From Argopecten irradians (Eukaryota > Mollusca > Bivalvia > Pectinida > Pectinidae): 64,000 nt of DNA. The stretch spans positions 10,014,755 through 10,078,754 of the forward strand of contig NC_091134.1 in the NCBI RefSeq assembly GCF_041381155.1. The letters run 5' to 3'. Shown here piece after piece: positions 1 to 64,000 of this stretch (its first letter is position 1; each line of letters starts with the position of its first letter). Under the pieces are notes generated by a model, which saw only the letters and a list, made by a program, of their open reading frames with translations, was not told where the DNA came from and ran no database searches. The translations under genes were made by a program, and so were the position numbers.

Positions 1-635
1 GATCTTAGACTCATGGCGAGATGTAGGACTGCCATTCTTCTACGCACAAGTGGGCCGATGTGCACACCTGATACAGACGGCGTGCACGAGCAGCATACAT
101 AGCGCACAGGTGATGACTTTGTATCGCCCGCTTGGTGTCGCGACCAATCTATCGCAGGTCAGCCAGTAAAAATAATTGTGACGATAAATCCTCTTTTGAC
201 ACGAATACAGGAAAATCCAAAATGCATCTAGTAGATCCTTACCTAGATGGATAACATGTTACCTCAAGAATACTACTTGTGGATCGAGGTGTGCATTTTC
301 TAGTTCACACCATCAACCTGATATCAGTTTATGATGTGTACATAAATAGTCAGACCTTTAAAAACCATGGTCGTGAAAGTCACCTATAATATTGTCCATT
401 TTTGACTTACATCTGGTAGCTATAGGGTCGCATTCCAAATGTCGATATCAGAAGACTCAATTTCACGGGTTGTACGTAATACGGAACATCATCAAACAAG
501 GGACAGTACTTAATACAACTATTTAGGTATTGGTTGATCAGATTCTGTTTTTTTTTTTTTTTTGCCTTGTGACCCTTGAAAAAGGTCATTTTTTTTCACG
601 CTTTCTAGATAAGATAAGGTGTATACTGACGCTTC
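1..635 (+). pseudogene. Scrambled second copy of the alkaline phosphatase last exon and 3' UTR
   Basis: This stretch runs colinear with exon 10 and the 3' UTR of the phosphatase gene (about 13590-14035). Shared islands include the segment around the HGVHEQ codons, the CGAATACAG and CAACTATTTA islands, and the GATAAG near 610. It has no open frame, because short extra bases interrupt it every few nucleotides, and it is about 1.4 times as long as the matching 445-base segment. The changes are mostly small insertions rather than a balance of substitutions and deletions. That pattern suits uncorrected long-read sequence at a contig edge at least as well as an old tandem pseudogene. Upstream exons of this copy would lie outside the window. 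Confidence 0.75.
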
Positions 636-3600
636 ATATATTATCTATGGGGTGGAATCAGTATAAAGGATATTGCTGAGGGGAATATATTCAATTGTTA
701 CAGAGTCTAATGGAACCGATCGACAGGTGTAATATAGCTACGGCATCGCGGCTCATCAATCGCACGTGTTTCTATTCTATGTCCAAGCAAACATTGTAGG
801 CACCAACAATTACCACCTATACAAAGTCTACGATGCGTCCTGATTGACCAGCTGGCGTCCTGTGGGAATTTACTAATGTACCAAACGACTAAAGCCAGAT
901 GCTTTTTAGGCAGGTGTTGATCCGATCATTTTAACCACCATTAGTAAGAACAGATAGTCTGGTGGGGGGGCTTTCTAAATAGAAAGCCAACAATTCAAGC
1001 TGTATAGATCATATTTCTGTACAAATAACAATTACATCAATTCATTTTCATAACGGCTTGACCGGCAAGTCATATCGTGTAAATCAGAAAATTATTACAT
1101 TGTTTGTTTTCCTTGTCGCATGAAACTCACTCAATACGTACAGAAGATAGGTAATGAGTATATCGGAGTCTCGCTTATCATTATTGCATTTCAAATGGTG
1201 ATTGCTGTATATTTTGTACTCAGGAGTTTGTTAATGACTAATGCAACAGACTGATTTTAGAGGTAAATAAACATAAGTATGTTTCTTCTTTTCTTGAAAT
1301 GTGATAATATTTCTTCGAATAAAAATATGTATGTTATATACTGAAGTTATTTGTTATATTTTCAGAAGTTATTTTCGCATGTCGATTCATCTAGTCCTGC
1401 GATGTCGGTCGAAGATTTACAAACCGGACGTAACTAGCACAAGCACGCTCCGATATAGTGCACATGTACATGAACACATCATGCATGTATTATCAATTTA
1501 CGGCCACTCTTTCCTGCATTTGTAACATACGAAAGTTTCACTATGTGGCCATTGATAAACCAAAAGTTATGGAGCACACGGAGACAGATCGCTGAATGTA
1601 TATTTTAAGCACAAATTGGACATTATTACACCTTTAGGCAACGTATGGGGACAAATGAACCATTTCGAATGTTTTAGTTTCTAGAAATATCGACGTCAAT
1701 ATTCCTTTCAGTGAACTACATTTGCAACACAAACAAGTTGCATTCTTCAGGGTGCCGTTCTTTGACCTGCACCTTTTCAATTTTTTACAAGTTTATGCAC
1801 ACTACGAGATTGTTCTTTGGACATTGTTTGAAGAAGAACAACATCTATCTATTATATATAAAAAAATCTACTTTTACGTCAAATCTAAAACGGTGATGGT
1901 TGACTAAGTTGGGTGGTAATACTACGGTAGTCAGGATGACCGAAGATTATAGTTACAGATTGTTGACTTGTTATAGCACTGCCAGATTTGATTTCGAAAT
2001 ATATAACTATTGACACCTTTAAAATATTTTTAAATAATGTTTTTTGTTTTTTTTAATTTGATAATGTATCAATAATGTTCATATCGAATAAAAATGAAAT
2101 TATGATATTTGTCTGTGCCGCCTAAGGATCAGTCTTGAGACAAATAGAAGATCGAAATCCTTTTTTTTTTAGTTTATTTAATTCAAAGCAAATCTGTCAT
2201 CTGTTAAAAGGTAAAATGTAAATTAAGTAATTAAAGTTTATTTAGATTATCATATGACGCAAAATCGTATCGAAGCGTGAACTAGAAGTAGTCCGATCCT
2301 ACTCTGGGTTTGTATTCATACGTCGTTGCGTTTACGCTAATTTAACGCAACTCCCCTCCCGTTGACTATATAGGGGCATATGTAAATATAGTATGATTTA
2401 TGACATTTTTCACTAGTATATTTTGCCACCAGAAGAACTTTATTCTTGCATAATTGGCATTTTACACAATTAGGTCACTGTAACCTACATGTATTTTTGA
2501 GAGAAAGTCATATTTTCCCATTTCTTTTATTTTCAACATATCAATGCAATCAATCAAATATAATTCCAAAATATAGTTGGTTCTACCAAACTGAACTAAT
2601 CAGAAAATTGACTCCCGTTTAACCCCCATAATTTACATAGGGTCTCTGACCTGACATTAATCTAGAACGAATATACGTTGCAGGCCTGCTGTACCTTTCG
2701 GCTTTCTAGTAGTCTTTTGGGCTACAATATTGCAGCTAACCTTTATCATATGTCATACCATGATGTCCTAACCCCCGGGTATCTGTAAACAAAAACAACA
2801 TGACACTCTTCCTTTGCGTAATTTTCGTATATTTTTTTCAACTGTGTGCCACTTTATACACTTTTACATACAGGCACATAAGTTATGACGGGGTTCGTTA
2901 TATCTCACTAGTATATATATGAAAACCTGTCAAAACTGTGAAGTACTGTATATATTTATACAATGTACAGCTGCTTACTATCAAAATGTCCTAGTTAGAA
3001 TGAGTAACATAAACTCTCCCTATCCGTTTCTGACATAATGTAAACACAGGGGTTCGATGCATACATCGTTTCAGTATAGTTAGATATATAATTTTGTATG
3101 TAGCGTCTTCATAGCACATCAAGTTGGATTCTGGTTGGAACTTCGTAACGTATCCCTATGTACGTGCTTGGTACATGTACTAATAGCTTATGCATCAGTG
3201 ACCATAGCGACCTGTATGTTTCATAATAGTTAATCACACTAGCTACCATACGGAAGCATTTACACACGGCTGCGGTTAATGCAATGGTTTATGAGCGACC
3301 AGAATCACATAATTCATGCATTATCTACTGGGACTGAGAATTGGCGAGCAGTGTTTTCTACCATAATTCTGTATAAGGAAAGACTCGAACTAAGCAACCT
3401 AGGTACTATTTTCTTTACCAACAGAACCGCAATTCCAAACGTTTGAACTCCAGAAAAGACTTGTACTTCAGAATTCGTGTAATATCTCGGCGACTGTGAC
3501 AAACATCAATGCCAAAAGAGAAGAATGAATGCACTGTCTATTGAAAGCTGGATGGACTGAAACTCAGCTAGCAGATTCTACTTACTATCAGACACTGGGT

Positions 3601-3647
3601 TCCAGACAAAGTTATATGTATTACCGTTGATCTATCGGAAGTTTACT
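636..3647. other. Upstream region of the alkaline phosphatase gene, no gene seen
   Basis: This is AT-rich non-coding sequence. I see no supported exon, tRNA or complete mobile element. It should contain the phosphatase promoter and 5' UTR, but I could not place a TATA box or transcription start with confidence. The short open frames here have no splice or family support. Confidence 0.5.
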
Positions 3648-6600
3648 ATGAATCGTTGGATAAGCCTAGTGAATCTTCTTACACTTTGTACTATAACAGG
3701 TAAGTGTTGTCGCACAAGGCAGATACTAACTTCAAATTAATTTGAGATTTTGTTCAGAAAACACTGACATTGATCACATTTCTTGCCATTATCTATTCAG
3801 ATTTTCCTCATCAGATAGTCAGATAGTTTTACCAGTCTATTTTATCGACATATCGTACACACTTTCTCTATAATTGAAAGTCTAGGAGTCAATATGGAAT
3901 TATTATGAAATAAGAAAAGGAACCCTTTTACTAGCAAAATGATTAAAAGAAGAGACACGACACACAATATTTGATAATTCTGATTTAATGGTAGATTTTG
4001 GTATCATTGGGCGCTGATAAAAAAGAAACGGTAAAATGTCCGAAAATCTTTGTAAATAATTTCTTGAGAATTTTCCGAAAAGTGGTTAGGTTTTTGTTTA
4101 GTATGTAACAAATTTTTATTGTAAATTGTGTTAGAGGGAATTTCCCTTTAGCTCAGTCAATTCCTATAAGCTGAGATCACGGGGATCTGAGAATAAGTCA
4201 CAGTTTATATCATTGTGGACCCACCAGAGTTCCCCAAAGACCGTTTTAGGCGTTTTAGGGATCTAGCTAAAATTAAAATCATACTCTAAATAGTACTACA
4301 CTTGTATATACGTAAAGGGCGGAAAGCTCCCCAACACAAAACTTCTACCCCACCTAGCTTGCTAAAATCACATTTCTAGCAAGACTTAAAAAAAAAAAAA
4401 AAAGTTCTACCGTTGGAAAGAGCGATGCTATCCCTTTCAAAATCACCCTTATACACATCTATACAAAGCGTCGTCACTAAGACAATGAACATGCACACAC
4501 AGAAATACTTTGTCACAGAATCGGTCATTATTTATTATCCAGGGCAGTATAACAAATGTAATTTTGACCCTGCAATGCTCCATGAAGTTTATGACAAGTT
4601 GCATTGCCGTCCATATAAATTGTCAGATCAGTAGTGCAGAAAATGTTTTCGTGAATTACAACTGTACGTTAATTATAACAACTATATAATTGACTAATTT
4701 TCGGACTATTGGACCCTCGGACTATTGGTCCTTCGGACTATTGGACCCTCGGACTATTGGGCCTTCGGATTATTGGTCCTTCGGACAAAAGGGCCTTCGG
4801 ACTATTAGACCCTCGGACTAACGGACCTTCGGACTATTAGGCCGTAGGGATATAAGGGTGCCGGCTTTATTTGTAGTGTTGTGATAATATGGGTTACATA
4901 TACTCAGCAAACAAGTAACATACCTGTTAATACAGGTAATGACCTCGATAGTGTCAAAAGCGATAAAGCCCGCGATAATTCAAAATTCTTTCGAGTATTT
5001 CCTCGAAAGAAAAGACCATACAACATCTTAAGAGTTATAAGCTAATTTGTTAGTTTCGTGACAAATTTTGATATACCGATAGTCATACGTCTTTTTACTT
5101 TCGTTAAAACAACATTCTATACATACCATGTAATATGGCGGGCATTAATTGTCTCCCTTGTTTGAATGTGTAAAATTAGAGTATTTTACGTTTTAAACAA
5201 AACTAACCAATTAAAATAGTATCTTTATATAAAATATTGTGCAAAATTGTAATCTAGAAATAAAGATAGATTATTTGCTATATTTTTTTAAAATTTCTAT
5301 CGAAGAATTTAAAAATACGATTATCATCAGGGGAGAAAACAGCTATGTTTTAGTATAAAGAATTTATTTCTAACTTGGTGTCTGAGAAACCTTACAAATG
5401 TGATGTATTTCTGGAATTCGACTAATACAGCCGAATACAATTACAAAACCAAAAATAATGTTATGACTTACAGATGGAGGAACGCCTTTTTCAAAGATAG
5501 GTTTCGCTATATGAATTAAAATTAATCCTATATATACATGTAGGTACATGTATAATCTTTAGACCATTTTGAATGCATACAACGAAGTTAGTTGCTTAGT
5601 TTGACCAGGAAAATACTCCCCTAAAAATAGAGCGAAGTCAAGCTTTACATAGAACAATGATGTATTTCTGTTCCAAAATCAACAAATACAAATGAAAGCG
5701 TGCAACAATATGTCATATACAGTGTAGCAGTGACAGTCCTGGCACGGTAATATTTAGTTATAAAAACAATTCGAAGTGCGATGGGTTGTTTATATCTATA
5801 TATCTTATCTCATACCTACAGTTGTAATACTGGCTGGTCTAGGGCAATACACTCATGCCGCCTGAGGCTGTATTACATGGCTACCCATGCAATAAAGCCT
5901 CGTGACGTCACGGCGTCAACAAAATATCTATTTCCTCGGTAAAATTTTAATATTTTTTCACAAACTTGACTGGTTTTACCATATAAGATGCAAACAACGG
6001 ATTTCAAATTTAAAATACCTCGTACATTTTCCTGTATGAAAAATTGACTTTCACTGTGGATTTCTTCGAATTCATTTCAAAATGGCGGGTTATTGTAGTT
6101 GTAAAATTGCAATAAAATGTCGAGGTATGAAAGAAAAATACTCTTTCATAAGTGGATATGAAGGAAAGGGATATTCTAGCCTCGGGATCACAAAATGTTG
6201 TAAAACCCTCGGCAAGCCTCGGGTTTTGCGACTTATGGTTCTTATTTTGCTGCATGCCATCTCTGACTTTCATTTCGTAGAGATACCGTAGCGTGTTGTC
6301 GATTCCATTCTAATTTCTTCCTCTTTGTTGCCAATTAAGATATTATTTTTTCTCTCACACGCTTTCTTTCAGCCATTTTGTTTAATTTTATTACGCAGCA
6401 ATGCGCTTGCGCGAAACTTCGACAACCCAACCATCGCAGCTTTATTTGCATGCTATCCTGTCAGTCTGACATTGTAATAATTTCATAAATCAAGGATTTT
6501 CTTCAATTTTGTATCCAAGACATATTTGTTCAATCACATTCGCATGAAGAAATTAAATTGAGGTATTTTTGATATGTTTTTTTTTCATCTTTTTTTTTCG

Positions 6601-9600
6601 TTTATCGGGTTTTACAAAAAAAAATATATTTATTAGGTTAGGCGAAACCTAGGGTTGTAACAATACATCGAAATATTGCGATTGTATGCCTCTCAACTCG
6701 ATCAATCGATGGCAATTTCAAAAAGTCACTTTTCCATGCTTTTCAATCCAAACGCAAACACCGACGATGTTCTCAATCACGATCTTCATTGAGTTTGAGT
6801 TGGTACTGATGCTAGCAGGTAAAGGGAAGTAACTCTAAATCAATACTGCACTAGATGAACGTCATGGCGGCTAATTCAAAATGACTCCACTTTCATTTTT
6901 GAACAAAATAATAGCCAACTAAAATAGTATCAGGATATAACGTATTATCCAAACCTAACATCTAGATATTCAGATAGATTTTTTATGTTTTTCTACTTTT
7001 TATGGAAGAAATTTAAAATGCAATTATCATTAGGAGAGAAAATGAATTTTTGAAATGCGTTTTAGTTGTACCTCAATAACAGTTGATAACGGTTTTACTT
7101 TACGTAATTCTGTAATTCGATTTATGCAGTCGGATACAGTTTATTGAATAAAAGTGTATTTGAAATGTAGAAATTAATCGTTACGGGGGCAAGTGTTTAT
7201 TTTTTAGCGATTGAAAGGAACCATTTATCAAAACATAATTTTAAGATATATCGTTTCAGGCTGCACAAACTGGAAACAGCTTGCACAACATGAACTTGAA
7301 GAGGCGTTAAACCGGAAACAGAACACCAACAAGGCACGGAATGTGATTTTGTTTATAGGGGACGGAATGGGCGTGTCTACTGTAACGGCGGCTAGAATCC
7401 TGAGGGGCCAAACACAGGGGGCCACGGGCGAAGAAACCGTTCTCGAGTTCGAAAAATTCCCTAATGTTGGATTATCAAAGGTTGGTTTTAAACTCCATTT
7501 TTGGAATTCATATAAAAAGGGAATATTAGTATTCAACATACCTATATTCCAACATCTAAATAAAGGTGTGTCTAGGTTGTGTATGGTTGTTCTCGTACTT
7601 CAGCTACTACCGTAAAAAATGGTATAAAAGGAACAGGTTGCGATTTCTGGCGAGGTTTCATTTTGTTCTCGTCGAGGTCTGGTTTCAATATTGAAGGAGT
7701 TACAGAACGTTCAATTACCAAATGTACCGCCTCGATAGACAATAGACCAAAATTGATGCACGTTTACTATCCGATTAATATCACGTTAATACAAGTTCAT
7801 AGGGGAATGAGGTTGAACGAAGTGCTGCCTGCAATACCGTATCTATGTTCACATGATCTGAGAATTAGTTACAGAATATATGGACCATTTTTAAACGTTT
7901 TAGAGGACTAGACCTTTAAAACGTTTAAAAAGGTCTTAGGGCACTCTGATTATATAATCTGTAACTTATTCTCAGATCCCTGTGTTTAAAAGTACATGTA
8001 ACATTAGCATATGCACCGCACTGCCTGGTCAGTTGTCGTCTTGTATTTTTTTGAATTTCTTACTGGATTATGCTTCGTATTGCGCCGGTTAAAGTTTCGT
8101 TGCAAGTTATCAAAATAATGTTATTCGTACCAACTGATACTGATTTATACATGTATGTCAATATAAGTGTATAAGTCTGGACAACCATTTTGAGTGAGAA
8201 AACGCTGGATTTTAAGAATTTGAAGAGACAAATGAGGCGCATGCAGAACTTTGATTTCAATATATGTATATGATTGTAAATGTTGTGATGTGTATAGACA
8301 ATCTTTCCAAGGAAAAAAAAAAAACCCGTAGTAATTTTGGAATACACAGGGACCATTTAAATCGGTCGGGAATACGAGGTCAAGGGTTCTGGCACAAGTT
8401 CTGAAATGTTGTTAATATCTCTTACAACCGATATGGGTTTCTGCATGGGGATTTTGCTGTAGATACATATTTCAATGGTATAAAAATTGAACTTCAAAAG
8501 GCCGAAGTGGCCAATTCGCCCTTAACTTTTCCTTTACTCCATTACTTAATATATTGTTGTGGATATAAGCTATACATTTCGGAAGGAATACAGTGTTTTG
8601 AGAACTCAAAGAGGCCCAATGGGCAAACCATGTACACACATAATCAAGCATATTGGTAAATATACATTGTATGAGACTTTCATATGTTTTATCCAATAAG
8701 TAACGATATACAGTCATACCATACTATATGTACAGTACACCAAATTCCAAATTTACTTATTCGGAATGCTTTACCTTAAAATTGAAAAAGTTTTCAAATT
8801 CAGTTAATATTGGTGGGAAGTATTGCCGCCCCTCCGAGTTCATATCATCACACTGATTTTAGAGTTAAATTTGTTTTCATTTTAGACCTACTCAAATGAC
8901 AAGCAGACGACAGGATCGGCATCCACTGCTACAGCCATGATGTGCGGAGAAAAAACAAACTATCGTCTGATTGGTCTAAATGATCGTGCCGTTGCTAGGG
9001 ACTGTCCGTCACAGTTCGGCAATGAGATCCCGTGTGTCTTTGATTGGTTTCGAGAGGACGGTAAGATGATTCATATATATCGTAAAGGAATTTAATCAAT
9101 ATGGCATACCATTGCCGAAATCTTTCTTAAATCAAATGTAAAGGCTAAAGTTAATTAAAAAATAAATCAATACCAAGCTGAAACACATCAGCTAAAACAA
9201 CCTTATGTATCGCATGAAAGCAAATTTATACTGAAACCAGAAGATACCTTTGGAGGTCATCGAAAAAACATTCTACATTATAAGCACAATTGATGTGCAG
9301 GCGTTTTTTCCCCAAAAAGTATATTAGAAGTGAATACGGTAACAATCGAATTTCATTACCACAATTAATCAGCACATTGTCTATATCTGTTGAAACAGGT
9401 CGTTCAGTAGGCGCGGTCACGACATCACGTATCACACATGCCACGCCCGCGTGCGCGTACGCAAAATCAGCGACGCGTGACTGGGAGGGAGATTCTGAAA
9501 TGATAGACGTTACGGGAGGTTGTATGGACATTGCTTCTCAACTCGTATACAATAACAGTTATGCAAAGGTAATGCATGGATAGTAATGTGTGACTTGTAC

Positions 9601-12600
9601 ACTTCAATATTTTATAGAAATCTTACAGGACTGGCATATTAGTCAATGTCACCTTTTTCTTTGATGCGCACAGATATTGCACTTTCCACGTCCTCATAAA
9701 TACAATGAACAAATACTCATGCTATTTTTAATACTATGCTGGAACAAGACTGGAGACAATCCGTATGCCATATTAAAAACAGAACAATACTCTCCCCCCC
9801 CCCCCCAAAAAAAAAAAAAAACGTATAAAAGACCCATCATTTGGATTGAATTTAAAGCTGCTACACCGCTGATGAATGGTATTTTTCTCTATCAAAAACA
9901 GGAACAGACGAATTCTATTTGTCTTCTGTTACAAAAGTTACTTATTTTACCCCATTGTCATGATTGAAAAGTTTTTTCTTATATTACTTCAAGATAGAAA
10001 TATTAAAAATAATTAATTGCTTCTAAAGTACTGATCGCACATTCACCAAAAGCAAAACAAGTTATTTTATATGGCTTTGGTGTTAATTAGTACTTTTGTG
10101 TGAGTAAGACATACAATTACACGAGTAAACACCAAGTATTATTCAAATGATGAGTACATAGTTTATGTTCTGTCGGCTGTGGAGCATCTTAAACCAACGT
10201 ACATGTATATAACTATCCAGCACCTGTATAAACTAGGGTTTCAGCGAAGGTGTAAAACAAGTGTTCTTACTGTAGGTGATGTTAGGAGGAGGAAGGCGGT
10301 ATTTCCTGCCCAGAGGTCACCAAGATCCCGAAATTAGCCGAGATACGGAAGGGCACCACGCTAGCTTACAACGGTTAGATGGTATCGATCTCACCAAGGT
10401 ATACGTAAGGACAACGTACATATAACACGAGTTGTTTCCCGTTACACGTTTGGCGACGACATTGAATTCCCGGTACTGTGCTGTGTGCAGAGTATCGAAG
10501 TTTCGGCAGCCTTACAAATAATAATAAGTTTACGATATCGTCCAGATGCATTCAATTTAAATTTCACTAAATACAGAAGTAACATCAATCTTTTATAACT
10601 GGTGCTACGCTGTCAAACCACATTTGAGAAAAAAACCTTTGAAAAAAAATCGAAGGAAGATTTTTATATGATTCTGTAAATTTTGTTCTATAAGGTTTGG
10701 AAAGAGAAGCACAAAGATTCAGAGGCCGAATATGTGTGGAACAAGTCTCAATTTGATGCTATCGACGCTTCCAAGACGGATTATTTACTTGGTAACTGTC
10801 TCTAGATGTTTAAAAGTGTATGCTATTTGTATGAAATAAAATATACTCTATTTAGTGGTGTTCATACTGGGAGCTACTAGTGTCTCACTTGTTTCGTAAC
10901 CAACCATATTAAATCCATGTTCGGGCTTCCAGAAAATAGTATTACTCACATGTCTATAAAGACATAATTTAAGCAGGATGTATATGCTTCAAATATGGTT
11001 GAGAAAAAAGTATATACAGAGAGCTCGTTTTATTAGAACCGCCACTGCCTCCGTTGAGGATTAAACTCACAGTGACGTTTTATGTTGAAACAATGTCAAC
11101 ATCACCAAAAGGTATAATATGATTTGTTTTTGTGTTAATATTCTGTCGATATATTTCCCATTGTTAATGTACTTTGCAATTGTTTACCATTTTCAATAAA
11201 CAAGGATTATTTGAGCCGGGACACATGCAGCACGAGTTAGACAGAGACAATGGTACACAAGGAGAACCTTCACTGGCAGAGATGACGCGAAAGGCAATTC
11301 AAATTCTTCAGAAGGACGAAAAGGGGTTCTTTTTAATGGTGGAAGGTAACGCTTATATGTTGAATAAAAGTAGTTAGTAAATATTTCTTTGCCAATTGAC
11401 TATTTCATTGAATCAATGGGCATCTGTCGAGCTACTCAAATATCACATATACCTGGTACAAGTGTATGATGTGGTACCGTGAACAGAATTTCAAAAGTCC
11501 GTGTTATAATAATAGATTTTTTGTTAAACAAAATATGATAGATAAGTCATAAATAATGCGAAATGGAACTAAAGGTATAGGAGTATTTTTGGTTTGAAAG
11601 TGTCATGCTGTAATATTCTCGAAGATTTAAACACTCAATAACTGATAATGTTGTATGTTGCATACTACTTTTTCTCACTTTATCTTGGAGCCGCGGTGGC
11701 TAAGTGGTTAAAATGTCCCGACATATTACCACAAACTCTCTACCTCTGGGTCGCGAGTTTGAAACCCATGAAGTGTAGTTGCCAGATACTAACAGCTGGT
11801 CGGTTGTTTTTTCTCTGGGTACAGTGACATTTCTCCATCATCTAAACCTTTTACGTCCTAAAATGACCCTGGTTGTTAATTGGATGTTAAATTAATCAAA
11901 CCAATATTTGTTCTACAGAGGGGAGGATCGACCATGCTCACCATGACAACAACGCTAAGAGGTCGCTGTATTCGGTGCTAGCTTTAGAGGACGCCGTTAA
12001 GGTTGCTATGGAGATGACAGATGAACGTGAAACTCTAATCATAGTAACGGCCGATCATTCTCACGTCTTCAATATCGCCGGCTACACAAATAGGGGCAAT
12101 GATATATTTGGTACGTAACTGTCAGAGAAATCCATCATAAGGTAACCAACCTGTTCAATAATCAGAACAAGGTAATGCTTTTATGTGTGATAAATAAAAT
12201 CAACGATGAGGTAATGTTATATTGTTTCAGAAAAAAAAGTTCACTTTCCACAAGAATTTTCCTAAAAGAGAGTTCGACATGACATTAATGATACTAAAAT
12301 CAATTCGGTGTCCTCTGATGATTGGGTTTGTTGAAAGATCATTTTGCATTATCATTGAAGACGCAATTGCATTTATTCAAAAAAGGATTAAACGAAAGTG
12401 AAGTACGTTTAATAAAACTGAAAATGATATATTTGATAGATATTATCAAAGCAATAAACTGATATCCAAAAGAAAGTTAAAAAATAGCCAGATATTAACA
12501 AAGATTGAACACGAAACCGAAAGTAGAATATGTTTTTTCTATGTCTTACATTGTCGGTTTTAAATACATTCCTCTCTTTTACCGATATTTGTATGTAAAG

Positions 12601-13842
12601 TTTCAATATTAATCACCTTTAGCTACCAACAATTTGACCATCAGCATTACAGAATGATCAACAAATTATGAAACAATATATTGTGTGCTCTAATGTTTTA
12701 TGGTGCTAAAATGTAATAACCTTATATATCTCTTTCACAATCTTATTCAATCATATTGCATTATCAAATGATATTTTAAGCTGCAACCGTGTAATACAAC
12801 ATCATTCACATAATCCGAATAAAAATGTAATGTTAACCTGTGAAGATTTGATCCTTAATCAGTCCTTACTTAACATTTTAGGTGTTGTGAATAACATTGG
12901 TAAATCCATAGCCGAGGACGGTATACCGTTTACCACTCTACTCTACGGTAATGGGGTCAGCTATGACTGGGGGAAAAGGGTCAATGTGTCAGCTATCGAC
13001 ACTAGTAAGTTTTGTTTTATGACATGCTTCTCAAATATTCAATGTCTGACTAATTTTGCTCTCTTTATCCTAAAATAGTAATTCGTGGATTAAAACAAAA
13101 TTTTATTTTATTTGTGAGTTTTTGTCGATAAAGGGTCCCACTTAGGGAGAGGGTGTGGGTAGACATGCTGCATTTTGACTAGTTTCCATTATATCTAACA
13201 TATAAAAATAAAATATTCTGAAATGAAAATAAAAACAGCTCATCTTTTAATCATATTTGGTTGGAAACATTTGATGTCATTCTCTGGGATATGCTACACT
13301 GTATTATTAAAACATTTTGTCAGAAAGCACAAGAATTTCATAAATTTCTTGAAAAAATGGCTTGATAAAGACATTTTTCATCTAGTCAACTTTAAAAGAT
13401 ATACAATGTATTGAATTGGATAATAAAATATTGTCACGTTTAAAGCTCAACATATTTTCCATCCTCCATGTCATTCATTAAAGCGTCGATAGTGATATTC
13501 AGGTGTCTTTTTGTGACAACGAATTCATCTTTCACTTTCTTGTTTATTTCAGCTGATAAAGATTACCTCCAGGTGGCAGCAGCTCCGAGAGGATCCGAGA
13601 CTCATGGCGGAGAGGACGTGGCCATCTACGCACGCGGGCCGATGTCACATCTTATACACGGCGTGCACGAGCAGCATTACATAGCGCACGTGATGACATA
13701 TGCCGCTTGTGTCGCGAACAACAAATATAGATGTGAAGATAAATCCTTTGACGAATACAGCAATGCATCATGTAGTTCCTACTCTGTGATAAATATACTT
13801 GTCGGAGGTATTCTTATAGCACTGAAACTGATACAGTTGTGA
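3648..13842 (+). CDS. ALP: Alkaline phosphatase, secreted and GPI-anchored (10 exons, 527 aa)
   Basis: Phosphomonoesterase of the metal-dependent alkaline phosphatase family, acting outside the cell on the membrane. Coding exons: 3648-3699, 7260-7480, 8886-9060, 9399-9568, 10276-10398, 10695-10791, 11205-11345, 11919-12110, 12882-13004 and 13553-13842. All have AG/GT borders and matching phases, and they sum to 528 codons. Exon 1 encodes a signal peptide ([17 protein letters not shown]). Visible active-site residues: Asp52 in GDGMG, nucleophile Ser102 in TGSASTATA, His163/Thr165, Glu326, Asp331 and His335 in GRIDHAHH, Asp372-His373 and His375 in DHSH, and His449 in ETHGGED. The C-terminus (about 505-527) is hydrophobic after a small-residue stretch, as in a GPI signal. 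Length is normal for animal enzymes (about 520-535). Oddity: Gly101 replaces the Asp usually found before the nucleophile. Symbol is generic; vertebrate orthology is unresolved. Confidence 0.95.
4140..4265 (+). repeat. Short dispersed repeat arm in phosphatase intron 1
   Basis: The GATCTGAGAATAAGT-type segment followed by CACAG and a GTTTTAG block recurs at 7855-7980, where two arms face each other. Intron 1 therefore carries at least three arms of one small element. Confidence 0.5.
4380..4480 (+). repeat. Dispersed repeat shared with 32270-32380
   Basis: A block with CCTTTCAAAATC and ACACATCTATACAAAG is repeated in the same order near 32325-32365. It overlaps a short open frame (4413-4634) that I do not treat as a gene. 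A run of about 16 A lies just upstream. Confidence 0.5.
4695..4850 (+). repeat. Minisatellite with units of about 17 bases
   Basis: About nine to ten tandem copies of a unit like CGGACTATTGGACCCTT. Copies alternate between CCCTC and CCTTC versions, and one carries AAAAGGG. It lies in phosphatase intron 1. Confidence 0.85.
5130..5440 (+). repeat. Direct repeat, left copy (pairs with 6845-7160)
   Basis: The two stretches share order and spacing of ATGGCGG, AACTAAAATAGTATC-like, ATCTAGA-A, GATAGATT, TTTCTAC/TATC-GAAGAA and ATTATCAT-AGG-GAGAAAA blocks. Divergence is high, so this is an old intronic duplication or two copies of one dispersed element. Confidence 0.55.
5815..6210 (+). repeat. Dispersed repeat of about 400 bases (+ copy)
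   Basis: This copy runs from a GGTCTAGGGCAATACACTCA edge through GTGACGTCA, ACAAACTTGACTGGTTTTAC, AAATTGACTT and ATATGAAGGA to CCTCGGGATCACAAAATG. The same sequence lies inverted at 34905-35285, and a partial copy lies at 59445-59665. No protein is encoded; it behaves like a non-autonomous interspersed element. Confidence 0.75.
6845..7160 (+). repeat. Direct repeat, right copy (pairs with 5130-5440)
   Basis: Diverged partner of 5130-5440 in the same orientation, ending about 100 bases before phosphatase exon 2. Confidence 0.55.
7855..7980. repeat. Imperfect inverted repeat in phosphatase intron 2
   Basis: Arms at about 7856-7913 and 7915-7980 mirror each other (GATCTGAGAAT, AGTTACAGA, AAACGTTTTA and their complements). 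One arm also occurs singly at 4140-4265. It is consistent with a small fold-back element. Confidence 0.6.
9852..10192. mobile_element. MITE of the TTAA-flanked family, diverged copy (phosphatase intron 4)
   Basis: Left end TTAA-AGCTGCTACACCGCTGA, right end CTGTGGAGCATC-TTAA. Internal blocks such as CAAAAACAGGA-CAGACGAATT and TATTCAAATGATG match the copy at 37219-37561. It has no coding capacity. TTAA target duplications point to the piggyBac superfamily by established target preference; this is inference. Confidence 0.65.
11686..11905 (+). mobile_element. tRNA-derived SINE just upstream of phosphatase exon 8
   Basis: The tRNA-like head carries an A-box-like TGGCTAAGTGGTTA (from about 11697) and a B-box-like AGTTTGAAACC (11756-11766). 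A body and a tail with ATGACCCTGGTTGTTAAT and TTAAATTAATCAAA follow. The same tail wording appears at 54128-54155. It cannot fold as a complete tRNA, so it is not called a tRNA gene. Its end is about 14 bases from the exon 8 acceptor. Confidence 0.75.
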
Positions 13843-14227
13843 TGTCTACAGTCATATAGTTTACCTTAATATTGTCCATTTGACTTGGTAGCTATTCCAT
13901 TCCAACGGTCGATAGAATTAATTCCGGGTTGTCAATTCGGAACCATCATCAAGGACAGTACTTGATACAACTATTTATATTGATCAGATCTGTTTTTAGT
14001 TTGAAAAAGTACGGTTCCTAGATAAGTTGCGTATACCACCGAATGTTAATTAATCATATATATGCATACATTGTTTTTTGTATTTGAAATTATGAGAGAA
14101 AATGTAGGCTATTCGAGAATTGTTTTGTAAAAAAAAGAAATATTTGGCTCGTATTGATATGTGTTCTTTAAATCTCAAAAGTTGTAAAAATATTAGTTTG
14201 TTAAAAAACTGTCACTTAAATACTAAT

Positions 14228-14233
14228 AATAAA
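14228..14233 (+). terminator. Likely polyadenylation signal of the phosphatase gene
   Basis: An AATAAA lies about 390 bases after the phosphatase stop codon, beyond the 3' UTR segment shared with the copy at the window start. No other canonical hexamer was noticed closer to the stop. Placement is by motif only. Confidence 0.4.
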
Positions 14234-14289
14234 AAACAGAATTATAATAAACGTGTTCAAAATATAGTTTGGTTTTTACATTGTATACA

Positions 14290-15210
14290 ACTCTAGATAC
14301 TAAATCGACTGGATAATAACGTTACACTAAGGTGCATGATTCACGGAATCGAGATAGATTACATGTATTTATAAATAATACATTCTCAGGTGATACTGAT
14401 ATTAATTGTTCTTTATTCACAATAACCCTCAATGATTTCTGTAGACCTATTTATTTTTGCGACTGCTTTCCCTCGTGATTTACTTACTAATGACTTTTAC
14501 ACGATGTTTTTACACCGTAATTTAAAGTATTCATATTGTAGAGAAATGTTTTTATGATCTCCCCATGAATACGCGAAATAATCGCACACGAATTTACGTC
14601 GGTTTATAGTTAACGATTTTGAATTCATTGTTGAACATGCATTAAAATTTTGTATTTATCAGGATACTTGTGGAGGTGTTGGATTAATATAAAACCTTAC
14701 ATGGGTCTGTCAAGTGAACAGGGATATCTCAACCCGAGGCTTGCCAAGGGTTGATATAAAAATCTTTCACGAGAATTTGAGGTATATCCTGTCCACCTGA
14801 CTGGCCCAGGTAAGATTTTTTCTCCCATACTTTAATGAGGCAATGGTGAAAATTCAGTTGTCATGAACGTCGCTGTCGTCGCATGTATTGATGACGTCAG
14901 TGTCTAGCGCGTTTGAGCTGTCTTTTCCCTACCCCGATAAAAGACTAACATTGTATCTTTTCCCTAGCAACCGCGGGATAACCCTGTCAAGTATGGGAGA
15001 AATTTCACCTAACAACGCCTTTTAATAAGTAAGTAATTGCCAAATTTAGTCGATACCCCGATATCACTGTGTTACAAATCGTTTAAAGATTATAGGAACT
15101 AATATTGGAATCCTAATTTGTTATTTTGATCCACAAGGATTAATATGTCAACAGAAGTTTACATGTGGCTCTTCCAAATCGATTGATCTGCCAATCAAAA
15201 TAATATGATT
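14290..15210 (+). repeat. Duplicated block, copy 1 (pairs with 21225-22000)
   Basis: Shared sequence includes AATAATACATTCTCAG, a TGATTT-TG-A segment, AGAGAAATGTTTTT, GAATTCATTGTTGAACAT and TTGTTATTTTGATC/GATTA. One copy lies downstream of gene A and the other downstream of gene B. It therefore marks the 3' edge of the tandem duplication that produced the A/B pair. Confidence 0.75.
14695..15000 (+). mobile_element. Inverted-repeat element of about 300 bases, opposite in the two duplicate blocks
   Basis: It begins with TTACATGGGTCTGTCAAGTG and carries a partly mirrored arm at about 14765-14815. It ends at the CCTAGCAACCGCGGGATAAC region. The reverse complement lies at 21640-21885, inside the otherwise direct duplicate. 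No coding capacity was seen. Confidence 0.65.
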
Positions 15211-16225
15211 GTAAATAGGGACAGCTCTTACATTCTTATGAACTTGACGAGGACAAACAAAATGGTTTTACAATTTTATGGATTTATTTATAACTCTGCA
15301 AGCCCTGTTTTTACACGCCTTAATGCATTACTGGTAACCATAGCACTCCATTGGATATACCTATGATTTGCTGATAAATGGTTTGTTTAGCCATTATATT
15401 TATTCAATTATTTGATACATTGTATTTACTCAACGATATCCAACCATTAATTAGTCCCTTAAGAAAACAAGAAATTGGAATTTGATATTGTGCTTGTCAT
15501 TGATAAATTTCCTTAATATACAAAATTTATTTTTATTATTTTCTACCACAATACTTCCTGGTATTCTACTTTCGGGCCATCGATCAAACATACTTGTATT
15601 TGGAAATAATAAGTTGATATTCTACTAGTGGATGACCTTCCGTTATTTTGATTGGTCGTGGTTTTAAACTTTGACCTGAACTACAAACAATATTCGATCA
15701 CGTCACAAAGTTGTGTCCTGATTTATCGAGAATTAGCCTGTGACAGATGAAAGGATACGAGTGATCCTCCCTTGGGGAAAATACCCTTCACCAGTGACAT
15801 AATTCTAGTACATTTTCCACAGTAGGCCGGTAATGATTTTATAATGTATGTTTTAATGATTATGCCGGTTTAATGTATTAACTATTTTTGTCCGCCTTTA
15901 CAGTTTGCCATTGGCTATTTTTCTGTACCTTAAGCGTGTTCATCCGGAAGATTCAATATGAAGAGTTTATATCCCCTTCTTATTGAAATTGCATAAAGCA
16001 TATCGTTTTTAAACTATTTAGCATGTTATCAAGATGTATACCTTAGTTTATGGCCCCATCATAGAACGACTACTGTACGGCGTAAGTATGATGCTATGCA
16101 GATGTATGAGATTTAACATATAAGACCGACTAGAAATTGATAAAACTATATCACAAATTAAATCTTTACTTCTAAATGTATGTATCATGACTGAATGTCA
16201 CATTAGGGGATGTTGATAAAATAGA

Positions 16226-16391
16226 GGTTTCCCAACAAGTGACTGTTGTTTATCATGTTTATCAAACTCGAGTTAGTTAATTTTCAACTTTTTAAATGAC
16301 ACGAGCTTTAGCGAGTGTCTTTTAAAAAGTTGAAAATTAACTAACGAGAAATTAGATAAACATGATAAACCACAGTCACGCTTTGGGGAAC
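16226..16391. repeat. Fold-back hairpin with arms of about 75 bases
   Basis: Left arm 16226-16301 and right arm 16311-16391 are near-complementary, sharing TTTATCATGTTTATC, TTAGTTAATTTTCAAC and TTTTAAA blocks. It has no open frame and is a probable fold-back MITE. Confidence 0.8.
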
Positions 16392-16785
16392 TTATTTATC
16401 CCATAACTTTTGCTCTATATTTATACCATGGTGACCATTTTCTCGTCTTCAATCAGAGAAACTTACCGCCATACATTATGTAGTGATATCTTTCCGCCAT
16501 AAAATATATTGCCTAAATAGAGAGCCAACATTCTATTGTTTGATACTTTGAATAAGCAACTACCTGTTAAACAGTAAATACAATGCTATTTTAAAGAAAA
16601 TGCTCTATGAAATGTAGCCCCAAGTTGAGAGCCAATCGGAATCAAGAGATCTTTGAATTGACCAATCAGAGGCGCTGTAGGTGTTTACACACAAGAGTGT
16701 GTAAACATAAATGATAACCAACTGCTATGGAATTTATCACATGGTTTTTTCCATTGTGAAACATGTATAGTTATGGGATAATAAG
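16392..16785. mobile_element. Element of about 390 bases with short terminal inverted repeats
   Basis: TTATTTATCCCATAACT at the left faces AGTTATGGGATAATAA at 16769-16784. Inside, 16682-16706 is a perfect small hairpin (GTTTACACAC, AAGA loop, GTGTGTAAAC). It abuts the fold-back at 16226-16391, so the two may be one compound element. Confidence 0.5.
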
Positions 16786-17034
16786 TCTTACCAACCTTTC
16801 AGCGTAGAATTCATTGATTTAGAAGCACGAGTGCATTGTACAGTACATACATCATACGTATACCGTCTTTAGGGAAATCCCGAAAAAGTGTATTTTCCTT
16901 AATATCGTGGACTCAAAAAGCAATATTTGAGTTTAATTACTTTGTACATAAACAACTAGTTTCAATTATCCCTTTACTAGTTTTTAAGCATGGTAATTTC
17001 AATACATAAAATACAACTTTTGATAGTTTTGCAT

Positions 17035-17041
17035 TTTTATT
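17035..17041 (-). terminator. Likely polyadenylation signal of gene A
   Basis: AATAAA on the - strand, about 310 bases after the gene A stop. A matching segment with TTTTTTTTATTCCAAAC lies at the same relative place after gene B (about 23281), which supports an inherited 3' end. Confidence 0.45.
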
Positions 17042-17352
17042 ACAAACATCATAAGAAAATAAACCATTTTGGAAATGTTGAACATGGAAATTATATTAAA
17101 TAAAAACACATATTAAACCGTATTTGGTAAAATTGATTATCATAGTCACACAAAATATTTGTACGTTCACTTTGCGCAATAATGTTAAAGCCTTTTGATT
17201 GAAAGTTTAATAAATTAATGCTGATCTTGGTGAATTTAATACAAAACCGTGCAGCTCATCTTATGTAGAGTCAAAGCTTGCAATATGCCCAATGTTATTC
17301 GTCATATCATAATGTCACATATAATCAGAAGAACAGTAGGTCTGCCACTACA

Positions 17353-20093
17353 TCAGCCGATAAGCAGTTTGGCGACGACCCCGACCAACAATACCATGGG
17401 AGTCAGGACGTGGCTCTTGGAACCGCTATTAGTTTCACCTAAAGAGCAAATTGTTATTATTAACAGTATACATTAAAGAAATCGTTTTAATTTCCTAGTG
17501 AAAACAATCAATAAGTGTATGTTTCTTGGACTTTGAGGATTTTTGATGATAGAAAAAAAGAATGATTCGAATTGGAGAGTTCTGTGTTTGGGTTTGGTAT
17601 TTTTGAGTCTTGTTTTAGATTAGATAGTGTCTCTTCCTTCGCAGATAAAATATTTCTCACAATCAATGTAAGCCAGTTCCATAACCTCGTAAGCGAGGGA
17701 AATATGATAGAAATGCCGTGAAGTACAAATAAACTATTATGTTAAAATGTTTTAACGCGCAAATTGATTCATTCCAATGTCAAACAATAACCTCATCATT
17801 GGCTTTATAGATCTTAACTGTCATCCTGATCAGTAAAGAAGATAAAACTACAGAACATAATTATTGTATCTTTCTCGCTTTTGAAATTTTACATTAAAAA
17901 TTATTAATTTACCTGTGCATTTGTATAGACAATCTTGCTGTGCTGTGCATTTAGAACCACAATCCGCGGTAGCTGTTGCTGGAAACGAAACCATGTCTTT
18001 ATTAAGTTTTTACCAAAAACTTTTCTTAGTGAATCTTACGCTACACTTTTGCCTGTTAAACTCAGGATTAGAAAAGATAACGTTGTAACAAATAAATTAT
18101 TTTGTTAAAAAAAGAACGCCAAAACGTCCTTATGGTAAGGATAGCAAGCGCAATGCGATCCAAATGTGAACTACGTACCATTTTGTTTATGTCGACTTGC
18201 ATATGTTTAAGTCATTCGATTTCATTTGCAAACTCATTGAATGCCAAATTGCGTCGTAAGGCATAATGAACTAAAATCATTAATACCATTTTTGTATGTT
18301 CGAATAATCAACACCAACATTACTAAAATATATATAGAGAGAATAAAAACAATTATTTATTACCTCTACGTTTCCGGACCGTAGATGCTGGTGTTGCTAC
18401 AAATATCAAATTAGATACTACATATATATACAATCACAAACTAAATAGTTTTACGTTTTTGAACATCATATAAACCAATTTCCACAAAAACCTTTTCCTA
18501 AAAATATTTAGGAAGGGAAGCATCTTTGTTTACGGTGGATACGAACGTTTTCTTATACAGAAAATGTTGAAAGAATGACAAATTCTAATATCAATACAGA
18601 CAAAATGACAGATTCAATTTTCTCTAAGCTTTGACACAAATGACATAAACAATTTGTAACTTATCAAAAATATTGAAATTTTGGTTTTATTGTATGTGAG
18701 ACATTTACTCTTCTACAGTATGGAATTATGTATCAATAGATACGTAGTGTATGGGCTCATATGTCAATGGAATACATTTTAGTCATATAGTTTATCTTTT
18801 GCTAGCATAACTACGCCTATGATATACCCCCATTCGAAGAGGTGGGTCTCCGAATAATGACATATCCCCGTAAGGTGGGTTTCGTAGAACATAATGTTAC
18901 ACTGAAATGTTCAATAGACGTATAATAGGATACGTTACTCGCTAGAGTAGTTGTTGGTGTTGTTATAGGAGCTGCTGTTGTTGTCGTCGTCTGCGGCACA
19001 CATTCAGGAGTCTTGCATTTACCCTTGTTTCCACATGGATCATCTAAAACTTGGGTGGTAGTACAATGTTCGAGTCCATCTTAAAAGATAAAAAAAAAAT
19101 CGAAACATTTCATAGAAACAATTTCTTACTTTCTATATAACAATATAAACGAGTAATATTTCACATTGCCACCTGTAAATATCGTGAATAATCAAAATTC
19201 AATATTTTTAAATTACTAAACGATACATAATGCAAGTATAACTTCCGTAATGTATGCGTTGTTTATAAATGGTAATGCAATGACTTGACCCAAATATTTG
19301 ATGATAGCCAACTGCATATACGGTATTGCTTACATACTCATACATGCATGTAGTTGACTATGCCACACAAGATGCTATTGATACGAGCGTTGATATGTTG
19401 AATGATGTCTTGTAAACACATCATGTACATGTATAGATAATCTTTAATACTTAAGTACAGGTCCACGTGATAACACAGAGAAATACACGTTTTCTTTGGT
19501 TTATTTTTACAAAATTATTAAGGCAACTATCAATGACTATTAAACGTTTAGGGCACATCCCTGGTTTAAAGCAGAAATTCGTCACATAACGTGTAGATCA
19601 CAAATTGAACAACTTATACCAATTTATTTCAATGCATCTTAAACGAAATATAAAATTTCGCACTTTTTTTTGGTCAAGTAATCTGACCTAAGCTTTTGAA
19701 GATTTCATTGATAAAGCAAATTCCTGTTTGTTTCAGAGGGGTAAAACAATCGCGGCTTTTAAAAATATGGTAAACGAATGTATATTTTATAAATGTGTTT
19801 GTCACCGGGAAATGGGTATTGATTAAGACATAAGAGACATGCCATAGTTACTGTACCTCTTTTTAAGCATACAATAACGAGCATTTTTTAATCTGTTTTC
19901 AATTGACTGGTTATTCTATATATGACGTTTTGATATAAATATAATTTGATAACTACCAGCAATTGTGTTGGATGTACTAAAAGGATTTGATATCGGGGAT
20001 GATTGTGTTTTACATTCCAAAGGTTATAAACTATTAATACTCACATGCAAAAGATATCAGAGTTATAACCACTAGGAAAATAATCCCCTTCAT
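17353..20093 (-). CDS. Gene A: small secreted, GPI-tailed protein with two 4-Cys modules (5 coding exons, 124 aa)
   Basis: Unrecognised family. Coding exons, in transcription order: 20093-20045, 19079-18939, 18396-18364, 17978-17913 and 17438-17353. Every internal junction is phase 1 with AG/GT borders, and the total is 375 bases. Residues 1-16 are a signal peptide (MKGIIFLVVITLISFA). Residues 22-43 form C-x9-C-x5-C-x4-C. A Thr-rich stalk spans about 47-69, and Arg71-Lys-Arg-Arg74 is a furin-type site. Residues 81-95 form C-x3-C-x5-C-x3-C. SGSKSH is followed by a hydrophobic tail ending at 124, like a GPI signal. A 5' non-coding exon ends at 20328. There ACG sits where genes B and D have ATG, so translation should start at the ATG in the next exon. 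Function unknown; a cell-surface or shed peptide is inference. Confidence 0.85.
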
Positions 20094-20327
20094 AATTGTC
20101 TGAAAAAATGAAAATAGTCAAATCGAGTTAAATATGATCGTTCTTAATACGAAAAAATATTTTTCAACGTAATTGCAAAATTCTTATATTCTTTTTTTCA
20201 TTAAAACAGCAAAAAATCCTAAAATTCAAATTCCTGAAATCAGTTATATGCAGAAATATCACATTTAAAATAAACTATTAATTATCCATTTTTCGCTAAT
20301 GGGGTAAGTTGATTATAACCGACATAC

Positions 20328-20444
20328 CGTGAATATTCGTGTAATACTCCAACAGTGGATGATTATCGGTCTCGTTTGATATCACAGTTGTAGATGCGGT
20401 CCCCGAACTGCTAGGGAGGGTAGCTATCATACTCGTTTTATATC
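20328..20444 (-). promoter_or_regulatory. Promoter and 5' non-coding exon of gene A
   Basis: GATATAAAA at 20444-20436 is a TATA box on the - strand. A non-coding exon probably starts near 20407 and ends at 20328 before GTATGTC. The surrounding words (AATGTTTGG, TTTACCT, AACCTTATCA) recur upstream of gene B near 31350-31390, so the promoter was duplicated with the gene. Confidence 0.55.
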
Positions 20445-20717
20445 AGTAATGTTTGGTGTTTACCTAGGAAACCTTATCACCGACTCAAACAAAACACACT
20501 ACGCATTCCAGAGGAAACATAGATATTACATGTGGTATATGCAGACATAAAAAGTGTTTTAGGTCTCCACCCGTGTTATAATTGTATATGGACTTTGCAT
20601 ATATACAACAATGTATAGACCGATTCGACCATTTCATTTGACATATTTAAACTGTGATAATGTATATTATTAAGAAATGCAGTTACATTACACGTGTCAG
20701 CTACAACGTATATAAAT

Positions 20718-20800
20718 TGAGCGCCGATGAAAACGCAACACTGTTATAATATGCAAAATTTATATTCAATTAAAAAGTGTTGCGTTTTCATCGGCGCTCA
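20718..20800. repeat. Perfect hairpin with 25-base arms
   Basis: TGAGCGCCGATGAAAACGCA plus ACACT at 20718-20742 is exactly complementary to 20776-20800, around a 33-base AT-rich loop. It lies upstream of gene A. It could be a minimal fold-back element; no terminator role is expected in an animal genome. Confidence 0.85.
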
Positions 20801-21224
20801 GTATAGCACTTGGTGTGTTATTTATACCGACTTCAAGATCCATTTAACAGACTTTGCCACTTTCAATGGAAAACTGATTGGCGAATTAGAAATATACTGA
20901 TCTTTTTTTCGTGTGGGGGACCCGTGCGTGTAATGGGGCTTTGGAACAGTATACATGTACATAACATATACTGTTATGCGATAGACTTTGGAAGTTGTTT
21001 CGATAGAAAAACAGAATTAATGTTGTTTGGTAACAAGGTTTGTTACGTACTCTAAGGGGGATAACTGAAATAAAGAAATCAATAGAGCTATGCCATATTT
21101 GACTACCGCTAAAATACTCTCGAAAGTTAGCCCATTCGAAAATGAGCCCGTGCTTGAAAATTAGCCGGTAATCTCTTATTATGAAAGAAAATAAGCGTCT
21201 TTTATTTTCAAGTTTTTAGGGTAC

Positions 21225-22000
21225 TGAATTGACTGGATATTGGCGTTGCAATATGGTGAATGATACACAAAATCGAGATAAACACGTATGGATAAATAAT
21301 ACATTCTCAGATGATAATGATATGCATTGACCTTAATCCGCTATAAACGTCAATGATTATTGCAAACCAACTTTTTTTAGGGCTACTTCATTTCGCTATT
21401 TAATTACTAATGTTGTAATAATATTACACCGCCATTTAAGGTATTTAAAATAGAGAAATGTTTTTGAGACGTTTGTTTTCCGCATTCCATTTGAAATACG
21501 CGGAATTAATCGCACGCGTAAACACGTTGATTTACAGTACATGCTTTTGAATTCATTGTTGAACATACATTATTGTATTTATCACGATACATGTGAAGGT
21601 GTTGAATATTTCATTCTTCCATACCTTCCATACCCACACAGGGTTATCCCGCGCTTGCTAGGGAAAAGATAACTCTGTCTTTTACCGGGGTAGGGAAATG
21701 ACAGCTCACACGCGCTTGACAATGACGATACATGCGTAGATTATTGTCGAGGACGCCATTAATTGTAACATGATAAAGATAATTCTTAATCTCATTTTTT
21801 TAAATATGGGGGGAAAATAATCTTATATGGGTCTGACAAGTGGACAGAGATATATCAACCCTCGTGAAAGGCTGAGTTAACATATAGTCTGTTAGATGAT
21901 AATTTTAATTAAAGATTATTTTGGTAGATTGATATGCGTTATTTTGATCATTGGGATTAGTATGTCAATTTTTACATGTAAAAGTATTGGAGAATGATCA
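21225..22000 (+). repeat. Duplicated block, copy 2 (pairs with 14290-15210)
   Basis: Direct copy downstream of gene B, interrupted at 21640-21885 by the same 300-base element in reversed orientation. Confidence 0.75.
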
Positions 22001-23270
22001 GAACGATAGCTTATACCAATGGTAGCATTACTGATAAGGGGATATCAATCTGAAGATACACAATAATAGAAGTCTAGCTTGTTTTCATGTGGACCAGGCC
22101 ATGTAAATTGAATCTTATTAGTATTACATTTTTTCTTTATATCTACAAGATCAATCCGCGTAAAAATTATTTCATATCTCAACATCATTCTGGAAAATGT
22201 ATTCGTATTGTAAACATGGATACTATGATATAATGTAAACACATCTCCTTCTCCATGTCGTTTGTATGGGAAATCTAAAAGGGCCAATCTCTCAAGTTGA
22301 AACGGTTAAATGTGTGTAGAAATAAACTAAATATGAGTTTTATTGTCTTACATATATTCGTAGCTTTGTGAATAGTGACTCTAAATAAATAATTCGTGTG
22401 AAATTATAGTACATTATATAATTATATACATTGTATATGCATGTTATATTTGAATTGCTTCCCTTTACTATAAATTTAATTAATATCATCTGTATTTTAA
22501 GGGGATATACATTACATATATAATTTGCATTATTTTTTGCAGAACCCCCTTTCAACGATAGCAGATACATAATTAGAAGCTTTTGGTATTTCAGGGTTGT
22601 AACTTGTAACAGCTATGCATGCAAGAATGGAATTGAATCATTATCCTATTGTATAAGGATAAATTATTGTATTCATGTATTTTGAATGTATATTGATAAA
22701 ATTGAATCGTTTTTACTAAAAGATGATACATCGATTCACTTAGATAAACCCAAAACCCTCATTATACATGTATTCTATCTTCTGATATGAGTCCGTTGTT
22801 ATTTCGTTTCGCAACATTTTGTTTCACTTGTTACATACTGTGTTAAGTTGTGAATGTATTGGAAATCCTGTTTATTTGCCCTTGCAATTTTATTACAATT
22901 AAAAACCATGCTAATGTGCATTAATATTTATCATTTGTATAATCAATGCAAATCAGAATTCATTGATTTGTAAATATGAATTTGAAATATTAGCATGCAA
23001 TGGATGAAAATTTATAATAAACTTATAACAAATGTAGATGAGAGTTACCACGTGATATGTATCATGTATGATGTGAGGACCTATATCAAATTATAACGAC
23101 TGAAAGCAAATTTCTAGTATTCCTGTTATGTTAATAGTTTGATCAACACTTTTCACATCATCAGACAAATTACTCTACTACCTTTTAACATAAACTTAAT
23201 ACTGCAATGATTTCATAGCACAAACCCTGAATGGGCTAAATATACAAAAACAACGAAAACGTATTTATTT
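22001..23270. other. Intergenic, nothing recognised
   Basis: AT-rich sequence between the duplicated block and the gene B 3' end. The - strand open frames at 22045-22570 show no splice signals or family resemblance. Confidence 0.5.
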
Positions 23271-23280
23271 CACAAACTTT

Positions 23281-23289
23281 TTTTTATTC
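23281..23289 (-). terminator. Likely polyadenylation signal of gene B
   Basis: AATAAAA on the - strand, about 375 bases after the gene B stop, at the position equivalent to the gene A signal. A second AATAAA lies about 15 bases further on. Confidence 0.4.
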
Positions 23290-23662
23290 CAAACAATGTA
23301 TAAAAATAAATAACTTGCTGGAAAAAATCACCGACAACACACGATTTACATGGCAACCTTATTACGACAGTCACACAGAAATAGATACGATTTAAAAAAG
23401 TTTTTGTATGTTCGTGTAGTTTTCTACTGCTATTATAAAGCGGATCTAGTGAACGTACAGATGAATTTTGATTCAGACTGTCTGATCATTATTCTAAACT
23501 CAACAAAAACAGTTCATATCGCATAAGGCGTGTACACTTTGCAGCTCATCTTCTTATGAAGATTCAAAGCTTGCAATATGTCGTTGTGATGATGTTATTC
23601 GTCATATTATCGATAACAGCATATGTGTATATAATCAGAATAACAAATTCCTCACAGTCTGA

Positions 23663-26600
23663 TTAACGGATGAACAGCTTGGCGAAGACTCCGATCAAAA
23701 GTACCATAGGTGATACAGCATGCTTGATGGATCCACTTGCTGGAATAGAAGAAATATTAGTTGTCCCTTGTAGCTTTGATACAAAAGGCCTACAGAATAT
23801 CCTACTTATAGTTGAATTATTAACTGCAAGGCGAGAATGAATGATATAAATATTCTTTCGAAAAACTTGATCAGGATATCGATGTAATGCATGGGCGTGT
23901 ACAATCAACGAAACAAACTAAATTTAAACATAGAATGGAATAATATGTAACGTCTAAATTCCGTATAATGACTATTGCTATTTTTACTAAGAATAATTAA
24001 TTGCATATAACTTTATTGCTTGTCTGATCGTCAGCTAGAAAAATACTAAAGTGAGCCGGGGTTAGTGTTTGAGCATAAAAAAGCAGTAAAAAACAGTAAA
24101 ACAAAACACTTGCAGTTTTATTTGCAGATGTCAATCAATTGAATTTATTGATTTTTGATATTAATATTGTTTTAGATGCTTTTGTTGATGATTTCTTTTT
24201 GTGGTACATTGATGTGACTTACTTACTTTTGCATTCATATAAACATGTTTTTGCAGATAAACAGGTCGGGGAGCATTTTGCTGAAAAGAAGAAACAATAT
24301 CACAGAATTTAACTAGATACAAATATTGAGTTTGTTACCTTAGAGTTTTTTATGTAAAAGTATTTTTCCACTAAGTTTGATTTTTGAAAATAAGACTTCA
24401 TACATATTTATGGTACAAAACAAATTACTTTTGTGGTGTGCTTGATTTTTTAACTACTGTAATTCAACCGTAACTATGTGTGGTTTTACCAGAATTTCAC
24501 TATTTGACCAAAGCAGTAAAAGTTAAGCTAAAGTAGTATTTTCGAAATTGATTGTTTGATAAGGATGCTTGTTTGCAAAATTAATAAAGAAAATAAAGCT
24601 TGTTTTTTTAAAGAAAATCTTTATAACACACATCCAACAATTCGTTTTGCTCAGATAACAACATATGTTACCCCAACCGCCTGAATTGTGAAGACGAAAA
24701 TTTTCTGGTTTTTCACAAATCTCTAACGCCTCAGAGAAGTTTTGATGACTAACATTTTTCTAGAATCTTACAGTTCCGTAGACAAAACATGTTTTTTAAA
24801 TGGCATACCAGTTGGTGGCTGTTGTCCCTTCACACATTTTTTTTTTCATTTTTCAGTATTTTTTTCTGTCTAAAACTTCAAATTACTATAACTACACTAA
24901 AAATACGTAAAACTAAATAATGATAGGTTATTATTTCACACTTTAATCATAAAATATATATATTAATGTATCACAGTTAACTTTTACAGCATAAGTGAAC
25001 TTAATATGTCTAAAAATGACGTCGAACAAGCGATTTTAATGAGAATTTGGAAGCCAAAAAAAGGTAACATTTGATCCTCTACAAAGCATAAGAAGCGTAC
25101 AGTTTTTCCAAATGACCGACATTTATATTTTTCATTACTTTAAGGATAATGTTATAACACATTCTACAGACAATAGGAGTCTGAGTTATTGTCGCATATT
25201 TCTGACAACTTGCAACAAGGTTTTTTTTCTTTTTTTTTTCTTTTTTTGAAAATTATTTAAAAATTGTTCAACCTTGAAACGAGACTTTTTACAAGACTAA
25301 AATATCACCAGAGAAGATCCATCCTTAAAATATATAATATAATTTTGTAAATAAGATCCATACCTTTTTCAGTTGATCGTCGTTTTTCCGGCCGGACACT
25401 GAAAGCTTAGATAAAAGTATTTTTTACTTCCTAAATCTAACACATTATAAAAACGAATACATCTTAGCACATACTATAACAATAGATGTGTTTCTCATAC
25501 TTAAAACATGCCATCTGCGATCAAGTACTCCTCGACTTATACACATGTCTATTACTGAAATATTCAACTTTTCTAATTGATTCTTTACCTGTAACCCTTT
25601 GAGAACTAATCCACTTGTTTATTTTATTAAAACAGCAAAATTGAATGACCTATGTGTGTCTGGTACTACAATATTATCATTTCTCTGTTTAGCTTTAGAT
25701 GTTCAGAATGGAGAAATTGTTTTAGAGATAATGAGAATTTTTCCAACAGAAAACGAAAATGAAAATGGTGACCTGAAAAGTGTTTTTTCCGGATATTTCA
25801 TGTGCAGCATATGCATAAGTATATTCGTGCAACACATAATGCTGAACAAAAAATACAAAATAACCAATCATTGTTTAAGTTTTAGATGATGAAAAAATGA
25901 CACTTTAAGGTTTAATCAAAGTGGGCATTTCCGTCGATTGATGGGTAAAGAAAAAGAAAGCGCCGAAAGAATCGCCCTTAAACACCACAGTTTTTTGTAA
26001 AGGGGAATAACTTAAGAAGAAGACCTTCATTATAACTTGACAAGAAGAAAACTGAAAAATTCACAAAAAAAACATAAAAATAGAGGTATCAAGGAAACAT
26101 ACCTCTATGCCTCGGGTTTAAGATATTAGGCCTATACTCGTGACAAAAAAACCGATGAAAATATAAAACGAACGAGGGTCATATAGGACATTTGTAAGGC
26201 ATGATGGAATTTTAAATCAGGGGAAAAGAAATCCAAAAGCACAAAAGCTTCGGTTTATTTCATTTGCAAAAGAGGATGACAATAAGTGTTATTTCTGGAT
26301 CCTAGGACGAAACACTACATCAATACCCGTTAGACACCCTATCGAATGCATAAAGTCTCATTCTGCCCTCCGTGGTTGTCAGGTTTGCCCACGCTTACAT
26401 TAAAAAAATGTTTTATAGTGATAGACAATAAACTGAATGTTTACACCCCATATTCAATCATAAGTAAAAAAGCAAATTCTAGGAGCAATAAGGAGAAACA
26501 TTTAGACATATGGACAAAATCACTTTCCTAAATTTATATAAATCCCCCTGTTCGACCCCACTTTGAATACGCATCACAAATCTGGACGACGATATTTAAT

Positions 26601-29600
26601 AAAGACACCCAGATCATAGAAAATGTACAACATCGAGCTACTAAACTGGTTAATCCATTAAAAACAAATCATACTCGGAAAGACTCCTTGTCTTAGGACT
26701 ACCATCACTCCAATATAGACGCGCCAGAATGGACATGATTGAGATATACAGGATTCTTAATGAAATCGACCTTTGTGACAAAACCAACTTACTATCATTG
26801 AACAATGAAACCAGAACAATAGGTCACTCCAAAAGGGTATCAAAATCACTGTAGATTAAATGACAGGAAATTCTCATTTTCACAAAGAACAGTAAACATA
26901 CGGAACAACCTATCTGACAAAAAAAGGTAGTAGTCATGTTCTTACTTGGAACCCAGTTTAAATCATCTCTAAAATGAACTGTGGAAGAAACAAATTCTGT
27001 CCAGATTGTTATTCCGACCAACCGGAACAGGAAGTAAGTAGTACTGTGATGGGTCAGAGAGGCGACGACCGCCTATGACCTCGACGACAGGTAACAGGTA
27101 TAGACTTATTACGGGGGTTTCGGTCATCCAAATTAACAATTAAACATGTGTTTACCCAAACCCAGAATTGACCGATCGCCAGACAGCTCACGCACTTGGG
27201 TGCATTTAATGTCGGGGCGAACGTCGTAGCATACGCAATATAAAAGGCAGAGTTACGTAGTGTTTGATTGACAGATCATCAATTTTCCCAAAGATGTCAG
27301 ATGGGGATATATGAGCATTACATGTACATAAGGTAAGTCATCATATATTGTAACTATCCCAAGCTATATTCCCTACCAACATATTCTTTGAAACACATTT
27401 TACCACAGAGATATTAAATTAGGGGATGAAATGCCATTTTTCATGAATCTACTTGAGATTAGATCATGAATTTTAGTTTTAAAACGAGACGAAGTCATAG
27501 ATATGATGATAGAAGACTCCTCCTCTACCAGGTGCTGCTGTTGGTCCTGAACCTCCTGAACTTCCTGCTGCTCCTCCTCCTGCTGGTGCTGCTGTTGGTC
27601 CTGAACCTCCTAAACTACCTGCTGCTCCTCCTGCTGGTGCTGCTGTTGGTCCTGAACCTCCTGAACTTCCTGCTGCTCCTCCTCCTGCTGGTGCTGCTGT
27701 TGGTCCTGAACCTGCTGGCGTTGTTGGTGGTGCTGCTGTTGATAGTATTGTCACACCAGTGGGATCAACACATTTAGGGTTGATGCATTTACCGCCGTTT
27801 CCACATTCTGAATTCAATAATGATGATTCTGGGCAATATGAGGTTCCACCTGAAATGAAATTGTAAATATGAGTTTTTCTGCAAGAATTTATTGCACATT
27901 TTTTAAAAAAAAAACTCAAATATTTTAGCGCATATATTATATAAACAAATACAATTATAAATCGATGTTTTACGTTTTGTTGTATTATCGTTATGTGATT
28001 TCGTTACTAAAATTTGACCTAATTATATGTGCCGTTATGTGCAAACTCATGAATTAAGAAGTTTTTGATATGTTTTACACGTCAAAAATATATCAACATT
28101 TTGAAAATACTTACAATGCAGAGTTTTTAATTTTGCACACAAAGGCTCAAAATGAGTCTTGCCAGTATTGCAAAAAATCAATACATTTGCATAACAATGG
28201 GTTAATATGGTCAGACCAAGAAGCCAAGTTGTAGTCTATGTACATGTTAACAGTTTACTTAGTAATCGTAAAGTGACCTCTGCATATATATGTTTTCATT
28301 TAAAAAAAACTTTATAACTTTTTGTCGGTGCCTTTGAATGGTTTTTACAGCTTGATTCATTATCATCAAAACAAATTTTAAATAGAGTACTAAAGAAAAT
28401 ATAAGATATCAAACTTTTAGCCCATATATGGCACATTATTATAACTTGATTATTTTTAGGATGACTACAGTTGTTTTAACATTATTATGATTAGCTTGTA
28501 ACAAAATATCATGAGACATCAACACTTTTTTATCTAACTAGACGCTACCCAAATTGGACCACTTTTGAAGATAAGTATTAAAAATTTTCTAGTGTGTGCT
28601 TGAATCCAGATTGTTCACTAACATTCCACAAAAATTGATGCATTAAATTTTGAGATAATGATTTGTTAATTGTCAGCATGCATCTATTGATAAATAGAGT
28701 TTTGAATCATGCCTATTTCAGCCCTATGTTTCCGCAGGATTTTTGGTACCCGAAATGGAAAACTTTCTAAATGTGGTTTGATTAATACATACATGTACCT
28801 AGCCATGATGAAAACTATTTGAATCAATTTAAGGAAGGTCAAACATTCTTTTTAATTCAAAATTGTCACAATTGTGTCAAAGATATCAAATTCAACAATT
28901 GTTTTTCGTGTTTTTAAATATATGGGGATCATAAACAGCAGGAATGAAAAGTACATATTCAAAGTGGCAAAGTTACTATTCAGCACCTTAATTTTTGTTA
29001 ATGACAGTTATTGTTAGTTTACATTGTAATCTCAAACTTCTGTGTCACATATTTAAAAAGTGTTCCGTTGTGGGTAGCGTTCCAATTTGGGTAGCGTCAC
29101 GCTATACCACATTCACAGTTTAACTCATACTGCTTATTCTATTACGATACTAACTATTGTACGTGACAAATTGTATACATGTATATGTATGCATATGTAG
29201 GTACAGATTGAAAATTATGATAACACCTATTCAGTCAACCTATACATTTGTATTGGTGTATTTTATCATTTTTTGATATGTCCTTTTTGAATAACATTCA
29301 TTTAATGAATGTGGCGTTTCTTTTTCCACGATAAATAATTGAAGATATCCATTAAGTAATTCAATAATTGTCGCTATTGTTTGTGGTTATAGATATGTTC
29401 ACCACACAATTAAAAAATGCTTTATTGCAGTTTTTCAACCAATGGAAAAGCAACATAGTGCATACAATATATACATCAATAGACAGAATAGAACAGAAAC
29501 CGAAGGAAACGATATCGGTTTTATCGATGACATTGGCCACAAAAGAAAACAAAGACAAATGCAGTTACAATATACAGTACCTCCGTTGATGATCATTTTG

Positions 29601-31226
29601 TTATTTCCCTTTTAATATCGAACATTTTTTGTCGTACTACCAATATAATTTTTAAAAATCTGAAAATGCTGTAATTTTAATCGCCAATCGTAGGAGTAGT
29701 ATGTAGGCAAACTTTCATTTATACTGTTTTCCTTACAACATTTATCATATGAATACTCTTTCTTACCATTTTATTCCATTACATAAAGGTCATTTCATTT
29801 TTTTCACACACGTTAGGTTCTAGATCTATGTTGCGAATAGTTGATTCTAAATAAGGACATTCTTTTGGACAACATTCTATTTTTGTCACTGCAAAGTTTG
29901 CCATGAAACCTGAATATAAGTTAAAGGAAAACAAATATCTTAATACCTAACCAATAATAGAAATTTCCAGACATTCAGCAACTATAGCAATATCAAGTAC
30001 GCACGTGTAATACGAACAGAATAATTCTCTGTGATTCTTTCAAAAATGCCATTAACGTAGTAAGATCAGCTGAGACATACACAGATAACATACTTGCTTC
30101 ATATCAGTGAGTAAAACTAACTTCTCTTGTCAGTTTTAACATAATAAATGCGTTTGTGATAACATCTCTAGTATCATCTAAGTCAAATAATGAGACTATC
30201 AAGTACATCTTAGCGGTCGACAGAACTGTATCCGAGAGTGTTGTACAACAACAAACACAAATAACTCTTGTGGAATGTGTGTTCACGCCAAACGTTAATA
30301 TGTGAATTCAAGATTTATGTCATAAATATACGAAAGGTCGCTTGTAGTTGTTTATGCTTTTCAAAATTTATTTACTTGAAACACATTATTTTTTTCGAAA
30401 AAAATTATCTTGTCAAAGTAAAATTGCTGAGTAAATTTGCGAACCGCATCTTTGTCACAAATTCACTCAATAATTTTGCTTTGACAGGATGATTTATTTC
30501 AAATAAATAATGTGTTTTAAATATCATTTCGATGCATTCATTCCATTAGCCGCCTAAGTTACAAACCATTTTCGTGGTCATATTATAAAGTGATAATGAA
30601 GTATATTATGATTTAGAATAACATTTAAAATAAGCTAAATATTTTTTTCACAATATGTTGAGACATACTTCTTTCAGATATATTTTTGGTTTTCAGCATT
30701 TAAGCAATGCGGTCCAAAACACAACTGATCGTTTAATTGTTCTCTATATCGTTTAATTGTTCTCTATATGAAAAAACCAAACCGAAATGACTCATAACAC
30801 ATCAACTATATATGAATTAAAGTTATAAATTTAAAATGAACAGATATCAAAACTTAAATGAAAATATTTTTTTCTTTTCCATTGAGAATACTTACATGTC
30901 ATAGATACCAGAGCCATAAAAACAAAGACCGCACTACCTTTCATATTGATCTGAAACAATAAATGCCACACAAATAACAAATACGAAAGCGGGTAGATAA
31001 ATTAGCAGGAAAATCGCACTTGACCTAGATAGTCAACCATATGTAACTATAAAATAACATATAAGAGCACAAAATAAGGAAGTTTCTTGTGAAATCATCT
31101 CCAATTGATTTAAATATTATAACAATATATTTGCTTTTGGTACAGCTTTATAGCACGAACTGATAACCAATGTGTTGCTATATTTGCAATAAGATTTGTC
31201 GTTAGAATATATACATTACGTACCAT
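23663..31226 (-). CDS. Gene B: secreted, GPI-tailed protein with two 4-Cys modules and a Gly/Ala/Pro stalk (6 coding exons, 183 aa)
   Basis: Paralogue of gene A. Coding parts: 31226-31224 (ATG only, end of exon 1), 30950-30896, 27849-27529, 25405-25364, 24280-24227 and 23739-23663. The frame is kept through all junctions for 552 bases. The start is M-I-N-M-K-G; the second Met matches the gene A start. The signal peptide is followed by C-x9-C-x5-C-x4-C. A stalk then has three repeats of about 20 residues built on GSGPTAAPAGG and AAGSSGG. A basic site follows (RPEKRR), then C-x3-C-x5-C-x3-C (KCSPTC...CLYEC), then SGSIKHAVSPMVLLIG leading to a hydrophobic end. Exon 4 uses the acceptor TCTAAG/CTTTCAG, because only it keeps phase 1. 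The long introns hold a LINE piece and dispersed repeats. Function unknown. Confidence 0.85.
24640..25320 (+). repeat. Diverged copy of the dispersed repeat of about 0.9 kb (gene B intron)
   Basis: It shares ATAACAACATATG-TACCCC, a TTTTTCAGTATTTT block and a GTAAA-TAAAT block with 61580-62490, in the same order. The end, with TTGAAACGAGACT and CACCAGAG-AGATC, matches 55113-55160. Edges are approximate. Confidence 0.45.
26420..27025 (+). mobile_element. LINE 3' fragment (non-LTR retrotransposon, end of reverse transcriptase)
   Basis: Translated pieces read IDNKLN, ISKKANSR, RPHFEYASQIW, IENVQHRATKLVNP, GLPSLQYRRARMDMIEIYRI, SLNNETRTIGHS and LNDRKFSFSQRTVNIRNNL. These are the usual wording of the C-terminal end of CR1/L2/Jockey-group LINE proteins. 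The reading frame shifts several times and no upstream palm domain is present, so it is a dead 5'-truncated copy. It sits in the antisense direction within a gene B intron. Clade is not resolved. Confidence 0.8.
27529..27740 (-). repeat. Coding tandem repeat in gene B exon 3
   Basis: Three copies of a unit of about 60 bases encode GSGPTAAPAGG-AAGSSGG. The unit is GC-rich against very AT-rich surroundings. The antisense strand reads as runs of Leu, which is an artefact of the repeat. Confidence 0.85.
28541..29098. mobile_element. MITE-like element with 18-base perfect terminal inverted repeats
   Basis: GACGCTACCCAAATTGGA at 28541-28558 is exactly complementary to TCCAATTTGGGTAGCGTC at 29081-29098. 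A second partial GGGTAGCGTTC lies just before the right end. The 558-base interior is AT-rich without an open frame. The target duplication is unclear. It lies in the large gene B intron. Confidence 0.75.
29774..29915 (-). other. Candidate alternative terminal exon of gene B (Cys-rich, unproven)
   Basis: On the - strand an acceptor (TTATATTCAG, ending near 29916) is followed by an in-phase reading: CFMANFAVTK, then IECCPKECPYL, ESTIRNIDLEP and NVCEKNEMTFM, then TAA. Spliced to the signal-peptide exon, whose phase-1 junction fits, it would make a secreted peptide of about 60 residues with six cysteines. No copy was found in gene A. It may equally be chance. Confidence 0.25.
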
Positions 31227-31257
31227 GATTGTGGATACGGTATCTATACTCCTGTAG

Positions 31258-31356
31258 CAGATGACGTGCACGTGCACTCCTATTTTATATACCGTTGGTT
31301 ACGGGTAGTTGTTCACACACAACTAAACAGGGTAGCCGTCCCTCCCTTTTTATATC
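31258..31356 (-). promoter_or_regulatory. Promoter of gene B
   Basis: Two TATA-like sites lie on the - strand: TATATAAAA at 31291-31283 and GATATAAAAA at 31356-31347. The second matches the gene A site. Near 31266-31277 is the palindrome GTGCACGTGCAC with an E-box core. Exon 1 would start near 31258 or 31320 and ends at 31224 before GTACGT. Confidence 0.5.
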
Positions 31357-32824
31357 AATAATGTTTGGATTTTACCTTAGCAACCTTATCAGCATTATCA
31401 TATTACTAAAGTAAACGCCTCTTACGACAAAATATTCAAATTGATTTGCCGGTAAAATCTGTAAAAATACCTTTTGAATCCTCCAATGTACGAACACTTT
31501 TCCATATTATTTTTGATGTCATTCCTTAATACCAGATTTTGGGGTCACTCCCTCTCTCACATATGATACATGTGTACCTTTCACTGTCGTACTTTTGAGT
31601 CTCCTACAAAGAAGTTATACGATACATGTGAATAGGTAGGTTCTGATAACTTGCGTGACTACAACAGGCAAGGTGCCCCCGTGTTTTCTCTAACATTAAT
31701 GGACAAAATCGACCGTTGAACACAGTTATTTTTTTCGCTCAGAATAATGCAAGAACTTTACATCAAGCACAAAATGATTGCATCCTCTTAACATATCTCG
31801 ATCCAGTTCTCCGCCATATATATGTGAAAGCTTGTTTATGTTCAGAGACTGACGGTTGTTTTGTTGCTATAGACTTTGACTAGTAAAAATAAACAAGATT
31901 AGTATTTTGTTAAAAGGTCAATCATTAATTACATTAAACTCTTACAAGTTTATTTGAAAAACATACTTCAATTTTAGATAATGATAAAGCATAGCAACAA
32001 AGGTTGGGTACAAAATATTAATCAAATAACTGTAATTATATTATTTCCGTTGAACAATATCTGTGAACGACGGAAGTACTATACTACTGTAGCGAGTGTG
32101 AAGTGACGCAACAAGATAGTCGCGTCCCACTCACTTTAAGTAGGCGATGATTGGCTGAACTTGATGTAGGCGGAGTTAAAAATGATTGAAGTTTCATTTG
32201 CTGAAGATCAAACGGTAGCTGAACGTTGTGGCTAAATTCATAACCCGCCAACTTTTAGCGGCCATAAAAACACCATTTCTAGCACATCTTCATAAAAAAC
32301 GGCTACTACCGCTTCTACTACTACTTCCTTTCAAAATCGTCCTACACATCTATACAAAGTCCCATCGCTAAGAATTACCAGCCTCATTTGCAAAAACATT
32401 TCTCTAGATTTTTGACAATCACCTAATAAAAATTTATAGTATCTAATATATAGTGATAATATATTTCACATAAATCTTTTAATCAATTTTGTAGCTCTAG
32501 ACTTTCTTTGACAAAAAAGTTCTATTTGCTTTTAACAGTAACTGATTACATTGGTCATGATCATACAGATTCGCTTTATTCACAAAATGTTATGTCACAA
32601 AACAAAATTCTATGAATATCTATAACTTAAAAAAGATATCGAAATTCCATGACGAGTATAGCCCGGGATATAGATTCATGTGGATTTTACCTAGTTGTGT
32701 TTAAATCACTATCTTTCTTGGTTTATTTTTATATAATATTTGGAGATGGTAACATGATGTCGTTTTATAAAAGTTTTCATTTTTTCAAGTAAATGTTCTC
32801 TGCTTATCCAACTTTAAATGTTAT

Positions 32825-33381
32825 TTAAAGATGCTCCATCGCCGACAGAGCATACATGATATTCAGCATTTGAACAATAATTGGCGAGTAATCATGTATA
32901 TATGTCTAATGAACACAAAAAAATAATATAGAATAATTATTTTGCCTTTGGTACATGCGCAATTAGTACTTCATTCCTTATAAGATATAAGGAATGAAGT
33001 ACTAATTGCGCATGTACCAAAGGCAAAATAATTATTTTTAATTATGTACAGTACTACGAGTCTATTAATTAATAGAATAATTATTTTGCCTTTGGTACAT
33101 GCGCAATTAGTACTTCATTCCTTATAAGATATAAGGAATGAAGTACTAATTGCGCATGTACCAAAGGCAAAATAATTATTCTATATTATTTTTTTGTGTA
33201 TTTTCAGGATGCAATTTTTTTTTTATTTATTTTTACCTTAAAGTAGAATTATAAGCTAAAACGTTTCAATGGTGGTAATGGTGTAAAGTAAGTAACTTTT
33301 GTAACTGAAGAAAATACTAAATCGTCTGCTCTTATTTTGATAGTGAAAAATCACCGTTTGTCAGCGATGGAGCATCTTTAA
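32825..33381. mobile_element. TTAA-flanked MITE enlarged by a nested palindrome
   Basis: Left end TTAA-AGATGCTCCATCGCCGACA, right end GTCAGCGATGGAGCATCT-TTAA. The sub-terminal blocks AATGGTGGTAATGGTGTAAA and ATGTCTAAT match the copy at 52618-52917. This copy is about 550 bases instead of about 300, because its middle carries two 105-base perfect palindromes. Confidence 0.8.
32914..33200. repeat. Two identical 105-base perfect palindromes inside a larger inverted repeat
   Basis: Palindromes at 32932-33036 and 33076-33180 each have 51-base arms around AGA and are identical to each other. They are flanked by CACAAAAAAATAATATAG and its complement, so the whole 287 bases fold back on a centre near 33057. 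The 39-base spacer holds ATGTACAGTACTACGAGTC, which occurs again at 33639-33657. Confidence 0.95.
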
Positions 33382-34904
33382 TAAAGTTTATTATTTTCAA
33401 AACCTAACGATATCAAATTTACCTTGATTTAAAAAATGTGTTGTATTTTATATTATCGTTGAAATTAAGTTCTTTACCATAAACAAACATCGCGTCTTAA
33501 TTTTCCTGTCACAAACATTCGCCTACAATGTAAAATTAGATGTTATAGGCCTATACATGTGACAAAATTATAACTTTTCAGTATGATAGGTAAAATATAG
33601 CAAAAAAATCAGAGATGTAAGATGAAGCTTTCTTAATTTATGTACAGTACTACGAGTCGTACATTACATGTGTGTGTATCTCCAAACTTGAACTGCATAC
33701 AGGGTAGATTTTGTGTATAGATCATGAGTTTCCTGACCTTCCCGAATTCATATTGTCGATAATGAAAACTAAGCCGGGTACTAATTAATAAAGAAAATAA
33801 CACCAACGACAATTTGATCAATCTTAGAATATTATAATTGTTTATGTTGACATATCATCAGTACTCGCTGATACATTTATACATATTATGGCCCCGTCAA
33901 TTTATATTTTGCCCGTCCACCTTGTAAACGAACCATCCAATGAGAAAACGTTTTGATTCTCGACGCCGCGGATCCCGGAGCACGTCTCTTTGATCATGTA
34001 CTATCGATACTTGTCGTATTATACTTTCGGCGTTCACACATAGGGTCAACGGCAGTAAGCACCATTTTACTCCGAATTTGGATACGAAACACTCAAATTT
34101 GTAATCAATCATAACTAATAGTAGAATATACCAACTAATTCCAAGCGACGAACAATAGGAGTGGCTTAAGTGAATTGAAAACTAATATGTGGTAAACCAG
34201 GTATGTGTACATAATATAGGCATGTCGAAGGCAAAAATAGGACAAATATGGGCGGCATACTGTCCGGTGTAGGTCACTGATGTTGGCGAATAGGATATGT
34301 ACAAGTGTACAATGATAGAAAACACATACTTTAACTTAGAACTAGAAGGAATATAATTTGTTTTATTAAATGATATACAATAATAGTATTTTGATGAGAT
34401 CGATACATTGCTTTATTCTTAAATTATTCATGTTTTTAAGAAAGAAAAAATCAAAAATAAAAACATGAATTAAAATTCATAGCAGATTGTGTATACACAC
34501 CCCAGCATGTTAAATCAACTACTGCACTTTCTCCAATTAGTCATCCCTGACCCCTTTAATTGGTTGCACATGGCTTTTGATTATCTTTTATAATTGAATT
34601 AAATTATAATGATAACAAATTGTTGCATATGTAAAGTATGAATATCAAAATAGTGGATCTCGATTCAGATGCAATATTTATAGTAGGAAAATATATATCT
34701 CATAATATGTGGTTAGCTTCCTTGAATGTAGATGAGAAACAACTGGCCGTCAACGTAAAGGATAGAGTTTAAGTCCGAATAAGTGACTGGTAGTTATTAT
34801 GTTTAGCTAAACTCTACTGATATGATTTTCAAATAAACTAGCTCGAATTCGATAAAAATGACAAATAATAGTAATATGTTTGAGGAACTTATACATACTA
34901 ACAA

Positions 34905-35285
34905 TACCCGAGGGTCACAAAATGTAGTTTTTGTGATCCCGATGGTAGAATATCCCTATCCTTCATATCCACATATGAAAGAGTATTTTTCTTTCATATC
35001 TCGACGTTTAATTGCAATTTTACAACTATGATATCCCGCCATTTTCAAAGAAAACCACGACTGGAAGTCAATTTTCCATACATGAAATATTACGTGATAT
35101 TTTCAACACAAATTCCGTTGTTTGCATCTTTTATAGTAAAACCAGTCATGTTTGTGAAAAAAGTGTTAAAATTTGACAGAGGAAATAGAGATTTTGCTGA
35201 CGCCGTGACGTCATTAAGCTTTATTACACAGGTAGCCATGCAATACAGCCTCAGGCGGCATGAGTGTATTGCCCTAGACTAGCAA
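34905..35285 (-). repeat. Dispersed repeat of about 400 bases (inverted copy)
   Basis: Reverse complement of 5815-6210, ending at GGCGGCATGAGTGTATTGCC. It interrupts sequence that is continuous in copies 2 and 3 (around 46440-46510), so it inserted after the first duplication. Confidence 0.75.
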
Positions 35286-35595
35286 GTATAACACCCCCAT
35301 GTATGAAAGAAAAACCGATATGTGAATATAAATGCATGTATCTCCATGCTAAATGTACCGCCAACTGAAATAATTGAAAGGCATAGATTATAATTCTTTT
35401 TCTTTTTCATTTCTCAACATATGTTTACAGAGATAACATAAAAATACGCTCTTTCTCTTACGCTTAATTTTGCTTATAGTAAAAGCAAATACTTTTCGTA
35501 AAATTAAACGTCATTACGGATGTATTCTTCTGAGGTTTATGAGATACGAGGAGATGAGGTTTAAGTCATGAGATTTTCAAATAAAATATATCAAT

Positions 35596-36420
35596 GTCTG
35601 TAGCAAATTGCCAGTTGCAAATTTGTCAAAAAATTACATTACTATTTTTAGTAGATTTTTTATACGGGGATTTTAAGAAATGGCGCATTCTGCGGCCATT
35701 TTAAAATTGTGTCTTCTTCGCTTTGAGTAGAGCCACAGTTTTACCATTTTTTTACTGAAATTATATTCACTTAATCATCACTACTCCAGTATTTTTAGCT
35801 GTATCGAGCTTATATTTATTGTAAATCTTTACTGGGATCGTGGTTATTAAAATATTGAGCATTAATGTGTGAAATGATACACTTTTGTCACATTATTTCT
35901 AAATTGAATGGTAATTAGAGCACTTTTATTTTTTACTCTAAAATACTGAAAAATAACAAATATTCAAATGAAGCAAAAAAGTAAGCACACGGATCCCCCA
36001 TTTTTTCTGCCTGATTTAGAAAGAACAACACTTTCCATGTTGATTTGCAAATTATTATTAAAAGTTTAATGCCAGAACTTTTTTCTATAAGGGTTAAATA
36101 TGGAAAAATAGCTGAAAATGGTGTATTTTGTATCTCAAAATTAAGGGGTAGGGGCAGCATAGAAAATAAATTCTACAAACATCCGTACATTATCTATTAA
36201 GAAATTATGGCTTTAATCTCTTGTGTATGTGGTCAAAACGGCGCAATTCCCAAAAATCCAATATTTTGTCACCTATATATCTTTGAGCGACATTAACTCA
36301 AAAACGAGCACATGGACATATGTTTTTTCTTCCATTTTCTTTTATGGTATGAACTCCTATTTCCAAAAAATCTATATGAGAAAAAAGGTTAAATCAGAAT
36401 AATTATAAACTCTATTCCTA
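35596..36420 (-). repeat. Dispersed repeat of about 0.9 kb (inverted copy)
   Basis: Reverse complement of 61580-62490, with long identical words such as GGTATGAACTCCTATTTCCA and TGAATATTTG-TATTTTTCAG. No protein is encoded. It is a non-autonomous element of unknown class. Confidence 0.8.
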
Positions 36421-37218
36421 ATTCTCTGATTCAGATACTTTATATATGATGTGTACTATGTGTATGTGAAAAACACAATGCAGTAATATGCCACAGCTTG
36501 TTAGTGGTTACGATAATGATTTTATAATCTATTTCTGAATAATCTTTCGATTTAATTTTTCATCGATGAAATTACGTGTTGTTGACTTTTCTAACTAGTC
36601 TATGGTGAAGTATTAAGCAATGAACGTATTTCAGTTGACATTTATAGCAAATATACATAAACTGAAGAATGCCAACTGCACTTGGTAAGGTTACATAGTG
36701 GGACTGCAATGAAACTTTAAATAATGTATAGAACAAAGAACATTTACATGTTACAAATGTCAGCAATACATTGTATAAGAACAGTATTGACTTTTCAAGA
36801 AATACTTGATTGATCAATATTGCCAGAGACTAACGGATATTTTACGGTACATGCGATCACGGTTGTATTATTAACAATTTTATTGTCAACACCTTTACAG
36901 CAAAAACGAACAAAAACGCGTTTGCATTGTGTGTTGCATGGATGTCTTTCCCTACAGTATTAGATCGGTTTATCAAACATGATGAAAAAGTGGCAATTTC
37001 TATTTGATCTTTTATCCTTTAGAATAAAAACCAGAATTAGTGTAAGACATAGTTTACAAAATATTCACGTCTATTTAAAATGATTGTACAGTAATTGAGA
37101 GAAATTGCTTTGCAAACACTGTTTTATTAAATGTAAGAAAAACGAAATAAATACACACCAAATCAAATACTTCTTCTATTGATATTGTAAAATGCTATTT
37201 CTGATATAAAAAAATACT

Positions 37219-37561
37219 TTAAAGATGCTACACTGCTGACGAATAGTATCTATTCTTTATCAAAAACAGGAGCAGACGAATTATAGTATTTCTCTTTGGT
37301 TAAAAAGTGACATACTTTACTCCATTATCATAATCGAAACGGCTTTTTTTGTTTTGAGTTTAAAATATTACAAATAATTAATAACGTCCTTACAAAATCC
37401 TTAACAATATGCCCTATATGAAATGCAGTGCTTATTGAGGATGTACCAAAAGCAAAGCAAATTATTCCATATGTATATTTGTGTTAATTAGACACATATA
37501 CACATGATAAAACATCAGTTATTATTCAAATGATGGGTATCGTGCAGTGGAGCATCTTTAA
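37219..37561. mobile_element. TTAA-flanked MITE, best-preserved short copy
   Basis: TTAA-AGATGCTACACTGCTGAC at the left and CGTGCAGTGGAGCATCT-TTAA at the right, about 335 bases. The equivalent place in copy 3 of the tandem unit (about 62892) has a single TTAA and no element. A degraded version occupies copy 2 (about 47770-48010). Confidence 0.8.
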
Positions 37562-40340
37562 TATTACAACATTTGAATTAAATCTAATGTGAACCAGTTA
37601 AAACAACGTCGATTGGTGAAAGAAAGTACATGTTTTACAAATTTTAACTTATGGATTGGAGTAGTAACCATAAATATATCACACTTTGAAATATGTCATT
37701 CTCAGATGTAACATAAGATGTTGAAAATCTCATATGTACAATCGATTTGTTCTCTTAATTTCCAATTGTCTTCATTTCATCATCTTAAATTGGCATGCCC
37801 AGCCATCCAGAAGCAATTCCCTCGACATCAAGATGACCCAGTATGGATATAAACACATATCAGAGACTCATGAAGGGCTTTGTAATGACTGCGCTTATCA
37901 GTAACAGGGGAGACAATCAATGTACATTTGTATGCCATTCCCTGAAAGACAAATGTGTTGTATATCTTTTCAATATGTAATCAATAACACCATTCAAAGA
38001 AACTTTTACACGAAAAAAAATAATATGGGTTGTAGATAATGCTGCAAGGTTCCGGCGTTTATGGACCATTCTGTCAATATCCATTACAGTACCAAATTTG
38101 TCGGTAAAATCGAGTCAAAATATTAAAAAAAATATATTATTTTGGCATACCCCTAAAACGATTTACAAAAATTGATCTAAAATGAATAATGTCCTAAAAC
38201 ATGATATGCGTTTATCATAATTTGATATGTTAACATAACAAATATAATTCTGTCTAGATTACCACTTCTGTATTTCTTTCACAGGTCATATCTAAATTCT
38301 TGTTGGCAGTTGTAGTTGAATTGGTACCTAATGAGAAGACTTTGCTTCAAAATTTCACTTTATCGCAAACATTTGTTTATCTTTAATTTGTCAATTAGAA
38401 CAAAAGAGAATAGTTCACACATGCAATTGTTGTTATTTAAGTCATTATTATAAGTTAATACCATATTTAACCCAATCAAAGCCCTTTATTTACATAAATG
38501 GTATACCTTTGCATGATCGTCGTCAAATTGAAAACGGTGAAATCAGATTCCCGTACATTTAGGTGAGTCGACATACCATATTAACGTAAACTACAGAATT
38601 CCTAAAGACTTTCTTGAGGAAAATCTCCGGTTGTAGTCCCAACCAGCAATTCATGTTGTTTTTATTCTCGTAACAATGTTTGGACACATATTATATCTTG
38701 ATGTCAATATTCGACTTAATATTTATGATATGTTCATGTATTTTAATAAGTTTGGTCAGATGATAATAAAGAAAAGACGCATTGGTTAGTAATTGACAAA
38801 ATATGCCACAATACAAAACATACATTAACAAATGAAATATAAGAAAGATTGATGACTTGGAAATAATAGTTCTTGCTTCCATCATGATAACCTCGTTTCT
38901 TTACCTGGTGAGGTGGGTTTTTTTGTCAGTAATGTTGAATGTGTATAGTCAGATGATAACATAAGACACAGAAAATTATACTAGACTTTTTATATACTGT
39001 CACATATCAAGGCGAGGTGTTATTCTTACCATTACTAATACCGCTACCCACGCATGTTCCTTTTATACCTCCTATCGTACAAGTAGGCGGTGAAGCTGTA
39101 CAGCCGGATACATTATCTCGAAACAATATATGTGTATATCAATATGGGTCATGATAAGTACTGTAACCCATTCCAATGGCTAACAAAATATCGACATTCA
39201 AACTTTCCTTCGTTAAGACCTACTGTGCCAAGCATAAATACCCAAAAGGCAGTTCAATAAGCAAAAATAGAAATGGTTGTAACGATAACAAGTACGGCAT
39301 AGACCAAAATCTTTTATGTTATGGGACAGGAATTGAATAAACAAGAATTCATAAATCAATTCACTGTTAGATTACAGTACTTCGTTTTTGCTACAGTTAC
39401 AAAAAATGTTTAATTAAATATAATACTTTTTGCAATTCATGCCAAATTATATCTATAATATGATCGTATTAAGTAACTTAAATACGAAACATCACTATTA
39501 ATATTACAAATTGCGGTATGTGATCAATCATATCCAAATGCTTACCAGCACCACTTGCAGAGCGGGCTTTGAAGGTGACGGTCGGAAATCAAATAGAATT
39601 TGAAAGTTAAAACAATATGAGTATGAGGGTCTATGAAATCTAATATATACCATAATAAACGTTCATAATTCAGTCCTTCTTTGTCGTCATGGACAATGAT
39701 GTATTTCGAATCACAAACGAAACTTGGATATTTTTATCATTTAGATGAAATTGTGATTGGATTATCGTTTACTGATGTGTTATAATCGCATCAACGGATT
39801 TTAGCTAATGCGGTATAAACGGGTGACTGTTTACCTGTCAATGTGCAGTTAAAGACACATTTCTTGCCTCCGGTGCATGTGGATGAGCTGCATGTTGGAT
39901 TATATGTTTAATGAAAATAATTTGTATTGTGTTCCACATGTGCTTCGATGTATATCACAAACGACGAATCGCATGCATTCAAACTGAAATATACATTTGT
40001 AGTCAATGTGTGTTATAAAGTTAGCCGCTTACAAAATGGTATGCTAATATAATTTTAAAATAATCAAAATTGAAAATTTATCTTTTAAACTTTATCAAAA
40101 GAAAATTTATTTAACCAAACTTTGCCAGTAAAGATATATTCGCTAATATGTTTTATTATTGTATTTCGTGCATCATCAAACACAAATCCTATAATTAGAT
40201 ATTTTTGATATTGGTTTAAGGATTAAATTATCTTTCTGGTGGTTAAATCGAAGGATAAAGTTGAGTGGGCAATCAATATTTGTTTCATGAACTGCTTTAA
40301 TCCTTATATTTAAAGTCTTATCAATTATAGCACATTTTTT

Positions 40341-40341
<1 letters not shown>

Positions 40342-40373
<32 letters not shown>
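40342..40373. repeat. C32 homopolymer
   Basis: Thirty-two C in a row, flanked on both sides by the same CACATTTTTTAC. It lies in a pseudogene C intron and is absent from the matching part of copy 2. It could form i-motif or G-quadruplex structures, and its length may be inexact in the assembly. Confidence 0.9.
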
Positions 40374-41349
40374 ACATTTTTTACCTTATTAAGTGTTTAT
40401 GACATTTATGAAATTAAAATTTTACCGCTTGGCTCCAACAGGCATATGGCCCATCCAGTCGAAGTGTCGGAAATTCCCGCCTATTTATCAATGGACATAC
40501 AAATGCTATAATCGTTTTATTTATCTGATGTTAAAATAGTGCAAATCAGGTTGATTCTTGTCTTTTGTATCGTATTATTACCTATGCTTACACACTTCAT
40601 AACGTTACAGGATATTTAGCGTAGTTGTGACGCGAAGAACGATTCAAACCGCCTACGTCAAGGAGGTGTGACGAAAAATACATGAATACACGAATGTTTT
40701 TATTGTAACATATCATTATTTTAAAGTTTTTCAATTGAATCGGACATCGTTTCAGGGCCCACTATACTGTAAATGTTTTCCGTTTTCAGAATGTATGCAT
40801 TGGGATTCAAGCACTTCAATAAATATTAGATATATCGATTACAAGTTTCGTAAAAACTACAACTGTATGATTCCGTTTCATTAATATTTCGAAACAGGCA
40901 AACCAAACTTACATTGCATGTAACTTGAGGGCCTAGTCTAGGCGATCACAATAGGCTAGATAACGAACAGGACTTGTCAGTCCCTGAGCTGAATTAACTC
41001 ATTGTCGTGCTAGTAACATGTCGCTGCCGACAGACAACATGTAAACATGGCGACGTCATTGGAATGTACAAAACTGTATATTGTACAACATTGTAAATTT
41101 ATCATATGCACGGAGGCATTGCACAAAAAGATACGGTAGTAACATCAACAGTGTAACTTTTCTACATTTCTGTATTTAGACACGTAGATGTATTTCAATT
41201 TATGTGTGATCAACTCTATTTTAATACAAGTTCCTCGAACATACGATCGGTACATGCAGGTAGGGCGTTAGATAAATATGTACTATTGTATTATCTTTTA
41301 TCATATTCCTAACTAACTATATTCTTCCTAACGTCTCCCTTGACATCCC

Positions 41350-41490
41350 ATCACGTTTGGCCTTCTGTTAAGAACTCGACCCTGTGAGGTAGGCACTGTT
41401 CCCTGGCCGAGACATACCGAAGTCTATACAAATGGTAGTTTCAGCTCCTGCTTTGCGCTCAGCATTGAGATTATCAACACCAGCGCATTA
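41350..41490 (+). repeat. Truncated dispersed repeat (matches 53775-53905)
   Basis: Shares CTGTGAGGTAGGC, CCTGGCCGAGACA and GCGCTCAGCAT with the longer element in copy 2. Here it stops at ATTGAGATTATC and joins sequence that lies 1.9 kb further on in copy 2, showing a deletion. Confidence 0.6.
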
Positions 41491-42589
41491 CAATTAGGGC
41501 TACAACGGCAAAGAGATAAAGATTATGGGAACTATTGTTTAATTTATCTATTGAAAATAGTTAAGGAAGAGGTGAAATTGTAAAATTAACGGTACGCTAA
41601 AAGTTATGTACCTTTGCTTTTAATTGCCAAAATACATACAATTTGGATCGTTTGAATAAATGAACAAGAGTAGCAATACAACCTACATATTATAAGATCG
41701 CGCGAAAACATTGTGGAATGCATAAATTAAAAATAACATACTCACCTCCGTAGACAATGACTATAGTCAACACAATGAAAACACATGTAACAGGAAGTTT
41801 CTCCAAAGAAGAAAAAACTAATAAAGTGGATACATACGTGTAGTAAAGTTAAGAAAGAAAAGAACTGGATTTTATAGGATCAAATCATTTATATCGTAAT
41901 GCGATTTTCAATTATTTAAAAAAAAAAACAAATAGTTATACAATATAGAAGAAAAGTATCAATCATAAAAAGTACTCAAATACTGTACAGTCAATTATTA
42001 TAATATGTTTAACGAATTGCGTATCGGCTTGCATGATCACATTTTAGTTATTGAGGGCACTCTCTCACAACGATGTTTTTTTTTTTATTAAAAAAGCCAA
42101 ATATGTTCTCTTGTGAATGGCGTTGGCAATAATCATTGTTTAATGCAAAACGAGTTTTGAAAATTGGAAAAACAGTACATTATATATTTAAAGAAAGAGG
42201 GAAGATGGCGACTGAAAAGGTAATCCTGATAGTGTTTTCTAGAAAAAGGCTAAGTTATTGACGATTGGCAATACATTTAAGATACTTCATTGTCCTTTTG
42301 AGTAGGTTTGACAAATACTTATTGTTTTTTATAATGAATTCCCAGAAATAAATATAAATCTAAATTAATAAGAATTAATAAAAGTCAAGCGTGTTGTTCT
42401 CAAAACAATAACGAACATTATAAAATATCTAATCTATATCAATGTACAAAAATAGAATAGCCTTTATAAAATATACGCACACATAAAAGAAAAACCGTAT
42501 AATGATATTATTTTAATTCATTCTAAACTTACAATAATGAATGATATATTCCTTATGTTCAAATGTGGTAGTTTTCAGGCGAATATGAC

Positions 42590-42623
42590 TTTATACTGTA
42601 AATGTTACTATGGTGTGACGTCA
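42590..42623 (-). promoter_or_regulatory. Relict promoter of pseudogene C
   Basis: TATAAAG on the - strand at about 42595-42589 and a CRE-type TGACGTCA at 42616-42623, at the same spacing as in gene D. The E-box of gene D is CACATG here. Confidence 0.5.
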
Positions 42624-43299
42624 AATCAATTTTAAACACATGATGTTACCACATGTCAGGCTAAAGGTATTTGTAAATCAATATCGTGTCTCATTTATTA
42701 TAAGACCATACTTGATACTTAAGATTAGTCCACAATCTTTATTTTTATGTTGTATAAAAGTAGACTACGACCTACCGACGTAATTTTCGTATTTTTCTGA
42801 ATTCAAAATTGCTTACAAAATCTTCAAAGACAAACGTTGACTCGCTGTAACACACATTGAAAAGCCCTGTTTGTTGATGTCGAAAATGAACCACAATTAA
42901 TTTTGAATTGTACTCACATCTTTATCTCAGCCTTAAGTAGTTTTGCAAAGATATGCCTTTTTTACGTCAAAATATTCTTCTGACACATTTTTTGACGTAA
43001 TTTATACACTATATGACAGAGTGCATGTTTTTTTTATGAGATGCAATTGCAATGTCCCATATGTTACCTGGTAAACTTGTGGTTGCTTTACAAATAGGTC
43101 AGGTTACACGTTATGTTTTAAATAGTAGTTTACAATGTGAATATGACGTGATGACCAATATAAATAACTCTATGGGCGTAATTTGTTTTCATATATCATG
43201 CTATATTATACATCCAGAGTTTGCCTTTGTAAGACCGTAAAACTTTCATATGTATACAAGGAGGATAATGGTATTCGACCTTTAGGGATCATAAATATG

Positions 43300-43460
43300 C
43301 AAAACCACACACTTGTGTTTTTCTAACGAATTAGACAACACGACTTTATTGTGCGGACGAATATATTCATGAGTACACGGAGCGTACGAGTGAATATATA
43401 CGTCCGCGCAATAAATGAGTGTTTTCTGATTCGTTAGAAAGATACAAGTGTGTGGTCTTG
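43300..43460. repeat. Fold-back element with arms of about 80 bases
   Basis: Arms 43300-43379 and 43381-43460 are near-complementary (ACCACACACTTGTGT, TTCTAACGAAT, GCGGACG). It begins exactly where copies 1 and 2 of the tandem unit stop matching. Confidence 0.8.
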
Positions 43461-43902
43461 CTTTTATCACATACCTTCCCTATTCGATGTAGATCGTTTT
43501 ATTGACTTTGAGATGATTAACAAAAATCTAAACGTTTCAGTTCGATTCGTCTTTCAAAAACCGGTCTGAACCAGTTTCGGTACAAGCCACTGCCTTGCTT
43601 GTCAGAGAAATGAGAGAAAATGCTACAAAGTGTAGATTTTGCAAACTATCTCGTTTTTTTAATTAAGTCAGTGAAATTATAACTCAACAAGTAAGATATA
43701 GGTTATGATTTTTTATATATGACAATTATTTCTCGTTAAGATTTACAACAATCACTTGTAAAATAAGATAAAAAACACAATAACATAGTAAATTCTCCCA
43801 ACTCGCGATATCATGGTCTGTTCGTAACGTCACCGACATCGGTCATACACTCAAAATTTCCCACGGCTTAACTACAGTCAGAATCGGAGTCCGGTAGCTG
43901 AG

Positions 43903-45051
43903 CTATACGTTTGTACTTATGATAAGGTGAAATGGGATATTGAAAGTTCCACCACTGATATTTGCACCAGAAAGCATTCCCGTCGATAGATTTTGTAGGC
44001 TTACGTCATTCTCACAACACGTGGTAAACTCCTCCTGTGTGGTGTTTCCGTCGTGATCATAGGCCTGTGTGATACTGTGGAAGTTACACTGGACGCTACA
44101 CTGGAGGATACAGCAGACTTTTTCACATTTTGAAGAATTTCGCATATTTAACGCTGTTGGTTAAATTAGGCAACGGCATAGTTATTTACGCTATTTACGA
44201 TTTTGTGACCAGATAACTGCAGGAGCAACACCTGAGTGTAGGAGTTTTGTACACAGTGTCTTTCTAAAGGATTGGTTTGTTTTCTTCTGTTTCGGATTAA
44301 ACGATCTCATGTGAGTACTGTTTCCCTCTCTTGTTTTTGTTGTTCTTTCGTTAAATTCCAGGTATTCTGATCCATTTTCATCCTGCTTCAATTCTATATC
44401 TCCCCTTGTCTGTTTTCATCAGACCCCCTGTACCCAAACAATTTAGTGTTATTGAACCAGACGGTGTTTAGCAAAGCATGTGAGTTTCCATGACCCAGCT
44501 GATAACATTCCCACATTTCCTTCTCGTTGTCTGAGACAGGTTGGGCTTTATTGGGACGATTCCCAAGTCCTTTCTGTTTCAACTTTTTACGCCGAGACTG
44601 AAGTACCTGACGACTCGTGGCAAATAAATCTGAGGTTAAAATGTTGAAACTATAACCATTTTTTCTCTGATAACGGTCAACACCCCTGTGAAAGCGTATC
44701 AGGCTCATAATTTGAACCATCATTCTTCTGAAGGTATTTAGTTCAAATGGCAGAATCTGAAGAACATCCCTGGGAGCTTGGATCCAGTCTTTGAATAGTG
44801 TAAATATGGGATGGAATAAGGTCATCGGCGTCGTCTAAATCAGATAAAACATGGTCATGGGTATCGGGGGTGGGGTCAGGATGAGGGGGAGCACACGACG
44901 CAATGGTTGAGGATGATGAACTAATTTCATTTCCAGACTTCGATGTTTCGTTACCTTCAATTTGAGGAATGCTTGATTTGTCCTCTGTCTCTGGATCCAT
45001 CAGTAAATCATGTAAATGTCGAAATCCCCAACACATGCCATTATAAACCAA
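43903..45051 (-). pseudogene. Decayed DUF3504 protein gene (Crypton-type tyrosine recombinase derivative)
   Basis: Transcription runs from 45051 down. An N-terminal acidic region (GMCWGFRHLHDLLMDPE) is followed by SRRKKLKQKGLGNRPNKA, HALLNTVWFNNTKLFGYRGS and KQDENGSEYLEFNERTTKTR, typical of the DUF3504 domain seen in Crypton-derived animal proteins. Further on are SFRKTLCTKLLHSGVAPAVI and a C-terminal MLSGANISGGTFNI, a usual ending of this family. The pieces lie in order but in different frames, with at least three interruptions and part of the middle missing, so it is not functional. It lies between copies 1 and 2 of the tandem unit and is absent between copies 2 and 3, so it arrived after the duplication or was lost once. 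Confidence 0.75.
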
Positions 45052-45859
45052 GGCAACGCCAGCTCTGATAACAATGTGTAAGCAGACGACAACTTGTTGT
45101 TATTTGCTGCCAACATCCTCCTTTTAATATTTCAAATTTAAATACTACCCAGAACTATTCTATGTTCACAACCTTATTCTTATTAATTTATATTTTAAAT
45201 AAAGTACAAAAATAAAATTTACAATTTATTAGGCCTAACTACACTAGCAATTTTTTTTCCAAAAATAAACCAATGCAATACAAGTGTATTATCCTAAAAA
45301 GTAGTTCCGGTTAGTAGGTGAATACAACGTTTCGTATTGTACATGTGCAATACAAAACATTGTATTTCATTGTCTGAAATTTGCTTGTATTACTATAACC
45401 AGATTCAACAGGTATATGATAAAATGTGCTAAAACCTGAGGTTTGCATTTTACAACACTTTGTGACCTCGATGGTGGAATATCCCCTATCCTTCATTACC
45501 AAATTTCCGTTAACATACCTCTCGGTCCTTCATTTTACTTTAATTTTTCAAAGAAAAGTATTACACAATGTTATGCCAGAGCAATAAGGTATTCCCAAAT
45601 AGCATACACATTTTTGACAAACTGAAAGACACAATAAGATAATTTCGTTGTATCTTATCTTGGTGAATGTATATATATATATATAATTCGTGACCTTACC
45701 GACTTTTTTCCTATACTCGATCACATTGTACAAGTATGCGTACAACAGCAATCTATATAGCGCCAATATTCAATGAAGAAGAACAATCAAAGAGAAAGGA
45801 TTGATTCTATATATTACATGTATTTAAATTCTAAAATAACACTGTTGATGTCTTGAAGA

Positions 45860-46700
45860 AATATAGTGGTGGATTTTATTGATTTGTCACTACAGTCAAA
45901 GCACTGCGTCATACGTGACGTAACGACTGTCGTCGGAATTCCATTCATATATTGGCAGTCAAAGCTTCTCCGAGTCGCTCTCGATCACCATGATCAGACG
46001 ATGTTTTGGGTGTGGACCTTGTGTTGTTATGTCGACATTTATTCATCAGTTGTTCATATGGGGTCCAGCGAACATGATTTCTATACGAGTGTCCGACCTT
46101 TGTTGTGATACAGGATCATGTGTACATCACAGTGTGTTAACAACTGCACTGCCCCTCATTGGTCATTCCAAACATCTTTTGCGTATGACTTTTGACTTTT
46201 GTCTATCATTTATTGTTTTTTTAAACTGCATTGATTAACAGATTGATGCATATGTCAGATATTTATATCATAATAGTGGGTCTCTCATTAGTTTAGAAAA
46301 AAACTTGGGTATGGGTTAGAGATCAACTTTAAATCTAAATAAATGGGATTAACGATTTTCATAATGAGCAACTTTCGTTGTATGATTTTCGAATAAAGAT
46401 GATAAACGATAGTAACTTTTTGGAGAACTTATACATATTAATATTGAAAATAACCGATTACGCAGTGCGTGGTCGATATTTTGTCTTTGGTCGATATAAC
46501 CACGTGTTTTCAAAGTAAAACATTACATTGTATATTCACTTAATGCTTAGAATACCATCAACTGAAACAATTGGAAGGCATATATTCTTGTTCCTTCCCC
46601 GATTAGAAAATCCTCTTGGATACTAAACACATATGTACATATATTTACATTCAGATTCGTTGTTTCTCTCACGCTTGATAACGCTTACAGTAAAAGCAAA
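45860..46700. other. Well-conserved non-coding block, repeated at 60320-61200
   Basis: The two copies differ at only a few per cent. Overlapping short open frames in two frames (45866-46108 and 45990-46238) are present in both copies, but the changes do not favour silent sites, so I read this as a recent duplicate and not a gene. A (TA)n tract lies before it in both copies (about 45669 and 60120). Confidence 0.6.
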
Positions 46701-47664
46701 TACTTTTCGTAAAATGAAACGACATTAATATAATTATGTTATTGCAGGCCAAGAGCCGCAAAACAAGAATTTCAAATCTATTCATAATTATTTGACTCTT
46801 ATACCTAATAAATGATATTCTAGTTCTTCTATTCGCATACAGTGTCTATGTTGAAGCTTAAACTGTAGTTATCATCATATTGATAGAAATTAAAACCGTC
46901 ATATGCCACATTTTGTTTGCGGTTATGATAACGTTTTGTGTAAACTATTTCCAAATAACCGGTTGATTAATTTTTTTTATCGATGATTATGTCTTTTAGA
47001 ATTTTCTTACTTCTCTATAATAACTTTTAAAGCAAAGACCATATACATGTTGTTAAAAATACATTGGATATGTACGGTAATGTCTTTTCAAGGAATACTT
47101 TTGAGTTATAAATTTGTGCCAGTCCGCCAATTCCCTGGATGATGTTGACACTACGCCTGTTTGTGTTTTTGCTTCGTATTCCTCTTTAAGTCACGCACCT
47201 GTTCTGTCAACCGTTTGTCAATTTCAATACAAACTACATGTAGTTAACATTTACAAACATGTTTTCCACATCAATATTAAGCATCCTTCGGAGTAGATCA
47301 TAACTGTGTGTGTTTAAAGTCCTTACATTTCAACATATTGGCGCCAAGAACCAGGAAAAAAGTAACGTTATCTGTTGAAACTGTATTGCCGGAGACTAAT
47401 GAATACGGAAATGTGACTAAGGTTGTAATATTAGTCAGCACCTTTGCAGCTAAAATGAATACAACGCGTTTGTATAGTGTGCCTTTCCTTATAGCATTAG
47501 ATCGGTTTATCAAACATTATGAAACAGCGGCAATTTCTATTTGATCCTTTTCCTTTAGAATAAAAACCAGAATAAGTGTAAGAAATAGTTTATAAAACAT
47601 TTAAGTCTATTTAAAATGAGTGTACAATAATTAAGAGAAACTGCTACAAAACTTTGCAAACAAT

Positions 47665-47671
47665 GTTTTAT
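47665..47671 (-). terminator. Possible polyadenylation signal of gene D
   Basis: AAATAAAA on the - strand, about 665 bases after the gene D stop. It is also present in copy 3 (about 62781) and altered in copy 1 (37122). It is distant, so placement is tentative. Confidence 0.3.
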
Positions 47672-47769
47672 TTAATGTAAAAAAAAAACGAAATAAATAC
47701 ATTTCACATCACACACTTCTTCCCATGATATCATAACACACTATTTCTTTGTATATTGATATAAAAATA

Positions 47770-48010
47770 CTTTGGTGACAAAAATTACTTACTTTACTCC
47801 ATTACTCCATTACCACCAAAGTTTTTATTTTACTTTTAGGTAAAAATATTTAAATAATCAATTGAGCTCCGAAAAAACCCTACGGCACTATACCAAAAAC
47901 AAAGCGTATTATTTGATACGTATTTTTGTGTTAATTTAACACATATACACATGATTAAACATCAGTTATTGTTCAAATAATGGGCATCGTCAATGGACCA
48001 TCTTTATCAT
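47770..48010. mobile_element. Degraded TTAA-family MITE in copy 2
   Basis: Sits at the position of the 37219-37561 element. The right half is recognisable (ACATATACACATGAT, ATGGGCATCGTCAATGGACC), while the left end is largely lost. Confidence 0.55.
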
Positions 48011-48333
48011 TACCCGTTTCGAATAAAATTAATTTAAATTAAATATATATTTTGTATATATCGTAAGCCAGTTAGAAACAACGTCGATTGATGAAAGAAA
48101 AGTATTAAAAATCTAAACCAATGGTTTACTGCTGTAAACCATAACTATATCACACTTTGAAATATGTCAAATTCAGATATAACGTAAGACATTAAAAATC
48201 TCATATGGACAATCAATGTGTCCTCTCAATTTTCAACTGTCTTCATTTCATCATGTCATGCTAAGCCATCCGTCATTAGCTTGAAGAAAGAATGCCCTCG
48301 ACATCAGGACGACACAGCGCTGATACACACTTA

Positions 48334-51300
48334 TCAGAGATTCAGGGAGAACTTGGTAATGACTGCGCTTATCAACAACAGGGGAGTCAATCCATGGACG
48401 TCATTAGCTGAAAGAGGAACGTGTTGTGCAGCAAGAATTCCTGGCGGTTTTTTGGACTGTCAATATATATTTCTGTACCACATTTGTAGGTAAAATCGAG
48501 ACAAAATATTTTACAAAATTATATTATTCTGACATACCCGTATTATATAAACATATATTTATAACTATATCAAATCGATTTAGAATTAATAATGCATAAA
48601 ACATGATACGTGTTTACAACAATTTGATACGTTTACAGTCCAAAGATATTAGTACCTAGATAACCCCTCCTGTATTCCCTTCACTGGTCATATCTTACCT
48701 GAATTCTTGTTGGGTTTTTTAGTTGTATTGGTGCCTAATTAGAAGAAAATACTCAATTTAGACATTTTTCATTTTATCGCAAATATTTTTAATATGTCAA
48801 TTAGAGCAAAAGAGAATAGTTGACACGTACAATTGTTGATATTTAACTTATTAAATTCATACCATCTTTAACTCCCTCAAAGCAATTTATTTACATAAAT
48901 GATCTACTTTTGCATGTTCGTCGTCAAATTGAAAACGATGAAATCAGATTCCCGTATATTTGGGTGAGTCGAAATACCATACTAACGTAAACTATGGAAT
49001 TCCATTACCATTCTTCGGGAAAACCTCCATGAAACAAATATCGACATCCTACTCAACTTTATCCACCAGAAAGATAATTCAATTCTTATATCTACGGTCC
49101 GAATTATTATTTTCATAGCTCAATATTAAATGATTTCCGTCTGATGAAGCATATATCTGCTTTCATGTGTCATGCTTGCATTTGATTTTTTTTTCTCACT
49201 TTTTTCTTTCTTTCTTTTTCTTACTTTTTTTTTTTACTCATTGGTTTATTCATTATTTTTCGTATAAGAATGTATCTACATTTGATACGTATTCTTCATA
49301 ATATTTCTTCATTCTAGTTCACTATATCATTCCTTCTTTCCTTCCCAATTCTTTGTTCTTTATTTTATTTTTTCTCTCCCTCTTCCCTCTCTATCATTAA
49401 ACCCGAACAACGCAATTATACTTGTACTTGTACATGTAATTGTGTGATGAACGAGAAAGAATGGCAGAGTGAAAGATTTGCATGGAAGATAACTATATTC
49501 ATATTTCATGATTATGTGATTAATGCAAAACTGATAAATTAATTGAAAAAAAAAATTATGAAAAAATTAATTTCAGGCGTTTGCATAGTTTGTTTACAAA
49601 CGTTTACACAAGATATAACGTGGCAGGATATTTAACGAAGTTGTGACGCGGCGTCCGATTCAAACTGCTTGCATCAAGGAGATGTGTGACAGAGTTCTTT
49701 AAACATGAAACATGACATTTTCCCGAATTTAGGTGATTTGCAAATGAAACCGATCAAGGAACATGTATAAACACAGGTAGGCCCAGTGACAGAATAGTGT
49801 ACTGTAAATACAGATATACCGACTCTTAGAATGTAAGCGTAAAGCTTCATCGCTGTTTCAATCACTACTGTTGTTTTCCTATCATATCTTTCAATTACAT
49901 CAAATGGAAATAATACAAATACATAGGACGTACATAAGGATCTCGTAATGGACAACATAGCGTTGCTTACACAACATGTAAACATTGCGACGTGATCGGC
50001 ACGTGAACAACTGTATATTATACAACATTTTATGATTATCATACGCACCAAAGAGAGACGATAGTGACATTAACATTGGAACTTTTCTACATTTTTATAA
50101 ACACACCTACGTATACCATATGTGTTCAAACCTATTTCGATAGGCCTACATGTTCCTCGACCGTACAATCGGTACTGAAAATACTAAGAGTTTCTGATGC
50201 GGAAATCACACATCCATACGCGTGGCTCCAAATTGCGCGTGACATACTCAATCTACCGAAAAATAAAGTTGAGTAGCCGTTGATTGAAATCAGCGGGGTT
50301 ATATTATCAATTCACCACTGACTGTAGATATGCTGATAATTTTACTTTTATGAAGAACATCACATGTATTTTCACGATGAAACCTTATATTGCACTGTGA
50401 AGAATGAAATAAATATGGATATGTAAATTTCAAACTTAACAACAAACATCACCGATAAATATAGCTGCAATATTGTAGTATTCTAGACAGATAATAATGC
50501 TGGTCGAAAAGCTGAGTAACCAGAGTACGTTCTTCGATATAAAATGAAGAAATAAAGTATGTGTTTTCTCTATTCACCTCCGGTTCCAGTGCCTGATGTG
50601 CCAGTGCCACCAGTGCCTGATGTGCCAGTGCCACCAGTGCCTGATGTGCCAGTGCCACCAGTGCCAGATGTACCAGTGCCACCAGTGCCACCACCAGTGC
50701 CACCAGTGCCACCTGTGCCACCAGTGCCTGATGTGCCAGAAGTACCGGTTCCTGTGAAGCAAATGAAAACAAAAGCAAGTACATGTATTTAACAAAACTA
50801 AATTCTGCATGAATTTTAAAATGTATATGTACCTTATTGCTAACAAATAAAGCTCTATCAAATTTATTTTCTTGAAGTATAAGGCGCTAATATAAGACTA
50901 TGAATTAACCACTATAATAATTAAAGCGACTGTTTATGATGTTCTTTATCGTATTAGTAGATATATTCTAGTAAATATCTTGTTTCTTGTTTAAGATTCA
51001 TTTTTTATGTCGTCTAAGATACCTCACGTGATAGATAAGTCGACTTAATCATAATGATATATAAATGTATTGTTATAAGTTTGGCAGGATAATCATAACG
51101 AAAGGACGCATTGATAAGTATTTGCAGAAATACGCCACCACACAAGACATCTATTAACAAATGAAATATTACAACGATTGCTAACTTGGAAATAAAAATG
51201 ATTGTTTCCACTCGATCCATGATACACTGCAATCTCGTTTCTGATCTGTTGAGGGGTTTCTCCCTCAGTAATGTTGTATAGTCAGATGATAAGATATGAC

Positions 51301-54300
51301 ACGGGATAGTTATACTTGACCTTTTATATGCTGTCACATATCAAGGCGGAAATGTGAGAGGTGTTATTCTTACCAGTACTAATACAGCTTCCCGAACATG
51401 TGCCATCTGTACCTCCTTTCGTGCAAGTAGACGGTGTAGCTGTACAGCCGGTTACATCATCTAGTAATAATATATGTGTATAATAATATGGACATGAAAA
51501 TATTGTAACCCTTTCCAATTGCTAACAAAAATATCCACATCTAAATTTTCCTTCGTGTAGACCTACTGTGCCATGCATAATGCGCAAACTTATTTCAGTT
51601 GAACGGAGTCAGTTGAACAAATATATAATTCAGTTCGTTGAGCAAAATGTGATGATATAAAACACGGCATTGCCCAAAATGTTGTATATGATGGACATTT
51701 GACAGTGATTGCATATTAAGTTAGATTAGTTCGATTTTGTTTCAGTTCCACAAAATGATTTAATTAAATGTAATATTTATTGTTAAATAAAATCAAATGC
51801 AACAATTTGCTTAGGAATATGCAATTCATGCCAAATATATCTAAATTATGATGGTATTAAGTAACTAAAATACGAAATAATACTATATTATAAATTGTGG
51901 TATGTGATCAATCATAACCAACTACTTACCAGCACCACTTGCAGAGCCAGCTTTGAGAGTGACGGTCGGAAATAAAATAGAATTGCAAAGTTAACACAAT
52001 ATAAACATGAGGGTCTCTGGTACCTAATATACTCATAAGTAAACGTTCATAATTCAGTCCTTCTTTGTCGACGTTAACGATGACACATTTCGAATCACAA
52101 ACTAAACTTGCATACTTTTTATCATTAAGATGAAGTTATGATTACATTATCATGTACATGTTATAATCCCTTCAATAGATTTAAGTTAATAAAGTATAAA
52201 CGGATTACTGTTTACCTGTCACTGTGCATGTAAACACACATGTCTTGCCCCCGGTGCATGTTGATGAGGAACTGCATGTTGGATCATCTGTTTAATGAAC
52301 ATATTTGTATTTTGTACCACACGTGCTACAATGTATATCCCAAACGATAGCATACAATCAAACGGAAATATACGTATTTAGTCAATATGTGCTATATAAA
52401 TAAGACGCATACAAAAAGTGTATGCTAACATCAGGGATAATCAATATCAAAAGTTTATCTAAACCAAAGTTTGCAAGTACAGATATATTCACAAATCGGT
52501 TTTATTATTGTATTGCTTGCATCATCACACACAGATCATATAAACAAAAACACAAATATAAAACATTTATGCTATTACAATTATTGAATCTAATTTATGA
52601 GTACTTTTGACGTTGATTTAACGATGCTTCACCGTCGACAGAGCATAAACGATACTCATGATTCGAACAATAACCTTTGTGTAATAGTGCATACATATAT
52701 GTCTAATTAGCTCAAAAATAATATAAAACCATTAATTTTTCATATAGGGCAGAGTGCCACGGAATATTTTTGCGATCCAATTAATTATTTTTAATTCCCA
52801 GTAAAATTAGAAGCTCAAACTTTTCAATGGTGGTAATGGTGTAAAGTAAATAACTTTTGTAACTTATTATATATAAAGAAGAACACTTATTCGTCATTTG
52901 TCAGTAGTGGAGCATTTATAAGGATTAAAGTGTCTTTCTGGTGGTTAAATCGAAGGATAAAGTTGATAGGCTATCGATAATTTTTCATAGACCGCTTTAA
53001 TCCTTATATTTACAGTCTTATCTATTATTTTCATAGCTCAATATTGACCTTATTTAGTATTTATTGCATTTATAAAATTAAAGTTGAATTATATCGATTG
53101 GCTCCGACAGGCATATGGAACAGCCAGTCGAAGTAGCGGAAATTCTCGCCAAGTTAATAGAAAGATTTAACGATGAAAACTAAATTCAGGGTTCTACCGA
53201 TCTGATGTTAAAATAGTGCAAATCAGTTTGATTTTAATCCTTTATATCATATAATTACACACGCTTACACGTTCATAACGTTGCAGGATATTTAACGTAG
53301 TTGTGACGCGGTGTCCGATTCAAACCGCCTGCGTCAAGGAGGTGTGACGAACAGAGAGTTTCTTCAACTTTGTGAACACTGGAGTTCTACTTTGATCAGT
53401 TCACGTTTAAAAGTACTTGAATACACGGATGTTTTAGTGGTTACATGGCAATCACAGTAGGGTAGATAACGAACAGGACTTGTCGGTCTCTGAGCTGAAT
53501 TAACTGTATTGCCGTGCTAGTAACATGTCGCTGCCGACACACAACATGTAAACATGGCGACGAGATGGAAATGTACAAAACTTAATAATTGCTCAAAGAG
53601 ATACGGGTATTAACACCAACAGTGTAACTTTCCTACGTACATGTAGGTCTATGTATGTGTGTTCAACCCTATTTTAATACACGTTCCTCGAATGTACAAT
53701 TGGTACCATGCCCTGCAGGTAGGGCGTCAGAATTGTACTATTGTATCATCTTTTCTCCTCTTCCTAAATAATTATGTTCTATCAAAGTCTCCCTTGACAC
53801 CGCCTCACTTTTAGCCTTCTGTTGAGCGCTCGACCCTGTGAGGTAGGCTCTGGGTTCTATCTCCTGGCCGAGACACACCAAAGTCTATAAGCGCTCAGCA
53901 TACAGGAAGTATATCGACTGGTTGATCCGTTGTCAGTTTAATGTGACCGGTTCGGGTGTGTTGCCTGGTGTCTTTGGCAGCATGCGTCAGTGATAAAAAA
54001 CTATAAAATGGGCAAAAGTTCCACTATACATGAAGACACGACACGAGAATACCGCATGCTCACAAATCACACACCACTCAATTCAAACACACTACACATC
54101 TCACACAATGGAGGTCGTCCTCACATGACCCTCGTTGTTAATTTAATCAAACAAACAAACACCAAATAAACAAACGATAGGTACTGAAAACAATAGTTTC
54201 TGACGGAGACCATCATATATGCATCCGTACGGCTCCAATTTGCACATGACATACTCAATCTATCGAGGAAAAAAGTTGAGTAGCATTTGCTTGAAATCGA

Positions 54301-56883
54301 CGGGTTTCATGCTACCAATCCACCACTGACTTTAATTATCAACATATACAAATGAAAGTTCATAATTTGGATTAATGTGTCTTTCTAATACTGGATGATG
54401 CATTTCGATGATTGATGCGTTCTAGTAATATACTGCCTACCGGAACGATTAAACTGTAATTCAGGAATTTTCATATCGGGAAATAAAATAACCTACTATT
54501 GTGTTATCCATACTAAATTGGAATATTATCCAGACATGTTGCGCATATATAAGGAAAATACATCGATTTAAAGCAACATGGCGATTCAAAAATAATTTTA
54601 GAAAATTATTTACCTAATAGAAGTATAACGTAGAGAATGGTCAAATTTTCTAAGCACACATAGACTTCAAGCGCAGACAAGTTCTTTGTGTATTACTCAA
54701 AAAATGACATGAAAATAATGTGTGAATGTTTTTGATTTTTTGTCCCGATACAATTTGTTACATTTCAGCATTTCTTGCTGAAAATGCAAATTACTTTAAC
54801 TTCACAAAAATGTAGAAAATCAAAACTAGTCTAATTTGTTATAATGCCACACGTTAAAACTTAATATGTTCATCACAGCGAACCTTTAGAAGAACTACAC
54901 AACTTGATATAGCTTGTAGTCGTGAATATATGTGAAAATATTGGAGAAAAAAGGATGAAAAGGGCATTTTTTTCAAAATGGCTGTCAAATTGGTCATTTC
55001 TCAAATTTCATGTATAACAATTTCTTCATGCATAGATGTCTATTTTTGATACATATATTTTCTTTTTGGCAAAATAGAGACAATTATGTTTTGAATATTA
55101 CAAAAACTCTTTGATTAATGTTGAAACGAGACTGAAACCACACCAGAGCAGATCTTTATTTAGTGACATAATTAACTTATTAAGCGTACGTTCGCAACAA
55201 GTATTACGTATGCTTCCTTAATTTTGAACATAAATAAGAACGTGAAAATGGGATTTTGAAAACGAAGTATGATATAGAGTTGGAATTACTGAAGAATTCG
55301 TGTTATGCGCTCAAAATATAAAACAGGTAGGGCATGGTTAATATCGGAATAGTCTTGTACATCCAGATTCATAAACCTAAGAGTCTGATTTAAATAATAC
55401 AATTTCGCGAACGGAGTCATATTAAAAAAAAATTGAAATTGTTTGGTTATTATGAATATGACATGTCGATTCTTTGATTATTTTGTTCCTTTATTAAAAC
55501 GTTGAATTGTAATATTTGCAATGCATATTGTGAAAATTTCTATTGTCAATTGCACTCTATATTATAACGTATTGTGTATTAAGTCCTTAAATTCCCTTGG
55601 AATGCAATATGCTTTTAATGTTATAAATAAATACTTAAAAGGACCACTATGTTTCCGAAACAAAAAATTAATGTTATAACATCTATACCCATAACACAAG
55701 AGAAAATGTCAACACAAAACAAATGTGAGATTCCGTATATGCAGCTTTAAAAACAATGAATGCTCATTTTGTTGTGTTTTATTTCGTGGTGGCGGAATGA
55801 TAATTAATACCATCGCATTATGATTAGGGCTAACAACGGAAAAGAGATAAACAATATGGGAACTGTTCTTTAATTTACCCATTCAAAATAGTTTAGGAAG
55901 AGGTGAAATTGTAGAATTAACGGTACGCTTATAATCGTTTTCACTAAAGCTTATTTTAAAGTTACATTTAAAGAAAAAAATCATTTCGATTAAGCTATGT
56001 ACCTTTGCTTTTAATTGCCAAAATACATAAAGATTTTATACAACATAATTACAAAAGAACAATTTGGTTCGTTTGAATAAATGAACAATAGAAGGGATAC
56101 AACCTACATGTCATTAGACTCGCGCGAAAACATTGTAGAATGTATAAATTAAAAATAACATACTCACCTCCGTAGACAATGGCTATAGTCAACACAATGA
56201 GAACACATGTAACAGGAAGTTTCTCCTAAGAAGAAAAAAAAGTAATAAAGTGGATATACTAAGAAATGTGAAGAAAGTAATTAACTGGATTTTATAGGAT
56301 CAATTCCATTTATATCGTAATTTGATTTTTATTTATGTAAAAGGAACAAATAATGAAGAAAAAAGTATCAATCATAAAATGTACTCAAATACTCTGAGTT
56401 AATTGTTATTATATTTTTCTACGAATTGTGTATCGGTTTGCATGAACACATTTTAGTTATTGAGGGTACTCTCCCAGAACGATGCTTGTTGTATTAAACA
56501 AACCAAACATGTTCTCTTGTGAATGCCATTGGCAATAATCAAAATTGTTTTATAGCAAATCGAGTTTTGAAAATTGGAAAACAGTACATTATATATTAAC
56601 AATATTGACATTTGGGAATACATTTATGAAACTTCATTATCCTTTTGAGTAGTTTTGACAAATACTTATTGTTTGTTATAATGAATTCCCAGAAATGAAT
56701 ATAAATCTAAATTAAAGAAAATTGTAAAATGTCAAGCGTGTTGTTCTCAAAACAATAACGAACATTATAAAAAATATCTATATCAATCTACAAAAATATA
56801 ATAGCCTTTATAAGATATATACGCACACATTAAAGAAAAGGTTGATAATGATAATTATTTCTAATTTATTCTAAACTTACCAT
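48334..56883 (-). CDS. Gene D: secreted, GPI-tailed protein with two 4-Cys modules and a Gly-Thr stalk (8 coding exons, 174 aa)
   Basis: Unrecognised family member. Coding parts: 56883-56881 (ATG, last codon of exon 1), 56225-56168, 52287-52216, 51950-51930, 51460-51374, 50751-50578, 48734-48699 and 48407-48334. All borders are AG/GT and all internal junctions after the signal exon are phase 1. The sum is 525 bases. The signal peptide (MEKLPVTCVLIVLTIAIVYG) is followed by DDPTC-x5-C-x5-C-x3-C. A 21-base exon encodes GSASGA, then comes C-x6-C-x8-C-x3-C. A stalk of about 58 residues is nearly pure Gly, Thr and Ser, with a GTGGTGTS period. Then come NTTKKPNKNS and HGLTPLLLISAVITKFSLNL at the end. 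Unlike A and B it has no furin-type site. The start is set by the only ATG that precedes the signal peptide in frame. Function unknown. Confidence 0.85.
50578..50751 (-). repeat. Coding tandem repeat in gene D stalk exon
   Basis: 174 bases of GGCACTGGTGGCACTGG-type repeat with a period of about 24 that encodes GTGGTGTS. The exon length keeps phase 1 on both sides. The other strand reads as Val-Pro repeats or as Trp-His repeats; both are artefacts. Confidence 0.9.
52618..52917. mobile_element. TTAA-family MITE in gene D intron
   Basis: Left end TTAA-CGATGCTTCACCGTCGACAG, right end TTGTCAGTAGTGGAGCAT followed by a damaged TTAA. The interior matches the outer parts of the 32825-33381 element but lacks its palindromes. 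Confidence 0.7.
53775..54165 (+). mobile_element. SINE-like dispersed element
   Basis: Runs from CCCTGTGAGGTAGGC through CCTGGCCGAGACACACC, GACTGGTTGATCCGTTGTCA and AAAGTTCCACTATACATGAA to a tail with CACATGACCCTCGTTGTTAA and AATCAAACAAAC. The tail matches that of the SINE at 11686. It lies in the gene D first long intron. Family name not assigned. Confidence 0.6.
54690..55165 (+). repeat. Partial copy of the dispersed repeat of about 0.9 kb
   Basis: CAAAATGGC-G-CAAAT-GG-CATTTCT and the AACGAGACTG-AACCACACCAGAG block relate it to 62370-62420 and 25275-25320. It is absent from copy 1 of the tandem unit. Confidence 0.5.
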
Positions 56884-56909
56884 AATGAATGATATATTCC
56901 TTATGTTCA

Positions 56910-56992
56910 AGTGTGGTAGTTTTCAGGCGAACATGGCTTTATATACTGTATATGTTGCTATGTTGTGACGTCAAATCAATGTTAATCACGTG
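56910..56992 (-). promoter_or_regulatory. Promoter of gene D
   Basis: TATATAAA at 56945-56938, a CRE-type TGACGTCA at 56966-56973 and an E-box CACGTG at 56987-56992. Transcription should start near 56910, leaving a 5' UTR of only about 30 bases before the ATG at 56883. An ATG-TTC-GCC-TGA mini-frame near 56933 lies just upstream of that start. Confidence 0.6.
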
Positions 56993-57836
56993 ATGTTACC
57001 ACATGCCAGGCTAAAGGTATCTATAAGTCAATATTGTGTCTCGTTTATCATTAGACCATACTTGATATCTAAGATTAGTTCGTAATCTTTATTTTTATGT
57101 TTTATTTAAGTAGACTACGACCTACCGACTGGACGTCATTTTCGTATTTTTCTGAACTCACGAAATTGCTTACAGAAGCTTCAAAGACAAACGTTGACTC
57201 GCTGTAACACACATTGAAAAGCCCAGCGAACATAAACAACTGTTTGTTGTTGTCTAAAATGAATCACAATTGATATTGAAATGTACTCACATTTCATATC
57301 TCAGCCTTAAGTAGTTTTGCAAAGATATGTTTTTTGTGGTTAACGTCAATATATTCTACTGACCTGCCAATTTACCGACACCTTTTTTGACGTAGGTTAT
57401 ACACTATATGAGAGAGTGTATAGTTTTTTTTAAATTAATGAGATGGAATGGTAAGGCCATGGGTCCCATATGTTACTAGGTAAACTTGTGGTTGCTTTAC
57501 AAATAGGTCAGGTTACACGGTATGTTTTAAATAGTAGTTTACAATGTGAATAACACGTGACCAATATCAATAACTCTATGCGCGTTAACATTTTTTTCAC
57601 ATATCACGCTATGTTATATACATCTAGATTTTGCCTTATTAAGACCGTAAGACTTTCAGATGTATAGATGGAGATAATGGTTTTCCACTTGGAGGATCAT
57701 AAAGTGTGGTAAAACCTGAGGTTTGCATTTTACAACACTTTGTGACCTCGATAGTGGAATATCCCCTATCCTTTATTTCCGTTAACATACCTCACGGTCC
57801 ATCATTTTACTTTATGTTTTTAATTTGTTTTTATTA

Positions 57837-60012
57837 CAATGAATTACACCACGGCGGAAATGCACTGCCTTCGTTTCGATCGTTCTGCTGATCGCCACGT
57901 TCCTTTGAAGTAACCGTGAACAAAGTACAAGTAACTGTTTGTTTGTGGTTTTAGTTGAAAGCCCTCCCCGTGCTTTCTGATTGGTCGTTTACCTTGAGTC
58001 GATGAAAGTGTCCGATAACAGCAGAGCCACGTATATACTCTTTATTTCAAAAAATGACACACAATCAGATGAACTTTAAATACTACTTCAAATTTTCTGC
58101 TCATAATCATGTTTACTTTTGTATTTTCTGCATTGAAAAAGGTTGTGTACTGTTAAGTCAAATAACATCCATGCGAACACTGACCACATGCTAACCAGAC
58201 ATTCCTGTACATGTACAGAAAACAATCAACTAAATGAAAAAAGACTTTCGAAATGGCCCTGTGTATACAAGATTGAGCCCAGGATAGAATTTTTACCCGG
58301 CTGCTGATTGGCTGGCTAATTATGAATTTTAAAAGTAAAAATGTTTTCTGACAGGTAATTATTCCTAGATAACCATGATATGAATTTGGAAATTCATGTT
58401 GAAATTTAAGTTCAAAATATCGATTTTGATAATGATTAGGTAAAAATATTAGAATTTCAGGATTTGTTTAGCGCAAAATCCGCCTGATTTCATTACAGCT
58501 AACTAATATTGCTTTGTTTTAATAATACAGTACAAAACTTTAACAAAGTTTAACACTGTGGTCTATGTAAATTTATTTAGTTGGTTGTTCTCTACAGTAC
58601 GTAGTTACATGTACATGTATACCATAGACTCCGATCATCGATATTCCAGGAATGTACCCTTCAAAAATGGAGAACCAAAACGCTGGGACATATTATGTCC
58701 TTTTTGTATTGATTGTGCTTGATACGAACCTCACTATTTTCATATTTACGAGAAACTTTCATACCGAAATATTACTATATAAATCCATTTTTTTATATTT
58801 TACAAAAAGATAGGGATGTACTCTCTATGTATTTCTCAATTACCTCCGTAAATATTTTTGATTGACTTATTAAAATACTCAGTTAAATGAATATTGTACG
58901 TAACATGCATGCCATTTATGCACATACATGTAACTAAAATGTGATTAAATTGATAAATGAATACCATCATATGTATTCGGATAATGTCATCATGTAGCAT
59001 CAGTTATCTCTGTCAAGAATTTATTTATTTTTCTTTATTCTTTCTTCACTTGATTTAACATTATGACCTTCTGTAACACATTGTATGTAGCAAACAAATT
59101 TTGAATCTTAGAGTATCGACGTCGTAAGCGCCCAAACTCCCCTGCATTCTTATAATTTCATTGATACTTTTTTAGAATTAATACTGATTATAGTGAATAA
59201 AAACTAATTCTTAACCTGATTATGCCATCGATAATCACTAAATTTGGATTTCGCCAAATTATCTGTGTGAGTATTACTCAATGACACATGTACGTTGAGC
59301 ATTACGCCCCTGCTAGTTTTCTAAAGATAGGTCTTGTTGATGCCTATATATGACTTATGGATATCCATAAATGAAGTTGAAAGATTACTATTTTACTTGT
59401 AAAATTTAAACGTTTGTTTTCAGAAACTAGGCTGGGTTTACTTTATTAATAAAAGATACAAACAACGGGATTTGTGTTGAAAATATCACGCAATTTTCAT
59501 ATATGGAGAATTGACTTGCAGTCGCGTTTCTTTTCGAATTTATTTCTATATGGCGAAATTCATAGTAGTAAAACTGCAGTAAAACGTCACGGTACATGTT
59601 TGAGCATAGGGAAGCCTCGGGTTTAAGATTTTGTGACCCTCGGGTAGAATATCCCTATCCTTCATATACAACTGTACAGTTATACACATATGAAAAAAGT
59701 CTTAAATATGTGATATTAAGGACGTAGTCTCACTTATAAATATTTGGTGATATATCCATAATTCGATTTTTGAATGTGCATAATCATATGTTAACTTTGC
59801 CGAGGTATTAATATATCGAATGGTCCGTGCAAGCGATTTTGATTGTTAAAATGTTACAATATGTACGTGAGCTTGATGAAATCCAATGTCAATCAAAGGT
59901 TCTGCAGCACAAGCTTAAAATGTGACTGACCAATCAAAAGGCGCCATGGATTTGCAATGGAAACTTCACTCGAAACGAACCCTCTCTGTTTCCGCCTTGA
60001 TGCAATTCATTG
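57837..60012. mobile_element. TA-flanked DNA transposon of about 2.2 kb, non-autonomous
   Basis: Terminal inverted repeats: CAATGAATTACACCACGGCG continuing into GAAA...TTCGTTTCGA at the left, and the complement TCGAAACGA...TTTCCGCC and AATTCATTG at the right. They are bordered by TA on both sides (57835-57836, 60013-60014). In copy 2 of the tandem unit the same site (about 45555-45575) is uninterrupted. No transposase frame was seen. The interior carries a piece of another dispersed repeat (59445-59665). Confidence 0.75.
59445..59665 (+). repeat. Partial copy of the 400-base dispersed repeat
   Basis: Matches 5980-6200 (ACAAACAACGG, AATTGACTT, ATATGGCG, AAGCCTCGGGTTT). It lies nested inside the 57837-60012 transposon. 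Confidence 0.65.
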
Positions 60013-61579
60013 TACATAATGTTATGCTAGAGCAATAAGATATTCCTAAAGAGCATAAATATTTTTGGCAAACTGAAAGACACAATAAGATAATTTTGTT
60101 GTATCTTATCTTGGTGAATGTATATATATATATATATATATATAATTCGTAACCTTACCGAATTTTTTCCTATACTCGATCACATTGTACAAGTATGCGT
60201 ACAACAGCAAACTATATAGCGCCAATATTTAATAAAGAAGAACTATCAAAGAGAAAGGATTGATTCTATATATTACATGTATATAAATTCTAAGATAACA
60301 CTATTGACGTCTTGAAGAAATATAGTGGTGGATTTTATTGATTTGTCTCTAGAGTCAAAGCACTGCGCCATACGTGACGTAACGACTTTCGTCGGAATTC
60401 GATTCATATATTGGCGGTCAAAGCTTCTCCGAGTCGCTCTCGATCACCATGATCAGACGATGTTTTTGGTGCGGACCTTGTGTTGTTATAACGACATTTA
60501 TTTATCAGTTGTTTATATGGGGTCCAGCGAACATGATTTCTATACGAGTGTCTGACCTTTGTTGTGATACAGGATCATGTGTACATCACAGTGTGTTAAC
60601 AGCTGCACTGCCCCTCATTGGTCATTCCAAATATCTTTTGCGTATGACTTTTGACTTTTGTCTATCATTTATTGTTGTTTTTTTAAACTGCATTGATTAA
60701 CAGATTGATGCATATGTCAAGTATTTATATCAGATTAGTGGGTCTCTCATTAGGCACAATATTTTATAATGAATGCAGTGAATGTAGATTAGAAAAAAAA
60801 CTTGGGTATGGGCTAGAGATCAACTTTAAATCTAAATTAATGAGATTAACAATTTTCATAATGAGCAACTTTCGTTGTATGATAAACGATAGCAACTTTT
60901 TGGAAAACCTATACATATTAACATTGAAAATAACCGATTACGCAGTGCATGGTCGATATTTTGTCTTTGGTCGATATAACCACGTGTTTTCAAAGTAAAG
61001 CATTACATTGTATATTCACTTTCATGCTTAGAATACCGTCAACTGAAATAATTGGAAGGCATATATTCTTGTTCCTTCCCCGATTAGACAATCCTCTTGG
61101 ATACTAAACACATATGTACATAGATTTACATTCAGATTCGTTGTTTCTCTCACGCTTGATAACGCTTACAGTAAAAGCAAATACTTTTCGTAAAATGAAA
61201 CGACATTAATATAATGATGTTATTGCAGGCCAAGAGCTGCGAAACCAGAATTTCAAATCCTTTCATAATTATTTGACTCAGATACCTAATAAATGATATT
61301 CTAGTTCTTCTATTCGCATACAGTGTCTATGTTGAAGCTTAAACTGTAGTTATCATCATATTGATAGAAATTAAAACCGTCATATGCCACATTTTGTTTG
61401 CGGTTATGATAACGTTTTGTATAAACTATATCCAAATAACCGGTTGATTTATTTTTTTATCGATAATCATGTCATTTAGAATCTTCTTACTTCTATAATA
61501 ACTTTTAAAGCAAAGAACATATACATGTTGTTAAAAATACATTGGATATGTACGGTAATGTCTGTTCAAGGAATACTTA

Positions 61580-62490
61580 AGGATGTACACCTCTGAGAAG
61601 TCAAAATTTTCTTGTATTAAACCTTTTTTTCTCATATAGATTTTTGGAAATAGGAGTTCATACCATATAAGAAAATGGAAGAAAAAACATATGTCGGTGT
61701 GCTTGTTTGTGAGCTATTGTCTCTCAAAGATACCAAGTTGACAAAATCTGAGATTTTTGGGGATTTTTGCCGTTTTGACCATATACACAAGAGTTTAAAG
61801 CCATAATTTCCTAATGAGATGTTTGATATGTATGGAAGTTTGAAGAATTGATTTTCCTGTAGTTTTCTTTAGAAATATACAAGTTTTGATTAATAAGACT
61901 CATATTTTGTCACATAATAACAACATATGCTACCCCTACCCCTTGGTTTTGAGCTACAAAATACACCATTTTCAGCCATTTTTGCCCAATTTAACCCTTT
62001 ATAGAAACAGTTGTGGTATTAAGCTTTTGTTAATATTTTGCATATCAATAGGATTGTTCTTTCTAAATTAGGCAGAAAAATGGGGGGTCAGTGTGCTTAC
62101 TTGTTTGCCCCATTTGAATATTTGTTATTTTTCAGTATTTTAGAATAAGAAATAAAAGTGATCAAATTACCATTATATGTAAAAATAAATTGACAAAAGC
62201 TTATCACTTTACGCAATAATGCTCAATATTTTAATAACCACGATCCTAGTAAAGTTTAGCAGCAAAAATTAGCTCGATACAGCTAAAAATGCTGGTGCAG
62301 TGATAATTTAAGCAAAAACAATTTCAGTAAGAAATGGTTATACTATGGCTCTACTCAAAGAGGAAAAAGACACAATTTCAAAATGGCCGCCAAATGGGCC
62401 ATTTCTTAAAATCCCTGTATAAAGAAAATCTACTGAAAATAGAAATATAATTTTTTGACAAAATTTGCACCTGGCAACATTCTACAGATA
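61580..62490 (+). repeat. Dispersed repeat of about 0.9 kb (+ copy, best preserved)
   Basis: Begins near GGATGTACACCTCTGAGAAG and ends near GCACCTGGCAACATTCTACAG. It interrupts sequence that is continuous in copy 1 (about 36805). Copy 2 has a different insertion of about 285 bases at the same spot (47101-47386). Confidence 0.75.
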
Positions 62491-63221
62491 TTGATAATAA
62501 TGAATACGGTAATGTGACCACGGTTGTACTATTAGTCAGCACCTTTGCAGCTAAAATGAATAAAACGCGTTTGTCGTGTGTGCTGCATGGGTGTATTTCC
62601 CTATAGCATTATAATTGTTAATCAAACAATATAACACACAGTAGCAAATTTTAGTTTATCCTTTTCCTATAGAATAAATCTAGTAAGACTTCATGTAAGA
62701 AACACCTTACAAAACGTTCAAGTATATGTGAAATGATTGTACGATAATCAACAGAAATTACTGCAAAACTTTGCAAACAAGGTTTTATTTCATGTAAAAT
62801 AAAATAAAAATAACCCATACATATCACAGCAAACACTTCGTTTGATATTATAATATACTTGTAATTTCTTTGTATATTGATATAAAATTACTTAAACGTC
62901 AATACGTTTAAATCAAATCCACTTTCTTTATATATCGTACGCAAATTAAAAACAATATCGATTGTTGAAAGATAAGTATTACAAATCTAAACTAATGGAT
63001 CGGAGTTAATAGCAAATATATCACACTTATGTCACAATACGTTAATCTCAGATGTAACGTAAGACGGTAAAAATCTCATATAGGCAATCAAGTTGTCCTC
63101 TCAATTTCCAACTGTCTTCATTTCATCATCTTAAATTGGCATGCCCAGCCATCCGTCATTAGAGTGAAGAAGCAATGACCTCGACATCAGGACGACCCAG
63201 CGCTGCGCGAACACATACACA

Positions 63222-63542
63222 TCAGAGACTCAGGGAGAACTTGATTATGACTGCGCTGATCAGTAACAGGGGAGACAATCCATGGGCGCCATTCGCTGAA
63301 AGAAGAACATGTTTTACATCAGTTGACATTCATATGGCAACATTAATGTGATAATCAATTCGTGTGTCGGATTCTAATATTTAAGGACCATTCTGTAAAT
63401 ATCTATACGAAACCATAGTCAAATTCAAAATTATATTACAGTACCACATTGCATAAAATCAAGTTAAATCATATACATAATATGATTTTCGACTTCTGAA
63501 TTTTCTTTACAGGTCATATCTTACCTGAATTCTTTTTGGTAC
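63222..63542 (-). CDS. Gene E: last two exons of a gene D paralogue (partial)
   Basis: Coding parts 63542-63525 (18 bases) and 63295-63222 (74 bases), AG/GT bordered and phase 1. They encode the TKKNS remnant of the exon 7 linker and a tail ANGAHG, then LSPLLLISAVIIKFSLSL, then stop. The tail exon has exactly the gene D length. The linker exon is 18 bases shorter than in gene D, an in-frame loss. The signal, Cys and stalk exons must lie beyond 64000, so whether the gene is complete cannot be judged here. Confidence 0.7.
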
Positions 63543-64000
63543 CTGTTGAGAAAAAAAAATCCATTTATTATTCACGAATATGTCGTTGGTTTAATATTTA
63601 ACTTCAAGTTTACAAGTTGGCGTATATTTATTTATTTTTTTAAATGCCAATTAAAACAAAGGGACTTGTAAAGATAATTATGATGTGTGAATTATAATTA
63701 CACTTATCGCGTTCAAATAAAGAGCTTGAAAAGAACATTCAATATTATTTAGCTAAGATGACTGTTGATGGTTTTATTTTTGCTAGAAATAATTCGCATA
63801 TATTAATCATTTGGTCCTCAAGGGATGACAAAAATATTTGACTGGATACAAGTCGCAATAAAGATAATGATGCAGGAGTATTTTTAACAGGATATTGCAT
63901 CAACAACAACATAAATAAAATTGATAAGGGGCAACTATACATAGGAAATGTAGATTGTATCGGCCTGAAAACATTTTCCTTATAGAGGAATAAGAATACA
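63543..64000. other. Intron or flank of gene E, nothing further recognised
   Basis: AT-rich; the part up to about 63640 matches 48740-48860. No further exon found before the window ends. Confidence 0.5.

What the first reader, a model, noticed from the sequence alone, without database searches (positions are those of the whole stretch)
17353..63542. Undescribed tandem family of small GPI-tailed, modular Cys-rich proteins
Five - strand loci (A, B, C-pseudo, D, E-partial) share one plan: signal peptide, four-cysteine modules, low-complexity stalk and C-terminal hydrophobic tail. Nearly every part is on its own symmetric phase 1-1 exon, some as small as 18-36 bases. I assembled the exons by hand, and every junction kept frame in three independent genes, which is unlikely by chance. 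I recognise no named family. Inference: fast-evolving surface or shed peptides, for example immune, mucosal or shell-matrix related.
Basis: partly seen in the sequence, partly recalled or inferred. Interest (0 to 1): 0.88.

Follow-up and report, generated by a model that had tools for sequence, protein, structure and literature searches.

The report
Tandem GPI-tailed cysteine-rich surface-protein genes
A stretch of animal-like DNA carries a small cluster of duplicated genes for short, probably lipid-anchored cell-surface proteins with tiny cysteine-rich heads on stalks; the genes look real and matched no family above cut-off in the libraries searched, but their overall kind is ordinary and their function is a guess.

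Summary
The observation largely holds. Three complete minus-strand models, A (124 aa), B (183 aa, or 169 without one weak micro-exon) and D (174 aa), rebuild from GT-AG exons with an intact frame. C is a pseudogene; E is a 3' fragment. Beyond junctions: C, D and E lie on duplicated DNA units; A and B align by blastn in four collinear places, all at predicted parts; A/B codons show purifying selection (dN 0.46, dS 1.18, p 0.0013); shuffling tests link tails and one Cys module of A/B to D/E. The tails share layout, not sequence, with that of the neighbouring alkaline phosphatase.

Weaker than claimed: the genes are paralogs, so junctions are not independent; phase 1-1 exons are the normal animal extracellular layout; micro-exon B4 is unconvincing. 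No Pfam or NCBIfam match passed its cut-off; B's first module falls just short of the Dumpy-DPY model. "Undescribed" and "mollusc" cannot be settled here: no animal protein set, transcripts or species name were available. Best reading: a family of GPI-tethered, stalked Cys-rich surface proteins with a changing head and a kept anchor; one member carries a furin-type site in a frame-neutral exon.

The parts
17353..17438 (-). Gene A exon 5: GPI-type tail and stop
   Evidence: A/B tail dN 0.27, dS 1.46
17913..17978 (-). Gene A exon 4: second Cys module (C-x3-C-x5-C-x3-C)
18364..18396 (-). Gene A exon 3: 33-nt micro-exon with RKRR furin-type site
   Evidence: (rank 2 of 15; rank 1 is the same exon from a nearer acceptor); acceptor only top 30%
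18939..19079 (-). Gene A exon 2: first Cys module plus Thr/Pro stalk
20045..20099 (-). Gene A signal-peptide exon (start ATG inside)
23663..23739 (-). Gene B tail exon and stop
24227..24280 (-). Gene B second Cys module exon
25364..25405 (-). Gene B candidate 42-nt micro-exon with KRR (uncertain)
   Evidence: acceptor top 44%; rank 3 of 67
27529..27849 (-). Gene B first Cys module plus Ala/Gly/Pro stalk on a 54-nt minisatellite
30896..30950 (-). Gene B signal-peptide exon
31224..31226 (-). Gene B start codon at the end of the first exon
37860..42554 (-). Pseudogene C; counterparts of D exons at 42533-42554, 41746-41803, 39835-39903, 39546-39566, 39030-39116, 38294-38327, 37860-37941
48334..48407 (-). 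Gene D tail exon and stop
48699..48734 (-). Gene D 36-nt micro-exon
   Evidence: rank 1 of 35 candidates in its intron
50578..50751 (-). Gene D Gly/Thr/Ser stalk exon on a 24-nt minisatellite
51374..51460 (-). Gene D second Cys module exon
51930..51950 (-). Gene D 21-nt micro-exon
   Evidence: rank 1 of 16; 19 of 21 identical to C, where other positions of the block are 81% identical
52216..52287 (-). Gene D first Cys module exon
56168..56225 (-). Gene D signal-peptide exon
56881..56902 (-). Gene D first exon as taken (5' end not known), ending in the start ATG
63222..63295 (-). Gene E (partial) tail exon and stop
63525..63542 (-). Gene E (partial) 18-nt micro-exon

Best explanation
A tandemly duplicated gene family encoding small surface proteins: a signal peptide brings them into the secretory path, the C-terminal hydrophobic tail is exchanged for a GPI anchor, a Thr/Pro-, Ala/Gly/Pro- or Gly/Thr/Ser-rich stalk (probably O-glycosylated in A and D; in B and D on in-frame minisatellites that can change its length) holds anchor and head apart, and four-Cys miniature modules form the exposed heads. 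Copies arose by whole-unit duplication, with module exons combined through phase-1 introns. The most likely role is a changing outer-surface recognition or protective coat on an epithelium or blood cell; in A, and perhaps B, a basic cleavage site between the two heads would let the outer head be released. Shown: exon structure consistent with genes, duplication, selection on A/B, tail layout. Inferred: expression, GPI attachment, glycosylation, cleavage, role.
For: Frame-intact models; splice-site ranks (Fisher 5e-14 for 18 acceptors and 3e-19 for 17 donors; inflated because sites were chosen to look like splice sites); duplicated units C/D/E; A and B align by blastn at E up to 0.001 in 4 collinear places, all at predicted parts (upstream region with a TATA-like box, 63 nt, E 1e-9; signal exon and first Cys module, each E 0.001; tail with 3' flank, 172 columns, E 2e-11); purifying selection A/B pooled p 0.0013, from the second module and the tail; A-D tails beat 5000 block shuffles (p 2e-4), the other three A/B-D/E tail pairs 0.003-0.005; second modules of A and B resemble D's first (p 0.014 and 0.003 with Cys fixed). 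The neighbouring alkaline phosphatase, a family GPI-anchored in animals (recalled), ends in a hydrophobic run with Lys fifth from the end, as do A and B. A carries RKRR at residues 71-74.
Against: No transcript or proteome evidence. C/D exons are hardly better conserved than the rest (315 of 365 against 3093 of 3685 aligned bases), as expected if C is dead, but no support. D/E tail (p 0.23) and pooled D/C (p 0.48) show no significant selection; nor do the A/B signal exon (p 0.73) and first module (p 0.79). Of the 15 module pairs tested only A-B first module and B-D stay below 0.05 after correction by 15. In tblastn over the window neither A/B tail finds a D/E tail at E 1 or the reverse, and the cross-clade module matches (E 0.005-0.014) are no better than off-target ones at 49749-49784 (0.007) and 7579-7635 (0.013). 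The alkaline phosphatase tail is not similar in sequence (p 0.2-0.9). No GPI or signal predictor was run. B's basic exon is doubtful and A3/B4 DNA similarity is not above background (15 against 16 elsewhere in the intron).
Confidence: 0.6

Rival explanations
1. Shed or secreted effector peptides: the same genes make precursors that are cut at the basic site and at the anchor, and the free Cys-rich heads act as antimicrobial or inhibitor peptides.
For: RKRR in A and KRR in B's candidate exon; small four-Cys modules; weak sub-threshold defensin-like hit to A residues 64-101 (16.9 bits, cut-off 25, E 0.008).
Against: D has no such site; by eye D's modules are not cationic; the defensin-like hit is far below cut-off and did not recur with A's second module alone.
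Confidence: 0.2
2. Structural matrix proteins of shell, cuticle or mucus, anchored or deposited at an epithelium, next to a phosphatase used in the same tissue.
For: Gly/Thr/Ser and Ala/Gly/Pro repeat stalks on minisatellites; alkaline phosphatase gene in the same window.
Against: Neighbourhood alone says little; no matrix-protein family matched above cut-off; mollusc origin untested.
Confidence: 0.12
3. Hand-assembled artefact: chance open segments in intron or intergenic DNA joined by permissive AG/GT choice.
For: Symmetric stop-free micro-exon candidates are common (2 to 67 in each of ten introns); in B's intron two others outrank the one used; 4 of 18 acceptors are poor.
Against: Donor ranks, A/B selection, A/B alignments at predicted parts only, D-E tail match E 9e-9.
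Confidence: 0.06

Closest known systems
Class 1-1 modular extracellular proteins of animals (exon shuffling)
   Same: Signal exon, then extracellular modules between phase-1 introns; [quoted passage not shown]
   Different: Modules here are very short and match no curated family above cut-off.
Schistosome micro-exon genes (MEGs)
   Same: Short symmetric exons (36 bp or less) and multi-gene families, products exposed to the host (PMC8293314, 4 passages seen).
   Different: MEGs are composed mainly of such exons and seem restricted to schistosomes by that review; here 4 of 14 exons are that short. No sequence comparison with MEGs was made.
EGF-like / Dumpy DPY modules
   Same: B first module alone: DPY 25.5 bits (cut-off 27), EGF_2 17.7 bits (cut-off 22.1).
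   Different: Below both cut-offs, DPY 18.6 bits in the whole 183-aa protein; four Cys instead of the six of an EGF domain (recalled); A's homologous module has no hit.
Drosophila Sgf1/Sgf2 small atypical mucins
   Same: Small, Ser/Thr-rich, lineage-restricted neighbouring duplicates; Ser+Thr 24.8% and 34.5% there (PMC13373891, 12 of 24 passages seen) against 24.2, 20.8 and 35.6% in A, B and D.
   Different: Described there as secreted, with no lipid anchor mentioned in the passages seen; no sequence relation tested. Likeness of kind only.

Membership tests
GPI-anchored proteins | N-terminal hydrophobic signal-like run | tested here: met
   Best 12-residue hydropathy means 3.18 (A), 2.38 (B), 3.05 (D); no dedicated predictor run
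GPI-anchored proteins | C-terminal hydrophobic tail ending at the stop, small residues upstream | tested here: met
   hydropathy only, no GPI predictor; a Lys lies in the run, as in the window's alkaline phosphatase
GPI-anchored proteins | Actual lipid attachment | not testable with these tools
   needs phospholipase release or mass spectrometry
Schistosome micro-exon genes | Gene composed mainly of symmetric exons of 36 bp or less | tested here: not met
   4 of 14 exons upstream of a tail exon (lengths)
EGF-like domain | Match above curated cut-off | tested here: not met
   EGF_2 17.7 bits against 22.1 for B's first module; no EGF hit for the five other modules given
EGF-like domain | Six cysteines | tested here: not met
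   four per module
Dumpy DPY module | Match above curated cut-off | tested here: not met
   25.5 bits against 27 for the isolated B module, 19.9 in a 151-aa part, 18.6 in the 183-aa protein, none for A or D
Mucin-like proteins | Ser/Thr/Pro-rich stretch carrying O-glycans | tested here: inconclusive
   A and D rich in Thr or Ser; glycosylation not testable

The most novel reading that the evidence does not exclude
The symmetric 33-nt exon of A (and perhaps the 42-nt one of B) acts as a splice switch: included, it puts a furin-type site between two heads so that the outer head is shed; skipped, the frame is kept and the two-headed protein stays on the cell. Tethered and released forms of one surface protein would then be chosen by one frame-neutral micro-exon in a lineage-specific family. 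The weak acceptor of A's exon (top 30%) fits optional use but also fits a wrong call.
Probability: 0.12. Interest if true: 0.6.

Novelty: new member of a known kind. Interest (0 to 1): 0.36.

Why it matters
Families of this sort are easily missed by gene finders because their exons are tiny and the libraries searched here hold no model for them. If real and restricted to one lineage, the cluster gives a compact case of how new surface proteins are built from small phase-1 modules, and the optional cleavage exon is directly testable.

Tried and rejected
PDB sequence searches: A no match up to E 10; D's first 89 residues only a lectin at E 0.74; A/B first-module profile only ADAMTS-5 at E 8.3, a short shared Cys motif, kept as a lead, not as kinship. 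Other sub-threshold Pfam hits with no weight: bCoV_NS7B and TALPID3 to A, zf-C3H1 and Toxin_2 to B's first module. NCBIfam: only a sub-threshold Cys-rich repeat for B (12.7 bits, cut-off 25). Viral contigs: 52 pattern stretches, none confirmed; a repeat of the window, 0 matches. Phages: none for the first 58 residues of B, counted from its second Met. Rfam 0 matches and ARAGORN 0 tRNAs. Fold of the first module from a two-row alignment: mean pLDDT 63.8, too low, so no fold search was run. Ly6/three-finger kinship was thought of from memory only and not tested. Paper searches: 8, of which 6 looked for such a family and 2 for comparison systems; listings seen were 15 of 7,629, 7 of 7, 15 of 30, 4 of 4, 2 of 2, 7 of 7, 8 of 18 and 2 of 2. 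No listed title or abstract start described this family; the library is open-access only. Papers opened: passages of three.
Full report
Checking the observation. I rebuilt the genes on the minus strand. B gives 183 aa only if a 42-nt exon at 25364-25405 is used; its acceptor is poor (top 44%), and a better one 7 bases inside (top 8%) leaves 35 nt and breaks the frame; without the exon the protein is 169 aa. All 15 exons whose flanks one search printed have AG before and GT (or a stop) after. Against every AG and GT of the strand, 18 acceptors have a median rank of 3.1% and 17 donors 0.9%; 4 of 18 acceptors are outside the best 20% and 1 of 17 donors outside the best 10% (which corrects a one-base slip).

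How free the hand assembly was. I counted all symmetric, stop-free AG..GT segments of 15-45 nt inside ten introns: 2 to 67 per intron. The chosen micro-exons rank 1 of 35 (D, 36 nt), 1 of 16 (D, 21 nt), 2 of 15 (A, 33 nt, where rank 1 is the same exon from a nearer acceptor) and 3 of 67 (B, 42 nt, behind 26946-26978 and 27023-27043). Keeping frame at micro-exons is therefore not by itself unlikely by chance; D's two are good, A's is fair, B's is weak. Unused candidates also exist, for example 53809-53835 in D.

Duplication. C, D and E share their 3' flanks, and C and D share upstream region and signal exons; spacings run from about 10.4 to 14.4 kb for C-D and 14.4 to 15.1 kb for D-E. A and B share four collinear blastn matches at E up to 0.001 and no others: upstream region with a TATA-like box, signal exon, first Cys module, and tail with 3' flank; the middle two are at E 0.001, borderline alone.

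Selection. Pooled A/B codons (83) give dN 0.46, dS 1.18, Fisher p 0.0013 on rounded counts, driven by the tail (p 0.0036) and the second module (p 0.0015, synonymous sites saturated); the signal exon (p 0.73) and the first module (p 0.79) show no constraint, which fits a changing head on a kept anchor. D/E tails (p 0.23) and D/C pooled (p 0.48) are not significant. Exon and other aligned positions in C/D are about equally conserved, 86.3% and 83.9%, so C/D gives no support either way.

Pseudogene C. Relative to D it has lost the start codon, two acceptors (one with an in-frame AG 3 bases on), one donor (a 5-nt gap) and one module Cys, and has an 8-nt insertion in the tail exon; no counterpart of D's stalk exon was aligned.

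One family or two. Tail comparisons between clades reach p 2e-4 (A-D), 0.003 (A-E), 0.005 (B-D) and 0.005 (B-E) with block shuffles. A/B second modules and D's first share C-x5-C-[LV]-[YF]-x-C; with Cys fixed, p is 0.003 (B-D) and 0.014 (A-D) out of 15 pairs tested. Against this, tblastn over the window does not find D/E tails from A/B tails or the reverse at E 1, and the module matches between clades (E 0.005-0.014) are no better than off-target matches at 49749-49784 (0.007) and 7579-7635, inside the phosphatase region (0.013). I take common origin as likely, not shown.

What the parts suggest. The tails end in a hydrophobic run with Lys fifth (A, B) or sixth (D, and E by its sequence) from the end. 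The alkaline phosphatase on the plus strand (reading frames 7208-7615 and 13444-13842 match the start and end of the family model) ends in the same layout with Lys fifth from the end, though without sequence similarity; animal alkaline phosphatases are GPI-anchored (recalled). This supports, but does not prove, GPI tails. The stalks of B and D lie on minisatellites of 54 and 24 nt, both multiples of three, so length variation keeps frame. A has RKRR at 71-74 between its two heads, a furin-type motif (recalled); B has KRR only in the doubtful exon.

Known relatives. Pfam gives nothing above cut-off for A, B or D. B's first module alone scores 25.5 bits against DPY (cut-off 27) and 17.7 against EGF_2 (cut-off 22.1); its A counterpart scores nothing. 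The low-confidence fold of this module has a short hairpin (pLDDT 63.8) and was not searched. PDB, NCBIfam, viral and phage collections give nothing usable. Phase 1-1 modules are the standard kind in animal extracellular proteins (PMC8001218, passages), so the exon plan places the family in a known kind. Schistosome micro-exon genes (PMC8293314, passages) share short symmetric exons but are mainly made of them; here 4 of 14 exons qualify.

Limits. No animal sequence collection, transcripts or species name were available (one search shows no genome held). Mollusc origin is untested, and absence from print is untested beyond six searches of an open-access library aimed at such a family, one of them showing only 15 of 7,629 papers.

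Noticed in passing
7208-7615 and 13444-13842 (+): Alkaline phosphatase gene, first and last parts matched by Pfam, with a GPI-like C-terminal tail, beside the small-protein cluster.
   Followed up: partly
44394-44834 (-): Remnant with a DUF3504 match (34.5 bits, cut-off 29.7), probably mobile-element derived.
   Followed up: no
49612-50048 and 53272-53618: Duplicated intron blocks inside gene D, also present in C (40596-41111); a sign of internal recombination that could move module exons.
   Followed up: no
49749-49784 (-): Short in-frame stretch in a D intron resembling half of a Cys module (tblastn E 0.007); may be chance or a decayed module.
   Followed up: no
34930-34974, 45459-45504, 57739-57780, 59626-59670: Short dispersed repeat shared by several intergenic places.
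   Followed up: partly
32928-33189: 144-nt tandem array (1.8 copies) whose unit contains a near-perfect inverted repeat.
   Followed up: no
53809-53835 (-): A fair-scoring symmetric micro-exon candidate in D that no model uses.
   Followed up: no
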